DNA of 64,000 nt from Spraguea lophii (lineage: Eukaryota > Microsporidia > Spragueidae). Below the pieces are notes generated by a model. That model saw only the letters and a program-made list of their open reading frames with translations, was not told the DNA's origin and ran no database searches. Made by a program: the position numbers and the translations under genes. Positions 1 to 64,000 of the stretch are shown in pieces. Position 1 is the first letter of the stretch, and each line of letters begins with the position of its first letter. The stretch covers positions 1-64,000 of the forward strand of contig LDOQ01000010.1 in the NCBI GenBank assembly GCA_001887945.1, written 5' to 3'.

Positions 1-292
1 TGAATTCTTTTATTTCAGCAATTGAAGGATAATTTACAAAAAATAATATTTCTTCCTTTTTATGATTTTTATAAATAAATATTTTATCTGATAAATATTT
101 ATTATTATGGTATATAGCATTTAAATTATTAAGTTCCTCTATATTAAAATCATATACATATCTCTCATAAATATTTACTACATCTAACCATAATGTTTCT
201 CTATTTCCATAGTTATGTAATTTGACATAAGATTCTCCCTGTGAAAATAACTTATAAAATATATATGTTAAAAATATTTTTATAGGAAACAT
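1..292 (-). CDS. Secreted hypothetical protein, 3' end beyond window
   Basis: An open frame runs on the minus strand from an ATG at 292 off the left edge of the window (97 codons, no stop). It begins MFPIKIFLTYIFYKLFSQGES, a short basic-hydrophobic stretch that looks like a signal peptide ending near residue 18. The rest is rich in Asn, Tyr, Lys and Glu, and the spacing of hydrophobic residues looks coding. I do not recognise a family. The next gene (426-1595) is on the same strand and also starts with a signal peptide, so both may belong to the pool of secreted, fast-evolving microsporidian proteins. The alternative is that the frame is chance in AT-rich DNA, but 97 codons without a stop make that unlikely. 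Confidence 0.6.
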   Translation of the reverse strand, partial: MFPIKIFLTYIFYKLFSQGESYVKLHNYGNRETLWLDVVNIYERYVYDFNIEELNNLNAIYHNNKYLSDKIFIYKNHKKEEILFFVNYPSIAEIKEF

Positions 293-425
293 TTATAACA
301 CTTGTATCAATTATTATTATAAATATTTTTTTCTTTATAATGAAATAATATATAAGAAATAAAAACAATAAACAATAATTTAATTTAAAGTTTTTTTATA
401 TATAAAGTTTTTAATAACACTGGTT

Positions 426-1595
426 TTAATTTCTTATAGCTTTTAAAATCATATTTCTATAATCTTTCGTTGTTTCATAAAGTAGTGAACATGGTTTAAA
501 ACCTTCGTATATTTTATACATTATTTCAAAACATTCCCTTTTTATCTTTCTTACTATCTCGATTTCTTTTTTAATGTTCTTTCTTTCGTTTTTGTATAAA
601 TTTTGTTTTTCTATCTCCAATAAACTTCTTATAGATTGTAAATATTGTACCATTGCAGTGCAATAAGCTAGATCTGAAAAATACCTGATAAAATTCATTG
701 GTTTATCTTTCCCGTTAATATTTAATATTTTTAAAAGATCTTCTACCATATCAGATAAACATTTTGGTTGTATTTTAAATGTTTTTTCTATTACTAATCT
801 TATAAGCATTATACTTAATTGATAAAATTCTGCTTTTTTATCAATTAACGTTGATATATTTAAGTAATATTCACTTATACTGATAAAAGAAATATCTACG
901 AAACTTCTACTTTGAGTATTGATGTCCGTTTGTATATCTTGTATTCGACTAAAAATAGATGAAATTTCTATATTTTCTTGAAATATCATTGCATAAAATT
1001 CATTGAATCTTAAAAAATCTTCCATCTCAAAAAAATATCCAGTAACATTAATTAATACTTTGCCATTAACTATTTCAGACTTAAATTGTATTCCATATTT
1101 TTCAGTGTATTGTGATGTATTATAATCTACTAATACTTTTTCTGAATTTTCATAGATGTTTATTGGATCAGATAATACTGATTCATTAAAATCTAGAGGT
1201 TTATTTACTTTTTGGTCTTTTGTAAAAAAAGGTAAAAAGTTAGTTACCTTCCGTGACTCGCCAGATTTTGTTTCATGACTTCCTTCCCTTGTTGATTCAT
1301 CTTCCATTGTATATGTTTTTGAATTAGAAATTCCAAAGGGGTACTTGAAATTGGGTCTTTGTTTTTTATGTAATCCTTCTTTAATTATATTTGTATCGAC
1401 TTTTTCTTTGTTTTTTCTCGGTCTTTTATTGTTATTTCCCAACTTCTGTGAATCTGAATTTGTAAGTATATTCATTAAAAACCCGTTATTTTGTGATGTG
1501 CAGGCCTGGGTTATATCGTTTTCTTCGAATAATTCTTTTTCTTTTAAGTAATTATTCTTTGAACAAAGAATTGTTATTAAATAGATGAAAAACAT
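426..1595 (-). CDS. Secreted hypothetical protein, 389 aa
   Basis: The protein starts MFFIYLITILCSKNN, which fits a short cleavable signal peptide with a possible cut after Cys11-Ser12. Residues 20-130 are polar and probably disordered, rich in Lys, Asn, Ser and Glu. Residues 150-389 look folded, with regular amphipathic helices and few low-complexity runs. No catalytic motif is recognisable. The gene is intronless, and the start chosen is the only ATG that gives a signal peptide. A secreted or spore-associated lineage-specific protein is the most that can be inferred. No CCC motif lies next to the start, unlike most housekeeping genes here. Confidence 0.75.
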   Translation of the reverse strand: MFFIYLITILCSKNNYLKEKELFEENDITQACTSQNNGFLMNILTNSDSQKLGNNNKRPRKNKEKVDTNIIKEGLHKKQRPNFKYPFGISNSKTYTMEDESTREGSHETKSGESRKVTNFLPFFTKDQKVNKPLDFNESVLSDPINIYENSEKVLVDYNTSQYTEKYGIQFKSEIVNGKVLINVTGYFFEMEDFLRFNEFYAMIFQENIEISSIFSRIQDIQTDINTQSRSFVDISFISISEYYLNISTLIDKKAEFYQLSIMLIRLVIEKTFKIQPKCLSDMVEDLLKILNINGKDKPMNFIRYFSDLAYCTAMVQYLQSIRSLLEIEKQNLYKNERKNIKKEIEIVRKIKRECFEIMYKIYEGFKPCSLLYETTKDYRNMILKAIRN

Positions 1596-2312
1596 ACATT
1601 AGTTATTTCAAAGAAATTATATACACAAAAAATTTTCTATTAACGGAATATATAATTTCATTATTTTAATGTCAAAGTCTAAAGATCGTGAGTTGAAAAT
1701 AGAAACTTTGATAAAATCAAATGTATTTTTATTATTTCTATGAATATATCACTTAATGTTAAAAGCATCAAAATATTTTTGAGATATGACATAACTTTAG
1801 TGATGACTATTTGAATGTCTGAACATAAATTAATCTATATGTACAAGTGTTTAGGTTTTAATATAAGTATATGAAAAGATTGTTACTCCATTGTTTAAAA
1901 AAATATTATTATAAAGAAAATTAAATAAAAATTCACTTCTAAGCAAATATTAATATAATATCACAAGCATCTTAATATTACTTATTTAGTATCTTATTTT
2001 ATTTTATAATAATTTAAAAATAAAATAACTTTTGATAAAAATATTATTCTAACATATAAAATATTTTCTAAGATTAAAAAAAAAATTTTTCAAAATCGTT
2101 AAATATCATTTATTTCTTTTAAGTTGTAAAATAATAACTTTTCTTTCAAAATATATTATTCTTATATTTTACTTTTTCATATTACTCTTTTATCCTTATG
2201 TAGTGAATCAGATTTATCAGATACGTCTTCATCTTTTAATGTTATTACAAAGTCGATTCATCCTTTTCAAAAGGTTTTAAACCTTCTATTTTATCATCCT
2301 TATCTTTTAATG
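1596..2312. other. AT-rich intergenic stretch with a possible gene tail
   Basis: Most of this is AT-rich sequence in which I see no gene. Bases 2170-2312, read on the minus strand one frame off the upstream gene, give two similar acidic-basic segments that each contain TLKDxD and then stop. This may be the lost C-terminus of the gene at 2313-3212. Confidence 0.4.
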
Positions 2313-3212
2313 TTAAACATTTTTCGGTACTTTTAAATACTCATTATCTAAAGATGTATTGTTTTCAAGTTGTTTATGATTCTCATTTGAACTATCTTTT
2401 GAAATACTAACTTTTGAGTGTATAAAGTTATATAAACTTGTAATATAATCAAATACTAGTCCAAATATTCTACGAGTAAAATGTGGTTTAATTGTAATAC
2501 TTTGTTCGTTATTGTTATCTGTCTCATTTTTATGTTTTATTTCTTTATCCATTTTGATTTGATCATCTTTATTAAATTTGGTCATTGGAATATATTGAAA
2601 TAATCTTTCGTAAAAACTAGGTTTATACTCTGATATATTTTGTGTATGTTCTGTGGATATTTGATTTAAAGAATCTGTTTTAATTTTATTGTTTGTAATG
2701 TCCATTTCATTTTTATCTGGTATTAACTTTGTTTTCTTATTGTTGTTTATGTCTTCAAAAAATTCAACTTTATTTTTGAAAATCTTTTCTTTATTATTAT
2801 TTTCTTCCCTTGTATTTATTTTACTATTTTGTTTTGAAGAATTTAATGCTTCTTGAAGACAAGTATTTATTCTATGTATACTCTCGCCGAGAGTAATTAG
2901 TTTATCATCTGCAGAACTATAATCATCATTTGATTTTTCTAATTCATTATTCCTATTTCGTTGTTTTAGTTCGCCATTTTTGTGTTTATTGATACCATTT
3001 TCTTTTAATATTGTGCTTTTATTTGTAATAAAATATAATTTGTTTTCTTTTCCTTCTCTAATTTTACTTAAATCTAAATTATTCTCCGTCTTTTTTTCTT
3101 CTACTTTATCCTTATTATCATTATGAAAATAATAATATCCTATAGCAATACAATTTCTAATACAAAATATTAATACAATTACTATTAAAATATATTTTAT
3201 TTTATCATTCAT
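2313..3212 (-). CDS. Signal-anchored polar hypothetical protein, 299 aa
   Basis: Residues 5-30 form one hydrophobic helix (core YILIVIVLIFCI) just after a short charged N-terminus, so this is either a signal anchor or an uncleaved signal peptide. The remaining 270 residues are dominated by Lys, Asn, Glu, Asp and Ser and look disordered. No domain is recognised. The ATG at 3212 is the first in frame. The stop lies in a run where a one-base shift would add about 22 residues of similar composition, so the C-terminus may have been trimmed by a frameshift. Together with the two genes to its left it forms a same-strand group of secreted or membrane-anchored unknowns. Confidence 0.7.
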   Translation of the reverse strand: MNDKIKYILIVIVLIFCIRNCIAIGYYYFHNDNKDKVEEKKTENNLDLSKIREGKENKLYFITNKSTILKENGINKHKNGELKQRNRNNELEKSNDDYSSADDKLITLGESIHRINTCLQEALNSSKQNSKINTREENNNKEKIFKNKVEFFEDINNNKKTKLIPDKNEMDITNNKIKTDSLNQISTEHTQNISEYKPSFYERLFQYIPMTKFNKDDQIKMDKEIKHKNETDNNNEQSITIKPHFTRRIFGLVFDYITSLYNFIHSKVSISKDSSNENHKQLENNTSLDNEYLKVPKNV

Positions 3213-3369
3213 TGTACCCTAAAATATATAATAATTTTTATAATTTTATGTTTGGTAGTTTTTTTAAAAAAGATCATTAAAAATATTAGAATAAGAAATA
3301 AAAAAATTATTCTTTAAATTAAACGAATATAAGAATGATTTAAATTTTATAAAGGAAATAATATCTAAA

Positions 3370-4520
3370 AAATTATTCAAACTTTTTAAACACATTTTTA
3401 TAGTATTTTTAAGACTCAACCGCGCCTGTGAATACTGAATATGAACAAATATTGCTTCTTTGATTTTGTTCTCTTTTTGTAATTCTTCATCTCCAAGCTC
3501 TTTCCGAACCTTTTTTATTAAAACTTTGCTAACAAATGTTTCTTTTCAACTGAATATATTCTATTATCATTTTTCTTGGAATAAATTATACATGAAATAT
3601 CATTATAAAAGAAATTAAAGTTTTTGGAATAGAACCATCGTCATAATTTATAATATTTCTATACGTATTTCGAAATTCTTCTATTCCTAAATCTTGTTCT
3701 TCTCCTTTTCTTACACAAAATTAATATTTTGTTATAAATTTTCATGATGTCTATAATCTTAAAAAACTTTCTACATATAAACAAGTTCTTATTCAAATAA
3801 AATGTAAATCCCTGATAACAACTTCCAGAGCTGAAATTAAATCATCCATATTTTTTAATAAATCTTCTATTCCTGTTGTCTGTGTGTTTATATGCGATAA
3901 TCCATTGTTATGAGCATTTACACTTAAAAAGCAATGAAAATAAATATAATTTACTAATTTTTTATATGAAATTATATAAATATCAATGTGTTTATCATTC
4001 TAATTCTCTGCCATAAAAATATTTTTAAAATGTGGCAGTTTATTAGATGATTTCTAGTTTTAGAATAATTTTTACTATAAATTATTTCTCTTTGATTTCT
4101 AAATCAATTATTGTATAACCACTTAATAGATTTATAAAAAGGTATTCTTATTTCTTTTTCATTTCGTAAATTAATTTTTTTATAAAATTTTTCTGGGGTG
4201 GATATATTGAAAAATTATTTTTTTTATTTGTAATTAAATTATAGGTCTTTCACCAAAATCATTTATAAGCATATAAAAATTTGTAATATATCTCCTTTAT
4301 TCTGATCATATAATTATTGTTGTTTTAAATATAGCATATCTGAAAACAGTATTTTCTTGGATTATTTCACTTGTTTTTAAATGTAAAAAAATTATTTCCT
4401 AACATACTTTCATAATTTACTTTAGTTTGAAGTTTTACGATTAAATTATCTTTCATTTGTTTTATTTTTGTTGAAAGCTTTGATCTTTTTCGTATTATTT
4501 ATTAAATGCAAATAAATATA
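3370..4520 (-). pseudogene. Decayed coding region, minus strand
   Basis: Several stretches on the minus strand read like protein but are separated by stops and frame changes. About 3370-3525 gives a charged helical segment (KVRKELGDEELQKENKIKEA). About 3590-3720 gives VRKGEEQDLGIEEFRNTYRN followed by a stop. About 3790-3950 contains GIEDLLKNMDDLISALEVV. About 4390-4500 contains KLSTKIKQMKDNLIVKLQTK. Amino-acid composition resembles the helical half of the neighbouring secreted protein, but I cannot align them convincingly. I read this as one broken gene of unknown family. Confidence 0.45.
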
Positions 4521-6482
4521 TTTTCTTTTAAAAATTGTTATAACATATCCTTAATGACATTTTGATAATTGGTAATTTACAACTAAATTTATAAGTTGAT
4601 AATATAAGAAATACTCGATATATTATCATTCTATATATAGACCTTTGAATAAATAATACTTGGTTCTCAAGTTATATAAAATACAAAAGCATATGATTAA
4701 CAACCAAATGATATTTCTAGAAAATATTGCGTTAATCGTTCCTGTGTATTTATTTAAAACTCAACATTCCTCCGACGTAAATAGAATTGGGTTCAATAGG
4801 AAAAGAAGCTTTGAAACACATAAATATATATTTAATATTACTTATATTATAGAATGATGATTATGTGAACCAATGATAAACATAAAAATACGAGTCGACT
4901 TGTATTTATTTTAATAATGTTAAAGTTGCATGTGTAGTTGTTTATCGACATAGTTATAATTTAATTTAACCTATTCTAAATCCGTTGTAAGTGTTTTTGA
5001 ACAATAATAAGTAAATTTTTTTGTGATAATGCCGAACGTAGTTATAGGGAAATAAAGGTTTTATAAGAAAAAAAAGGCTAATCATTTTTAAATGGATAAA
5101 TAAGTTTTTGTACAAATTATAATTAGACCATACCATGTGATAAGCATAGAAAAGAATAATATATATGTGTGTGTATGAATTACAGGCTATATGCATATTG
5201 CTTGTTTAAAACTCTCCATTCGTAGATCAAAGTATATTTAACCAATCAAATAGAGTTAATTTTAATTAAAGCATTACCACAAAAAGTTTGTTAAAAATAT
5301 TTAATTTACAACAATAAAGTTACTCGATATTATATAATTATGTAATAATAAATTTTAAACTATAAAATTAGATCACACACAGGAAATTTTAAATCAGAAA
5401 AATCTAGAGCAGGGTAAAATATGAGAAAATACGGGTTTTGTGGGTAAAGGTTCAATAGCATAACGTGGTTATAATTTGTACGATAATTCTATTGTTATAT
5501 TGAAATAATATTAAATTATTACGAGGCAATCCCTGTATTGATTATTAACTCTGTCACAATACCAAAATGTAATTCAGAATCTCATTATGTGTGATGGAAT
5601 TATGATTACACCATATCTAAAGTTAGAATTTTGGGGAATATAAGATAAATTAATATTAACATATATGTCGCAAACCTCTTTAATATAGATTCTTTCGTAG
5701 TTTAAAACGTCAGATATCCTAATCTTGGTTATATATACAATCAAAAAAGACCAGATGAAAATTAAAGCGTTATTAAAAATTTTAATCTTCTTAACAAATA
5801 AATAATTTTAAAATTTAAATATTACAGAAAACTACTTGGAAAATATCATGTCGAATGAGATGAAAACGATTGGTTTTTTAATTGAATATCGATTGATTAA
5901 AACCGAGTATCTTTGTCTATCGTGTAAAGGATTTATAAGTTAGCTAAACCTAAGATTATATGATTCTTATGAATGGTAATGATTTTTAATCTGTATAAAA
6001 GGATATAATATTTGGGTAAAAAAATTCTTTATGATATCAAAAGATGTGTATACTAAAAATTTAAAAATTTTTTATAAGATAATTACAGGTATAAAACAGA
6101 CAATATTTCTGTTTAAATTAAACAATCTGATAAATATATTATTAATTTGATGTAAAGATTTCGGAAAAATGTATTGATATGGCATCATAAATAAATTTTA
6201 TATTTTACAAGTCAAGATAATGCAGAAATAGATATAACTATAATGGGAAGTTTTTTCTTGTGCTAAATAATATTTAAAACAAAATTATGGAGTTGATCGT
6301 TACAAAGTATTTAATGTTTTTTATTTAGATAAATAACAAAGAAAAACTTAAATACGATTGTTTATTTAATTTTGATTTATCTTATTCTTATTAAAAAATA
6401 AAATAATGTATTTATTAAGAAAATCAAAAATTTATCTAAAATATCTTTATAAATTAATAATTAAAACCAATCCCAAAACCAA
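4521..6482. other. Gene-poor AT-rich stretch
   Basis: No gene is supported here. A short frame near 4690-4857 lacks a convincing start and is not called. Bases 5410-5720 carry an old copy of the SINE listed separately. The remainder is AT-rich with no recognisable structure. Confidence 0.5.
5410..5720 (+). repeat. Ancient SINE fragment (plus strand)
   Basis: Segments match the body of the SINE seen intact at 9456, 18878 and 59428. They include GGCAATCCCTGTATTGAT (about 5525-5542), a degenerate form of the block containing GTGACTCGGCCAATACTATG, and a degenerate form of the block containing GATGAGATTAATGCATAT. Order and orientation are kept. There is no recognisable head or target-site duplication, so this is an old relic. 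Confidence 0.6.
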
Positions 6483-7835
6483 TCAAATTTTTATTTTTTT
6501 TTCTTTTTTTCCAATCTTATTAAAATTTCCTTTATAAAATAGAAGTAAAGATATTGCTATTACCAAAAGTATTGCTGAAGTAGTTGTTTGTTCGATTATA
6601 AATTTATATTTTCCAAATAATGCAGATATTTTTTTCAAAGCTGTCATATAAATCAATCCATAAATCGAAGTATAAATATCAGCAAGACTTTGTAATATGG
6701 TTTTATATCCCGGTGGTGATAATATATAGATAAAAGATTCTAATGTGGGGAAAAACATTACCTCGGCTAAAGTCACAATAATATATGAAGGTAACTGGTA
6801 GGCTATATGGAGTTGAGTGCTCAAACTTATTATATCAACTACAGTGTTAATAGCATAAGATAGTATAAGAATAAACATGGCAATTATTAATGTTTTTAAT
6901 ACACCGATTTTTTTTACAAGATAAGTTGTTATATAAGTTCTAATAAACGGTGATAACAATATAACAATTGCAATGTTTATAAGTTCAATTTGCTGTGGTT
7001 CGATTTGGTAACCATAAAAATTCTTATTCATTTTATTACCAGCCTGAATCCAACAAGATTCTTTTAAACGATATAACACTTGAAACATTGCCAATGGAAT
7101 CGTTATTGTAATAAGTTGTAGTATAGCTTTTCTTTCTTTCATTTTTTCTTCAGTCATATCGATTTTTTTAAATAATAAGTTTATAAAAGATTTTATTTTA
7201 TCATTATCTCTTGGTTGGTGATAAAAACTTTTATAAAACATTATAAGTAATATTAAAGAAATAAGTAATACGATTGCATAATAATAAAATGGTGCAAATA
7301 TCCCAAATCTTTTGAAAGCATCTGGGACAAACAATAATACTAAAAAAGCTAGTATATTTAAACAGTAATATGCATAGAAAGTATTTTGATGAACATGTCT
7401 TTCTTCGTCATTGCCAATATATTGTGAATTTCGAATCGTTGTAAGGACCGGAAAAGACATGCCATAAAAAATAGAAAATACCATAAATGATATCCAACAC
7501 ATAAGAGATGATTTGCTATGGCCTACTAATACCATAAGGAAACATGAAATTATTGTAGTAATATTTCCGATTATAAGAGTCGGATAAAGGCCTAAATATC
7601 CATCACCAAGAATTCCACCTATAACTATAAATAATTTGCTTAGATAAGTTCCAACGTGCATTAAACTCCCTGCATTTGATTCACTAAACCCTATATCTCT
7701 TTGAAAATATTGTACTAATGGAAATTTTATAACAATACTATTGGATTTTAATGAATATATTATTAAGAAAAATGTATATAAAAAAACTACTGTATTCTTC
7801 GAATAATAATCTTTTAGTGGTTTGGGACCTAACAT
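6483..7835 (-). CDS. POT/PTR2-family proton-coupled peptide transporter, 450 aa
   Basis: This is a polytopic membrane protein with about 11-12 hydrophobic segments. The early segment GGILGDGYLGLYPTLIIGN (residues 78-96) matches the second-helix signature of the POT (proton-dependent oligopeptide transporter) family, and FYAYYCLNILAF matches the following family region. POT proteins import di- and tripeptides with protons across the plasma membrane. For an intracellular parasite this would mean taking host peptides, and the M17 aminopeptidase at 10033 could then release amino acids. Length is close to the lower end for the family. The ATG at 7835 is preceded directly by CCCC, which supports this start. 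Substrate is inferred from the family. Confidence 0.85.
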   Translation of the reverse strand: MLGPKPLKDYYSKNTVVFLYTFFLIIYSLKSNSIVIKFPLVQYFQRDIGFSESNAGSLMHVGTYLSKLFIVIGGILGDGYLGLYPTLIIGNITTIISCFLMVLVGHSKSSLMCWISFMVFSIFYGMSFPVLTTIRNSQYIGNDEERHVHQNTFYAYYCLNILAFLVLLFVPDAFKRFGIFAPFYYYAIVLLISLILLIMFYKSFYHQPRDNDKIKSFINLLFKKIDMTEEKMKERKAILQLITITIPLAMFQVLYRLKESCWIQAGNKMNKNFYGYQIEPQQIELINIAIVILLSPFIRTYITTYLVKKIGVLKTLIIAMFILILSYAINTVVDIISLSTQLHIAYQLPSYIIVTLAEVMFFPTLESFIYILSPPGYKTILQSLADIYTSIYGLIYMTALKKISALFGKYKFIIEQTTTSAILLVIAISLLLFYKGNFNKIGKKEKKIKI

Positions 7836-7839
7836 GGGG
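7836..7839 (-). promoter_or_regulatory. CCCC start-proximal motif
   Basis: Four C residues abut the ATG of the peptide transporter. The same CCC/CCCC element next to the start codon recurs at many genes in this window and matches the motif described near microsporidian start codons. Confidence 0.6.
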
Positions 7840-9438
7840 TTTTTGTGAAAATTTTGTTTATATAAAAAAAATTAGGTGAATATAGATCATTTTTTTATAA
7901 TAAATGTCAAGATTTTCAGATTGACATAAATAATTTTTATAGAAGATATTTTTATTTAAATTAAAAAAAAAATACAGAATGACATAATGAAAAAGAAATA
8001 TAACAAAATATTACTTGAAAATAAAAAGTATATTGGAAACATAAATGCAAGAAAATGTTTTTAACAGCTTTAATTTACACAAACAAAAAAAATAATACAA
8101 ATTTTTTTAAAAATAAAAAAATCATTTTTTAAATTAAAAGATATTTAATTTTAGCGGGTTCACAAAAAATATATTTTTTACCTTATGGTGAAAATATGAA
8201 AAGCATATGTAAGTTTTTAAACCTAAATCATATATTTTACTTAAAAAAAATAAGCGCGCGAAATGTTATAATTCTTTATCATAAGTATAATTATGATTGG
8301 AAAAGATTGTGATATGTTATTAGATACATTCTCAAAGTGTTAGCATATTTAACAAGACATTTCTGATAATACAGAGATATCACATAAATATAAATGAGCT
8401 TAATAACCGGTTTATTAATTATCGAGAGAGTATAGTTAAAAACATTATTTGTTTTTTTTTGTCACGTGTTCGATAAAATACACTGTTCCATTCCCATTAA
8501 AACTCTTAAAATAGATATCAAGGAATTCCAGAACTTTGTATATAATTCTTTTGACGATTACAAAAAGATTTCCTGAAACTTTAATGTGCTGTTTTCTTCA
8601 TTCTAAGGTTAAAATCGGAAAACATCTTAAAATGGGATTTATAAATAAAATTTTTTTCTGTACGATACATTTGTATTAATACGACTTTAGATTATAATAC
8701 TTAAAGTGTAAGTCTCTATTTTTAAAATTATAGAATAAAAGTAATTTCATCGATAATCTGTTCTACAGAAAATTTATCTAAAAATTATAAATACACAAAT
8801 GGATCCTCTTAATACAACAAAGTTTATGGTAAATAGCACTATTGGAATACAAAGACATATACCAATAAAATACTAACTAGAATGTAATATAGTATTTGAT
8901 TAATTTAAGCAAAAATGTTTACTGTTTAAGTGAATAAAATAAATTAGAATCTTATATTTTTTAACAAATGTACAGACAAAAACTTGAGAAGAAATAATAA
9001 AAGATTAGAAAATAAAATAAAATCTATTTATAATAAATATATATATGATAAAAAATAAAAATACGTCTTTTTCGATTTGTGGTTAAAAGATATAATATAA
9101 ATTATGTTGAAATATTAATTAGAATTATACTTTTGATTCATTCTGAATAACAATATAATGGATTAAAAATTCGTAAATCTCTATATAATTTTTTAAAAAT
9201 ATTGGATAGTATATTTTTTTTGTTTATTTTTTATTGGTAATAAATATATAGAAGATTTATATTTCTTTAATAAAAAAAGAATAAAATATAAACGAGAAGT
9301 AATTATTATAAATGTTACATTTTTTCGATATTAAATATATCTGTAGAATTATATAAAATTAAAATCATTATTTTTTTTATTATTATTATTTTATTATTTA
9401 ATCGATAGATACACATCTCAGTTTATTGTAATTTAAAT
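7836..9438. other. AT-rich intergenic stretch, nothing recognised
   Basis: About 1.6 kb without a credible frame, RNA gene or repeat that I can identify on either strand. Confidence 0.5.
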
Positions 9439-9947
9439 AAAAAATAATACAGTCACGTCCAACTTGGTCCAGTGGTCATGGGGTAGTAACCCAACTCAAG
9501 CCTGGATGGTTCGAATCCCTCATCCAGATTAATTTTCAAAACAAAAAATAATAATAATAAAAGACAGAAGACAAGAAAAAGGTTGTTGAGTGGATGAGGG
9601 TTTGATAGCGCAGCATTAACTGTGCCTTATACGACGGCCCACTATTAGATTAGTGTAGTGTTTAGCTGATGCAATTGTAATCTCTTTATGATTTGTGACT
9701 CGGCCAATACTATGCAACGAAAAAGGTTAAGAATTTCTTAAAAGCGGGGACGGCGACGTGCACCAGACGCAAAACCCTAACACTCTGGAGCATAAAGTAG
9801 AATGAGATTAATGCAATCTGTGGTGAAACCTGTTAATACAAGCTTAGATATGCTTGAAGAACCGAAGGACACAGACCATGGTAGGCGCAACCGCCCAGGG
9901 AACTTCGATCCATAAAAGTTTCATTGATAAAAAAAATAATACAATCA
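9439..9947 (+). repeat. Full-length SINE copy with target-site duplication
   Basis: The element occupies about 9456-9930 and is flanked by near-identical 17-base repeats at 9439-9455 and 9931-9947 (one mismatch). The head (about 9461-9530) has an A-box-like TGGTCCAGTGG (9465-9475) and a perfect B-box GGTTCGAATCC, the latter inside a 7-bp stem CTGGATG/CATCCAG. A body of about 390 bp follows and shares long blocks with the copies at 18878 and 59428. The 3' end reads ATAAAAGTTTCATTGAT and then runs of A. This head-body-tail plan with target-site duplications is that of a tRNA-derived SINE mobilised by a LINE reverse transcriptase. I see no reading frame that looks real inside it. Confidence 0.85.
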
Positions 9948-10029
9948 ACATAAAACTTATTTTGTAATTTAAAAAAAATAATGATTTTAATTATACAAAA
10001 ACATGTTTATGATCTTATGAAAAAATAAA

Positions 10030-10032
10030 CCC
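10030..10032 (+). promoter_or_regulatory. CCC start-proximal motif
   Basis: CCC immediately precedes the ATG of the leucyl aminopeptidase gene. Confidence 0.6.
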
Positions 10033-11472
10033 ATGCTTTTAGATTGGAGGAGAATTTTCAGTAATGATAAAAAAGAAGGTCCTACAGCTTTAGTTGTTCC
10101 TTATAAATGTGATAAACGTGAATATATTTTATTAGACTCTCTAAACGATAAAGAAAAAATAATTGAATTTTTAAAAGAAACTAATTGTACAGGTAAGCCA
10201 GGAGAAAACAGAATTTTTCCTTTAAAAGGAGACCAATATGATTATATTGCTCTTTTTGCAATAAATGACGAAGAAGACAGTGTAGAATGTAGTGTACTTG
10301 AAGGTGCTGCAAAATTATATTCTTGTTTAAAAGATTATGGAGTAAAAAATGTTAAAATTTCAGAAGGTATTTATAGTGATATGGTAATAAGAGGATTAAT
10401 GCTAAAAGGATTTAAATACGATTTTTTGAAAAAAGAAAAGGAAGATCCTTTAGTTATTTTGAGTGGCGCTACTGATAAGTTTAATGATGATATTGAAAAA
10501 ACTAAAGCACAGTTATTTTCAATATTTTTACAGGAAACACCTGCTAATTATCTAACACCTACATTATTCTGTGAGTATGCGAGAGAATACTTAAAAGACA
10601 ATCAGAATATTAAAATAAATGCATACGACGAGGAATTCATGAAAGAAAAGGGGATGAATATGTTATTATCAGTTGGACAAGGATCTATTCAACCATCTAA
10701 ACTCTTGGTAATTGAATATAAAGGAAAGAATACAGAAGAGTTTGATGTAGGATTGGTAGGAAAGGGTGTTACTTTTGATTCTGGTGGTATTTCACTAAAA
10801 CCTGGTCTGGGTATGAAAGATATGAAAAAGGATATGGGCGGAGCATCTGTTGTTTTATCCTCAATTGGATATACAGCAATGAAAAAAGAATCAATAAATG
10901 TTGTGTGTGTTATTCCATTAGTGGAAAATTTGCCTTCTGATAAAGCTACTAAACCTGGAGATGTTTTTAAAGCTATGAATGGTAAAACTGTGGATGTTAC
11001 AAACACAGATGCCGAGGGAAGATTGATTCTTGGTGATGCCCTTTGTTTTGCACAAGAAATTTATAACCCAAAATATCTAATGGATTTTGCTACACTTACA
11101 GGTGCTATAATTGTTGCTTTAGGAAGCACTTATTCAGGTGTATTTTCTAACAGCAATGAGTTATTTGAAAAAATTCAAAAAGCATCAGATATTTCCAAAG
11201 ATGAAATATGGAGAATGCCATTAGATAATTTAACAAGAAGAAAATTAAAAGGTGATGCTTCAGATTTATTGAATCATATTAAATTTGGAAGTGGATCAGT
11301 TCTGGCTGCCGTTTTTCTTGAAGAATTTGTTAAGAAAGAAACAAAGTGGGCACATTTTGATATTGCAGGTATGATGGAAGGCCCACAATTGAGTGGCGTA
11401 TATGGAGATTATGCGCAGGGAAGACCTACCGTGTTGCTATGCGAGCTTATGAGTTTACTATCTAAGGAATAA
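10033..11472 (+). CDS. M17 leucyl aminopeptidase, 479 aa
   Basis: This is a cytosolic metallo-exopeptidase that removes N-terminal amino acids from peptides. The catalytic half (residues 160-479) is complete. KGVTFDSGGISLKP contains metal-binding Lys244 and Asp249, and the family signature NTDAEGRL is present, with Asp326, Glu328 and Arg330. Further metal and active-site positions (GMKDMKKDMGGA) are conserved. The N-terminal third is the more variable regulatory domain of hexameric M17 enzymes. Length is normal for the family. The start is fixed by the adjoining CCC. The gene lies beside a peptide transporter, so a shared role in peptide use is plausible but is inference. Confidence 0.95.
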   Translation: MLLDWRRIFSNDKKEGPTALVVPYKCDKREYILLDSLNDKEKIIEFLKETNCTGKPGENRIFPLKGDQYDYIALFAINDEEDSVECSVLEGAAKLYSCLKDYGVKNVKISEGIYSDMVIRGLMLKGFKYDFLKKEKEDPLVILSGATDKFNDDIEKTKAQLFSIFLQETPANYLTPTLFCEYAREYLKDNQNIKINAYDEEFMKEKGMNMLLSVGQGSIQPSKLLVIEYKGKNTEEFDVGLVGKGVTFDSGGISLKPGLGMKDMKKDMGGASVVLSSIGYTAMKKESINVVCVIPLVENLPSDKATKPGDVFKAMNGKTVDVTNTDAEGRLILGDALCFAQEIYNPKYLMDFATLTGAIIVALGSTYSGVFSNSNELFEKIQKASDISKDEIWRMPLDNLTRRKLKGDASDLLNHIKFGSGSVLAAVFLEEFVKKETKWAHFDIAGMMEGPQLSGVYGDYAQGRPTVLLCELMSLLSKE

Positions 11473-11482
11473 TAAAAATTAT

Positions 11483-11653
11483 TTACTTAAGTTTTTTGAT
11501 TATTATTTTATATAGCAATTTAATTTTAATGGTTGGATTAGGTCTGCTACCGTTTTGAGTAATTAAATCCTCTGCAATACGAGATATAACTTCTATTTTC
11601 TCATTATAACAACAAAAAGAATAATATCGTATTCTTCTATACGTACAATACAT
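11483..11653 (-). CDS. Small hypothetical protein, 56 aa
   Basis: A short minus-strand frame starts at ATG 11653 and ends 10 bases after the aminopeptidase stop, a convergent spacing typical of compact genomes. The product is basic and well mixed (for example SRIAEDLITQNGSRPNPTIK), unlike the noisy translations of the surrounding AT-rich DNA. I do not recognise a family. It could also be the last fragment of a decayed gene, since there is no CCC motif and the frame upstream is closed. Confidence 0.4.
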   Translation of the reverse strand: MYCTYRRIRYYSFCCYNEKIEVISRIAEDLITQNGSRPNPTIKIKLLYKIIIKKLK

Positions 11654-13613
11654 AAAAATTTGTGTAGAATTTTATTGACGTTCCTTGTCTATAACTAGAT
11701 TTAACTTTTAATATATTACATTATAAATGATAAACAATATTGATTATTCGCGATTCTCATTTTATATTAACTTTTAAAAAAATTTTTTTCTGTCTATTTT
11801 TAAATTTTTAATTGATATTTCTCTTGGATATTAATATTAGATAAAATCATGAAATGCTAAATAATAAAGATATTAAAATCTCATTAAGGATGAGAAGGTG
11901 GCTATAACACGCATCATTCTTAAAATCCTAATATTCTGGAGTAGAAGATAGATGTGGTTAATGTATACATGTAGCGAAATCGACAAATATAGATTATTCG
12001 CGTTCTAAAATCCTAATAATATCATGCCATAATGAGCGACAATTGATTTGGCAATTGATAGTAATTAACCTTGGATTACAAAAGACTTGGGAAATAAACA
12101 TAATTTATTTAAAATATCTATTTATATAGATGAAAGAAGTTTATATACTTTTTGATCGGTTTATAAACACTGATCATCATCAGGTATCAATATATTATTT
12201 CATTGATATATCATTTTTGATTCATTATCTAAAATAAGAATCATTCAGAATTTTAAATCTGTAGTCTTACATTTTAATAAAGATACATGGAATATATTCT
12301 ATATAATATTTATTTATTTTTCTTTTTAAATATATCATATTTTGATATAACCAATTATTTGTTAGATGATAGTATTTCCATCGTTTAATTGATTCATTTA
12401 CTCCGTTTTTTATAAAATCCCTATTATTCCGTATTCATATAATTCACAGGGATATCTGTTAATACCCTATAATTGTTATTATTCAATAAATTAAATAAAA
12501 TAAAATTTGAAGTTATTTCATTTTTGATGTATTTTTTAATAACATTTTAATTGTTATCAAAATAAGTTATCTAATTTATTCAGGTCTGGTAAAATTGATT
12601 GTTCAGAATACACGTATATAATTTACTAACTAAATTTGTTTTGTTAATTTCATTTTATTTTGTGTTCTAGGCAATTAAATTTTGCGTATAATACATATTT
12701 CCAACTCCACATCGGCGCAATTATAATATCCCATTTGAATAATACAGTCTAAATTATACATTATTATAGATGATAATAAATATTGCATAAAATCAAAATG
12801 TATTTTCTGTAAATTATGAGAATTATGAATATTCAGGATTTCTTTAAAAAAAGATGTAACGATGCCAATCAGATGGATAGTAATTATTTACCTAATGTTC
12901 GGTCAGTTACAATAGAACATTGCATATCTAAAAATAAAGATAATTAAATATTATGTTTTTAGAAAATAATACTTTCATTTCTAATACTTGAAATCAACAT
13001 ATTCGTATAAAATTTAAAGGATATTATACCTGGCAAATACTTTGAAATAGCAATAATGTCATAATACAATAAAATTTAAAATTCTCTATATAGCACCTAA
13101 CTTTCTTCTTTGTAAAATTCCTAAATTCAAAGGGACAAATACAAAAAATTTAATATTTTATTCCTTTTTTAATAGATCATGGATTATTACACTAACTAAA
13201 TACAGTTTATATATGACTAATATTTATAAACTATTATATTTCTATATAAACTATATATACTTCGACATTTAATCATCATTTTTGTATTTAAAATAAAATA
13301 AAAATATTATATCTTTGTTAATTATTTATTATTCTAATAAAATATATTTTGTAAATATAAATATATGTTTATTACATCAAATGACATAACAATAAAACTA
13401 ACATATAATTTATAAATGATTATAAATAATTTATTGTATTAAACATATTAAAATAATATTAAATTATATTTTATTTGTATAATTATTTTGTATATTTTCT
13501 TTTTATAGAAATCTTTAAAATCGAAATATATATATGTCAATTTTTTTAGAATATTAAATATTTTATCTTTTCCCTCCTGACAACTCCTTTTAAAAAAATA
13601 TTATATACACCCT
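11654..13613. other. Gene-poor stretch
   Basis: Apart from the SINE fragment at 11885-12000 I see no gene or RNA here. Bases 11732-11750 and 11985-12003 share the phrase GATTATTCGCG, which may be a small local duplication. Confidence 0.4.
11885..12000 (+). repeat. Ancient SINE fragment (plus strand)
   Basis: Only the later part of the body is recognisable: AAATCCTAATATTCTGGAG, then a degenerate GATGTGGTTAATGTATACA and GTAGCGAAATCGA. These follow the order seen in the intact copies. Confidence 0.6.
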
Positions 13614-14921
13614 ATGGATTGTTTCTTTCTTACAATTACAATTCTTGGTGCATTTATTATGGTGTTTGGATTGATATCTTTGTTTATAAAAGAAAAGTTG
13701 TATATTTCTGAAACTCTCGTAGCTACAGTATTTGGTATCATCATTGGTCCATATGCTCTTAAGGCTGTTCCAATTGATAGCTCCTATACCATTAATTTTT
13801 CTAGAATAGTTATTTGTATGCAGGTTATTTGTGTTGGTATGATTGTTCCTAAAACTTATTTGATAAATGAGAAACGGAGTCTTATGATGTTTTTAGTTCC
13901 AATTATGATTATTTCTTATATAATTTCTTCGGTAGCTATACATTATATATTGGGTTTGAATTGGTTATATTCTTTTATAATTGGAGCATGTGTAACTCCA
14001 ACTGATCCAGTCTTATCTTCTACTGCATTAAAAGGAAAATTTGCCAATAGATACGTTCCACAGCATTTACGAAATTTGTTAACAATAGAAAGTGGTGCTA
14101 ATGATGGTCTTGGATTTCCTATGTTGACACTTCCATTATATCTTCTGGGTTACAGTAAAATTACCAAAGCTCTTTATATGTGGGGATTTAGAACTTTATT
14201 TATAGAAGTTTTTATAGCAATACTTATTGGTATTTGCATTGGATATATTAGTAGAAAAATACTTTATTTCAGTGCTGAAAGAAAACTGATTGATAAAGAA
14301 TCTTTTTTATCTTTTCTGATTGCATTGACATTTTTTACTACTGGATTTACTGCTATTTTTAGTTTGGATGATATATTAGCATGTTTTATTACAGGAATGG
14401 TATTTGCATATAATAGAACATTGGTAAATGATATAAAAGATAGTCATCTTTATGAAGTAATTGATTTATTGTGTAATCTTTCATTTTTCATATTCTTTGG
14501 TGCATCTATTCCTTTTGCCCAAATAAAATTGAAATATATTATAGTTGGTATTGTACTCTTATTTTTTAGAAGATTACCTGTTGTACTTGCATTTAAAGAA
14601 TTTGTACCACAATTATTTAATTATAAAGAAGCAGTCTTTGCTGGTTGGTTTGGTCCTATAGGTGTAGGTGCTGTATTTTTCGCATATCATACACAACATG
14701 AAATGGAACACTTTGGTAAAGAATTTATAACTCTACATAACACATTCTATGAAGAAATAATACCTATTATTTATACAATTGTTATGTGTTCTATTATTGT
14801 ACATGGTATTACTGCACCAATCATGCATATTCACCTGAAAAGAAAAAAAGCTAATACCATAACTGAAATATCAGAAAGTGAATATACAGAATTTGAAGAT
14901 CAACCTATACTTCAACAATAA
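13614..14921 (+). CDS. NHA1/Sod2-type Na+/H+ antiporter, 435 aa
   Basis: A polytopic membrane protein with about 12 segments and the hallmarks of monovalent cation/proton antiporters of the fungal NHA1/Sod2 type. TPTDP includes Asp131, and GANDGLGFP carries the Asn163-Asp164 pair that binds the cation in the CPA fold. FAGWFGPIGVGAVFFA marks a conserved late helix. These proteins export Na+ or K+ in exchange for protons at the plasma membrane and control internal pH and salt. The long cytosolic tail of yeast Nha1 is absent, leaving about 35 polar residues after the last helix. CCC ends two bases before the ATG, which supports the start. Confidence 0.9.
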   Translation: MDCFFLTITILGAFIMVFGLISLFIKEKLYISETLVATVFGIIIGPYALKAVPIDSSYTINFSRIVICMQVICVGMIVPKTYLINEKRSLMMFLVPIMIISYIISSVAIHYILGLNWLYSFIIGACVTPTDPVLSSTALKGKFANRYVPQHLRNLLTIESGANDGLGFPMLTLPLYLLGYSKITKALYMWGFRTLFIEVFIAILIGICIGYISRKILYFSAERKLIDKESFLSFLIALTFFTTGFTAIFSLDDILACFITGMVFAYNRTLVNDIKDSHLYEVIDLLCNLSFFIFFGASIPFAQIKLKYIIVGIVLLFFRRLPVVLAFKEFVPQLFNYKEAVFAGWFGPIGVGAVFFAYHTQHEMEHFGKEFITLHNTFYEEIIPIIYTIVMCSIIVHGITAPIMHIHLKRKKANTITEISESEYTEFEDQPILQQ

Positions 14922-15635
14922 AAAGAAAAATAGTTAATAATCCGTATAAAAATTAATCAATCAATTATTTATATCACTGTGAGATTAATTCATATTTTCG
15001 GATCATTAAATAAAATATTATCTAAAAATATTTTATATTCAAATTTTAACAGAGAATAATAATTTATTTTTTTTAAGATTTCCATTCAATTATCGTTCAT
15101 TTTTCGATAACATTTTAATTATATTCAAAAATAATATTTTAAGTAATGTTAGGTTCAATATTTTCAGATTACTGGTTCATCTAAACACGAATAATTTGTA
15201 TTAATCGGTTTTATTACATATATACATTATTATTATCATATATTTCAGAGGGTCAATTATTTATTTTTGGTTAAAATTATCGTATAAAAATTTCATAATA
15301 AGATTTTATATGACAAACTTAATTTCTTTCATTTAATATTTGATGTACATTATTTTTTAACTAAAGATTTATCAGTCTGGTGTATTTCCCTTTCACTCCT
15401 AATTTTAAGAATAATATTTTTTTGTTGAAACAATTTAAAACATAATCCAATAATTTTAATATTATTCTCTTTTAAAGAAATTAAAGATTTAAATTATAAA
15501 TGTCATATGAGAATATTTCTTTAAGTAATATTTTATTTTAAAAAATATTAGTTAATAAAATTTTATATCCGTTTTACAATAAAAGCCATTCTTCCTCTAA
15601 TAAAAATAAAATATATTTTGATAACAAACTAACAT
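14922..15635. other. AT-rich intergenic stretch, nothing recognised
   Basis: About 0.7 kb with no credible frame or repeat seen. Confidence 0.5.
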
Positions 15636-16052
15636 TTAATAACACTTTTTTATGAAATTATCATAATTTATCATTCCTTCCGCATTGGGTCCTAAAATAT
15701 TCACCACTTCTTCCAATTCCTCTTCTGTAAATTTTTCTACTCCACCTATCAATATATCCTTCAATACTTTTATATCAATAAAACCCGTATTTTCCGGATC
15801 GAATGTTTTAAATGCTTTTTTTATATCTTCTTTAGAAATATTATTTTTTACCATATCTTTTGATATTTTTTGAAAATCTGAAAAAGATAGCTTATCCCCT
15901 TCTATCTCAGATAATATTTTTTCTACATCATTATTTGTTACAGTATGCCCTAAATGACGAAGCATATCAGCAAGATTTTTTTTCTCAACGTAATCATTAT
16001 GTCCTTTGGTAAACAAACGAAATATTTTTAATTCTTTTTCTGATGATGTCAT
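15636..16052 (-). CDS. Calmodulin/myosin light chain-like EF-hand protein, 138 aa
   Basis: The protein has the length and helix spacing of the calmodulin superfamily, with four EF-hand units. The loops have lost calcium ligands. The clearest one, DPENTGFIDIKV (residues 85-96), lacks the Glu normally at position 12, and the first loop (TKGHNDYVEKKN) is also non-standard. That pattern suits an essential or regulatory myosin light chain better than calmodulin, which keeps its loops. It would bind an IQ motif of a myosin heavy chain. CCCC abuts the ATG. It lies next to a dynein light chain gene on the same strand, though the two motors are unrelated. Confidence 0.75.
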   Translation of the reverse strand: MTSSEKELKIFRLFTKGHNDYVEKKNLADMLRHLGHTVTNNDVEKILSEIEGDKLSFSDFQKISKDMVKNNISKEDIKKAFKTFDPENTGFIDIKVLKDILIGGVEKFTEEELEEVVNILGPNAEGMINYDNFIKKCY

Positions 16053-16376
16053 GGGGTAGATATTTTGTTTTTATTTATTTATAAAAAAATTTCTATAATT
16101 TTCATCAGAAAGGAAATAGAAATTTATATAACAAAAAGAAATTTTCTTTAAACAGAAATTATTTTAAAGTTTAAAATTATCTTAAAATGATTATATGCTT
16201 GATAGTAAATTGTAATATAAATTAGTATAAAGAATTAATTTCCATATATTATATCATTATGATAATAAAAAAATATACAAAAGTAATAAATAATAATAAA
16301 ATATACAACAATAATAAAAAAATATTAATAAATTACTTTTCATTTAATTTATCATTTTTTACAAAAAACATTTTCT
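16053..16376. other. Short AT-rich intergenic stretch
   Basis: No feature recognised apart from the CCCC at 16053-16056 next to the EF-hand gene start. Confidence 0.5.
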
Positions 16377-16715
16377 TTATTTTACTGCCGGCATTTTAAA
16401 AATCACTGCTCTATTTTTTCCTACTTGAAATTCCGCATAATGATTTTCCTCATATGTACAACACCCAGAAAAATATCCTCCTACAAAAACATTCCACCCC
16501 GTGCCATATGTTTTTTCCATTTTTTTATAGATATCATTTGTTAGTTTTTTTATATCTATTTCTTCTATAACACCTTTCTTCTCTTTTATATTTTTTAAAA
16601 TTATTTTTTTTATTGTTTCTTCCATAGTCTCACTCATTTCACAATTTAAGATTTTTATTAACTCTTCCATAGGATCTACAGTCTTTTCTTCTTTGGTAGA
16701 CGATTTTTCAGACAT
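16377..16715 (-). CDS. LC8-type dynein light chain, 112 aa
   Basis: Residues 25-112 match the dynein light chain LC8 fold: CEMSETMEETIKKII for the first helix, KLTNDIYKKMEKTYGTGWNVFVG for the second helix and following strand, then HYAEFQVGKNRAVIFK. LC8 is a dimeric hub that binds short linear motifs in dynein intermediate chain and many other partners. The N-terminal 25 residues are an acidic-polar extension not found in animal LC8. The first ATG in frame is at 16715, since the codon two before it is TTG, so I start there. Several surface residues differ from the animal consensus. Confidence 0.85.
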   Translation of the reverse strand: MSEKSSTKEEKTVDPMEELIKILNCEMSETMEETIKKIILKNIKEKKGVIEEIDIKKLTNDIYKKMEKTYGTGWNVFVGGYFSGCCTYEENHYAEFQVGKNRAVIFKMPAVK

Positions 16716-17036
16716 GCACAAAATAATAAAATATCTTTAAAAGGATGGAAGTAACCAATGAGAATTATCTCCTTTTTCATTTCATTTAAAAAAGATTAAT
16801 AGATATTTTAAATAAAATACAGCAGTAAATGATATGACATTTATTTCATTGAAAAATCTTAAAGAAATAATTTATCAAATTATTAAAACATCTTAAATAT
16901 AGAATTTATAAGATTATTAAAAATAGAATATAAAACTTGTATTTCATTTAAAAAAATATTAAAACATAAATTTATCTTCTTATAAATAGTAAAATATTAA
17001 AATATATCTTTTAAAATAACATATTTAAAATATATT
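16716..17036. other. Short AT-rich intergenic stretch
   Basis: No gene, RNA or repeat recognised. Confidence 0.5.
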
Positions 17037-18104
17037 TTATTTCTTTAACAATACATATCCATCTTTAAAACATTCTTTATCCATTTCCAATAAACTTCTT
17101 GTTTTCCCATTATATCCACCATCAATATAATATACACGTCCTTTGATAGAATTTATTTCCATTGGTATTCCTCCAAATATAAAACTCATAACAAATTTAT
17201 CTTTAAATTCTTTTTCATTTACATCACAGAAGATATAATGTCGTGTAGTATATTTTTTATAATCTATAGTTTTTAATTCATCTCTGTTCATAGCAAATAA
17301 TGTAACAGAATAATCTATTTTTATATTATTCATTTTTTTATTATAAGATAACGATTGTATCTCTTCTGCTACTTTGAAATTTTTAAATTGATTTAAATCT
17401 ATTAATTCTGTGTGTATATCAGTCCCATCTAAATTTCTACACATAATATATCCAATGGTATTGTATATATCAGTACCCTTGGTTATTATATTTACCTTTA
17501 GATTTTTTCCACGAAATAAATTATAAAGTAATCTTGACATGTTGTATGATAAAATACCAGCTAGGATTTTTTCTGGAGGACCTAGAAAATTGGTAATTCT
17601 GCTGAGTAAAGCCTTTCTTTTTTCGTAGTTGAATTTTTTAAGAGGTTTTTGAGGTTCAGAAGAATTTGTACTTTTTGAAGATGTATCACTTGTTTTTGAT
17701 GTTAATTTATTTTCACCGTTTATTATATTATCTTTATTCTCAGAATTTATTATGTTTTCTTTTTTATTTTGTTTTTCTTCATTAATTTCTTTAATAATTT
17801 TTTTAATAATTTTTTTATTTTCACCATTTATTATATTATCTTTAATATTTTCTTTATATTCAGAATTTATTATATTTTCTTCGATCTTAAGTTTTTTTGT
17901 ATTCTCTTTTTCCGTTTCGACTATTGTATCATTTTCTGCTAAATCCACATTTTCTATTACAGTAAAAGAAAGCTCCATATTTTTATTATTTTTTTCATCT
18001 GTCATAGATAATATTCCATTTGTAGAATCTATATTTTTTAGTTTCCCGAATAAAACTTCTTTTCCGGTTATTACTTTTATTCTTTCACCGATAAATCTTT
18101 CCAT
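17037..18104 (-). CDS. EDC3-like mRNA decapping enhancer (Lsm + YjeF_N), 355 aa
   Basis: Residues 1-60 have the form of an Lsm domain (GERIKVITGKEVLFGKLKNI), with the Sm-like strand pattern but a divergent second half. Residues 65-155 are a Lys/Asn/Glu-rich linker containing repeated phrases such as INGENK. KKFNYEKRKALL (about residue 155) stands where the FDF motif of EDC3 would be. Residues 165-355 resemble a YjeF_N Rossmann-like domain (NMSRLLYNLFRGKNLKVNII). This order is that of EDC3, which bridges Dcp2 and Dhh1 and builds P-bodies. CCC abuts the ATG. The match is by architecture, since sequence identity is low. Confidence 0.7.
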   Translation of the reverse strand: MERFIGERIKVITGKEVLFGKLKNIDSTNGILSMTDEKNNKNMELSFTVIENVDLAENDTIVETEKENTKKLKIEENIINSEYKENIKDNIINGENKKIIKKIIKEINEEKQNKKENIINSENKDNIINGENKLTSKTSDTSSKSTNSSEPQKPLKKFNYEKRKALLSRITNFLGPPEKILAGILSYNMSRLLYNLFRGKNLKVNIITKGTDIYNTIGYIMCRNLDGTDIHTELIDLNQFKNFKVAEEIQSLSYNKKMNNIKIDYSVTLFAMNRDELKTIDYKKYTTRHYIFCDVNEKEFKDKFVMSFIFGGIPMEINSIKGRVYYIDGGYNGKTRSLLEMDKECFKDGYVLLKK

Positions 18105-18861
18105 GGGTGATAATAAAAAAAATCATATAAGAATTATTTTATAAACTTAAGCTTGTGAGCCAGTCAGAAATTAAAAAATACAATTATATATTTTTTATGA
18201 TATATTTTTTGTATTTTAAAATAATCATAAATTTTTTAATATGACGTTATTGTTGACTTAAAATTTTATATTCATTTAGTATATTTTTTAATTTTCATGT
18301 TAAAAATTTTTATTTTCTAGGAATTTTTTGAATTATCACCATGTATTTTTATATTATGTGTATATATTTGCTTGGTTATTAAATCTATGAAATTACTTTT
18401 GTAATTTATTATATCATTATTAATATTTATAAATATTATGATTAATACCTTTTTTTCCGTCCTTTATAAAAACATCAATTATATGTTATAATCTTTGATC
18501 CTCTAATAACACTCTAATCTAAATTTTTTCTATTTCTTTTTTATCACACATTTTCAAAAAAATACTTCATCATCATCGCTACAAATTGTATTAGTAACAC
18601 TTTTTGAAAATAACATACATCCTCTAATAAACCTTCTCGATACCCCATATATTTCTATTACCTTATTTTCACCCGCTATTTTTTATTGGAAGTTTAATTG
18701 ATTTTTCCTTAAAATTAAACATACTGTATTTATAAGATAATAAAAAAACATGGTATTAATATTCTATTTGTTTTAAAGAAATAATTTAACATCACTCATA
18801 AATTATAATAAATATTATATCCAATCCATATTTTATATTTTCAAAATAACTATTTTCTTAT
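18105..18861. other. Intergenic stretch with a coding-like relic
   Basis: On the minus strand about 18555-18700 reads as a plausible peptide (GENKVIEIYGVSRRFIRG and onward to SDDDEVFF), but it has no start codon and is closed upstream. I take it as a gene relic. Nothing else recognised. Confidence 0.3.
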
Positions 18862-19308
18862 ACCCATGATATGATAAAAAAAGAATAATAATAAACGCAG
18901 AAGAGAAGAAAAAGGTTGTTGAGTAGGTGAGGTTTCGATAGTGCAGCATAGCTGTGCCTTGTATGACGGCCCCGCTACTAGATCAAAGTAGTGTTTAGCT
19001 GATGTAGTTGCAATCCCTGTATTGATTTGTGACTCGGCCAATACTATGCAACGAAAGAGGCTGGGAATTCCTTAAGAGCTGGAAGTGGGGGCGGCGACGC
19101 GCACCAGACGCAAAATCCTAACACTCTGGAGCATAAGGTAAGATGAGATTAATGCATATATGTAGTGAAACCAGTTAGTACAAGCTTAATTTCGCTCGAG
19201 GAACCGAAGGTCACAGACCATGGTAGGCCGCAACCGGCCAGGAAGCTTTGATAAATAAAAGTTTCATTCGTAAATAAAAAAATAAAAAAAAAACCCATGA
19301 TATGATAA
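18862..19308 (+). repeat. SINE copy, 5'-truncated, with perfect 16-base target-site duplication
   Basis: The element body runs from about 18878 to 19292. It is flanked by the identical 16-base sequence ACCCATGATATGATAA at 18862-18877 and 19293-19308. The tRNA-like head is missing, and homology starts at the AATAATAATAAACGCAGAAG block. By eye the body differs from the copy at 59428 at only about twenty positions in roughly 385. The 3' tail is ATAAAAGTTTCATTCGTAAA followed by A-rich sequence. The frame of 63 codons that crosses it on the minus strand is not a gene. Confidence 0.9.
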
Positions 19309-19523
19309 CATCATTTCCTATTCATATACATCAATATAAAACTATCAAATTTTTTTTAATTAAAACCTTTTTTTTTATTATATTTTTTACATACCTTACT
19401 TTCTCTTTTAAATTCGAATTTCTTCTTAAAAACCAAAATCATTTAAAAGGTTTTATATCAAGTAGTTTATCTTTGAAGTTTATAATTTATCTTGTTTATT
19501 TTCAAAGTAATTATTTATTATAA
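19302..19523 (+). CDS. Possible small membrane protein, 73 aa
   Basis: The ATG at 19302 lies six bases after a CCC, the spacing seen at real starts in this window. The product is Phe- and Leu-rich with one or two hydrophobic segments (residues 16-36 and 57-70). The SINE described above has inserted so that its target-site duplication ends at the start of this frame. The composition could equally be chance translation of T-rich DNA, and I recognise no family. Confidence 0.3.
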   Translation: MITSFPIHIHQYKTIKFFLIKTFFFIIFFTYLTFSFKFEFLLKNQNHLKGFISSSLSLKFIIYLVYFQSNYLL

Positions 19524-19839
19524 ATAAATAAAATCTTCAATAAATAACCATCATATTAAATCATTAATTTTTTATATTTTTATTATTTAAAGATAAAAAA
19601 AGAATATCTGGAATAATGTTTTAAGGTATAATAACCTAATTTTTATTTCATTCAATAAAACCATAAATTATTTCTAATTTATTATAAATAGATTTTATTT
19701 CATTCAATAAAATATAACTAGGTTATAATAAAAAATATACTTTAATTCCATTCAAATATACTTTATAATAAAATAATAACAAACACTTATAAAAGTTATT
19801 ACATTCAAATACAATTTATACACTCAACTAACTTTTATT
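19524..19839. other. Short AT-rich intergenic stretch
   Basis: Contains the phrase ATTTCATTCAATAAAA twice (near 19645 and 19690) but no gene that I can support. Confidence 0.4.
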
Positions 19840-20316
19840 TTACTTAACACTTTCTAAAACAATATTAAAATCTTCTATAGAAGATGTATTATTCATATTA
19901 TCCTCCTCTCTCCAATATCCTTCATCGAATACTATATCTGGATATATTCTCCCTTTCTCCGAAAGTACATGAATATTCGCATCTTTTATTTTTTCTATAT
20001 AACACCCCCTTCCTTGTAATTGAGAAGCTAAATATCTATTATCTTCTTTTTTCGCACAATAAAATTTTTCTTCATATAATTCCGTTGCCATACTTTTTAT
20101 AAGAATATACATCTGCCGTGTACAAGAAGCACATTTTACCTTCAAATTTACCTTTTCATCCTTATCAGTATAATTTATACTATCTATACTCAATATTACA
20201 TCTTTTTTATGCACAAGATTACACCCAGAACATTTTATTGTGATAGGATATACCTGTTCTACCATAATAGATTGTATTCCTGAAAAAGTTCCTTCAATGT
20301 ATACATTGTATTTCAT
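19840..20316 (-). CDS. CZIB / DUF866 CXXC zinc-binding protein, 158 aa
   Basis: The length and two cysteine pairs fit the small eukaryotic family known as CXXC motif-containing zinc-binding protein (DUF866, human CZIB/C1orf123). The pairs are CSGC (in PITIKCSGCNLVHKKDVI, about residues 29-32) and CASC (in LKVKCASCTRQMYI). They would hold one zinc between two beta-sandwich halves. The biochemical role of the family is not settled. The start is supported by CCCC a base upstream of the ATG. It lies alone between two repeat-bearing stretches. Confidence 0.85.
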   Translation of the reverse strand: MKYNVYIEGTFSGIQSIMVEQVYPITIKCSGCNLVHKKDVILSIDSINYTDKDEKVNLKVKCASCTRQMYILIKSMATELYEEKFYCAKKEDNRYLASQLQGRGCYIEKIKDANIHVLSEKGRIYPDIVFDEGYWREEDNMNNTSSIEDFNIVLESVK

Positions 20317-21201
20317 AGGGGATAAAATATTTTATAATAAATGATATTATAATTAAAATTATATAGATTATATAAATTATAATTGTATGGTGATTATAGA
20401 GATTATTTTATGAATTATAATTGTATGGTGATTAATAGTATAAAGATTATTTTGTAAATTATAATATTATAAAATAATTTTATATATTAATCTGTAATGT
20501 TAATGTTTGTAGATCATTTTTTAATAAAATTTTTAATAAATAACAAAATATTCTTCTTAAATATAAATAATAAATTTAATTACAATCATAGATATTATTT
20601 AAATATTATAATCATAAAGATTATTTAGTTGTTATTTAAATTAACTAACTCTAAAAGGAGAAAGAATATTAAATTATTATTAATTAAACTTATTGCTAAT
20701 TAAATTTAGTATTGTTAAGACTTAAATTATTTTAAACCCCTTTAAAAAATTATAGATTATTGTTTTTTTAAACAAGTAATATACTTGTACTAACTGATTT
20801 CGTTACAGATATGCATTAACCTCATCTTATACTTATAATATTATATATTTATATATAATATTTTTATATAATAAATTTTAATTTATATACGAAGATATTT
20901 AACGTCATTTTATTATAATAAGTATATAAGATAAATATAATATAATAAATATAACTCATTTATTATGCTTATTATTTGATTATAAATATAAACAAAAGAA
21001 TATTCAATAATAAAAGTAAGATTTGTTGTAAATAAACTTACAAAAATCAAAAGAAATTAATTATTAAATTTTATTTCATTTTAAAATGATATAGAAATAT
21101 AAATAATTAAATATTCTTTATCGTATTATTCTTTATACTTGACATAGAAATATATAAAAATATTAAATAATTAAATATTTTTAGAAATACTACCCTACAG
21201 A
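20317..21201. other. AT-rich intergenic stretch
   Basis: Holds an old SINE fragment (20762-20850) and otherwise repeated AT phrases such as TTATAATTGTATGGTGATTA (near 20377 and 20415). No gene recognised. Confidence 0.4.
20762..20850 (-). repeat. Ancient SINE fragment (minus strand)
   Basis: The reverse complement of the SINE 3' third is recognisable: ACTTGTACTAACTGATTTCG, then CAGATATGCATTAACCTCAT. The rest has decayed. Confidence 0.6.
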
Positions 21202-21435
21202 ATGAAACAACGCTCAAAACTATTATATCTTTTATCTTTTGTTTTTATTATTAGTTATTATTATTTTAATCTTTCTATTATTACCATCATTGTATTAGAA
21301 GGTTTTGTTTTTGGTGGTTATATTATTCTGAAAAGTATAGTTGAAAGTCTTATAGAAGATAGAGATTTAGAATACGAATGTAAAGAATATGATATAAGAG
21401 TAAATGAGAAAAGAGAATTATTAAATAAATATTAA
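21202..21435 (+). CDS. Small membrane protein, 77 aa
   Basis: Two hydrophobic helices (about residues 8-26 and 27-45) are followed by a charged tail of some 30 residues. CCC lies six bases upstream of the ATG, as at other genes here, which favours a real gene. I do not recognise the family. Small two-helix proteins of the secretory pathway have this layout, but there is no diagnostic motif. Confidence 0.55.
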   Translation: MKQRSKLLYLLSFVFIISYYYFNLSIITIIVLEGFVFGGYIILKSIVESLIEDRDLEYECKEYDIRVNEKRELLNKY

Positions 21436-21650
21436 TTGTAGTTTTAATGATATTTTTATATGTTATAAATAAATTATTAATATAAAAAGAAGTAAGATTG
21501 ATAGATGGAAAGGGAATAAAAGATAAAAATAAATAATAATCAAATATTATATTTATATAATTTTTTATCATTCAAAACCATTTTATATTATTTGATTTAA
21601 GAAAGATAATATATTTTTTTTAATTTATTTTTTTTATTATATATAAAATA

Positions 21651-22337
21651 TTACAATTTTTTAATTGCTATGATAGCCGGCCCATTTTCTTTTGTTTTAT
21701 ATTTTTTTGTATTTAAATATTTTGTTATTTCCGGCATAAGTCTAACACTATTATATTTCTGTCCTGTAATGATTTTCATTTTTTGTGGATTTTTAACTTC
21801 AATATAATCTTCTAAAAAATCTATAGATTCTTTTACGTGCAGATTATGAAAATCTAATGTAAATTCTTCGCATCTTTTTAACATATTATTTAAAAATATA
21901 GTAGATGCTGTATGATTGAGAGATTTTGCCTTTTCTTGTAATTTCATTGCTTTATCGGTATAATACGTTAACGATGGATTTAAACTTTTTTTAGAATATT
22001 TATTAGATGCTTCACTTATAATAATTTGTGCTTTTTCATATAATTCAAATGCTTCTTTTCTTAATTTCAATGGATCTAAATTATAATCAACGTGTTTTTT
22101 TCCGAATATTTCTTCATAATTATATTTTTTTTCTATTTTTGATCCACCCCTTCGTATATATTCTTTCATATTATACAAATATTCATTCGGTGTAACGTCT
22201 ACATTTGATGGTTCTAATAAATTTATAATCATTTCATCTATATTATTATTTTCATTTATTGTTTGTTCTATTATATCAGAAGATATATTAGGAAATATTT
22301 CTTTTAATTGATTTCTTAGTTTTATTCTTTCTTTCAT
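21651..22337 (-). CDS. CUE-DUF1771-Smr protein, Cue2-like endonuclease, 228 aa
   Basis: Residues 5-45 resemble a CUE ubiquitin-binding domain (LKEIFPNISSDIIEQTI). Residues 90-148 fit DUF1771, the helical hairpin that precedes many Smr domains (RKEAFELYEKAQIIISEASN). Residues 152-228 form an Smr domain beginning LDFHNLHVKESIDFLEDYI, where the usual LDxHG motif reads LDFHNL, followed by IITGQKYNS in place of the TGxGxHS loop. The same order occurs in yeast Cue2, which cleaves mRNA at collided ribosomes in no-go decay. The altered TGxGxHS loop may weaken catalysis. CCC lies seven bases upstream of the ATG. Confidence 0.8.
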   Translation of the reverse strand: MKERIKLRNQLKEIFPNISSDIIEQTINENNNIDEMIINLLEPSNVDVTPNEYLYNMKEYIRRGGSKIEKKYNYEEIFGKKHVDYNLDPLKLRKEAFELYEKAQIIISEASNKYSKKSLNPSLTYYTDKAMKLQEKAKSLNHTASTIFLNNMLKRCEEFTLDFHNLHVKESIDFLEDYIEVKNPQKMKIITGQKYNSVRLMPEITKYLNTKKYKTKENGPAIIAIKKL

Positions 22338-22943
22338 TGATTGTGGGATTATTTGTAAAATAAAAATAAAGGATAATAAATTGATTGAAATGAAAGTGAA
22401 ATATGAGATTATAATAAAATAATGATGTAATAAAAGTAGAATATAATAATTATAGAATAATATATATCATACATATTATTATATAATAAAGTTAATTCTT
22501 TGTATAAATATTATTATTATATAGATTCTTTGGGATCTTATTAAAGAAGCATTAGAAAAGTCATTAAAGAAATAGATTTAATTATATTTTAAAAATTTTC
22601 TTTTCTATTTTTCTTTATTTAAAAAAGATTAAAATGTAACAAGGAACTTTTATAATTCCTTCTAAAATAAATAACTATTTAAATTCTATATGTTCTACAT
22701 ATAATAGGTTATATTGATATTATTATTTTTTTTTGATTTTGTATATCATTTTCATTGTATGATATCAAGAGAAACATCAGAAAGTTGAATTAAAATTTAT
22801 TTTTTAGTTTTAAAAAAATAACAATCTGATAATAAGTACTTTATTATATTGTCTTTACGTTGATATATATATAATTTTTATTATCATATTATTATTTTTT
22901 GTTTCAGATCACTATTTTATGAAAAAAAACAAAACAGAGGGCC
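22338..22943. other. AT-rich intergenic stretch between divergent genes
   Basis: Promoter region shared by two divergent genes. No repeat or RNA recognised. Confidence 0.5.
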
Positions 22944-24005
22944 ATGCAAAGTAAGGATTATAAAGCATTAATATTAGTAGGTGGATATGGTACAAGATTA
23001 AGACCATTGACATTAACAACACCTAAACCATTGGTTAGATTTGCTAACAAACCAATTCTTAAACATCAAATAGAAGCAATTGCACAATGCGGTGTAAAAG
23101 ATATTATATTGGCTACCAATTATAAAACAGAAGATATAAAAAAAGAGGTGATGAAATATCAGAGAGAATTAGATATAAATATTATTTTTTCAGTGGAAAA
23201 TGAAATACTTGGGACTGCAGGTCCATTGGCATTGGCAAAAAAATATTTTGAAAATGTAAAAGGTGTGATAGTTTTTAATTCAGATGTAATATGTAGTTAT
23301 CCTATTCTTGAAATGATGCATCATTATGAAAATAGTTCTTTTGATGGAATAATGTTATTGACAAAGGTTAGCAATCCGGAAAAATATGGTGTAACGGAAA
23401 TAGATATGGTTGATGGAACTATAAAAAAGTTTTGGGAAAAGCCGGATACTTATATAAGTAATTTAATAAATGCTGGGATATACATTTTATCTTGGGATGT
23501 ATTGAAAAAATTACAAGTGAAGGAATCATATTTGGAAAAGGATGTATTCCCACAAATGTGTGATAATAGAAAATTAGGTTATTTTGAACTTAATGGATTT
23601 TGGATGGACATTGGACAGCCTGCTGATTATCTAATTGGTCAAAATTTATATCTGAAATCTCGACAAGATAATTTTAAAGATTTAGTGATGATTGGTGATG
23701 ATGTTAAGATTGGAGAAGATTCTGTTATTGGGCCAAATGTGATTATAGAAGATTTTTGTGTAATAGGTAAAGGTGTTAGAATTATGAATGCAACTATCAT
23801 GAGAAATACGAAAATTAAGGATTTTGCTGTTATTGATAATGCAATCATAGGAAAAGATTGTATTCTAGAAAAATGGTCTAGAATCAATGGTATTTGTGTT
23901 CTTGGTGATTCTACACATATAGATGAAATGATAAATTTAGAGAAATGTACAATTCTACCTTTTAAAAGAGTAAAAGAAAATATTAAGGATAAAATAGTGA
24001 TGTAA
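22944..24005 (+). CDS. GDP-mannose pyrophosphorylase (mannose-1-phosphate guanylyltransferase), 353 aa
   Basis: The enzyme makes GDP-mannose from GTP and mannose-1-phosphate, the donor for O-mannosylation and for GPI and glycan synthesis. The N-terminal nucleotidyltransferase domain opens with LVGGYGTRLRPLT (residues 11-23), the nucleotide-binding signature, followed by TPKPLVRFANKPILKHQIE. Later landmarks are VFNSDVI, with the metal-binding Asp, FWEKP and GFWMDIG. Residues 245-320 form a left-handed beta-helix of hexapeptide repeats (IGDDVKIGEDSVIGPNV). Length matches yeast Psa1. Its stop lies 11 bases from that of the convergent CS-domain gene. Confidence 0.95.
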   Translation: MQSKDYKALILVGGYGTRLRPLTLTTPKPLVRFANKPILKHQIEAIAQCGVKDIILATNYKTEDIKKEVMKYQRELDINIIFSVENEILGTAGPLALAKKYFENVKGVIVFNSDVICSYPILEMMHHYENSSFDGIMLLTKVSNPEKYGVTEIDMVDGTIKKFWEKPDTYISNLINAGIYILSWDVLKKLQVKESYLEKDVFPQMCDNRKLGYFELNGFWMDIGQPADYLIGQNLYLKSRQDNFKDLVMIGDDVKIGEDSVIGPNVIIEDFCVIGKGVRIMNATIMRNTKIKDFAVIDNAIIGKDCILEKWSRINGICVLGDSTHIDEMINLEKCTILPFKRVKENIKDKIVM

Positions 24006-24016
24006 TGAATAAATTT

Positions 24017-24403
24017 TTATTTTTTACTTTTGCTTAACATTTTGCTTATTTCTCTTCTCGTCTCATCATCTAACGATTCCATTGGAACATTTTTCTCTTG
24101 TCTTAATTTTTCTGTATTTATTTTTTCTCCATCTTTAAGAAGATTTTCCCACCAACCACTTTCTGATTTTATCAGAATAATTTTTAAATATCCATCTTCT
24201 ATATACCACATTACCCCATCATTTCCACATTTCACATTATTAGCTAATTCACTATTTATTTTTACTTCATTTTTTATTTTCACAAATATTTTTTTATCTT
24301 CAATTTTTACTATGATATCCTTGGAATGGACTTCTCCATCTAAAGGTATTCTTAAATCAATTTCATCATATTCTTGTTCACATTGGAAAGAATCTGCAGA
24401 CAT
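24017..24403 (-). CDS. NudC-like CS-domain protein, 128 aa
   Basis: Residues 8-92 fit a CS (p23-like) domain of the NudC branch: EIDLRIPLDGEVHSKDIIVKIEDKKIFVKI, then GVMWYIEDGYLKIILIK, then the Trp pair in SGWWENLL. NudC proteins are Hsp90 co-chaperones linked to dynein regulation. The tail (residues 105-128) carries METSLDD-like acidic and basic residues. The N-terminal dimerisation region of animal NudC is missing, as in short NudCD2-type members. CCCC lies a few bases upstream of the ATG. Confidence 0.8.
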   Translation of the reverse strand: MSADSFQCEQEYDEIDLRIPLDGEVHSKDIIVKIEDKKIFVKIKNEVKINSELANNVKCGNDGVMWYIEDGYLKIILIKSESGWWENLLKDGEKINTEKLRQEKNVPMESLDDETRREISKMLSKSKK

Positions 24404-24499
24404 AAATAAGGGGCTTCGAATATATGAAATATAAAATACGGTTTATAAGACAAATTGCTTATTGGATAAATAACATAATTGGTTGTTGTTATATTTTAT

Positions 24500-25687
24500 T
24501 TAAAAGCTGCAACATCCCATAAATTTAATAGCTTTTCTTTTAGAATAATATCTTTTTTTAAGTTCCTGCACCTTTTCCTTCGCCTTCTTATTTCCAAGAG
24601 CACTGGATATAGTGTACCACCACATGGCATGTGTGATATCCCTTTTTATTCCAATTCCGTTCTCAATATAATCTGCAACGCAAAAAGATGCCATGTGGTG
24701 ACCTTTCACAGCAGCTTTTAGTGCCCATGTATATGCTTTATTATAATCTCTATCGATAACATCTCGTAAACCTGTAAAATAAAATGTAGAGATACCTAAT
24801 TGCGCATCTGTTTGTCCTAGTTCTGCTGAACTTAAATACCATTTTACAGCATCCTTTAACGATTTTTCTTGGTATAACTCTCCAAATTCATATGCTCTGC
24901 CTATTCTATATTGACAATTAGGGCATCCCATATAAGCCCCTTTTTCATAAAGAAGAAAAGCATATTTATTGTCTGGAACAATATCGGTAACATTATTATC
25001 TGCTTCAAAAATTCTTGCTAGATCATAATAAGGATACGCGTAATCTTCATTGGATTTTTTTACAGCCATTTTCAAATAAAAAAGACCGGTAGAAGTATCT
25101 TTATGGGAATTCAGATCTCCATAAATTAGAATTGTACCAAAGGTATGCATAGCTTCTATTAATCCCAATTTGGCTGCATGCTTATAATATGCAATTGCTT
25201 TTTTATAACTTTTGGCTTTTACAGTCCCTTTTTCATAAAAAAGTCCCAATCTAAAAGCTCCTAAGGCATTATTCTGCCTTGAAGCAGCACTGTAATATTT
25301 AAATGCTTTGTCAATATCTTTATTTAACCCGAATACACCAATTTCTTGAGCTATTCCCATTAAAGCTCCAGCAAGTGCAACTGCCGAATCTTTAAAAAGT
25401 CTTTTTTGACTGCCTTCTGTAACAAAAGTGAGAAAATTTAAACATCCATCTTCAATCATTTTCATGTTTTTATCCTTAACAAAATCACCACGTACCATTG
25501 GATTGTTCATCATAAATTTGTAATTAAGTTCTTCTCTTTTATATTCCAGAATTCTCAATACTTTTGTAATACACTTAAATTTCATTTCAACATTTTCTTC
25601 TGGTTTACATTTAATGAACGCTGAATCATATAAATTTATAAGTGCTGATGAAATTTTTTCAGCCATATTTTCAATGTATGCGATCAT
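24500..25687 (-). CDS. Sel1-repeat protein, Skt5/Chs4-like chitin synthase activator, 395 aa
   Basis: Residues 100-380 contain about seven Sel1-type repeats, such as ALGAFRLGLFYEKGTVKAKS, EAMHTFGTILIYGD and DAQLGISTFYFTG, which build an alpha-solenoid. The final four residues, CCSF, form a possible CaaX prenylation box, as in yeast Chs4/Skt5, the farnesylated activator of chitin synthase III. Microsporidia make a chitinous endospore, so that role fits. The alternative is the ER-associated degradation factor Hrd3/Sel1L, which would need a signal peptide that is not present. The first ATG (25687) is used, but the in-frame ATG seven codons later is also possible. Confidence 0.8.
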   Translation of the reverse strand: MIAYIENMAEKISSALINLYDSAFIKCKPEENVEMKFKCITKVLRILEYKREELNYKFMMNNPMVRGDFVKDKNMKMIEDGCLNFLTFVTEGSQKRLFKDSAVALAGALMGIAQEIGVFGLNKDIDKAFKYYSAASRQNNALGAFRLGLFYEKGTVKAKSYKKAIAYYKHAAKLGLIEAMHTFGTILIYGDLNSHKDTSTGLFYLKMAVKKSNEDYAYPYYDLARIFEADNNVTDIVPDNKYAFLLYEKGAYMGCPNCQYRIGRAYEFGELYQEKSLKDAVKWYLSSAELGQTDAQLGISTFYFTGLRDVIDRDYNKAYTWALKAAVKGHHMASFCVADYIENGIGIKRDITHAMWWYTISSALGNKKAKEKVQELKKRYYSKRKAIKFMGCCSF

Positions 25688-25987
25688 TTATCTCTTTGAA
25701 TAAAAAGATTCTTTTAAACCAATAAAAATCACATTTTTTAGAACGTAAGTGTTAAATCATCGAAAAGTTTCTCCTTTTATGATGTCTATTTACTTTATTT
25801 TATCTGATCATCAGTTTTATAAGCGCCTTCTATCCATTTAGATTTTTACAAAATTAAGACGTCCTTTCTTTTTATAGTTAATTTGTTAAATATAAGAATT
25901 TATATACGTTGGTTTTTTTTCCAATCTTTTTCAATTTCTCTTTCAAAAATATTTGATATTTTAAATTGCAAATAAATTTCCCTTAAT
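25688..25987. other. Divergent promoter region
   Basis: Lies between the Sel1-repeat and cytochrome b5 reductase genes. A CCC at 25980-25982 precedes the latter. Nothing else recognised. Confidence 0.4.
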
Positions 25988-26689
25988 ATGACTGAAAAAA
26001 TAATTTTTAAAAAATTTCTTATAATACAAAAGAGAGTTCTTAATCACGATGTATTTTCAATAAAAGTAAAACCAATAGACGGTATTTTAGGAGAAGTTCC
26101 AGTTTCGTCATTCTTTTATATAAAAAACGATGAGGAATGCAAAAGGCCTTACACACCAGTACTGGTTGAAAACGGTACAATAAAATTTGTAATAAAAATA
26201 TACGAGAATGGAAAATTATCAAATTTTTTGAACGAGAAAAGAGTAGGTGATATTATTGATGTCAGTAATGTCCAAATGAAACTGAAATATGAAAAAGGAA
26301 AAGAAAAAATTTTAATGATTGCGGGAGGTACAGGAATTACTCCCATGTTACAGATTATCCAAAGCGCAAAAGCAAATAATGAAAAAACTATCTTCAAAGT
26401 TATATTTTGCAATAAAACCAAAAATGATATCTTTTTAGAAGAAGAGATCAAAAAATATTCTATAGATATAATACATGTTTTGGAGAAAACTGATGGTGGT
26501 GATTATAAAGGATTTATAACAGAAGAAATAATTAAAAAGAATTTAGATGGTGTAGATTTTATATATGTATGTGGTCCATATATGATGGTAAAGAACGTGT
26601 GTGGAAATAAAACCCAGAAAGATCAAGGAGAAATTGAAGGGATGTTAAAAAATATCGGAATAAAAAAAGATATGGTTTATAAATTTTGA
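25988..26689 (+). CDS. NADH-cytochrome b5 reductase, 233 aa
   Basis: A ferredoxin-reductase-fold flavoenzyme that passes electrons from NADH through FAD to cytochrome b5, for lipid desaturation and sterol chemistry. The FAD-binding RPYTPV is at about residues 53-58, GGTGITPMLQII (about residues 113-124) binds NADH, and CGPYMMVKNVCG is the late NAD-binding motif. The chain ends in Phe, as in the family. The usual N-terminal membrane anchor is absent, so the enzyme is probably soluble or peripherally bound. Length is near the soluble catalytic core of the human enzyme. CCC lies just upstream of the ATG. Confidence 0.92.
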   Translation: MTEKIIFKKFLIIQKRVLNHDVFSIKVKPIDGILGEVPVSSFFYIKNDEECKRPYTPVLVENGTIKFVIKIYENGKLSNFLNEKRVGDIIDVSNVQMKLKYEKGKEKILMIAGGTGITPMLQIIQSAKANNEKTIFKVIFCNKTKNDIFLEEEIKKYSIDIIHVLEKTDGGDYKGFITEEIIKKNLDGVDFIYVCGPYMMVKNVCGNKTQKDQGEIEGMLKNIGIKKDMVYKF

Positions 26690-26751
26690 ATAAATATAAG
26701 TTGATTATATATATTGATTCGTATAATATAACATTTATTTAATTTTTTTAT

Positions 26752-27357
26752 TCAACCTTCTGCTACTACTTCTTTTTTACTTGTTTGTTTTTCTTCAGCA
26801 CCTTTTACCGGTTGTCCAAAATCATCATATTCATCCGATTCTACTCTTTTAAGGAATATAGCCATATAATATAATAAACACAGACTAAGTCCAATACCAG
26901 AGAGAATATATACGATAGATAAAATTCTTGTAATCATACCACTGAATGAAGACGCTAGCATTGCTACAAGCATTGCGACACCTTTTAAGCATTTTAAAAT
27001 TAAAAAGAATAAATATCCATCTCCCCATCTCATAAAATAACAATACCCGTCTATAATGAAACTCAATAACGTAGAAAATCCCAATATATATTTATCTACC
27101 ATCAATATAGTTGCTCTAAATCCTTTTTGCATCTGAAGAGCATCTACGATTAAATAAATACCAAGACTTAATACGGCATCCGAAAGTATTGTCATCCATA
27201 TTACATCTGCTAATGTTATATTTTCTATTTGCGTTGGTAATCTTTTTCCTACCGCGGAATTTTCTATCTCAAATATTTTCGTTTTTACTTTATTCTCTGC
27301 TTCTTTTCCTTTCATTAAGGCTTTATCCTTTGCGCTTACTTTCTCTTGTTCTGCCAT
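26752..27357 (-). CDS. Four-helix membrane protein of unknown function, 201 aa
   Basis: I start at the ATG at 27357 (MAEQEKVSAKDKALMKGKEA), because the longer frame would need a TTG start. A charged, helical N-terminus of about 55 residues is followed by four hydrophobic helices (about residues 50-170) and a polar tail rich in Glu and Lys. No family motif is seen. A CCCC lies some 40 bases upstream of the ATG. The composition is well mixed and clearly coding. Topology suggests an endomembrane or plasma membrane protein with both ends in the cytosol. Confidence 0.7.
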   Translation of the reverse strand: MAEQEKVSAKDKALMKGKEAENKVKTKIFEIENSAVGKRLPTQIENITLADVIWMTILSDAVLSLGIYLIVDALQMQKGFRATILMVDKYILGFSTLLSFIIDGYCYFMRWGDGYLFFLILKCLKGVAMLVAMLASSFSGMITRILSIVYILSGIGLSLCLLYYMAIFLKRVESDEYDDFGQPVKGAEEKQTSKKEVVAEG

Positions 27358-27672
27358 TATAATCTTTACTCCGAAATTATCATTTAAAGAAAAAAGGGGA
27401 ATTTTCAAAAAGGAGAATACGTGTTTGATTTATAACATATCATTTTAAAAATCTACTAATAAGCTTCTACTGTTTATTCTTGTTAAAACCTTTGATAGAA
27501 TTTTGTAAACTGATAAGAAAGATTTTTAATAAATAAAAGTTATTGAAGAAAAAAATGATATCATGAACAAATTAATATCAATAAGAATCCTTCCTAATAA
27601 AGAATGGTGATTATAAAAAAATATATGATAATTGGATGAAATATCTTTTTCTTATTTCATAAAGAATAAAAA
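27358..27672. other. Short AT-rich intergenic stretch
   Basis: Upstream region of the four-helix membrane protein gene and downstream of the primase gene. Nothing recognised. Confidence 0.4.
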
Positions 27673-28881
27673 TTAAAATACTTTTTTATTTGTTTTCTTT
27701 TTGTTTTCTTTTTGTTGAGATTCTTTGTATTTTTTATAAAATTCTATTGGTGTTGATATTCGATCTTTAATTTTTAAATTTGTTAATTTTTCTAAAAAGT
27801 TTGTACATGATTGTTGATTATTTTTTGTAAAAATATCTTCTATATCTTCAAATTTAAGCGGTTTATTGGCTAAATAATCTACAAATTCTTCACGAGGTCT
27901 AGAAAATGGACATCCTACGTTCATTTTGGAAGTAAAAGATATTATCTTTTGACAATTGTATGTTTGATAATTAGCTCTTTTTCCTTCCATCCCGTAGTTA
28001 TGTCTTATTGAATATAAATATTCTTTTTCAAATTTCTCTGTAGAACATTTAAAATATTTTTTATATAATTCGACACTTTCTTCCATGGAAACGCCCGCAT
28101 CTTTTAGAAATCTTGTGAGTACCTGTCTATCATAATATTTGATATGTCCTGATTTCATTTTCTTTATTATGCCGGCTATACATGGTGGAAAATATTTTTC
28201 TATTGCGGCAAAGCTAGATGTTTTAATTTCTGTAGTAGAAGAAAAAATATCATTGAAAATTGTAGTAAATCTTTCATCGTTATTTTCTTTTATTTTATCT
28301 TGCAGTTCCAACATTTTTCTTTGTAAGAATTTCCTATAAAGATTTTCTATAAGATTTTTTATATAATCATCTTCTATTGTGATTTTACCCTTTTGTGGTA
28401 TTACTTCTCGTTTTCCCACCATTTCTGAAAGAAAAGAAAAATGTGCTATTATAGGTTTTGATTCAATTTCAATTTCATATTTTTCATCGTAATAACATGT
28501 AGGTCCTATAAAGATATTATCACCTACTTCTATATTCTTTATTTTATTTATAATTTTTTGTATAAAATATTTTTTTATTTCCGATATTTTCATATTCTCC
28601 AATTTTATTTTCATCATTTTCACCTCCAGATTGATAAACCAATTGATTAACCATGTAGATTGTACACATATTAACCTGGTACAGAAATGAGATACGGTGT
28701 CATCATTTTCATCTTTAAAATCTAATATTTTTATATCTTTCACATTATTTTCTATCTTTTTTAATATTTTTATACGATTTTGTACTTTACTTTTAAATTC
28801 TAAGAAATTTAATTCTTCTATAACATTTTCATCATAAAAAGATAACCTTTCATTTTCTTCTCTTAATGAGACTCTACGCAT
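27673..28881 (-). CDS. DNA primase large subunit (PRI2), 402 aa
   Basis: This regulatory subunit of eukaryotic primase carries a C-terminal [4Fe-4S] domain and works with polymerase alpha to start replication. The C-terminal domain is clear: FPPCIAGIIKKMKSG with Cys234, Cys279 (YFKCS), IRHNYGMEGKRANYQTYNC with Cys310, and GCPFS with Cys324. These are the four cluster ligands. The N-terminal helical half (residues 1-220) is more diverged. Length is somewhat shorter than yeast Pri2, mostly through lost N-terminal and loop segments. The C-terminus is a Lys-rich tail. Confidence 0.93.
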   Translation of the reverse strand: MRRVSLREENERLSFYDENVIEELNFLEFKSKVQNRIKILKKIENNVKDIKILDFKDENDDTVSHFCTRLICVQSTWLINWFINLEVKMMKIKLENMKISEIKKYFIQKIINKIKNIEVGDNIFIGPTCYYDEKYEIEIESKPIIAHFSFLSEMVGKREVIPQKGKITIEDDYIKNLIENLYRKFLQRKMLELQDKIKENNDERFTTIFNDIFSSTTEIKTSSFAAIEKYFPPCIAGIIKKMKSGHIKYYDRQVLTRFLKDAGVSMEESVELYKKYFKCSTEKFEKEYLYSIRHNYGMEGKRANYQTYNCQKIISFTSKMNVGCPFSRPREEFVDYLANKPLKFEDIEDIFTKNNQQSCTNFLEKLTNLKIKDRISTPIEFYKKYKESQQKENKKKTNKKVF

Positions 28882-29830
28882 GTGAAGGCTATTTTGTTGT
28901 AATTTTTTAAAAAATGGGTTTTATAATAAAATAATAGAAACATGATTCATACGGATATTAATAGAGTAAAAATATTATGGATTATGGTTATATGCTATAT
29001 ATCGTATATTATTGTTTATTTCGGTAGTACTTTTTTAAAAAAAATTATTAAAAAGAAAAATATGATGATCATAGATTCACCTGGTTAAATACCCACGAAA
29101 TGACGACCAAGCTCAAAACTTAGCAGATTCTGATCCCTTGCTCAGAAAAAATATTACAAAACATAAATATAAAAAAGTGGAAGAGAAGATGTTATGTAAA
29201 TATATGAGATTAAACGACATTATTTTATTATGCATTGTACGACTGTCTTAGTATAAGATAAAACACTAGCTAATTAATGTAATTACAATCCTTGTATTTA
29301 TTAGTGAGCAAGCTAATGTTATGCCAAGATGAATGTTAAAATTACATTAATCTGATAGAACGCTGGTTCCATAGTACGCAAAATTTTGATGTCCTGGAAC
29401 ATAAAATGAGATATGATTAATGTGTACACGTAGCAAACTCAGTTAGTACAAATATATTGCTTGTTTTAAAAAACAATAGTTTCTATTCATAGCAATTCAC
29501 AAATTGCCGAGATATTTTGATGACAAGTAAAGTAGTATCTAAAAAATAAAAATTTTATTTGAAGATTAAATTCTATTTAAATTACCATAAGATTTTTAGC
29601 AAAATACATATAAAATTATACAAATAGACAGAATTATGTTATTGATATTCATTATAATTTAAATTCATAAAATAAAAAGTATTAACAAAATATTATTTTA
29701 TCAAAAAATATTTATAGATATCAACCATCTTAATTATAGTTTAATTTCCAATTTAAATATTATTTTACATTTTAATTTTATTTCAAATATTGTAAAAAAT
29801 ATTTTTATTTTTATACAAACGGATATACCC
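28882..29830. other. Divergent intergenic stretch carrying a SINE relic
   Basis: Between the primase gene and the AAA ATPase gene. About half is occupied by the diverged SINE at 29085-29500. The rest is AT-rich with nothing recognised until the CCC at 29828-29830, directly before the next ATG. Confidence 0.5.
29085..29500 (+). repeat. Diverged near-full-length SINE copy
   Basis: The degenerate head is recognisable (GCAGATTCTGATCCCTTGCTC in the B-box region near 29121-29142). It is followed by body blocks in the right order, including AATTACAATCCTTGTATTTATT, GTACGCAAAATTTTGATG and GATATGATTAATGTGTACAC. No clean target-site duplication is visible. Confidence 0.65.
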
Positions 29831-31771
29831 ATGAAAGAGTATTACATCAAAAAATTACCATCTTCGACTAATACAGAATATTATACTTCTTATATTTCAA
29901 ATAATACATATAAATCTAAATATGTAGAATTATACGTTGAAGTTGGAAATAAAAAATATATTTTAAATTCTAAAACTTCTTCGATAAAAGATGATTCATT
30001 TCTTTTGGGCAAAAATTTATACAAGGAAATGTGTAAAAAATCCAATCCTAAATGTTCTATTACGCCATTAATAGATATTTTATCATATGATAATAATTAT
30101 GTTTGTGAATACGTAATTATTGAAGCTGTCGATATGTCAATTGATAAAACTTCCCTTTTTAGAAATTTAAAAGAGATTAAATTTGTGAAAGATGATATGA
30201 TTGTTGAAGGTATAAAAGTTAAAAGTACGGTTAGCAAAATTAAGATGTTTGATTATTCTGTTTTTGATGTGAACACAAATATTGTTACAGAAAATGAGTA
30301 TTATTATTATAGGATATTTCAAAATGATATAAAGAAGTTTCTACCGTATATAACTTATGATGATAATAATGATTATAAGCCATTAGATATAGTTACAGTT
30401 AAAGGTATAGTTGGATCGGGTAGATATGGGTTTATTAAAGCACTTGCGGCATCATGTAAATATTCTATATACGTTATAGATTTACATAATATTTCTACGA
30501 ATTTAAAGGCGACTTTTTTTAATAATAGAAAAACATTTTTTATTATAGAAAACTTAAATATGAAAATGAAACATGAGTATCAATACAGGGTTTATAGTAT
30601 TTTGGAAGAATTTAAAAGAGTTAAAGAAGAATACGAAAATGATAGTATTTTATTTGTTACAGTGTCTAATAATGTTGAGAATTTAGATTTATATTCTGAT
30701 TATCTAATAAACATAAAATCTATTGGCGACGAACAAAAAAGATATATCATTAAAAAACAGTTAGGAAATAATAGTGAAATTGATGATGAAGAAATGTGTA
30801 AAATTATTGAAGATACAAAAAATTATACGTTAAAAGAATTTGAGAGTCTTATTAGAGAAGTTTGTGTTTTAAAAAATGCTGAAAAAGAACACGACATAAA
30901 AAATAATGTAGAAGGTTTAACGGAAAATATCTCAAATTTTACATTGGATAATAAAAATGATGGAAAAATAAAATATTTAGATTTTCAAAAAATATTCAGA
31001 AAGAAAAAGAGTGATGGTTTAGATATAGATAATGTAAAATTTTCAGATATTGGAGGATACGAAGATTTAAAACTTAAAATCAAAGAATCCGTTATTTGGC
31101 CACTTATTCACAAAGAAAAATATAATGCTTTGGATACTAAAATGAGTCGGGGTATTTTATTATATGGACCGCCTGGATGTTGTAAAACCATGATTGCTAG
31201 AGCGATTGCAAACGAGACGAAAATGAGTTTTATTTCAATAAAATCCACAGAAGTGATGACTAAATGGGTTGGAGAAAGTGAGAAAAAGATTAGGGATTTA
31301 TTTGAAGAGGCCAGAAGGAAAGCACCGTGTATCATTTTTATTGATGAAATAGATGCCATATGTAGAGAAAGAAGGAAATCACATTCAAATTGGGGTGTTA
31401 GCATGTTAGCAACATTCCTAATGGAAATGGACGGTTTTAAAAGTAAAAAAGATATATGTGTAATTGCAGCTACCAATCGAAAGGATGCAATTGATAAAGC
31501 TTTATTAAGACCTGGAAGGTTTGATAGACATTTAAAAGTAGATTTACCTGATATAGACAATAGAAGAGAAATATTCAAAGTAATATTAGGAGATATAGAA
31601 AATATTGATATAAATATTTTAACAGATAACACAGAAGGATGCTCAGGAGCTGACATTAAAAATTTTATAAATGAAGCGAAACTTAGTATCATAAGAAAAA
31701 ATATTTTAAACGATAAAAACTATTCTCTGACAACAGAAGATATAATGGAAGTAATAAAAATAAATAAATAA
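29831..31771 (+). CDS. AFG2/CDC48-like AAA ATPase with degenerate first ATPase domain, 646 aa
   Basis: The second AAA domain is complete: DIGGYEDLKLKIKESVIWPL leads in, then Walker A GPPGCCKT (residues 446-453), Walker B IIFIDEIDAI with Asp505-Glu506, and the second-region ATNRKDAIDKALLRPGRFDRH with arginine fingers. The Cys in the Walker A loop is typical of AFG2/Drg1/SPATA5 proteins, which release ribosome-assembly factors from pre-60S particles. The first AAA domain has lost its Walker A Lys (KGIVGSGRYGF) and its Walker B acidic pair (FFIIENL), so it should not hydrolyse ATP. PEX1/PEX6 are unlikely, as microsporidia lack peroxisomes. CCC abuts the ATG. Confidence 0.8.
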   Translation: MKEYYIKKLPSSTNTEYYTSYISNNTYKSKYVELYVEVGNKKYILNSKTSSIKDDSFLLGKNLYKEMCKKSNPKCSITPLIDILSYDNNYVCEYVIIEAVDMSIDKTSLFRNLKEIKFVKDDMIVEGIKVKSTVSKIKMFDYSVFDVNTNIVTENEYYYYRIFQNDIKKFLPYITYDDNNDYKPLDIVTVKGIVGSGRYGFIKALAASCKYSIYVIDLHNISTNLKATFFNNRKTFFIIENLNMKMKHEYQYRVYSILEEFKRVKEEYENDSILFVTVSNNVENLDLYSDYLINIKSIGDEQKRYIIKKQLGNNSEIDDEEMCKIIEDTKNYTLKEFESLIREVCVLKNAEKEHDIKNNVEGLTENISNFTLDNKNDGKIKYLDFQKIFRKKKSDGLDIDNVKFSDIGGYEDLKLKIKESVIWPLIHKEKYNALDTKMSRGILLYGPPGCCKTMIARAIANETKMSFISIKSTEVMTKWVGESEKKIRDLFEEARRKAPCIIFIDEIDAICRERRKSHSNWGVSMLATFLMEMDGFKSKKDICVIAATNRKDAIDKALLRPGRFDRHLKVDLPDIDNRREIFKVILGDIENIDINILTDNTEGCSGADIKNFINEAKLSIIRKNILNDKNYSLTTEDIMEVIKINK

Positions 31772-31781
31772 TTCATTTGTA

Positions 31782-32918
31782 TTACATTTTATTATTTATA
31801 AGTAAAATTTTTTTAAGAAGTTTGGCGGCTCTTTGTTCATTTTTGAAATGTAGAATACATTTTTTAAATATTTTCAGACCGAAATTATTTGTTAATAATT
31901 TCTTCTCGAATTTTTCATAGAAGTTGAATAATACGTTTGAATCATTAATAAGAATTTTTTGCATGGTGTAATTTCCTACTGGATGTATAAAAATATCATA
32001 CGCATCATCCTCTGTCCATTTGAATAATAAATCATTTATAGTTTGATTTAGATCCTTTGAAAAAATGCTTTGTGTTACATAAGCTCCGTATTTTGTGCAT
32101 GATATTGCTCCAAAATGAATTCCTATTTTTTCTATGAAAAGTTCTAGTTCTTCCAAGCTCATAATCCTTATGGCTTCTTGAACCACCATATTTGTATTAG
32201 CACCTACTAAAATTTCAGGACCAGCATTAAAAATAAAATCTATATCTCTGTTTTTTACCATATCAGAGAATATTTTAACATCAAAAGAACAATATATTTT
32301 TTTACACGTGTTTAAATATTCTACTTTTTGAAGAAATGGATCTTTAATATATTCAAGTTTATTAAATTCTTTCTTTGGTTCACCCGCCTCGATTATTTTG
32401 CTTTTTATTCCAGGAAAATTAAAAATACTACTATCTCCAGGTTCTTCAATTTCAAAAAAATCATCCGTTAGAAATTTTACATCAAAATACAGAGAATATT
32501 GTCTATAAAAAGACAAAGAATCATTTAAATTATAAAACTTTATATTAATTTTATCGTATAATATTTCATGCTCTTTTACTCTTGAATCGTTCTCCAAACT
32601 TACAGATAAAAAATGTATCATATTTTTCTGTTTTTCATCCAACGGCATAGGATATTCTTCCACATCTAAAATATTTTTAAATTCATCTCTTTTTATTTTA
32701 TCCAACATTTCATAAAAAATATTTTCTTTTTCGTCTGTAACAACTATTTCATTGTTTAAAAAATGAAATTCACTATTACTTTCATCTGTGATCGTATCTG
32801 TATCGTGTTTCATAATTTTAAAAAAATTAATACCTGGTTTATTCATAGCGGAATCATCGGTTATCGTAATACATATTGTTTTTGAACTCGGAATAATTAT
32901 TTTTGCAACTTTCTCCAT
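31782..32918 (-). CDS. Pumilio-repeat RNA-binding protein, Nop9/Puf-like, 378 aa
   Basis: Residues 225-350 contain divergent Pumilio-type repeats: TNMVVQEAIRIMSLEELELFIEKI, then SCTKYGAYVTQSIF, then HPVGNYTMQKIL. Each has the small-aromatic-Gln pattern in the RNA-facing helix. The first 200 residues show helical character but no clear repeat. Candidate relatives are the ribosome-biogenesis protein Nop9 and short Puf proteins, and I cannot choose between them from sequence alone. The stop lies 10 bases from the convergent ATPase stop. If the neighbour is AFG2, both would act in ribosome assembly, but that link is inference. Confidence 0.65.
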   Translation of the reverse strand: MEKVAKIIIPSSKTICITITDDSAMNKPGINFFKIMKHDTDTITDESNSEFHFLNNEIVVTDEKENIFYEMLDKIKRDEFKNILDVEEYPMPLDEKQKNMIHFLSVSLENDSRVKEHEILYDKINIKFYNLNDSLSFYRQYSLYFDVKFLTDDFFEIEEPGDSSIFNFPGIKSKIIEAGEPKKEFNKLEYIKDPFLQKVEYLNTCKKIYCSFDVKIFSDMVKNRDIDFIFNAGPEILVGANTNMVVQEAIRIMSLEELELFIEKIGIHFGAISCTKYGAYVTQSIFSKDLNQTINDLLFKWTEDDAYDIFIHPVGNYTMQKILINDSNVLFNFYEKFEKKLLTNNFGLKIFKKCILHFKNEQRAAKLLKKILLINNKM

Positions 32919-33301
32919 ATTTTCTCCATTTTATTTCTTAAAATAATTATAATGACTCAATCAGAATGTGTAATCATATTAATTACATATAATATTATAT
33001 TGTTCTATAAAAAATGATGATCATTTTCTAATAACCAATGAAAATCAAAATAATTTTAAAATATTTTAAAAAAACATTTATAAATAAAGATGATCATAAT
33101 GAAGATTTTATTGACGTTGATAAATATTTTTATTACTGAATTTTTATATTTATTTTAAAATAGAATATTACAATTTCTCCAATATTCTTTTATATTTTTT
33201 GTACCAATAAAATTATTATAAAATAAAATGACAACAATAATTTACATTTAAAAAGGAGAAATATATTATTTTTTTTAAAGAAACTTGTATTTAAAATATT
33301 A
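32919..33301. other. Short AT-rich intergenic stretch
   Basis: No gene, repeat or RNA recognised. Confidence 0.4.
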
Positions 33302-33835
33302 TTACATTATACTATCAAGATATTGTTTTTTCATCTGTTCAATAATCTGATTTCTTATTGTAAAAGAAATATACTTAGAAAATGTTACCGGAAGCCTATA
33401 TTGTTCCGCTAATTCTAATCCCAATACCTCGGGCTCAAATTTCAAAAAATTACAAAACTTGAGCGAGTCCCGTATTTTCTTTCCACCAGCTTCAAAAAAT
33501 ATTGACACAGTATATGTTTTTCTATCATTTTTAAAATATTCAATCATATCATTAAATATTTCCAATTGTCTATAAGCCTGACGTACCATCTCATTCTTCA
33601 CAGCAGCACTATTTTCAAAATATTCTCCTATAATAGATTCTATGTTATCTTCACGTGTATCGTATATAAAGAAATCTTGAACGAGCGTAGACCCATCAGG
33701 AACCACTAATTTTATAGGAATTAGATAACTTGTAGTATAATCATAAATAGAATTATCCATTGGGGTAATATAATAAAAATATATTAAAACGATAGAAATA
33801 AATAAGTTAAAGATTACGAGATTTTTATTTGTCAT
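33302..33835 (-). CDS. Single-pass membrane or secreted hypothetical protein, 177 aa
   Basis: Residues 6-23 form one hydrophobic segment after a short charged N-terminus, so the chain is a type II membrane protein or carries a signal peptide. The remaining 150 residues look folded, with alternating strands and helices (for example YLIPIKLVVPDGSTLVQDFF), and are not low-complexity. Family unknown. Start at the first ATG, 33835. Confidence 0.65.
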   Translation of the reverse strand: MTNKNLVIFNLFISIVLIYFYYITPMDNSIYDYTTSYLIPIKLVVPDGSTLVQDFFIYDTREDNIESIIGEYFENSAAVKNEMVRQAYRQLEIFNDMIEYFKNDRKTYTVSIFFEAGGKKIRDSLKFCNFLKFEPEVLGLELAEQYRLPVTFSKYISFTIRNQIIEQMKKQYLDSIM

Positions 33836-34849
33836 TTATTTTTTTATTATATTTTTATTTTAACAAAAATTATAATTTTAATAATCAAGTTTAAATATTA
33901 TTTAGAGAAGAATTTAAATTTTAATTATAAGTGTTATATAAATATCTTCTTTAAGTAATATTTTTTCATTCTTGGATCATTAAGTGAGAAATAATAAAAT
34001 ATTCATATATTTTTTAAAAAACGAGATTTTTACAATAAAAATTATCTGAAAAAATGTTTATTAGACATAGAATAAAAATTTTATTATGAATAATAGATAT
34101 AATTAAATAAAAATAATACTTAGATAGTATCTTTAGAAATAAATTGGTATGGATGTAAAAAATATTATATTTGATTTTCTATGAAAGTTTCTTTTATAGA
34201 ATATAAATAATTTTATTTAAAACAGTCAAAATATTCTATATATTACCACAAAAAATTATAAAAGAGATTAAGCTTAATATGAATATTGGTTTTTATAGGA
34301 TCAAATCCTTTTAAAGAATATTTCACTTGGAATTATTAAAATTTATAATATTAAATATTAAATAAGTAAAAGTTATAGAAATGGTTATATTGAAATGTAA
34401 ATAAAATGTTAAAAGATTTACAAAATAATCTTAGCTAATAGATAATATAAACAATATATTAAAAGATGCTTTATAAGTTAAAAAAAAATAAATATTGATT
34501 TTTACAGAAAATCTTTAAATAATCAATTAAACAATATAAAAGCGTTGTTATAAAGTATTAGGGAAAATAAAATTTTTTGTTTATTAAATATAAATATAAA
34601 AATTATAAGATCTTTAAACAACAATATATTTATTTAAACAGTGTAAAAATAATAAAAATTGTATAAAGAAAACCAAAATCTAAAAAAAGCCTATGAAAGA
34701 AGATAGATTAGTAAAATTTTCTTGTTACAAAATATTAACAAAACTTAATTAATAACTTTGTGAAATCTTAATATTTGTTTTGTTTTTAAATTAATTCGGA
34801 AATAAAAATCAGTTTATTAAAAACTATGACCATAAGAAAAAATATTTTA

Positions 34850-35312
34850 GCATACTTAGCTGAGTAGTCGTGAGGTTGTAACTAAATCCCACGTCTAGCG
34901 AGATCCTATATCTAGAAGAATTTCAAAAAAAAGAATAAAGGATAGGAGGAAAAAGGAGTAAGATGGTGTGTGGGTTTTATAATGTAACATTAGCTGTATC
35001 TTGTACGACAAGCCCGTTACTAGATTAAAGTAATGTTTAGTTGGTGTAATTACAACCTTTATATTGATCTGTGACTAAACCAATATTAGGCTAAAAATAA
35101 AGTTAAAAATGTCATTAAAAATGATAGACTAATGATTATATCATACACAAATTTTAACACTTTAGAACATACGATAAAGTGAGGTTAATACATCTATAAC
35201 GAAACTATCTAATACAAAGATATTACTTTTTTTAGGATCAAATAATTTTAAACCATAATATGTCGCAGCCGGATAGAAAACTTCTACAAATAAAAGTTTT
35301 ATTTTTAAAAAA
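34850..35312 (+). repeat. Diverged full-length SINE copy
   Basis: The head reads ACTTAGCTGAGTAGTCGTGAG in place of ACTTGGTCCAGTGGTCATGG, and the B-box has decayed. Body blocks follow in order: ATTAGCTGTATCTTGTACGAC, CCCGTTACTAGATTAAAGTA, ATATTGATCTGTGACTAAAC and GTGAGGTTAATACATCTA. The 3' end ATAAAAGTTTTATTTTTAAA is clear. This is an older copy than those at 9456 and 59428. Confidence 0.75.
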
Positions 35313-35477
35313 ATGTACCAAAAACAATTAATTGAATCAATGATTATATTACAAATCAAAATAATTAACCATATTAGTTTTAAATCAACAAATGACTTAA
35401 TATTAAAAAAAAGAAAATATACTCAGAATTGATATGTAATAATATTTAGTGATATTATTTTTTTTAAAAAAAAATTA

Positions 35478-35555
35478 ACTGAGGGATTCGAACCCGTTGG
35501 TCTTAGAATTTGGTTACTACCCACGACCATTTGACCAAGTATGTTTAATAATATT
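35478..35555 (-). repeat. Solitary SINE head (tRNA-like, minus strand)
   Basis: On the minus strand this reads TGGTCAAATGGTCGTGGG (A-box region), GTAGTAACCAAATTC, then GGGTTCGAATCCCTC (B-box with flanks), followed directly by a T- and A-rich run. No body block follows. It could be a head-only copy, a truncated element or a degenerate tRNA gene. I could not fold a full cloverleaf by eye. Confidence 0.65.
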
Positions 35556-35816
35556 ATTCTATCAAATTAATCATAACATTATATTGGCGCATTTCAAAAT
35601 ATCAAAACAATATTTGATATACTTATGAAAAATTTTATTGAACAAAAAATATAATGTTTTTTTCATGTCAAAAAAATCGATTATCCTTTTTCAAAAAACG
35701 GAGTAAATTTTAAAATTTTTAAAATTGCAAAAAATTTGTTATTCGTGTTTCATTTTTACTGATTATTTCATTGATCACTTTTTTATTTTTAACATAAAAG
35801 AAATATTGATTTTATT

Positions 35817-35820
35817 CCCC
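35817..35820 (+). promoter_or_regulatory. CCCC start-proximal motif
   Basis: CCCC abuts the ATG at 35821 and decides between that start and a longer frame opening with TTG. Confidence 0.6.
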
Positions 35821-38451
35821 ATGGTTAAAACATCAGATGACGGTATTGGAAAACTCGCAAATACACCAGATTTGGAAGCAAGTGATGTAGCTATAATAAG
35901 TAACTTTTCACTTCAGATGATCATTATTTCCATTGCATCTTTAGTTTTTTTGATTTTAAGGAAAAAATTTCAATGGGTATATTCTCCAAATACAAGAAAG
36001 AGAAGAAATCATCCTGCATTTTCAAATAATGGATTTTTAAATTGGTTATTTCCTATTTTCACAATTTCAGATTTACAAATGCTTTCATTAATCGGATTGG
36101 ATGCTTTCCTGTTTTTGGAAACTTTAAATCTTTTATTTAGAATATTTTTCGTTCTTTCATTAACTGTAGCACCCATTCTTTGTGTTTTATATGTATTCAA
36201 TCTAAAAAATGAAGATGAAGATCAGATATTTTTAAAAATATGTTTAGCTAGTACAATTGGAAATAACGTTTCTTTAGGTATTCCTATATTTTGCTGCATT
36301 CTTTTTATTACGGCAATTGTTCTGTATCTATTATATATTCAATGTAAAAAGATTGTTTCTTTGAGACAAACATTCATACGTAACCCGGTATTATTAACAT
36401 CTTTACCTACATTAAAAAGAATAGAATTTGAATATGGATCGACAGATAGTATGGTAGAATTTATGAAAATATCCTGTAAAAGTGCAATAGTGCTTAGAAT
36501 ACCAAGTTTTGTAAAAAATGATGAAGAACTTAGAATATTTTTGGAAAATTTGGGAATAGGGAATATAAAAGAATGTGTATTGGTACAAGATACATCGTAT
36601 TTGAACAAACTTTTAGATAAAAGAAATAAAATAATTTATAGAATAGAAAAAGAAATACAGTGTGCTCAGGATTTCTTAAAAAACGATCTTAAAGATCATA
36701 CGGATGATATACATGATATGGAAAAGGAAAATGATAGTTCAATAGAACAAATTGAGGCAGAAAGTAAATTAAATAATCTTATGGAATTAATGGAAGATGA
36801 AAGTGTGATAAAAGATGGTGGTGCGAGATTTAAAACAGAAATACAAAATTTGAAAAATATTTATGTAAAAATAGAAGAAGAAAAAAACAGACTGATTGGA
36901 AGTGTAGAAAGATCCGAAAGTGATATTGTAGAGATTATGAATTCTTCACATGAAATGTATGGAAGATTAAACCTTGAAAGAAATTCTGATTTCTTCTCGT
37001 GGTCACAAATAATAAATATAAGAAAAAGATATAAAGAATTTGGTTTGGATTTACCTATAGGAACAAATACTGCGTTCGTTACTTTTGAACACCAGAGAAG
37101 TGCGAGCATTATTTCTCAAACATTAATCAATACTAAAATTTTTAGTTGTAAAGGTGAAGCAGCACCCAATCCTAAAGATATAAAATGGAAGAATTTGAAC
37201 GAAGGCGCTGTATCTGTATATTTTAGAAAAGTTTTATCTTCGTTTGTAATTTTCATTCTTTGTATTCTATTTTTCTTTATAGCATTTTCTATTATAGAAT
37301 TTATTACCGTAGAAAAAATACGAAGTATCGCAGGAATAAATATACTTTTTGAAAAATACCCCAAGTTAGATGGTATGATTGGTGGTATCATAGCACCATT
37401 GATATTCAATATTCTTTTATCTCTAGTTCCATTAATATTGGATTTACTTGCCGATATGGAAAAACATAAAACTCTTACAGGACAGCAGAGAAAATTAGTG
37501 TCTTCATATTGTTATTTTTTACTTGTGAATGGTTTTTTAGCTTATTTTCTATATAAGCCTGTATCTACGATAAGACAATATTTTCAAACTAAAAATAGTG
37601 AATTAGATCTTGGTAAATTAATGGAAAGTATATCAACCGGTATGGTAGAAAGTAGTGTATTGTTTATTAACGTATTAATCCAAAAAATATTTACAGGAAA
37701 TGTTCTATTTTCCATTAAAATCCCAATATTCTTAAAATCTCTCATTTACAAAATATTTTTTGGAAGCAAAACAACAAGAGAACGGTATCAAACAATAAAA
37801 CCAACCCCTATCAATTTTGGAATTGAAATTCCCATCGTACTTTTAAGTATCCCAATGGCACTTACTTATGCCGTACTAACACCGATAATGCTCGTTGTTG
37901 GTGCAATATATTTCTTTGGAGTATATTACGTTTATAAAAATGATTTCATTTATTATTCTGGTACAGAAATAGAAACAGGCGGTTCATATTGGAATTTCTG
38001 TTCAAATTTTATTGTTGAAGCACTAATGTTATTTCAAATTCTCACAGCCATAGAATTATTTGTTATGGGTTTTAAGATGACTGCATTGGGTATGGTCCCA
38101 TTGATAATATTAACGTTTTATTACAAACAGAATGTATTATCATTATTTAAAGACAGCTGTTCATTTTATCCTCTGAATATTTTAGAAGAACAATACATAG
38201 ATAATTTCAGTCGAAATATAATGGAAAATCGATTAGATTATTTAGAAAATTGGGAAGAAGAATTTGATGATTTTGAAAGCAATACTATTAGATTAGGTGA
38301 TTTAGGAATAAAAAATGTTGAAGATAATGTAGCTGAGTATCCATATAGGGAGATATCTAGAATCAATTCTGAAATGTTTTTATTTTTACCAAAAAATTTA
38401 TTCTATAATTATGAAAGATTCAAAAAAAAGAATCAGCAGAATAGAAAATAA
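35821..38451 (+). CDS. CSC1/OSCA/TMEM63-type cation channel, 876 aa
   Basis: The protein has the layout of osmosensitive or stress-gated calcium-permeable channels. Three N-terminal membrane helices include KKFQWVYSP and a region ending near residue 170. A long cytosolic segment (about residues 180-480) contains coiled coil and AFVTFEHQRSASII, the RNA-recognition-like core. A C-terminal block of about eight helices corresponds to the RSN1_7TM region (NFGIEIPIVLLSIPMALTYA). These channels open on membrane tension or hyperosmotic shock. For a parasite whose germination depends on osmotic pressure this is a plausible sensor, though that is inference. The start at 35821 follows CCCC and drops 32 codons that would need TTG. 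Confidence 0.85.
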   Translation: MVKTSDDGIGKLANTPDLEASDVAIISNFSLQMIIISIASLVFLILRKKFQWVYSPNTRKRRNHPAFSNNGFLNWLFPIFTISDLQMLSLIGLDAFLFLETLNLLFRIFFVLSLTVAPILCVLYVFNLKNEDEDQIFLKICLASTIGNNVSLGIPIFCCILFITAIVLYLLYIQCKKIVSLRQTFIRNPVLLTSLPTLKRIEFEYGSTDSMVEFMKISCKSAIVLRIPSFVKNDEELRIFLENLGIGNIKECVLVQDTSYLNKLLDKRNKIIYRIEKEIQCAQDFLKNDLKDHTDDIHDMEKENDSSIEQIEAESKLNNLMELMEDESVIKDGGARFKTEIQNLKNIYVKIEEEKNRLIGSVERSESDIVEIMNSSHEMYGRLNLERNSDFFSWSQIINIRKRYKEFGLDLPIGTNTAFVTFEHQRSASIISQTLINTKIFSCKGEAAPNPKDIKWKNLNEGAVSVYFRKVLSSFVIFILCILFFFIAFSIIEFITVEKIRSIAGINILFEKYPKLDGMIGGIIAPLIFNILLSLVPLILDLLADMEKHKTLTGQQRKLVSSYCYFLLVNGFLAYFLYKPVSTIRQYFQTKNSELDLGKLMESISTGMVESSVLFINVLIQKIFTGNVLFSIKIPIFLKSLIYKIFFGSKTTRERYQTIKPTPINFGIEIPIVLLSIPMALTYAVLTPIMLVVGAIYFFGVYYVYKNDFIYYSGTEIETGGSYWNFCSNFIVEALMLFQILTAIELFVMGFKMTALGMVPLIILTFYYKQNVLSLFKDSCSFYPLNILEEQYIDNFSRNIMENRLDYLENWEEEFDDFESNTIRLGDLGIKNVEDNVAEYPYREISRINSEMFLFLPKNLFYNYERFKKKNQQNRK

Positions 38452-39204
38452 AACAATAAAATTTATAAATGTTAATTTATTGTTTATTTATTAAAAATAA
38501 ATTACTTTCTTATTAAAAATTTTGGATAAAGCTGTTTCGATAACATTTTAAATTATTTTATAATATTTTATATATTTGATATTAATAATTTTTATTTTAT
38601 TTGTACGTACTTTTTACATTCATGTTATTATTTTACGATAATATAAAACATATACATATTTTAAATAATTATATCATTAATGTGTTCCTGTGTACTCATT
38701 ATCATTACAATTTTTTTAAAAATAAAACTTTTATTTATAGAAGTTTTTCAAAGCAAGTAATATATTTGTATTAACATTATCTGTTATATATATGCATTAA
38801 TCTCATCTTACCTTATACTCCATAATATTAGATATTTATATATGAATTTTATTTCTGTTTTTTTAATCTGTATTAATACTTTAATTTCTATATCAAATTA
38901 TATTATCTAAATCAATAATCTATAAGAATTGTAATTACATCTGATTAAGTCTTTTTTTTGATTAAACAATAAGCTTTAACTACAAGATATATTCGAGTCA
39001 CGTCATAAAATACTTATCCATTCAATCAATCCAATCTAAATATTTTCATTGTTTTGGGAATTCCCCTAATTGAATAATCTTGCTGGAGTTTCTTATTTAT
39101 TGGTAAGAATTTATGTATTTTATTTATTATAGATTTTAATTAAAATATATTTATGCTTAATTTATAATTTTTAGAAGTTGTATAATAAATAAAAGATTGT
39201 TTAT
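38452..39204. other. Intergenic stretch, partly SINE
   Basis: Contains the minus-strand SINE relic at 38712-39000. No gene recognised. Confidence 0.5.
38712..39000 (-). repeat. Ancient SINE copy (minus strand)
   Basis: The reverse-complemented 3' end AAAACTTTTATTTATAGAAG begins the copy. It is followed by ATATATGCATTAATCTCATC, a remnant of CTTACCTTATGCTCCAGAG, and the AATTGTAATTACATCTGATT block. The head is not recognisable. Confidence 0.65.
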
Positions 39205-39807
39205 TCAATTATCTGATGTATCTGTACTATTTACATTATCATAATTCTCTTTATATTCTATGCTTTTAAAACTACGATGCCTTACATCATCTCCATTACC
39301 CTTAAGTATTTGTATTTCCCTCAACAATCTATTATGTGATATTTGTTTCTCTTTTATTATTGCCATTAACCCTTTACTATTATTTCTTTCTGCTTCTAAT
39401 GCATTTTCTATTCTATCCATTCTCATATTATGCAATTCTATTTCAGATTTATAATTTTCTTTTAACATGGTCATTTGACATAAAACATCATCTCTTTTTC
39501 TTTCTTCGTTTTCATTTAATTTTTGTGCTATTTTCAGTTCTTCTTCTTTTTGAAGTATCCAGAAATTCATAGATTCTACAAATACCTTGGTGATGATCGA
39601 TGGTGGATATCCAATTAGATTTGGTTTTGTTTTAAGATCTTGGTGTTGGATATTTGAAAATGTTAGGATTTTCTTACAAACTAAACATAATTTGGATTTT
39701 GATAATCTTTCTTTGCATCTTCGACAGAATATGTGGTTGCATGCAGTTACAAATAGTTCGTCTGTTAATTGTATTTTGCATACATGGAAATTACATTGAA
39801 ATGACAT
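39205..39807 (-). CDS. HEI10/CCNB1IP1-like RING protein, 200 aa
   Basis: The N-terminus carries a RING of the kind found in HEI10 (CCNB1IP1) and Zip3-class meiotic crossover proteins. Cys5 and Cys10 lie in CNFHVCKIQL, followed by VTACNHIFCRRC (Cys23, His25, Cys28, Cys31) and CLVC (Cys41, Cys44). The phrase VTACNHIFC, the later LIGYPPSIITKVFVESMNFW and a coiled coil over residues 85-165 all follow the animal CCNB1IP1 order as I know it. HEI10 is a SUMO/ubiquitin E3-like factor that collects on the synaptonemal complex and marks crossover sites. CCC lies near the ATG. The gene is divergent from the BRCA2-like gene, with 114 bases between them. Confidence 0.8.
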   Translation of the reverse strand: MSFQCNFHVCKIQLTDELFVTACNHIFCRRCKERLSKSKLCLVCKKILTFSNIQHQDLKTKPNLIGYPPSIITKVFVESMNFWILQKEEELKIAQKLNENEERKRDDVLCQMTMLKENYKSEIELHNMRMDRIENALEAERNNSKGLMAIIKEKQISHNRLLREIQILKGNGDDVRHRSFKSIEYKENYDNVNSTDTSDN

Positions 39808-39921
39808 GAGGGTGTTTGTATGTTCCTGGAATATCTATTTTTAGAAATTGTAGATTTAAGAAGCTTTTTTAAATTTTTAATTCTTAAGATTTTAAAAATG
39901 AGATGAAATTATCTTTATAGA

Positions 39922-41955
39922 ATGAATTTATCATCACTTCTTTTTTTATCAAAAAGTTTGTTTGTTTCGAGTTTCTATAAAATTATTATTTTTTTTTCAT
40001 GCATGCATTCACTCGAAGAGAATGAAATTCTATCTTCTTTCTCACCGCTTGATTTCATGGATGATAACAGTTCTACCATTGAACTGGATACAGAATTAGA
40101 AAGAATGATATCTTTAAACGAGAAAGAAAATGCAAGTCAAGATCTTATCCAAGACCTTAGTTCCTACACTGAAATACAAAAGGAAGATTTAGAAGCGAGT
40201 TTAAAACATAGTTTTACTGAAAAAGATAGTAATTTTGATATTGATTCCATTGAAATAGTTTCTGATTTTGATTCTTTTGATGATATTTCTTTAGAATCAG
40301 AAGATCTAAATGAAAGTACAAACATTAATTCGGCATCATTATTCAGTAAAGAAGAATCATTCATTGTAACAGGATTCCAGACAGCCAATAGCAAAAAGAT
40401 AAAAATTTCAGAAGAAAGTTTTCATAAAATGAATGAACAGTTAAATGATGAGAATACATTGATAAAAAATGAGGAAATTGGAAATTTAGATGAAGAAATA
40501 AATAACATAGTAGAATTTAAAAGAAGGAAGATATCCAATGAAGGTATAGAATTTAAAACAGATTTAAAAACAATAGGAAATAATATAAAGGAAGAGATAG
40601 ATGGTAATAATACAAAAAAAGAAATATATGAATATCCATTAAAGGAAAGTAATACCTTTAAAATAAATAATAACAAAATACAATCAATAAAAGAAAATAA
40701 CCATCATATTAAGATTAAATCTTGTATAAAGAAATCAACAGAAGAAAATAATAATTTTTCTCAGATTGAATCTGGTATAAAGAAAATAACAAAAGAAGAT
40801 AATCATCATACTAAGATAGAACCTGATATAAAGAAAATAATAGAAGAAAATATAAATTCTTCGAAAATTCATTATAACGTACAATTGATAGAAAAAAATG
40901 ATATTCTTCCTAAAATAAATAATTATCATTTAAAAAGAAGAATAGAAAATAATAATCCTATTAAAACAAATAATAAAGAAATAACAACGAAATATAACAT
41001 CAATAAAGATTTCAAGAAGAAATTAAATATAAATAAAAAAGATATTGAAGAAGAAAGAAAATATGAAGAGAAAATGAAAAAAATATTTTTAAGAATAATA
41101 GAAGATGTAAAAATAGAAAATGTAAAAAATTATTTTAAATGGGAATGGCTTAATTTAAAAATAAAAAATATTACAGATAAATCCGAAGAAGAAATATTTA
41201 ATCTTTTAAAAAATAATATTATAAAAAGAAAAGAAAGAGAGTATTCTATTCTTAGAAGAATAATCGAAGGAGATGATATTTCATATAAATATATGATATT
41301 AATGATAATTAACATAGAAAAAGATTTCATAGAATTATTTGATGGATTTTATTCTACTAAATTTAAAATAGATACAGGTATTTCTAAAAGAATCATCAGT
41401 CAAAAATTAAAATTATTCGATAAAATAAAAGTATTTGGTGCAGAAAGAATTGATGAAGATAAAAATATAAATACATCCAAAATTATTCTAAAATTACATT
41501 CTAATTCTATCAGAAGTACCAACAGAACATCTAAATTAGGATATCAAAAGAAAATAAGTTTTCTTACCACCATAGGAAAAATAAAAAAGAACGGAGGGAT
41601 TATTCCTGCAATAGAAGTAAAAATAATAAAAATATTAGAAGAGAAAGCTACAATTACAGCCAGAGGATATAAAAATACCGTAGATATTAATAAAGTCGAT
41701 GAAGAAATAGAAAAAATAAAAAAATTATCCTTAGAAAATGGAATAGAAAAAATAGAAGAAGAAATTAAAGGGAATAAATTTATTAAAATATTAGTTAAGG
41801 ATATAAGAGATGAACAAGAAGCAATAATTACCTGGTGGTCACCACAAGATGTTAAAATAAATGAGAAATATAGATTTATATATTTAAATGTAATACAAGG
41901 ATTAGAATTCAAATTAACAACAACAAGAAATAGTTGTATTCAGAATATTAAATAA
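39922..41955 (+). CDS. BRCA2-like recombination mediator with one BRC repeat, 677 aa
   Basis: BRCA2 loads RAD51 onto single-stranded DNA. Residues 151-180 form a BRC repeat: GFQTANSKKIKISEESFHKM contains the FxTA motif (Phe152) that docks on RAD51 and the following Ser-Glu-Glu-Ser helix. Residues about 385-470 resemble the BRCA2 helical domain (YFKWEWLNLKI with Trp407, later ILRRIIEGDD). OB1 starts near ELFDGFYSTKF (Asp474). OB2 includes SNSIRSTNRTSKLGY (527-541), a short tower-like helix pair and AIITWWSPQDVKINEKYRF (634-652). OB3 appears to be missing, as the chain stops after OB2. The first 27 residues before Met28 are hydrophobic, so the ATG at 40003 is a likely alternative start. The middle (190-370) is Asn/Lys-rich linker. 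Confidence 0.87.
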   Translation: MNLSSLLFLSKSLFVSSFYKIIIFFSCMHSLEENEILSSFSPLDFMDDNSSTIELDTELERMISLNEKENASQDLIQDLSSYTEIQKEDLEASLKHSFTEKDSNFDIDSIEIVSDFDSFDDISLESEDLNESTNINSASLFSKEESFIVTGFQTANSKKIKISEESFHKMNEQLNDENTLIKNEEIGNLDEEINNIVEFKRRKISNEGIEFKTDLKTIGNNIKEEIDGNNTKKEIYEYPLKESNTFKINNNKIQSIKENNHHIKIKSCIKKSTEENNNFSQIESGIKKITKEDNHHTKIEPDIKKIIEENINSSKIHYNVQLIEKNDILPKINNYHLKRRIENNNPIKTNNKEITTKYNINKDFKKKLNINKKDIEEERKYEEKMKKIFLRIIEDVKIENVKNYFKWEWLNLKIKNITDKSEEEIFNLLKNNIIKRKEREYSILRRIIEGDDISYKYMILMIINIEKDFIELFDGFYSTKFKIDTGISKRIISQKLKLFDKIKVFGAERIDEDKNINTSKIILKLHSNSIRSTNRTSKLGYQKKISFLTTIGKIKKNGGIIPAIEVKIIKILEEKATITARGYKNTVDINKVDEEIEKIKKLSLENGIEKIEEEIKGNKFIKILVKDIRDEQEAIITWWSPQDVKINEKYRFIYLNVIQGLEFKLTTTRNSCIQNIK

Positions 41956-42217
41956 ATTTTAAATAAAAAAATAACATCCAACATTTAATTATTAAATTAT
42001 AAGGAGATACGATGTTTTTTCATTTAACCTTAGAGGATTTCTATTTCTTTCTCTTCTTCTTTTAAAATTACAAAATTCTATTCTTTTTTTAATCACAATG
42101 AAATGTATGCAAATAAGAAATAAGAAATACATTATAGAGATTAAATAAGAAATAATACATTCATATAAACTTTAAATAAAAGATAAAATATTTTATAATT
42201 CTTTTAGAAACTAAGGT

Positions 42218-43264
42218 TTATTTAACTGGTTGATATCCATACAATGCTGCAATCAGTCCTTCCAATGGGTTAATTCCATTATCTCTATTTACTTGAAGTA
42301 TATTTACCATATTAACGTAAACCATTACAGATTTTATAGAAACTCTACCTACACAAAGATCAGAGAACATTTTTACAATGAGTATTTTTATCTGAACAAT
42401 TATCTGAGGTTCTGCATTAGCATATTGATAGAGGATGCATTGTTCTAATTGTTCGAATAGCTCTAATGCTATAACTTTTTCATTTTTAGGTATGCTATGG
42501 TAAACAAGAGAGAGTAATGCTTTTATAATTGCTAATTCTTCTTCTTCGTCAATTTCTAAAAGTTTTTCAGTACATACTAAACATTCTGGAAGTACTATTG
42601 ATCCACTGGACATTCTTGCAAAGATAGATTCTTTTTTGAAATATAATTCTACTTGATTAACCACTTCTTGTTTAGAATAGATTGATACTGTTCTTTTTAC
42701 AACTTTCTTTTTTCCCATTTCAATTCTTTGAGCAAATTGTTCCAAAACGTCAATTTTAAGATTATTCTCAGAAATATTTTCTTTTTTCTTTTTTATTATT
42801 TTTATATTTTCTGTTTCCATGCCAAAATCAGCTGATAATATTACATTTCTATTAAATGACGATCTTAATACGAATTCCGATATTTTTTTCAAAAAATTTT
42901 TTCCACCGAATAAATCTTGTCCACCATTACTATAAACTTTTTTCAAAATAGAATATGCTTTATCCAATTCTCCACTATTTAAAGCATCGTTATATTCTTT
43001 TACATGACTTGGAAGAAATTGTAATGAACTATAAAATAGATGTAATGCAGACATAATTACATCATTATCGGTATCTACACATAAAGAAACCTTTTTTGTA
43101 ATAAACTCACCTAATGTTTTATAAAGTAACTTCCCCATTTCTTCTGGTGTATTAATATTATCAACCTTTCCCAAGTTCAGAAGATTCAAACCCATATCAG
43201 ATAAAGATAAAATTTCAGATGATCTAATACTAAGTAACATAGAAAGTGCGAATAAAATATTCAT
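42218..43264 (-). CDS. Secreted hypothetical protein, 348 aa
   Basis: It starts MNILFALSMLLSIRSSE, a convincing signal peptide with a likely cut near residue 16. The mature chain is mostly helical, with regular leucine spacing in residues 215-340 that suggests an alpha-solenoid or helical bundle (EELAIIKALLSLVYHSIP). Three Cys occur in the C-terminal half. No family recognised. Neighbouring recombination genes give no functional hint. It may be a spore wall, polar tube or host-directed protein. Confidence 0.7.
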   Translation of the reverse strand: MNILFALSMLLSIRSSEILSLSDMGLNLLNLGKVDNINTPEEMGKLLYKTLGEFITKKVSLCVDTDNDVIMSALHLFYSSLQFLPSHVKEYNDALNSGELDKAYSILKKVYSNGGQDLFGGKNFLKKISEFVLRSSFNRNVILSADFGMETENIKIIKKKKENISENNLKIDVLEQFAQRIEMGKKKVVKRTVSIYSKQEVVNQVELYFKKESIFARMSSGSIVLPECLVCTEKLLEIDEEEELAIIKALLSLVYHSIPKNEKVIALELFEQLEQCILYQYANAEPQIIVQIKILIVKMFSDLCVGRVSIKSVMVYVNMVNILQVNRDNGINPLEGLIAALYGYQPVK

Positions 43265-43874
43265 GGATAAACAACATAAGAAATCCTTATATACTTGTTT
43301 GTGATAAATTATTTTTTAATTTCACAGAAATATGACATTCTAAATTTTTTAAATTTTTGAAATTAAAAAAATACAAAAAAATAATAATAGAATTATAAAA
43401 ATATTATAATAAGATTGTAAAGATAAATATTAAAGTAATATTAAAAACATCAATAATATTAAAATAATATGAACAAGATTATAATTTAATTTAATTTATA
43501 ATTTATTTTGTATGATAGATTTTTTAAATTATGAGATATAATTTTATTTTCAATAAACTTAAGAATATTTATTATATTCTAATAAATGTATATTTTATAA
43601 TTTCTATGATAGAAATCAATGATAGAAATTAAATTAATAAAATAAATTAATTTAAAGAGATCAATGATAGGAACCAATTTGTAAATGTAAATTAAATTAT
43701 AATACTATTAATATAAATTTATTATAATTATAAAATATTCGTTAAAAACTCAAGGATGAAAAATACTATACGCTTTTATAATTAAAGTATTCATTAAAAA
43801 TTATTATTTTATTATAAAAAAATTACAATATTATTTCTAAATATTCTTAAACTTAATGAAAATTATTATTTTTA
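43265..43874. other. AT-rich intergenic stretch
   Basis: Contains short local repeats such as AATGATAGAAATTAAATTAA variants near 43605-43680. No gene seen. Confidence 0.4.
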
Positions 43875-44885
43875 TTAATTTATTTTCTGTTCACCATCTA
43901 AACTATTTAAAGCCTTAAATAATATTTTTGCTTGCTTCTCTCCCAACTTTCTTATTTTATTTTCTGTTTTTATTTCCATTTCTTCAAGTATTTTTATATT
44001 TAAATTTTCTATTAAATTTTTTATAGTTTTATATTCTTCTACTACTGCATTAGCTACTGTTTTACCCAATCCAGGTATATTTTCTATCATTATAAAAAAA
44101 AATTCTTTTTTCTGTTCTATTTTATATGTTTTTATCTTTGGAACATATTCTTCTTCTTTATGAAATATAATATTTTTTATTTCTCTCTCTAATTCTTCTA
44201 CATCTTCTATAAAAATATAATTTATATTTTTTTCTAAGATTATTTTATACACTTGTTCTCTTACTTCTTTATTTTTATCGTATTTTATATATTTTTTATT
44301 GTTTTTCAACGAATTTTTATATTCCATGTTTTCTTTTTTTTCTATTTCTCTTTCATATTTTTTTCTTCCAAATACCATGGCTATAGATGTAGTATATGAA
44401 TATTCTAAAATATCATTATAAAATAATACATCAAATGTTCTTACGTCATTATTTTCTATGTTTATAATTTCTAATCTATTTTTATTATAAAATTTATATA
44501 TACATCCTAGATTTTCTATATTTTTTAATTTTTGAAATGTAAACGGTATATTTATTCTAAATTTCATAAATTCGGGATTTTGAATGTTATTTGAATTATA
44601 TTCTGTATTAGAATTACAATTATTATTATGTTCTATATTAGAATTACAATTATTATGTTCTATATTAGAATTACAATTGTTATTTTCTATACCAGCTGTA
44701 TCAAATGGAATATCTATTAAAGAAAAAGATTTACTTATATTATTATCTTTATTAAGTATACTATTATTTTTATTTGCATTATTATCTTTTGTTCCTGTAT
44801 CATCAGATATATTTTTTACTTGAATATCTATGAAAGAGAATGAAGAATCAATAGAAGATATATTTTTTATATCTTTTTTATCCAT
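43875..44885 (-). CDS. XPF/MUS81-family protein, EME1-like, 336 aa
   Basis: Residues 266-330 form a tandem helix-hairpin-helix domain: MIENIPGLGKTVANAVVEEY, then KIRKLGEKQAKILFKAL, which follows the C-terminus of MUS81/EME1-type proteins. Residues 105-260 would be the ERCC4-type nuclease fold, but the catalytic ERKxxxD is not intact. The nearest phrase is FGRKKYEREIEKKE. This favours the non-catalytic partner (EME1/Mms4) rather than MUS81. ERCC1 is a second possibility. Such dimers cut branched recombination intermediates. Residues 70-100 are a short tandem repeat of CNSNxE(H/Y)N units, which is low-complexity. CCC abuts the ATG at 44885. Confidence 0.65.
   Translation of the reverse strand: MDKKDIKNISSIDSSFSFIDIQVKNISDDTGTKDNNANKNNSILNKDNNISKSFSLIDIPFDTAGIENNNCNSNIEHNNCNSNIEHNNNCNSNTEYNSNNIQNPEFMKFRINIPFTFQKLKNIENLGCIYKFYNKNRLEIINIENNDVRTFDVLFYNDILEYSYTTSIAMVFGRKKYEREIEKKENMEYKNSLKNNKKYIKYDKNKEVREQVYKIILEKNINYIFIEDVEELEREIKNIIFHKEEEYVPKIKTYKIEQKKEFFFIMIENIPGLGKTVANAVVEEYKTIKNLIENLNIKILEEMEIKTENKIRKLGEKQAKILFKALNSLDGEQKIN
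44590..44690. repeat. Coding tandem repeat, about 27-33-bp units
   Basis: Three to four imperfect copies of a unit containing TATTAGAATTACAATTATTA lie inside the EME1-like gene and encode Asn-rich repeats. Copy number probably varies between isolates. Confidence 0.7.
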
Positions 44886-45387
44886 GGGATATATTTTAAT
44901 AGTTATAAAATAATAGCTATTGTAATCTATTATAATATATTATAGGCTATTATAAATTATTATAAGGAAGGTATTATAAAGTATTATTATAACAAATAAT
45001 AAAAAATTATTATCATTATTTTTATTTAATTATTTGTATTACAAAAAAGAGTACAAGAATAACATTTATTTTTATTTAATAATTTATCTTTATTGTAAGA
45101 ATAACATTTATCAATCTTTTATTTAATATCCATATGATTATATTATTAAATATTAATCTTTTATTATTGTTTTATTTATAATTTAACATGTCATTCTATA
45201 GACTGTTTTTTATGTATAAAATACAAAAATAAAATAAAAAGATTCTTTTTATTATAATATATTTTATTTCACATATTCTGGAATTCGCGTTTATAGAAAT
45301 TTTTAATTTATTTGATATTTGAAATGTGTATAATTAAAATATTAATTTATCATTTTAAAATATATATACGCTCTATTCACCACTGTT
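44886..45387. other. AT-rich intergenic stretch
   Basis: Divergent promoter region. Contains a short direct repeat of AATAACATTTATTTTTATT (near 45057) and AAGAATAACATTTATC (near 45103). No gene. Confidence 0.4.
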
Positions 45388-46527
45388 ATGTTATTTTTTT
45401 CTATTGCAAGTGCAGCATTTCTTCAAGTACGTTCTAATTCTTCACCATCTGATATGCATACGGCTATGAATATGTTTGGCCTTGATGGTTTATATAAGAA
45501 TAACGGTATTTTGAAAGATGTTTTGGGTCTTAGTAATAAAAAAAAGTTGGAAAATGTAAACTTAAAATCTACTACACCACGCATGTCATTGATGTTGAAT
45601 AGTTTATTTGTTAAACCAAGAGTAAAGATTACTAAAAAGAAGGTTGCATTCGAAGTCGGTGATAATATTTTTATGGCTAATGGAGTATTATTAGGTAATG
45701 TTGAAACAAAACCACAATTTGATGATGCTTATTTTAAAGATGTGTATAGCTTATTACAGGCTAAAAAATTAGATAAAAGATTTTTAGGATATATTCTAAG
45801 TGGATATTATACAGCATTCGTAGATAATGTTGAAATTTCAAATGATGAATTTTCTGAAAATATGTTGGGATTAACTGCCGAAAGATTGAATATGAAAAAA
45901 ATAATAAGTTTATCAGAGGATGTTTTAGGTAAAATGTTAAAAAAAATCTTAGAGATACCATACTCTAACAATAACTTTAATTCATATCTAAACAAATGTT
46001 TGACATATTCAAAATTTGCAACTGTTGATGAAAATATGGATTTTGAAAAAGAATATAAAAATAATAATCAAACAACATACTTGTTTTTGATGAAGAGAAC
46101 TTTGGAATTATTAAAGAAAATGTCTAGTGGTCAATCAGCATTGTATGAAAAACAATTGAAGCCTTATGTTGGAAAAAGAATATTAAGAGTAAAATACACA
46201 AGTAAACAAGCCAAAGAAAATAATAACACAAGACCTAAAGCTACAGGTGGACTTAGGACAACGATAGTTCAGGCTGAAATAGAATCATCATCTCAACCTC
46301 AAGAAGCTACCACTTGTACTACAAAAACAGATGATAATAACGAAGAAGAGGATGATACAACAGGCGAAGAAAATAATGAACAAGATACTGTTGAAATTGA
46401 AAATATTCAATATATTGTACTAGGTGATGCCTCATTAAAGAACAAAAGACCAATTGTTTCAGAAACACCCGTTGTTGTAAAATGTTGTCCTAATAATAGT
46501 TTCGAACCTAATGAATTTTACGATTAA
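45388..46527 (+). CDS. Secreted hypothetical protein with acidic tail, 379 aa
   Basis: It starts MLFFSIASAAFLQVRS, a signal peptide with likely cleavage after Ala9-Ala10 or near residue 15. Residues 30-270 look folded and mostly helical, and are basic. Residues 285-345 are Thr/Asn/Glu/Asp-rich and disordered (EEEDDTTGEENNEQD). The last 30 residues contain a Cys-Cys pair (VVVKCCPNN). No family recognised. High expression is plausible given the mixed codon use, but this cannot be measured here. Spore wall or polar tube roles would be guesses. Confidence 0.75.
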   Translation: MLFFSIASAAFLQVRSNSSPSDMHTAMNMFGLDGLYKNNGILKDVLGLSNKKKLENVNLKSTTPRMSLMLNSLFVKPRVKITKKKVAFEVGDNIFMANGVLLGNVETKPQFDDAYFKDVYSLLQAKKLDKRFLGYILSGYYTAFVDNVEISNDEFSENMLGLTAERLNMKKIISLSEDVLGKMLKKILEIPYSNNNFNSYLNKCLTYSKFATVDENMDFEKEYKNNNQTTYLFLMKRTLELLKKMSSGQSALYEKQLKPYVGKRILRVKYTSKQAKENNNTRPKATGGLRTTIVQAEIESSSQPQEATTCTTKTDDNNEEEDDTTGEENNEQDTVEIENIQYIVLGDASLKNKRPIVSETPVVVKCCPNNSFEPNEFYD

Positions 46528-46654
46528 ATAAACTAGTTCAATGTAAATCTTTTTTTGTAACTTTGTTTCATTAGACTTAAATTAATTCGTCTAATTTCCT
46601 CCTTTCTTTCAATTGGTTATTTTTAGCTTCAAATAATATTTCATTTCTAAAGTC

Positions 46655-47179
46655 ATGATAATACGGAGTATAAAAATGTTTTTCAAAGATTGTCTTCAAC
46701 CATTTCGTTCTCCAAAAAACATCGATCCCCCAATAAACATAGATGATTCAGTATACAGTGAGATTAGTAGTGAATCAATAAATAATAGCGTTAGAAATTC
46801 ACCGGAAAGTTCTATTTCAAAATTTGATACACACCAAACACCATCTACAGCCAGCTTATCCCCAAAACAGAAAGAACATAATAATAAATCTAAAATGTCT
46901 GTAGAATCTAAAGATAGAAATAAAAAATACAATGATATCCTACCTCCAAATAAAAATATTATAAAAAACTCGCAAATTTCCATAAATGATAGTTCTGCAT
47001 CGGATAGCTTTGCTAGAGATGTTAGAGCCCATCAACCATTTCTTACTAATATATCAGATTATTCTTTAGATCACAACAATATCATATCTACATATTCAAA
47101 CGTACACATGAAAAAGAAAGATAAAAAATTTAATCAAGATCTTTGTAATAAAATGTATAAATATTATAAAGAAAGATAA
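46655..47179 (+). CDS. Ser/Asn-rich hypothetical protein, 174 aa
   Basis: An intronless frame from an ATG at 46655. The product is rich in Ser, Asn, Lys and Asp, with many possible phosphorylation sites (SPESS, TPSTASLSPKQK) and no membrane segment, and ends with a basic patch (MKKKDKKFNQD). It is probably disordered. A second in-frame ATG at codon 8 (MFFKDCL) is an alternative start. Family unknown. Confidence 0.6.
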   Translation: MIIRSIKMFFKDCLQPFRSPKNIDPPINIDDSVYSEISSESINNSVRNSPESSISKFDTHQTPSTASLSPKQKEHNNKSKMSVESKDRNKKYNDILPPNKNIIKNSQISINDSSASDSFARDVRAHQPFLTNISDYSLDHNNIISTYSNVHMKKKDKKFNQDLCNKMYKYYKER

Positions 47180-47473
47180 ATATATATTTCTGTGTAAAAT
47201 ATTATTTAACAAAAGAACATATGCTCGTTACTATATGAAATATTATAGATTTATATTATTTTAATAAATATTTTTTATGAAATACATTCAATATACTTAA
47301 TACGGAATTTTAAATAATTTATTTTAAAAATGATTGTTACTATTAACTGTGTTTAATATAAAAACTATTTTAATTAAAATATATTATGGTTTTTTTAAGA
47401 ATAAAATTTAGAATATTTATTTTAAAAATCAGGATAATTCTTTTATAAAATTTAAATATTTTTTCTAAATTTT

Positions 47474-48352
47474 TTATACTCGTGAATAAAAAACTAAATA
47501 AGCATTTGACCCTGAAAGTGGTGGATTTTCAATTTCTTTTAAATTCGAATCATCATAACAGCACCATTTATAATCTCTTTTACCATATGAAATATAATGG
47601 CCATTTCTTAATGTACCTTCATGGCATACAGATCCAATGAGCGTGTAATTCCTATTTGCAAGTTTTATGGTTGGATTTATATTTATTCTTTTATTGTTTT
47701 TAGTTGATGCTCCATTAAATCTTAAAAGTTGTACGACTAAAATTTCTGGTGGATAAAAAAATTGTGTGTTTTTTAGTTTTCCGCTATTTTCTTTGCATTT
47801 TGGGCAAAATATTCCTTCTTTTAAAATTTCTGGTTCTTGTTGTTTATTTATACCTTCCTGTATATCTTTGTATACACCTATTGATATACCCAAAGATTGT
47901 TCAACAGAGGTAGAAGCATTATTGCATCGTTGACATGTAATTGTTGTTTTTTGAAGTCCCATAAATGTTTTTAATATAATATTAGAGTTTTTTATTTCCT
48001 CTTCTGTTTTAATATTCTCTTGCTTCATTTTTACTTCATTTTCTAATAAATCTAAAAACAATACTAAAAACTCATGTGTGTCTTGTTCTCTTCCATCTAA
48101 TATATCCATTTTTCTTCTCAAATCTTTTAAGAGCATTTCTGGATCAACTATTTCATTTTTCTTATATTCCTTTATAAACTTTTGAAAGGATTGTGAAATA
48201 TTTGAATTCCGAGAAAAATTAGTACTATCATAATATGTAGTGATTGAAGGAATCGAGAGTATACATTGTATACATGAGTTAAAGAAACAATTATTATGTC
48301 TATTTATCAGCTTCGTAGGCGAAAGGGTAGTTTTTGTTATTTGTTGTACCAT
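47474..48352 (-). CDS. Ubiquitin-specific protease (USP/UBP family), 292 aa
   Basis: A compact catalytic USP domain that cleaves ubiquitin from proteins. The Cys box reads NNCFFNSCIQCIL with catalytic Cys22, where the usual Gly before Asn-Thr-Cys is replaced. A zinc-ribbon pair is present (CQRC and CPKC), and the His box is NGHYISYGKRDYKWCCYDDS. Length is near the minimum for the fold, with no extra domains. I start at 48352 because CCC lies two bases before this ATG. A longer frame to 48379 has no such support. Its stop faces a long AT-rich gap. Confidence 0.88.
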   Translation of the reverse strand: MVQQITKTTLSPTKLINRHNNCFFNSCIQCILSIPSITTYYDSTNFSRNSNISQSFQKFIKEYKKNEIVDPEMLLKDLRRKMDILDGREQDTHEFLVLFLDLLENEVKMKQENIKTEEEIKNSNIILKTFMGLQKTTITCQRCNNASTSVEQSLGISIGVYKDIQEGINKQQEPEILKEGIFCPKCKENSGKLKNTQFFYPPEILVVQLLRFNGASTKNNKRININPTIKLANRNYTLIGSVCHEGTLRNGHYISYGKRDYKWCCYDDSNLKEIENPPLSGSNAYLVFYSRV

Positions 48353-48644
48353 AGGGATTCTGGAATAAAAAAAAATCAATTAAAGTTAAAACAAAATTTG
48401 TTACATAGAATCTGATTATTAGTCACAGAAACAAGAAATAAAAAATATTAAATGATAAATTAAAATGAAATAGAATAAATAGAATTTGGAATGTGATTTT
48501 AGAAATATAAAACAAAATTTTAATTTAATCTGTCATATTTTTAAGATATCACAATATTTTGTTTTATTCACTGAAATTCTATTGGATGTTAATGATACAA
48601 TTGTAATAGAGTAAAATATAAAAGAAAACAAATCTAACTTGGTT

Positions 48645-49205
48645 ATGATATATTTGCTCAATATTATGTTTATCTTCAGTAAACAAGCAGATAAAAAAAC
48701 TAATAATAAAGGAATAGTTGCATTCTCAGATCAATGTGGAAATGGATTGAAATTATTTGGTGCTAGTTGTTCTACACCAGAAATTGTTCTGAGTGATGAA
48801 GATAGGAAATCGATTGAAGTAAATCCATCTACAACAGAGATTGCAGCAGAAGCTACAGGATCTGGACTGGTGCCAGTGCTTTTATTTACTTTATTTGCAT
48901 CTCCAGAAACAGCAGCCTATTTTGAACAATCTACTGTACCGCCAAATGTTGGTCAAATCGTAAAGAAAATGTTCAATACTATGATAGCCAGAGGATTTTC
49001 TAACCAAGATCTCAATGAAAAAGAATATACATTTATGAAAGGAAATATTTCTAAGGTAGCAGAACAAATAATACAAAACAAAAAAGATAAGAAAAAATGT
49101 GATGAAATAACAAAAAATGGAAAAGAAGAAAAAACAGATAAAGATAGTGAAAGGAAAGGATTAGGAAAGGAACAGAGATTGCTAGAAGATTCAGCTAGCC
49201 AATAA
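48645..49205 (+). CDS. Secreted or membrane-anchored hypothetical protein, 186 aa
   Basis: I start at the ATG at 48645, as the longer frame begins with TTG. The N-terminus MIYLLNIMFIFSKQ resembles a short signal peptide. Residues 50-145 look folded (EATGSGLVPVLLFTLFASPE, with an Ala-rich helix). The last 45 residues are highly charged (Lys/Glu/Asp). Two Cys flank residues 28 and 38. No family recognised. Confidence 0.65.
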   Translation: MIYLLNIMFIFSKQADKKTNNKGIVAFSDQCGNGLKLFGASCSTPEIVLSDEDRKSIEVNPSTTEIAAEATGSGLVPVLLFTLFASPETAAYFEQSTVPPNVGQIVKKMFNTMIARGFSNQDLNEKEYTFMKGNISKVAEQIIQNKKDKKKCDEITKNGKEEKTDKDSERKGLGKEQRLLEDSASQ

Positions 49206-50685
49206 TCTACTTAAAAAATTAGGTGAATTAAATAATTAAAACTTAATATAGTATTTTCATTAAATATCACATTTAATTTCTATTGCTATTTATTTTATTA
49301 TTTATATTTTTTTTATTCTACTTATTTCTTATTTATTTTTTTTATTACTAGGTTAGGTTAGGTTGGTATTTCTATAAAAATATTATATATTTTTATGGTT
49401 TACTATCTTTCTCAATCTATTTATTATCTTTTTTTATTTGATATACATTATATTTCATCATTTACAATTTATTTATAGCTATGTCAATCTCTTATTTTAT
49501 ACGTCTTAAATTATACGATACTTTATTATGAAGTATTTTTAGATATTCGTTTTTCTTTCAAATATTTATATGTGTATATATTACGAATGTTAAATTATAT
49601 ATTCGCCAAAAAATTTTATGAATTATTGGATTCAATAATGCAATCCAAATATTCGATTATGTATATTTACTAGTAAAACTGTTATTGTTAATAATTTATT
49701 ATTTTTTCAATGGTAATATATAATTTTATACAAGCTATGATTTATGATAAAATCTGGACATATTTATTTCCACTTGAATTTAGAAGAAAAAAAAATTAAA
49801 TAACAAAAATATCATGTAGATATAAAATAAAAATCGAATAAATAAAATATATGCGTTTTTTTAGAATCCTAGGAAAAACGTCAATTTACACGTCATAAAA
49901 ACTAACTTTAAGTTGAAAGAATAATATGTAAATCGAAATTATGTACGTTCATTGGGTTTGGAAATATATAACCATTTTAAAATATGTGTATATACTTGTA
50001 AAATTAAATTATTTTATACATTTTTTAACATACATAATATTTTGAATTCAAAATTTACCTTTTTTAAAAATTATAGTTATTTTAACATAATTTCAAGTAA
50101 AAAAATATTTATGAAAATCAAATATTTCAATATAAATATCTATTTTATGAACAACATCTATAACATTTGAAGAACTAATTTGAAAATCATTAACAAATAA
50201 ATACAAGAATATTAATTCTATTTTATAATTAAAAAATGAATGTAACATAAAAGAATATTTATCAAAACAATCAAAACCTTTTATAATTAAATTAAAAAAA
50301 GTGAATATACTATGAATTAATCTAATAAATTATATTAAATATATTTTTTAAATAATGTTTTTTCAGACGTTTTTTAACTACTTTTTGGTAGTAACAAAAA
50401 TATTTCAATTTTCCATTTATATATAAATTTAATGACGTATCAAATATTGACGAAATTGTATTTTTTTTAAAAATATTCCAAACAAAATAAGCAACTGTTT
50501 ATGGAATATCACACTAAAGTAGTAATTTTTTACAACTAAAGGTCTTTGGAATAGTATCATATACATTGTGTAGATTCTAAATTTTGAAGCTAATAAACCT
50601 TTGGAGAATAACTTTAAAAAATTTAAGTAATTATCTATTAATAGATAATTAATAGAATATATATACAATATATTTGGGAAACAAT
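49206..50685. other. AT-rich intergenic stretch
   Basis: No gene supported. A doubled TTAGG unit (ACTAGGTTAGGTTAGGTTGG at about 49348-49367) stands out. A perfect 24-bp palindrome at 50628-50651 is listed separately. Confidence 0.4.
50628..50651. promoter_or_regulatory. 24-bp perfect palindrome upstream of kinase gene
   Basis: The half-site is TAATTATCTATT and its exact reverse complement follows without a spacer. It ends 34 bases before the ATG of the first kinase gene. It could be a dimeric factor site, but AT-rich DNA produces such palindromes readily. Confidence 0.3.
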
Positions 50686-51984
50686 ATGAATATTATTATT
50701 CTTAGTTTTATTCGGAATCTCAATGCATCGGAAGAGAAACAACACTCCGGTGGAGCAATATCAAAAGAAAATAACAATGGGAACACATATTATGTTAGAA
50801 ATTATCTGGATAGAAAAGTTTTAGAACCTGTTGATACAAAGGAAACCGATAGTATAAATTTAATAAAAGATTTACAGAGACTCGAATTAGAATCGAGTGA
50901 AGACGAGTTGGGAACTGACGATGATGAAGAAACATTAGGTGCTACCGGAGGCGTTGAAAGTCTTACTGAAGAATTTGCTTATACTAAAAGAGGCCCAATT
51001 TGTGGAAAATTAAAAGTGGTGAAAAAATTAAATGAATTTCAAGCATTTTGTGAACAAGAAAGTAATATAAGTTCTGAAGAAATTATATTTCCACCATACG
51101 ATACAGCCATATATGAAGAAAATATAATGGAAAATGTGGAAGAAGCAAAAAAACTTTTAGAAAAAGATGATAAACAATTTATGGAAAAGAAATTTAAAAA
51201 AATAGCTTTCTTGGGTTCAGGTACATATGGTAATGTATTTTTATTCAAAACCAGAGATAAGGGTGTAAGTGTAGCTATCAAACATACAACGTTTGAAAAT
51301 CCATTATTTATAGGCACAAAGGAGCACGAAGTTACAGAAAAATTATCAAAAATGTCTCATAAAAATATTATACAATTTTATGATCAGATCATAGTTAATG
51401 AAAGTATGCTTATTTTTATGGAGCTTTGTCCCGGGGAATCTTTACATCATTTTATTTCAAATAAGAAAAATGAAATGTCTGATTTTTCTAAACGAGAAAT
51501 AATTGGACAGGCATTCGAAGGAATATCTTTTTTGCACGATAATGAGATTGTACACGGAGATATATCAACCGGTAATATATTAGTAAATAAAAAGGGTAAG
51601 GTTAAGATCATAGATTTTGGCTTTTCCCGTCTTTTAAAACTGGGTACATATATAAGAGGGGCACCACAGTTATGTTGGTTTACTTCACCTGAAATACTTC
51701 ATGGTATATATTCACATTCTTCCGATATTTGGGCAATGGCTATATGTATGTATGCTGTATACGAACGAGAATACCCGTTTAATACTACTGTTATTGAAGA
51801 AAACGTACTTAAACGCAAACGTTTTATATGTATTTACACAGAAAATACTCCAATAATTGCAAGAAATTTAATTGATAAAATGCTCCACCCGAAGCTTTCA
51901 CAAAGATTAGGACCAAATAAAGGGGATATTTATCTATTACGTCAAGATCCGTATTTTTCAGCAACAAGTTTCGCTACAGGATAA
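50686..51984 (+). CDS. Secreted protein kinase, array member 1, 432 aa
   Basis: I start at the ATG at 50686, since the longer frame uses TTG. The N-terminus MNIIILSFIRNLNASEE fits a signal peptide. Residues 20-165 are acidic linker (ESSEDELGTDDDEE). Residues 170-420 are a complete Ser/Thr-type kinase domain: Gly-loop LGSGTYGNV (from Leu176), VAIK with Lys199, catalytic loop HGDISTGN with Asp292, and DFG with Asp310 (IIDFGFSR). The HGD in place of HRD is shared with the other three members. It appears catalytically competent. A signal peptide on a kinase suggests action in the host cell or secretory lumen, which is inference. Confidence 0.87.
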   Translation: MNIIILSFIRNLNASEEKQHSGGAISKENNNGNTYYVRNYLDRKVLEPVDTKETDSINLIKDLQRLELESSEDELGTDDDEETLGATGGVESLTEEFAYTKRGPICGKLKVVKKLNEFQAFCEQESNISSEEIIFPPYDTAIYEENIMENVEEAKKLLEKDDKQFMEKKFKKIAFLGSGTYGNVFLFKTRDKGVSVAIKHTTFENPLFIGTKEHEVTEKLSKMSHKNIIQFYDQIIVNESMLIFMELCPGESLHHFISNKKNEMSDFSKREIIGQAFEGISFLHDNEIVHGDISTGNILVNKKGKVKIIDFGFSRLLKLGTYIRGAPQLCWFTSPEILHGIYSHSSDIWAMAICMYAVYEREYPFNTTVIEENVLKRKRFICIYTENTPIIARNLIDKMLHPKLSQRLGPNKGDIYLLRQDPYFSATSFATG

Positions 51985-53269
51985 AATTTATTGGAATATG
52001 TAATAAGTTTTAAAAGAATAAAAGTTTGTTGTTTAATTTGAAAATGTTGTCATATTTTTTTAATTACCATTTTGATTATCATTAAAGGACTTTCATTGTT
52101 TTAAAAAAATCATAATCTGGGATTATCTGTTTTTGAATTATGAGTAACTAATACGAATTACTTTCGTTTTTATATGCATTAATCGTATTTTATGTTCCAG
52201 AATGGTAAAATTTTCCATATAATATAATTATAATTCTTGCTGAATTGATAAAATTTTTATCTTTTTCTTGATATAACATCGGTTGAGTCGTTAATCAATA
52301 CAAAGATTGTAAATACACCAATCAAGCATTATTTTAATCGAGTAATAAAATCATTGTATAGATATAATCAAAATATACTATTAAATCATTATATATTCCT
52401 CTACCCTTCTTCTCGCTTCTATTTCCAATATCTTTTATTTCTGAACGGAAATTTTCAAAGTTTCGTAATTAGTTACCATGTTACGATCACTGAGTCAGGC
52501 CGATTTAAACGGTTGCTTTACATTGTAAATTATAAATTTACAATTACAAAAAAAGGTTTATAATAAATAATAATATTGAATTTAAAATATTATAAATAAA
52601 TTTGTTAATATAACGATTATAAACAGGATAAATAATATAATAGGTTTGGGCATAATAAATTGTGCGAAATCGGTATTTTATTAATGATTTAATTCATATT
52701 TTAAATGAAACAATTACAGTAATTTAAATATTTATTGTGTATTTTCTTTATGATAGATTGAATTATTGCTATCGTATTACGTTAGTAAAATATCAATATA
52801 TAAAATTAATCCTATGATTTTTTGTTGTTGTATTTAGTCGCTTGATAAAAAATCGCTTATGGTCTTTCAACATTTTAAAGGAACACAAAATGAAAATCTC
52901 GTATTTTAAGTAAAAATGAAAAGATAATAAAAATTAATTACTAAGTATAAGGCAACATATATAATTTTTACGAAATGAAATAATTGTTATTTTAAAAAAT
53001 TATATATTTTTACAAAACCATTTAGACGAACACTTTCATAAAATATAATTAAATTATTAATATAAAAATATTAAAGGAAATATATATCTACATCCCGAAA
53101 ATCCATCTTGTTTTGATAAATTTCATAAATATATTAAAATAACCAACATCAAATAATATTTTGCTTTTTGATTAATAATGTAAATATTAAAAATAGAAAA
53201 GGTTTTATTAAAAACATTATTTCAAAAAAAGACAATGAAATATAAATTTAGTTATGGTTTTCGTTATCC
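51985..53269. other. Intergenic stretch between kinase genes
   Basis: Holds an old minus-strand SINE (52140-52350). No further kinase fragment is recognisable. Confidence 0.4.
52140..52350 (-). repeat. Ancient SINE fragment (minus strand)
   Basis: Recognisable blocks, reverse-complemented: TATGCATTAATCGTATTTTA, TATGTTCCAGAATG, TAATCAATACAAAGATTGTA and CACCAATCAAGCATTATTTT. They are in the expected order. The ends are lost. Confidence 0.6.
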
Positions 53270-54607
53270 ATGTTTACAATTATTATCATTTTTTTAGAAT
53301 ATTTTACTTGCACAGAAGAACCCGCATCATGTGACTCACAAACTTTAACAAAAATTAATAATGAACGAAAAAATATAACTTTAAAAGTAGCATTAAACAA
53401 AAAAGGTAAAAGAAAAAAATCGCCGTGTGTCTTGTCTGAATATGAATTCGATTTATTGATTCATCCTTCGTCAAGTTCTGATGTTTTTGAAATAAAGGGA
53501 CAAAAAAACGAAAAGACGTGTAATCCAGTTGACAAGATCTGTTTAGATGACAATCCTCTATACAACAAGAAAGAAGTGTGTTTAGATATAAAAATCAGAG
53601 AGCGTACCAAATTTGTCAACAAATATAAGAATTTTCATAAAGAAAAAAAACATTCAAAATTTCTAAAAAGTTTTAGAAACCTACGACGGGTAGTATCAGA
53701 ATGGTCGATATATACCAAAAATTTACAAACCAATATAAAGATAGTAAAAAAATTGGTTCTTCAAAAAGATTTACATCCTCTTAAAAGAAAATTTAAAATG
53801 ATAGGTCTTCTGGGATCAGGATCATATAGTAAAGTTTCTTTATACATGACAAATGATACTGGTGTATGTACCGCGATAAAGCACACAATAGCAAGAAATC
53901 CATATTTTTCTGGAATGAATGAATATGACGTATGTAAAAAACTAATGTCTCTTAATCATATAAATATTATAAGAATTTTTGATATTGTTAATATGGATAA
54001 TGAGACACTTATATTCATGGAGTTTAAACCCGGTCAATCTTTAAAAAATTTTGTAGAACATAATAATGAGATTGATGAAGATTTAAAAAGAAAAATAATA
54101 AAACAATGTTTTAACGGTATTGAATTTCTACATAATCATGATATTGTACACGGAGATATATCCACTAAAAATATTTTGGTACTCTGTGATTATATCGTAA
54201 AAATAATTAATTTCGGATTTTCAAGATTTTTAAAATATGGCGAGGAAGTGAGAATTGAGAAATCATTATCCTCGTTTGCATCGCCGGAAAGGATTACGGG
54301 TAGATACTTACATTCTGACGATCTTTGGTCAATGGCTATTTGCATACATTATATATACGAACGATCATTTCCATTCACAAAAACCGACCTCAAAATATAT
54401 GTGAGTAAAAGAGGACCATTGGTTTACAATCCAGGAATATGTACGCCAATCGATATGGTGGATCTTATAGGAAAAATGTTAAATATAAAACTTATTCATA
54501 GGTTAGGTACATCGCAAGGTGATATTAAAATTATTAAGAAACATAAATGCTTTTGTAAAAGTAAACTGAAGCGTTATATTTCAATATTTGTGCGTCATAA
54601 AAATTAA
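53270..54607 (+). CDS. Secreted protein kinase-like protein, array member 2 (NFG), 445 aa
   Basis: The signal peptide candidate is MFTIIIIFLEYFTCTEE. The linker is basic and Cys-containing (Cys21, Cys55, Cys87, Cys93, Cys103). The kinase domain has Gly-loop LGSGSYSKV (from Leu181), AIK with Lys204 and HGDISTKN with Asp296, but the DFG motif reads INFGFSR: the magnesium-binding Asp is Asn314. Everything else in the fold is intact, including SFASPERI for the activation segment. This member is probably catalytically impaired or works as a pseudokinase scaffold. It is closest to member 1 in the catalytic loop and in EHTI/KHT-type sequence around the Lys. Confidence 0.85.
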   Translation: MFTIIIIFLEYFTCTEEPASCDSQTLTKINNERKNITLKVALNKKGKRKKSPCVLSEYEFDLLIHPSSSSDVFEIKGQKNEKTCNPVDKICLDDNPLYNKKEVCLDIKIRERTKFVNKYKNFHKEKKHSKFLKSFRNLRRVVSEWSIYTKNLQTNIKIVKKLVLQKDLHPLKRKFKMIGLLGSGSYSKVSLYMTNDTGVCTAIKHTIARNPYFSGMNEYDVCKKLMSLNHINIIRIFDIVNMDNETLIFMEFKPGQSLKNFVEHNNEIDEDLKRKIIKQCFNGIEFLHNHDIVHGDISTKNILVLCDYIVKIINFGFSRFLKYGEEVRIEKSLSSFASPERITGRYLHSDDLWSMAICIHYIYERSFPFTKTDLKIYVSKRGPLVYNPGICTPIDMVDLIGKMLNIKLIHRLGTSQGDIKIIKKHKCFCKSKLKRYISIFVRHKN

Positions 54608-56420
54608 TTAAACTTTTTTTATGTGATTTAATTGAATATTCAGATCAAGTTATCTTATGACGAAGATGTGATTTAAAAAAATTAGCCTTTATATATTCTC
54701 ATTGAAATTTTAAATTAAGATATATGAAAATGTTTAAAAAATATTTGTTATATTAATCTCATTTTTATACAGCATTTATATTTAAAATTTATATATCTGT
54801 TTTGTGAAGCCTGTAAAACTAGAATATTTAGTGTTAATTGAGAATTTTTGACTCTTTTTTTCATTTGTGTTATTAATAAAAATGTAATTATTAATTTTAC
54901 ATGACTTATAATTTCAAATAAATAAACCAAATTGAAAGTCTTTGACAACATATAGAACAATCTATTATTTTTAAAAATGTATTGTATAATATAATTTTAT
55001 CAGATTTTTGTTGTATATAAATATATGTTACATCTTGACAACACTGACGTGTATGTTCAACCCAATAAGATTTTAACAGATGAAATGAATCAAAATGTCG
55101 ATAATATTGACAGTTAATCAAAAAAGAAAATAAATAAATCATATTTCAAGAATAAATATCTTCGATCTTAAATATCCAAATTAATTTTTTTTATTTTCAA
55201 TAATATAGTTTATAGCCGAAATATTTCGTTTATATATGAAAAAATCGTAATAAAAACAGTTTTACGCGATAAATAGTGATTAAATCGATGTATTGTTCAT
55301 TATTATATATAATTTATATATGAATTATACAACATATTTATCATGGATATAAAAATTTAGAAAAGCTTATCGATGACGACTTAAAAAATAATTTTTTAAT
55401 CTGAAAAATATTCATTTTAAACGTAATTACTATGATCTAATTGTTTATTAAAATACAGAATAAAAAATTACAATATTATTTTATATATAAGTATTAAGTA
55501 ATTAAAATACAAAGAATATAGTTAACGTAAGGAGGGATCAAACTTTTAAAACCGATTGAATATGACTCAGGAAAACCCCATCGTGTTTTTATGCGTATAA
55601 AAATATTCTTGATAAATAATATAATATCTCTATCATCGAATAATTAAAAATTAATTTCAAACATTAATTCGATTCATTGAAGTAAAAATTAAATTTATTC
55701 AAATTTAGAAATTAGTAATTCTCGAACGCTTTATAATCATTGTTTTAAAATTTTCAAAAATTAATATCAAATGTTAAAGAATGTACAAAAACTCAATACT
55801 TAACTGTTAAAAGTTCATAATGGTGTTTATCGAATAAAAAATTATGAGATGTTCATGATATACAAGGATGACTACCAAATAAGTATTGTTCTTTAAATAT
55901 ATTGTGATTGAAACTTTATCCTTTGAATTATAAAAGAAATTAGTCGAAGCAACTAATTATTTTTTATTAAAATATTATAAGGAGTCCAACTGGTCGTTAT
56001 AATAACACATAAATGTTATAAACATACACTGGTTCAATATTACCATTAAATTAAGTGGTTTAAAGATATATTAAAATATTTGGCCATAGAATAAAGGTTT
56101 ATTTAATTTACATATGGTTAATGAACGAATTATCCTTTACTGTCGCTTTGTCGATAATACTGATATATATTAACGTTGTATCAAATTTAACGTTGGTGCA
56201 ATATTATTTGTCGATACACAACGAGTATATAATATAAAACATATATGTTCTACAAATTAATATCCACTTTTTATTATTATTAATCATAATAATCCAATTT
56301 TAAGAAAAAACATTTACTTTTTTTATTATATTGCTTATTAATTGCAAAAAAACAATTATAACTGGTTCAATAATTATATAATTATTATTTACTGTATTAG
56401 GGAAATCAAAAAATAATAAA
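54608..56420. other. Intergenic stretch between kinase genes
   Basis: About 1.8 kb. Some short frames (for example minus strand 54906-55142) look weakly protein-like but have no start context or motif. I see no kinase fragment. Confidence 0.35.
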
Positions 56421-57704
56421 ATGAATAAAAAGTTTAGCTCCATGATAATATTTACAATTATAATGCAGATATTTTGTGGGCCATATGAAAAGTTGCCAAA
56501 GATGTCGCGACGAGAAATAAAATCTTTAATTAAAACTCCCGGCTTAACATCAAGCTTCCCGATATATCCTACTTCCAGAAAAAAGGAAGATAAAGCTTCA
56601 AAAATATTATTTCCTTCACGAAACGCTGATAGAAATCCGACAGATGTAAAAAATAATAACATAGCTTCTAATCAAAAACAACAAGGTGCGTGTCGTAAGA
56701 AGCCTGCCATTTTAAAAAGTATGCCTGTTTCAAAAGCAATTGGTATAAAACATCACCTTCGGCCTATTATATATCTCCCAATTTATATACCTATCAAAAA
56801 TGATGATATGATGAAGGAGTGTTTATTACAAAATAATATAATAGAAAGTATCAATGAATGTAGAATGTATTCATTAAAAGGTGAAGCTGATTATTTACGT
56901 AAAGTTTATACGGAAATAAAAAAATTAGGGGAAGGGTCGTATGGGACTGTTCATTTATATAAGGTAAGAGATAAAGATGCACATGTTGCTGTAAAGTTAA
57001 CAGCGATCAAAAATAAAATAAGTAGCGATCTTCAAGAATATGAAGTATGCAAAGAACTTATAGAATTAAATCATCGCAATGTAATAAGAATTTATGGTAT
57101 ATTTTTAGGTAAAAAATATATGTTAATATTTATGAATTATGAACGCGGATACAGTTTAGCCCAGATCGTTTTAAAATATAATGTTCATTATGAATTCAAA
57201 AGAGAAATAATGGCACAAGTCACTGAAGGAATAGCTTTTTTACATAGAAGTGATATTGTTCATGGTGATTTATCCCCTAATAATATTATGATTGATTTAA
57301 GGGGAATTGTAAAGTTAATTGATTTCGGGTTTTCTCGAAATATGAAGATGGGAGAAGAAATATGTATACCCCCAACATCGACAATCTATCTTTCGAATGG
57401 AAGGGCTTTGGGTAGATATAAACATTCAGATGATTATCATTCATTAGGCATATGTATATTCTTTATTCATGAAGAAAAATTACCGAGTTATAGGGAAGAG
57501 TTTATAAAAAAAGTTATGGTTGAACGTCATATTGATTTTGAGTTTGGTATGAATAGTACAGTTGAGGAGGTAGACATTGTAATACAATTGATAGATGGTA
57601 AATCGGATTCTCGGTCGAATCCAAAAGAAAGTACTGTAAAAATCATAAGGAAACATAATTATTTTAAAGGAACTAGTTTTGCAAGATTAGAAACAATTGT
57701 CTGA
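56421..57704 (+). CDS. Secreted protein kinase, array member 3, 427 aa
   Basis: It starts MNKKFSSMIIFTIIMQIFCG, a typical signal peptide. A basic linker of about 140 residues follows. The kinase domain has LGEGSYGTV (from Leu169), VAVK with Lys192, HGDLSPNN with Asp283 and DFG with Asp301 (LIDFGFSR). The catalytic residues are complete. The block YEFKREIMAQVTEGIAFLH is nearly the same as in member 4, so these two are recent sisters. The activation segment (PTSTIYLSNGRALG) lacks the APE-type triplet seen in most kinases. Confidence 0.87.
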   Translation: MNKKFSSMIIFTIIMQIFCGPYEKLPKMSRREIKSLIKTPGLTSSFPIYPTSRKKEDKASKILFPSRNADRNPTDVKNNNIASNQKQQGACRKKPAILKSMPVSKAIGIKHHLRPIIYLPIYIPIKNDDMMKECLLQNNIIESINECRMYSLKGEADYLRKVYTEIKKLGEGSYGTVHLYKVRDKDAHVAVKLTAIKNKISSDLQEYEVCKELIELNHRNVIRIYGIFLGKKYMLIFMNYERGYSLAQIVLKYNVHYEFKREIMAQVTEGIAFLHRSDIVHGDLSPNNIMIDLRGIVKLIDFGFSRNMKMGEEICIPPTSTIYLSNGRALGRYKHSDDYHSLGICIFFIHEEKLPSYREEFIKKVMVERHIDFEFGMNSTVEEVDIVIQLIDGKSDSRSNPKESTVKIIRKHNYFKGTSFARLETIV

Positions 57705-58080
57705 TTTTGTATTATTGAGAATTGCTCGTACTTAACTATTAAAAATTGTGATATTGAAAAAATTAAAGAATATAAAATACTTTTTATATATTCAAATTTA
57801 TAAAATTTTCAATTAATATTATTTTTAATTACAATGACTTTTAAAAATTCACATTTTATTTTATGCGTGTTAACCTTACGAAAATAAATAAACACTTTAA
57901 TATAAACAATAGAATAAAGTGGGAAGATTCTGACCAGGTTTGAAAAATAGGATTGAAATTTTTTTAAACATACAATTAAAAAAATGGTATTATTTTTTTC
58001 ATGTTTTTTAAATTCCTCATTTATTATACAATCCATGATATTTTGAAAATTTGCGAATCATTTTTATTTAAAATATTTTT

Positions 58081-58104
58081 TATTCTAGATTTAAATCTAG
58101 AATA
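58081..58104. repeat. 24-bp perfect palindrome
   Basis: The half-site TATTCTAGATTT is followed at once by its exact reverse complement. It lies about 100 bases beyond the transposase relic and could be part of that element's end or chance. Confidence 0.35.
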
Positions 58105-58189
58105 CCACACGCATTGTAGTTTATGAAAAGTTTATCATCTTAATTATCTATCGCATCTTTTAAATATTTATTTTCATAGCTTTTTTCTT

Positions 58190-58640
58190 TGTTTTTGTGC
58201 TTAGTTATTCTTTTATTTCATCATCAATGTTTTGTTTAGCAATATATATTGCATCGTTTTTCAATATTGTTCTTTTTTTGTCTGGATTATTATTCCTTCC
58301 AATATGGTTTTTGCTGATACTTATGTTTTTTTCTCAAACTTTTAATATTTTCTATGATCAACTCATTAAACCTTTCCCTCCTATTGTTATTAAAATAGTT
58401 CATGTATATTTTGTTATCAATATCATTCGACAATAAATTTGCTAGATTATGCTTGTTTTCCAAAACATATATTACCTGATTTTTATTTATACGAAATTTC
58501 TTCGAAATTCTTTTTTTTACCATTAAATCATTGATCTTTCAAATATATTTTCAATTTCTCTTTTTTCTTCCAACTTTTTTAAAGGTTTTTTGTTTTTCAG
58601 CCATAATTGGAATTTTTCCATTTTTTTAATAAGTAAACAA
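58190..58640 (-). pseudogene. Relic of a Tigger/pogo-type transposase N-terminus
   Basis: Three minus-strand pieces join only through frame changes. The first (about 58530-58635) begins MEKFQLWLKNKKPLKKLEEK. The second (58290-58523) contains KKRISKKFRINKNQVIYVLE, which has the helix-turn-helix pattern (SKKF-x-INKNQVIYVL) of CENP-B/pogo DNA-binding domains. The third (about 58190-58290) reads TILKNDAIYIAKQNIDDEI, resembling the second CENP-B-type domain. Two shifts and missing downstream DDE sequence mark it as dead. The family call rests on motif shape only. Confidence 0.5.
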
Positions 58641-59414
58641 TAAAAGGTCATTGAAAAAACAATAACTTCAAAAAGATGGTTGATAATTTAATAAATAAAA
58701 ACTTGTTAAAAAGTTTTAAAACCCAGTTATTTATAAAAATAAAAAATATGTTTGTAAATTTCATTCTTTACTGTATTTAGAATGCAAAGAATTTTTTGGT
58801 ATTTACGTTTAATTTGATCAAAATGCAGATTTGATAGTTCAATTTATTGCATTCTAAAACATTGACTCTTTCAAATCCGAGTTAAACTTATATTGTTTAA
58901 TTTAAACCGTATATGTATTTGCAATTGTATTACACTTTAACGTAATAAATATTTATATATGATATAATGGCTGATATCTCTTAGTTTTAATGTAATTTCA
59001 GCTTATATTTTTAGATAATATTAGCTAAAATATTAATCAAATACGAGTCAAAACAACATCATATGATCTTATTCGGCCATAACAATGAAATAAATGGCAA
59101 GATACATTGAAATAATATTATAAAGCTTCGTCCTATTCAATTCTTCTTTTAGTTCAACGATTATTTTGTTATTTCGAAAATCTTCTAAAATAAAAACGTG
59201 AAAGCTTCATTCTTAGAATTTGATTATTATCTTATTATCACTGAGTCTGACTAATTTCGCATGTGAATATAATAATATAACGAAGATAAAAAGGAAATGA
59301 ATAAACGTTTGAAAATATTAAACATCATATTTTTAATGATAGCAGATTTAATTAATAAATTGTGTGTATTATAAATAAAATTTCTGTTTTTTATGATACC
59401 AGAAATTCTCAAAT

Positions 59415-59895
59415 TACAATGAAATTCTAAACCCCAAGCCTGGCGGGTTCGAATCCCTCATCCAGAAAAAAATTTCAAAACAAAAAATAATAATAATAAA
59501 CGCAGAAGAGAAGAAAAAGGTTGTTGAGTGGGTGAGGTTTCGATAGTGCAGCATAGCTGTGCCTTGTATGCCGGCCCGTTACTAGATTAAAGTAGTGTTT
59601 AGCTGATGTATTTGCAATCCCTGTATTGATTTGTGACTCGGCCAATACTATGCAACGAAAGAGGCTGGGAATTCCTTAAGAACTGGAAAAGGGGCGGCGA
59701 CGTGCACCAGACGCAAAATTCTAACACTCTGGAGCATAAGGTAAGATGAGATTAATGCATATCTGTAGCGAAACTAGTTAGTACAAGCTTAAATTCGTTC
59801 GAGGAACCGAAGGTGACAGACAATGGTAGGCCGCAACCGGCCAGGAAGCTTTGATAAATAAAAGTTTCATTAGTAAAAAAAATACAATAAAATTC
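59415..59895 (+). repeat. Young SINE copy with target-site duplication
   Basis: The element lies at about 59428-59882 between near-identical 13-base repeats (59415-59427 and 59883-59895, one mismatch). The 5' end is truncated inside the head: the A-box is gone but GGGTTCGAATCCCTC remains. The body and 3' end match the copies at 18878 and 9456 closely, including GACTCGGCCAATACTATGCA, ACCAGACGCAAAATTC and AGTTTCATTAGTAAAAAA. Confidence 0.9.
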
Positions 59896-60714
59896 GAGGT
59901 AAATAATTTTTATTGGCTTTTGATTGGTTATTTATTGTTAACTTTAAAACTAGAAACCATATCTTTTTAATGCTATTAAATCGAACACATTTATATGATT
60001 GGTTTAAAATAAATAATAGTTAACATTTGACACACAATATTATAAAAGCAAACAACAATTAGTTAGTATATATTTTCTAAAAATAAATTTATGAAATATT
60101 TCAAAATATTTAAAAAACAAAGGAAAAAATTCCAAATTTACTTTAAACAAGATAAATTACTTTATAAAATAATATTCAATTTTATATTTCAAATTTAGAA
60201 AGTATATTAATAAAAACACAACTTTAAATATTTATATTCTGTAATATGTTATAAAAATTAATTTTTTTCCGTTGTAATTTTTTATTATTAAGGAACTTAA
60301 TTAAATAAATTATTTTTTAAAGAATATCTTGGATATGTTGACTTAGTTAATCTATCTTATTTAGGATCATAACAAATCTTATCTGGGATTTAAAAAGTTG
60401 TTTTTTAAAATTCTTGATTCATATAATGTAATCTTTAAAAATATATGTTGATACCTGATATTAACGGTTATTTTATAATAAATTAATAAATTAGGATATA
60501 TAAAACTTTTTCTATATCTGTTAATAGATATATTAAATAGAAAACATTTATTTTATCAAGTTTTGTGTGATGTGATGATATTACTCACATATAACAACAA
60601 CGTCGGATTTTTACTTTATTAAGGAAATATAACTATTAACCATATGTTTCTTATTCTCTTATTTTCTATATAAAGTAAATATTCAATTTTAAAATATTAC
60701 GAATTTTTTTTACT

Positions 60715-62001
60715 ATGATATTATTTATATTTTTTTTTGAAAACTATTGTGGCTCAGATAATAAATTTCCAGATATTCACAAACGTAAAACAAAACATAT
60801 AACTAAGAGGCATAGCCAAACACTTAAGCCCCCAATACCAGATAAAAAAGAATCAACTAGCGCAGAAATGATGAGAGCAGCCCGTTCGTTGCAAAACATA
60901 CCTTTTACGCTATTAAATAGAATATCACTAATCAATAAAGAAGATAATGACTTTTCGGAATTAAAAAAAGGTGAAGCATCTGGTGATGTGCCTATTGGTT
61001 TTAAAAGAAGAGTATTTTCAAAAGTAATCACAAAGCAATATAAATCAAGGCCGCATATATTTTTACCGAAGTTTCAGTGTGAAGAAAATAGTTGTATAAC
61101 GTATACTAAACATCGTCAGAAAGATGATATAATGCGAAGCATTTTCTACTGTAAAAAGGTGTTGGAGAAAAAAAACGGTAATTTCATGGAAAAGGCTTAT
61201 CGTGAAATCGGAAAAATTGGAGAAGGGTCATTCGGTTCTGTTTATTTATACGAGACAAAAGGTTGTAAAGCTCCTCTGGTAGGAAAATATACACACATCA
61301 AAAATATATTCTGTCGTGGCTTTCAGGAATACGAAGTGTGTAAACTTCTTATAGACTTGAAACATGAAAGTATAATTAGAATATACGAAGTATTTCACGG
61401 AGCCAAAAATATGTTAATATTAATGGAATTAAAAGATGGATATAATTTATATAAAATTGTAAATCATTATAATCTTCATTATGATTTTAAAAGAGAAATA
61501 ATGGCACAAGTAGCAGCAGGTATAGTTTTTTTACACGAGAATGATATTGTTCATGGTGATTTATCGCCCAATAATATTATGATTGGTTTGGACGGAAAGG
61601 CAAAAATTATTGATTTCGGGTTTTCCTGCATATTAGAACAAGGTAAAGAAATAGGTTTACAATCAATAATAAATGAATATACTTCACCTGAAAGAGTAAT
61701 GGGCATATACAGACAATCCGACGATTATTATTCATTGGGAATATGTATATTCTATATTCATGAAGAGAGATATCCATATTATAGGAGTTATTTGCAAGAA
61801 TTATATTATTGCAAAACCCCGATATTGTTTAGTTTCAATCTTGATAGTCCGAACGATGAAATAGATATTGTATTAAAAATGACTAGGTATGAATTAGCAT
61901 ATCGATTAGGATCAAGAGAGGAAGATGTGGAAACTATGAGAAATCACGTTTATTTTAAAGGAACTAGCTTTGAAAAGAAAAACGAGGAACTTAAAGATTA
62001 A
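60715..62001 (+). CDS. Secreted protein kinase, array member 4, 428 aa
   Basis: It starts MILFIFFFENYCGSDN, a signal peptide with likely cleavage near Cys12-Gly13. The linker (20-160) is basic and Ser/Lys-rich. The kinase domain has IGEGSFGSV (from Ile168), VGK with Lys191 in place of the usual VAIK phrase, HGDLSPNN with Asp282 and DFG with Asp300 (IIDFGFSC). The activation segment ends TSPERV. All catalytic residues are present. It is the closest relative of member 3. Together the four lie on one strand at 2-3-kb spacing, which is a tandem array. Confidence 0.87.
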   Translation: MILFIFFFENYCGSDNKFPDIHKRKTKHITKRHSQTLKPPIPDKKESTSAEMMRAARSLQNIPFTLLNRISLINKEDNDFSELKKGEASGDVPIGFKRRVFSKVITKQYKSRPHIFLPKFQCEENSCITYTKHRQKDDIMRSIFYCKKVLEKKNGNFMEKAYREIGKIGEGSFGSVYLYETKGCKAPLVGKYTHIKNIFCRGFQEYEVCKLLIDLKHESIIRIYEVFHGAKNMLILMELKDGYNLYKIVNHYNLHYDFKREIMAQVAAGIVFLHENDIVHGDLSPNNIMIGLDGKAKIIDFGFSCILEQGKEIGLQSIINEYTSPERVMGIYRQSDDYYSLGICIFYIHEERYPYYRSYLQELYYCKTPILFSFNLDSPNDEIDIVLKMTRYELAYRLGSREEDVETMRNHVYFKGTSFEKKNEELKD

Positions 62002-63305
62002 ATTATAAATTACGGTTATAAACATTAATATTCAAAGGCCTAAAAAATAAAATTCATTTGAAACAATTTTATCCGATTTTTAATCATATTTATTTTTTTA
62101 TAATTTATTTCATATGTTACGAAAGAGGTTGGAATTAAAGTATAAGACTATTTTTACATATATCATACGTAAATATTGCATGTGTTGAAATGAATTGATA
62201 ATTCCAAAACCATGTTAATCGCTTTTCAACGAATAAAATTGATAAAAAAATCTTTCAAACGTTGAGAAATGTTTTAGAATATATTAAATAACAATTAAAA
62301 AATATATTTTTATATTAGGAGATTTCATTGCATAATTTATTTTTACAGAGTTTACTTAAACAAATGTGTTTCCTTCATATTTTTCCTTGATCAACACAAT
62401 TTTCATATAAAAATAAAATTATCCTAAAATAAATATTTATTATATTTTAATTGTCACACGTTAATTATTATTGTAAGTAATGTCATAAACTCATATGGCT
62501 TATACATAAATAATATTTAAGAAAATCTATAACACACATTACTTGTTTTTTATTTAAATTAATTTTTTTAATAAAATTTTTATTTATAGAACTTTCCTGA
62601 CCTACAATAGTATATGACTTTTGGTTCTTAAAACACATTTAAACTTGTATTAACAAGGTTCATTATAGATATACATTAATTTCATTTTATCGTATATTCA
62701 AGAGCTTTAAAATTTTGTTTATGCTCCGTCTAACTCCCAGTTTTTTATATATTCTTACCCTCTTTCTTGACATAATATCGTCTGAATCACAAATCAACAT
62801 GAGAATTGATTACGCCAGTTAAACATTGCTTTGATTTAATAGAAGACATTTTATACAAGATATAACTAATGTCACGCATTAACCTCTCACTCGCTATGTT
62901 TAACATCAATATTCTAATTAAGCAGTATAAAAAGTTTTATAAGAATAACAACAGTAATATAATCTTAAGAAAAGAAGTATATATCTATTTCGTATAGATA
63001 CTTACTGGGATAATCCTATTGTTAAAAACCATAACAATTATAATTTACAATCTTATGAAAGATACAATAAACATAATCAATATATTTTATTATATATCAC
63101 AGAATAATATTTCAATGTAAATATCTTTTATTTAAAACATTTGCTTCTATAAATTAGAAAATTATTATCTGAATATATATTTAAACATCATCATTCAATT
63201 TTAATATTTTGATTACGTAAAACATATAAGCTAATTATCCATCAATTATAAGTTGTTATTATTCTACGATTAATTATAATATATTAAATGTATTCAATAT
63301 CTATT
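62002..63305. other. Gene-poor stretch at right end
   Basis: Contains an old minus-strand SINE (62570-62900). Nothing else recognised. Confidence 0.45.
62570..62900 (-). repeat. Ancient SINE copy (minus strand)
   Basis: Begins with the reverse-complemented 3' end (AAATTTTTATTTATAGAACT). Later blocks are ACTTGTATTAACAAGGTTC, AGATATACATTAATTTCATT, GAATCACAAATCAACATGAG and CGCATTAACCTCTCACTCG, in the expected order. It spans most of the body. Confidence 0.65.
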
Positions 63306-64000
63306 TTAATTATATTTTGAATATATTTCATAATATTTCTCGTATTCTTCTTCTGTCATTTTTTCTTTATCTTCTTCTGTTAACTCTTCAAACGTTTTTT
63401 CCACACCATTAACAGTAATAATTTCACCAATAACCTTATCGTCTTTATTTTCTTCATTATTTTCAAAATGCACATCTTCATCACCACTATCCAATATTAT
63501 TTCCTCTATAATTTCTTCTTCCTCCTTTTCTTCTTTCTCTTCCTTAACTTCTAATTTAATTTTCTTTTTCTTCTGTTCCACCATTTGAAAATAGTCCGCT
63601 CTTTCTATTTCATATTTATCCAAAACCTTTAACAACTCCACCACCCTCTTCAAAAAAATATTAATCACTTTATGATTTGTATTATTTTCTTCTTCTATTT
63701 CTACATGCTCTACAATCTCACCATCACATTCTTCACATTTAAAATTATAAGATACATCCATAGTAGATTGCAACTCCAAAATATTATATATTTTACTACA
63801 TCCTTTGCAAATATAACTTTGTTCCTTAGTTTTACTTTTAATCTGCTCTTCTACCACTTTAGACATCATATATATTTTATATTTTATCACCTCCTTCACT
63901 TCTCTATAATCTAGATAATATACTTGTTTAACTATCTGTCTATTATCCGTGCCACCATAATTTATTATTTTCGATTCTTGATGTATAAGTCTATCCTCTT
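63306..64000 (-). CDS. TFIIE alpha subunit, 5' end beyond window
   Basis: The minus-strand frame stays open to the right edge, so the gene is cut by the window. The edge sequence reads INYGGTDNRQIVKQVYYLDY, which follows the winged-helix end of TFIIE-alpha (a Tyr-rich strand before the zinc ribbon). The ribbon itself lies at about 63720-63820: YICKGCSKIY and FKCEECDGEI give the four Cys. A helical stretch and a very acidic tail follow (KEEKEEKEEEE, later VEKTFEELTEEDKEKM). TFIIE recruits and stimulates TFIIH at RNA polymerase II promoters. A shorter start inside the window would remove part of the conserved region and is rejected. Confidence 0.85.
   Translation of the reverse strand, partial: EDRLIHQESKIINYGGTDNRQIVKQVYYLDYREVKEVIKYKIYMMSKVVEEQIKSKTKEQSYICKGCSKIYNILELQSTMDVSYNFKCEECDGEIVEHVEIEEENNTNHKVINIFLKRVVELLKVLDKYEIERADYFQMVEQKKKKIKLEVKEEKEEKEEEEIIEEIILDSGDEDVHFENNEENKDDKVIGEIITVNGVEKTFEELTEEDKEKMTEEEYEKYYEIYSKYN

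Follow-up and report, generated by a model that had tools for sequence, protein, structure and literature searches.

Microsporidia are a model of genome shrinkage, and a repeat in one of them raises the question of whether such a genome still hosts a mobile SINE and how that element relates to its tRNA genes. The repeat lies in a 64,000-nucleotide stretch of Spraguea lophii DNA (contig LDOQ01000010.1; hereafter the window), where a sequence-only reading had described three young copies of a tRNA-derived SINE. Assignment to S. lophii is supported by one 479-aa protein with 100% identity. The main reading offered here is that S. lophii carries a mobile family of tRNA-type SINEs and that template switching during retroposition joined tRNA genes to some of its copies. 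We assign this joint reading a probability of roughly 0.7, which cannot exceed that of its weaker part, the chimeras.

All three copies were recovered (Table 1), and their GC content (0.41-0.43, against 0.237 for the window) sets them apart from their surroundings. Their direct repeats were re-read in the letters as AAAAAATAATACA(G/A)TCA (17 nt, one mismatch), ACCCATGATATGATAA (16 nt, perfect) and TACAAT(G/A)AAATTC (13 nt, one mismatch), and the A-box-like and B-box motifs reported for the fullest copy are in place. The copies at 18875 and 59427 are 5'-truncated, as their starts within the consensus indicate, which fits target-primed reverse transcription. They are also young, as had been proposed. 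In contrast, the copy at 9457 departs from the young consensus despite a near-intact duplication and therefore is atypical of the young family, probably stemming from a source in a diverged lineage. The window also holds more copies than the three first noted. A profile built from young (12) and old (11) copies, including some in the window itself, detected 12 copies or fragments at E < 1e-9, covering 5.7% of the window, and a further two with E values of 0.003 and 0.013; the best match in the reversed window had E = 1. Three exact B boxes occur in the window, each within a SINE copy.

Table 1. SINE copies and associated features in the window
Feature	Positions	Strand	Evidence
SINE copy, old, decayed	5374..5687	+	profile E 4.5e-15
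Target-site duplication of 9457 copy, left, 17 nt	9439..9455	+	right copy after A tail, one mismatch
SINE copy, full-length, diverged lineage, 13% from young consensus, A tail	9457..9934	+	profile match
A box-like TGGTCCAGTGG in 9457 copy	9465..9475	+	letters
B box GGTTCGAATCC in 9457 copy	9508..9518	+	letters
SINE fragment, old	11875..12016	+	profile E 2.1e-13
Young SINE copy, 5'-truncated, from consensus nt 88; perfect 16-nt duplication	18875..19277	+	
SINE fragment	20778..20830	-	profile E 9.2e-11
SINE copy, old	29106..29521	+	profile E 9.1e-32
SINE copy, old, 29% diverged	34857..35312	+	profile match
SINE head, old, exact B box at 35484-35494	35453..35539	-	profile match
SINE 3' fragment, old	38712..38843	-	profile match
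SINE copy, old	52111..52502	-	profile E 1.8e-23
Young SINE copy, 5'-truncated, from consensus nt 36; 13-nt duplication, one mismatch	59427..59880	+	
SINE copy, old, 28% diverged	62566..62895	-	profile match

The consensus is a non-coding sequence of 491 nt, comprising 5' A and B boxes of the RNA polymerase III type, a GC-rich body, an AATAAA motif and a short A tail. The A box lies at nt 9, 8 nt from the 5' end, and the B box at nt 53, a tRNA-like spacing. The head carries the letters GTCCCGCC, near whose G the transcript is predicted to begin, and the 3' end the letters ATAAAAGTTTCATTCGTAAAA. AATAAA is present in 50/50 young 3' ends and in 12/15 old ones, and copies have an A-rich 3' tail. 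A TTTT occurs at nt 79, and the first downstream T run is only 4 long in 3 of 30 tRNA genes, so RNA polymerase III might stop inside the SINE.

Whether the head derives from a tRNA is a separate matter, on which the earlier description is half supported. The boxes stand at tRNA spacing, but the head, tested on one copy (L002), did not match the tRNA covariance model RF00005 at E <= 5, and comparison with the 48 distinct sequences of the 57 tRNA genes found revealed no likeness beyond the boxes. Its best tRNA score was equalled by 72/300 box-keeping shuffles (162/300 for the 9457 head), and no candidate parent among these genes rose above such shuffles. The element is for this reason called tRNA-type rather than tRNA-derived.

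Genome-wide, pattern searches located the head at 109 places, the body at 120 and the 3' end at 152, with none in controls. Target-site duplications of at least 11 nt, mostly 13-17 nt long, flank 40 of 49 young copies, compared with 4% of swapped-flank controls, extending to the whole genome the earlier claim of a microsporidian SINE with such duplications. Five of the 49 have no explained duplication, and among 15 old copies a single duplication was found. The left edge of the duplication is preceded by T in 30/42 cases (p = 4e-6). An empty site is provided by five relatives of one dispersed host repeat; this sequence, behind a non-LTR remnant (C48), had been considered as a candidate LINE 3' end and was rejected as such, since it belongs to that repeat. 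Given its copy number, the duplications of its young copies and the empty site, the repeat is almost certainly a recently mobile SINE of S. lophii. Together with decayed copies, it makes up about 6-7% of the sampled sequence (7.1% in flanks outside the window). Two adjacent, opposite copies bear reciprocally swapped duplications and thus mark an inversion between them. Separately, the copy at L055 is an insertion distinct from that at L038, broken at the identical point. A search of the IMG/VR and GTDB collections with one exact 26-mer retrieved no relative.

Mobility of this kind would draw on a partner enzyme. PMC3749934 reports non-LTR transcripts of S. lophii. Remnants of non-LTR elements occur at C5 and C48, and C72 holds an APE-type LINE ORF that runs into the end of its contig; of the non-LTR reverse transcriptases examined, no other has an intact frame. 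None of these elements yielded a LINE 3' end. RNA polymerase III would transcribe the SINE from its internal boxes, the transcript would gain or retain a short A tail behind AATAAA, and a non-LTR reverse transcriptase would copy it in trans. Target-primed reverse transcription into nicked AT-rich DNA would then account for the end products seen, duplications and sometimes a 5'-truncated copy.

The link to tRNA genes emerges from the old copies. Seven of the 57 tRNA genes (tRNA-Lys, -Asn, -Ala, -Leu, -Ile(AAU), -Ile(UAU) and -Tyr) have a diverged SINE copy joined directly to them in sense, immediately past the T run, where 0.11 would be expected (Poisson 3e-11). These tRNAs are whole or nearly whole and retain their trailer, and tRNA-Ile-UAU keeps its intron. 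The SINEs behind them are either full-length or truncated, and the two truncated ones join different tRNAs at different points. Each fused gene has a sister elsewhere and five are identical to one, the tRNA-Ile-AAU and tRNA-Tyr genes being the two that differ. All seven fall within the 26 tRNA genes that share an anticodon with another (p = 0.0025, or 0.018 when the second tRNA-Tyr is left uncounted). In addition, one tRNA-Lys pseudogene, whose trailer (AACTTTT) matches that of two sisters, is joined to a SINE start; no duplication was found around this pair. At L124, a 13-nt duplication brackets tRNA-Ile and SINE together (0/30 and 0/20,000 controls). The other six genes show no significant bracketing duplication, not even at L067 and L132, where divergence of the SINE is lowest and one should have survived. 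At L067 the SINE tail is uncertain: its end was extrapolated, and the 60 nt taken from that place (L166) show no alignment to the 3' end of the SINE. About 190 nt upstream of the tRNA-Asn at this locus lies a 13-nt match, but it came from an unanchored comparison and is left out of the tally.

These junctions probably reflect template switching from SINE RNA to pre-tRNA. In the past, the reverse transcriptase would sometimes have moved from the 5' end or interior of the SINE RNA to the oligo-U end of a pre-tRNA, placing a whole or near-whole tRNA gene with its trailer ahead of the SINE; the tRNA-Lys pseudogene would be one such copy that decayed.

The main rival, which we regard as unlikely, places the tRNA gene first and involves no chimera: the SINE, or its LINE, would once have favoured the stretch behind tRNA genes. 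TRE3 of Dictyostelium inserts preferentially in such positions, and targeting would suit the presence of full-length as well as truncated SINEs there, the identity of five fused genes to a sister (sisters could mean that insertions are tolerated next to redundant genes) and two antisense SINEs about 70-80 nt upstream of tRNA genes, L079 (E 1.5e-5; young, with its own duplication) and L072 (E 0.014). However, targeting predicts that the tRNA end and T run be duplicated, which is not significant behind any of the seven tails; the best case, 7 nt at L075, is matched by 4/29 controls. The only clear duplication, at L124, instead sits upstream of the tRNA, and the tRNA-Lys pseudogene precedes its SINE with a trailer. 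Nor do the young copies listed show such a preference: of 109 young heads 100 were listed, none of which is joined to a tRNA gene, and the single one that comes within 100 nt of such a gene (0.22 expected) lies upstream of it.

A second alternative, which we consider improbable, holds that a few tRNA genes first acquired a SINE behind them and that read-through transcripts spanning both were later retroposed together. It yields the same end structure as template switching and would suit the occurrence of tRNA-Lys ahead of a SINE twice, but each of the seven tRNA species would then need its own donor carrying a SINE. No such donor was present among the sister 3' flanks examined, and the differing junctions of the two truncated SINEs also speak against it. 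That the repeat is a structural RNA gene family or a piece of a larger coding element, as the strong conservation of its body of about 375 nt between young copies might suggest, is scarcely credible given the duplications and empty site, the lack of Rfam matches among its copies, a fold within chance (z -1.0 for the 9457 copy), the decay of old copies (C>T and G>A about 25% each) and open stretches of at most 50 codons in sense (94 antisense); the outcomes that the sequence-only reading had set against itself were therefore absent.

Under template switching, the identity of five fused tRNAs to a sister, despite diverged SINEs, points to selection having kept these genes, or to conversion between sisters. 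On balance, we favour the further view that the SINE/LINE machinery makes functional tRNA genes: second copies of the seven species would have been inserted by repeated switching, each tagged by a SINE that dates it, and most kept by selection. If the chimeras hold, the fused SINE would act as a built-in clock for every tRNA gene so formed, making tRNA gene birth, loss and selection directly measurable. The recent activity of the SINE itself indicates that full retroposition persists even in the small genome of a parasite. The suggestion that the family may be new is borne out insofar as a full-text literature search found no described microsporidian SINE, although a table in PMC3614468 assigns 28,669 bp of Nosema bombycis to 'SINE', undescribed in that passage. 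The link of a SINE to whole tRNA genes is new here.

Several known systems resemble this one in part. As with the TRE elements of Dictyostelium, a compact, AT-rich genome carries retroelements beside its tRNA genes; unlike them, the Spraguea junctions lack a significant tRNA-end duplication and the young copies listed are not targeted. Mg-SINE and MINE of Magnaporthe are tRNA-derived fungal SINEs with 5' Pol III boxes, an unrelated body and duplications, features that, compared by description, the Spraguea SINE shares. It differs in its host, a microsporidian whose AT-rich assembly measures 5.3 Mb, and in its link to whole tRNA genes. MINE is explained by template switching in the cited part of PMC4476161, which also describes mammalian U6/L1 chimeras, in which a U6 copy is followed by a 5'-truncated retroelement and the whole is flanked by a duplication. 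As in the chimeras described there, the Spraguea junctions link the oligo-U end of a Pol III RNA, in sense, with a retroelement that is either full-length or 5'-truncated (7/57 tRNA genes and the tRNA-Lys pseudogene). In contrast to them, the Spraguea retroelement is a SINE and the RNA joined to it a pre-tRNA that includes its trailer, 5/7 tRNA copies are identical to a sister, and a bracketing duplication is clear in 1/7. The tRNA/LINE-1 chimeras in the cited part of PMC13174262, where tRNA and retroelement are co-inserted, involve mostly half-length antisense tRNAs, whereas those of Spraguea are whole or near-whole, in sense and joined behind the T run.

Behind the tRNA genes of S. lophii, SINEs occur far more often than their general density predicts. 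Within the 111 nt behind each of 57 tRNA genes, a profile search found seven SINEs, all in sense (E 1.8e-28 to 3.3e-8), against 0.11 expected from the density of the window (Poisson p = 3e-11). The profile matches start 9-27 nt behind the tRNA, right after its T run, or about 9-18 nt if the match is carried back to the element start in the two weakest heads. The divergence of a fused SINE is an upper guide to age only, because its source may also have differed.

Features of the SINE and of the loci joined to it
Feature	Locus or position	Arrangement	SINE divergence from consensus
tRNA-Asn	L067	SINE sense, directly behind	8-9%
tRNA-Ala	L075	SINE sense, directly behind	15%
tRNA-Leu-UAA	L090	SINE sense, directly behind	25%
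tRNA-Lys-UUU	L062	SINE sense, directly behind	30%
tRNA-Tyr	L132	SINE sense, directly behind	10-16%
tRNA-Ile-AAU	L118	SINE sense, 5'-truncated at ~nt 321	21%
tRNA-Ile-UAU, with intron	L124	SINE sense, 5'-truncated at ~nt 269	24%
A box TGGCCCAGTGG	consensus nt 9 (start)		
B box GGTTCGAATCC	consensus nt 53 (start)		
Contigs of the assembly (G000) ending in SINE	~nt 367 of SINE	left pieces C3, C19, C35, C46; right pieces C15, C25, C54, C56, C60	

Approached from the SINE side, 5 of 89 copies with at least 60 nt of upstream sequence are preceded by a sense tRNA-like stretch, namely four of the fused genes and a tRNA-Lys pseudogene (L065). These five score 80-166; the next best scores 35 and the best of two downstream controls 41. 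Antisense tRNA-like stretches lie upstream of SINEs at L072 (score 100) and L079 (score 84), and a search upstream of 30 tRNA genes found two antisense SINEs, at L079 (E 1.5e-5) and L072 (E 0.014). The SINE behind tRNA-Asn itself contains a stretch of ~1.3 kb with inverted ends (TAGGGTTTCCCGTTTTTT; L067 1683-2995), judged by eye to be an inserted element, Tc1/mariner-like or of another inverted-repeat type.

All seven fused genes fall among the 26 of 57 that share an anticodon with another gene (p = 0.0025), counting the two tRNA-Met as different and reassigning to Tyr, from their sequences, both tRNA-Tyr genes that ARAGORN labels Ile; under the ARAGORN labels the count is six of seven (p = 0.018). 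Five are identical to a sister over 73, 74, 72, 83 and 117 nt (the last including the intron), while tRNA-Ile-AAU has two differences, of which one falls in the T stem, and tRNA-Tyr has three, of which two fall in the acceptor stem. When the 200-nt flanks of 11 sister pairs were compared, homology outside the tRNA did not rise above controls, save in the 3' flanks of the Arg pair L064/L065, which are not fused; the 5' flanks of Leu L089/L090 reach the 95th percentile of controls. The tRNA-Lys pseudogene has 13 mismatches in 76 aligned positions and a 2-nt gap, and ends in AACTTTT, as do its sisters L061 and L063, before a SINE that is 24% diverged; the decay of this tRNA is comparable to that of its SINE.

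The element joined to these genes is a real, recently active SINE of a known kind. Its consensus (491 nt, GC 0.456), built from 43 full-length young copies, comprises a head (nt 1-72, GC 0.65), an A-rich linker, a body and then GATAAATAAAAGTTTCATTCGT with an A tail. Among 67 elements of at least 250 nt, young copies are 0.2-4% and old copies 8-29% off consensus, with ~25% of C and G sites in old copies hit by C>T and G>A. AATAAA is present in all 50 young and in 12 of 15 old 3' ends. The three window copies, direct repeats and A and B boxes described in the sequence-only reading were borne out, and each of the three exact B boxes in the window lies within a SINE. That reading had also regarded the family as tRNA-derived, but the head is not recognized as tRNA. 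In a comparison with 48 distinct tRNA sequences, 72 of 300 shuffles that left the boxes intact matched as well as the consensus head; for the head of the diverged copy at 9457..9934 (+), 162 of 300 did.

Eighty distinct elements were grouped from the loci, L055 being a separate insertion outside this set, and 64 retained a 3' end and sufficient flank (49 young, matching the seed at 94% or more, and 15 old). Duplications of at least 11 nt with at most one mismatch bracket 40 of the 49 young and 1 of the 15 old elements, compared with 4.2% of 2,403 pairs when 3' flanks were swapped among young copies, so that the target-site duplications first seen in three copies hold genome-wide. The nine young copies with shorter repeats include two with 10 nt, L013 with 7 nt, L042 with 6 nt, three with none (L002, L008 and L014) and an oppositely oriented pair at L016. 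In this pair, what precedes each SINE matches what follows its partner exactly, over 15 and 10 nt, because recombination between the two (1492-2954) inverted the ~600 bp between them. A SINE on C48 sits within another repeat, whose five relatives show the site once, without insert. T directly precedes the duplication in 30 of 42 copies that have one (background 0.36, p = 4e-6), and of 42 full-length young copies 35 have A directly before the element. Three truncated copies (L031, L047 and L059, the last closely cut by a contig end) all begin at nt 88, within the A-rich linker, where there may be a pause site or a second start.

The assembly holds 5,273,041 bases in 73 contigs, and the window has GC 0.237. 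The single window protein compared, encoded at 10033-11469, matches the cytosol aminopeptidase of S. lophii 42_110, a fish microsporidian, with 100% identity along 479 aa. Allowing up to three mismatches, a head 26-mer occurs 109 times genome-wide, a body 39-mer 120 times and a 3'-end 26-mer 152 times, and the reversed patterns never; the excess of 3' ends over heads is expected of 5' truncation, although the patterns differ in stringency. Profile searches found 12 copies in the 64-kb window, all intergenic relative to ORFs of at least 150 aa. In 72 kb of sequence surrounding another 30 copies, of which two are window loci, they found 14; the density is 0.19 per kb in each sample and extrapolates to an estimated total of ~1,000, fragments included. 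At least nine contigs break off inside SINEs at one consensus position, apparently on either side of a single cut; flanks differ between the two examined (L038 and L055), and the shared break is perhaps an assembly effect. Four related protein-kinase-like ORFs stand in tandem at window 50674-62001 (50674, 53270, 56421 and 60715), by eye a local expansion.

Nine RVT_1 matches were found, and the sequence was examined for all except C48:16630. From motifs, by eye and without a classifier, we take those at C44, C73 and C56 to be Ty3/gypsy, two in one ORF at C2 to be telomerase-like, and those at C5 and C48 to be non-LTR remnants. An intact 479-aa ORF at C72:1-1500 (L096, L100), which encodes an endonuclease and the beginning of a reverse transcriptase before the contig ends, is by its motifs presumably an APE-type LINE. 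Its GC is 0.40-0.45 in the part measured, against 0.24 for the window, and its endonuclease part is 26% identical to a decayed relative on C48 and matches two database proteins with PF03372. This LINE is a candidate partner of the SINE or a recent arrival. Since a LINE ORF and remnants are present, non-LTR transcripts have been reported for S. lophii by Campbell et al. (PMC3749934), and Table 1 of PMC4202319 lists one LINE family for the species, the genome likely holds a LINE partner.

The position of the duplication decides the order of events at the tRNA-SINE loci. If SINEs had landed behind standing tRNA genes by targeted insertion, the main rival explanation, the tRNA end and T run should be duplicated behind the tails; no significant copy is found there, the best (L075, 7 nt) being equalled by 4 of 29 controls. 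At L124, TACAGAACTTCTT follows the A tail and TACAAAACTTCTT ends 7 nt upstream of the tRNA, a match equalled in none of 30 control tRNA flanks and none of 20,000 random 40-nt windows. Because this duplication brackets tRNA and SINE together and the tails lack a significant tRNA-end copy, the sequences favour template switching, in which reverse transcription would pass from SINE RNA to precursor tRNA and join both in one insertion; we put its probability at roughly 70%. Against it count the single clear bracketing duplication and the absence of any fused tRNA gene among 100 of the 109 young heads. Upstream of L118 there is only a 9-nt near match, equalled by 6 of 30 controls; upstream of the other five fused genes no duplication exceeds chance, and none brackets the tRNA-Lys pseudogene. 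The first downstream T run (at least 4) behind tRNA genes is at least 5 long in 27 of 30 and 4 long in three; TTTT at consensus nt 79 may lessen Pol III read-through of the SINE.

By titles and abstract openings, the full-text literature covered, which leaves out most subscription papers and all preprints, holds no description of a microsporidian SINE, and no word starting with 'sine' occurs in the main texts of PMC3749934, PMC4202319 and PMC3486916; a table for Nosema bombycis has a 'SINE' line (PMC3614468). SINE activity is thus found in a lineage without a SINE description in that literature. That the SINE machinery has duplicated complete tRNA genes is supported by good but incomplete evidence. 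Template switching is a known mechanism in U6/L1 chimeras (PMC4476161), and the tRNA/LINE-1 chimeras described in 2026 (PMC13174262) mostly contain a half tRNA in antisense orientation.
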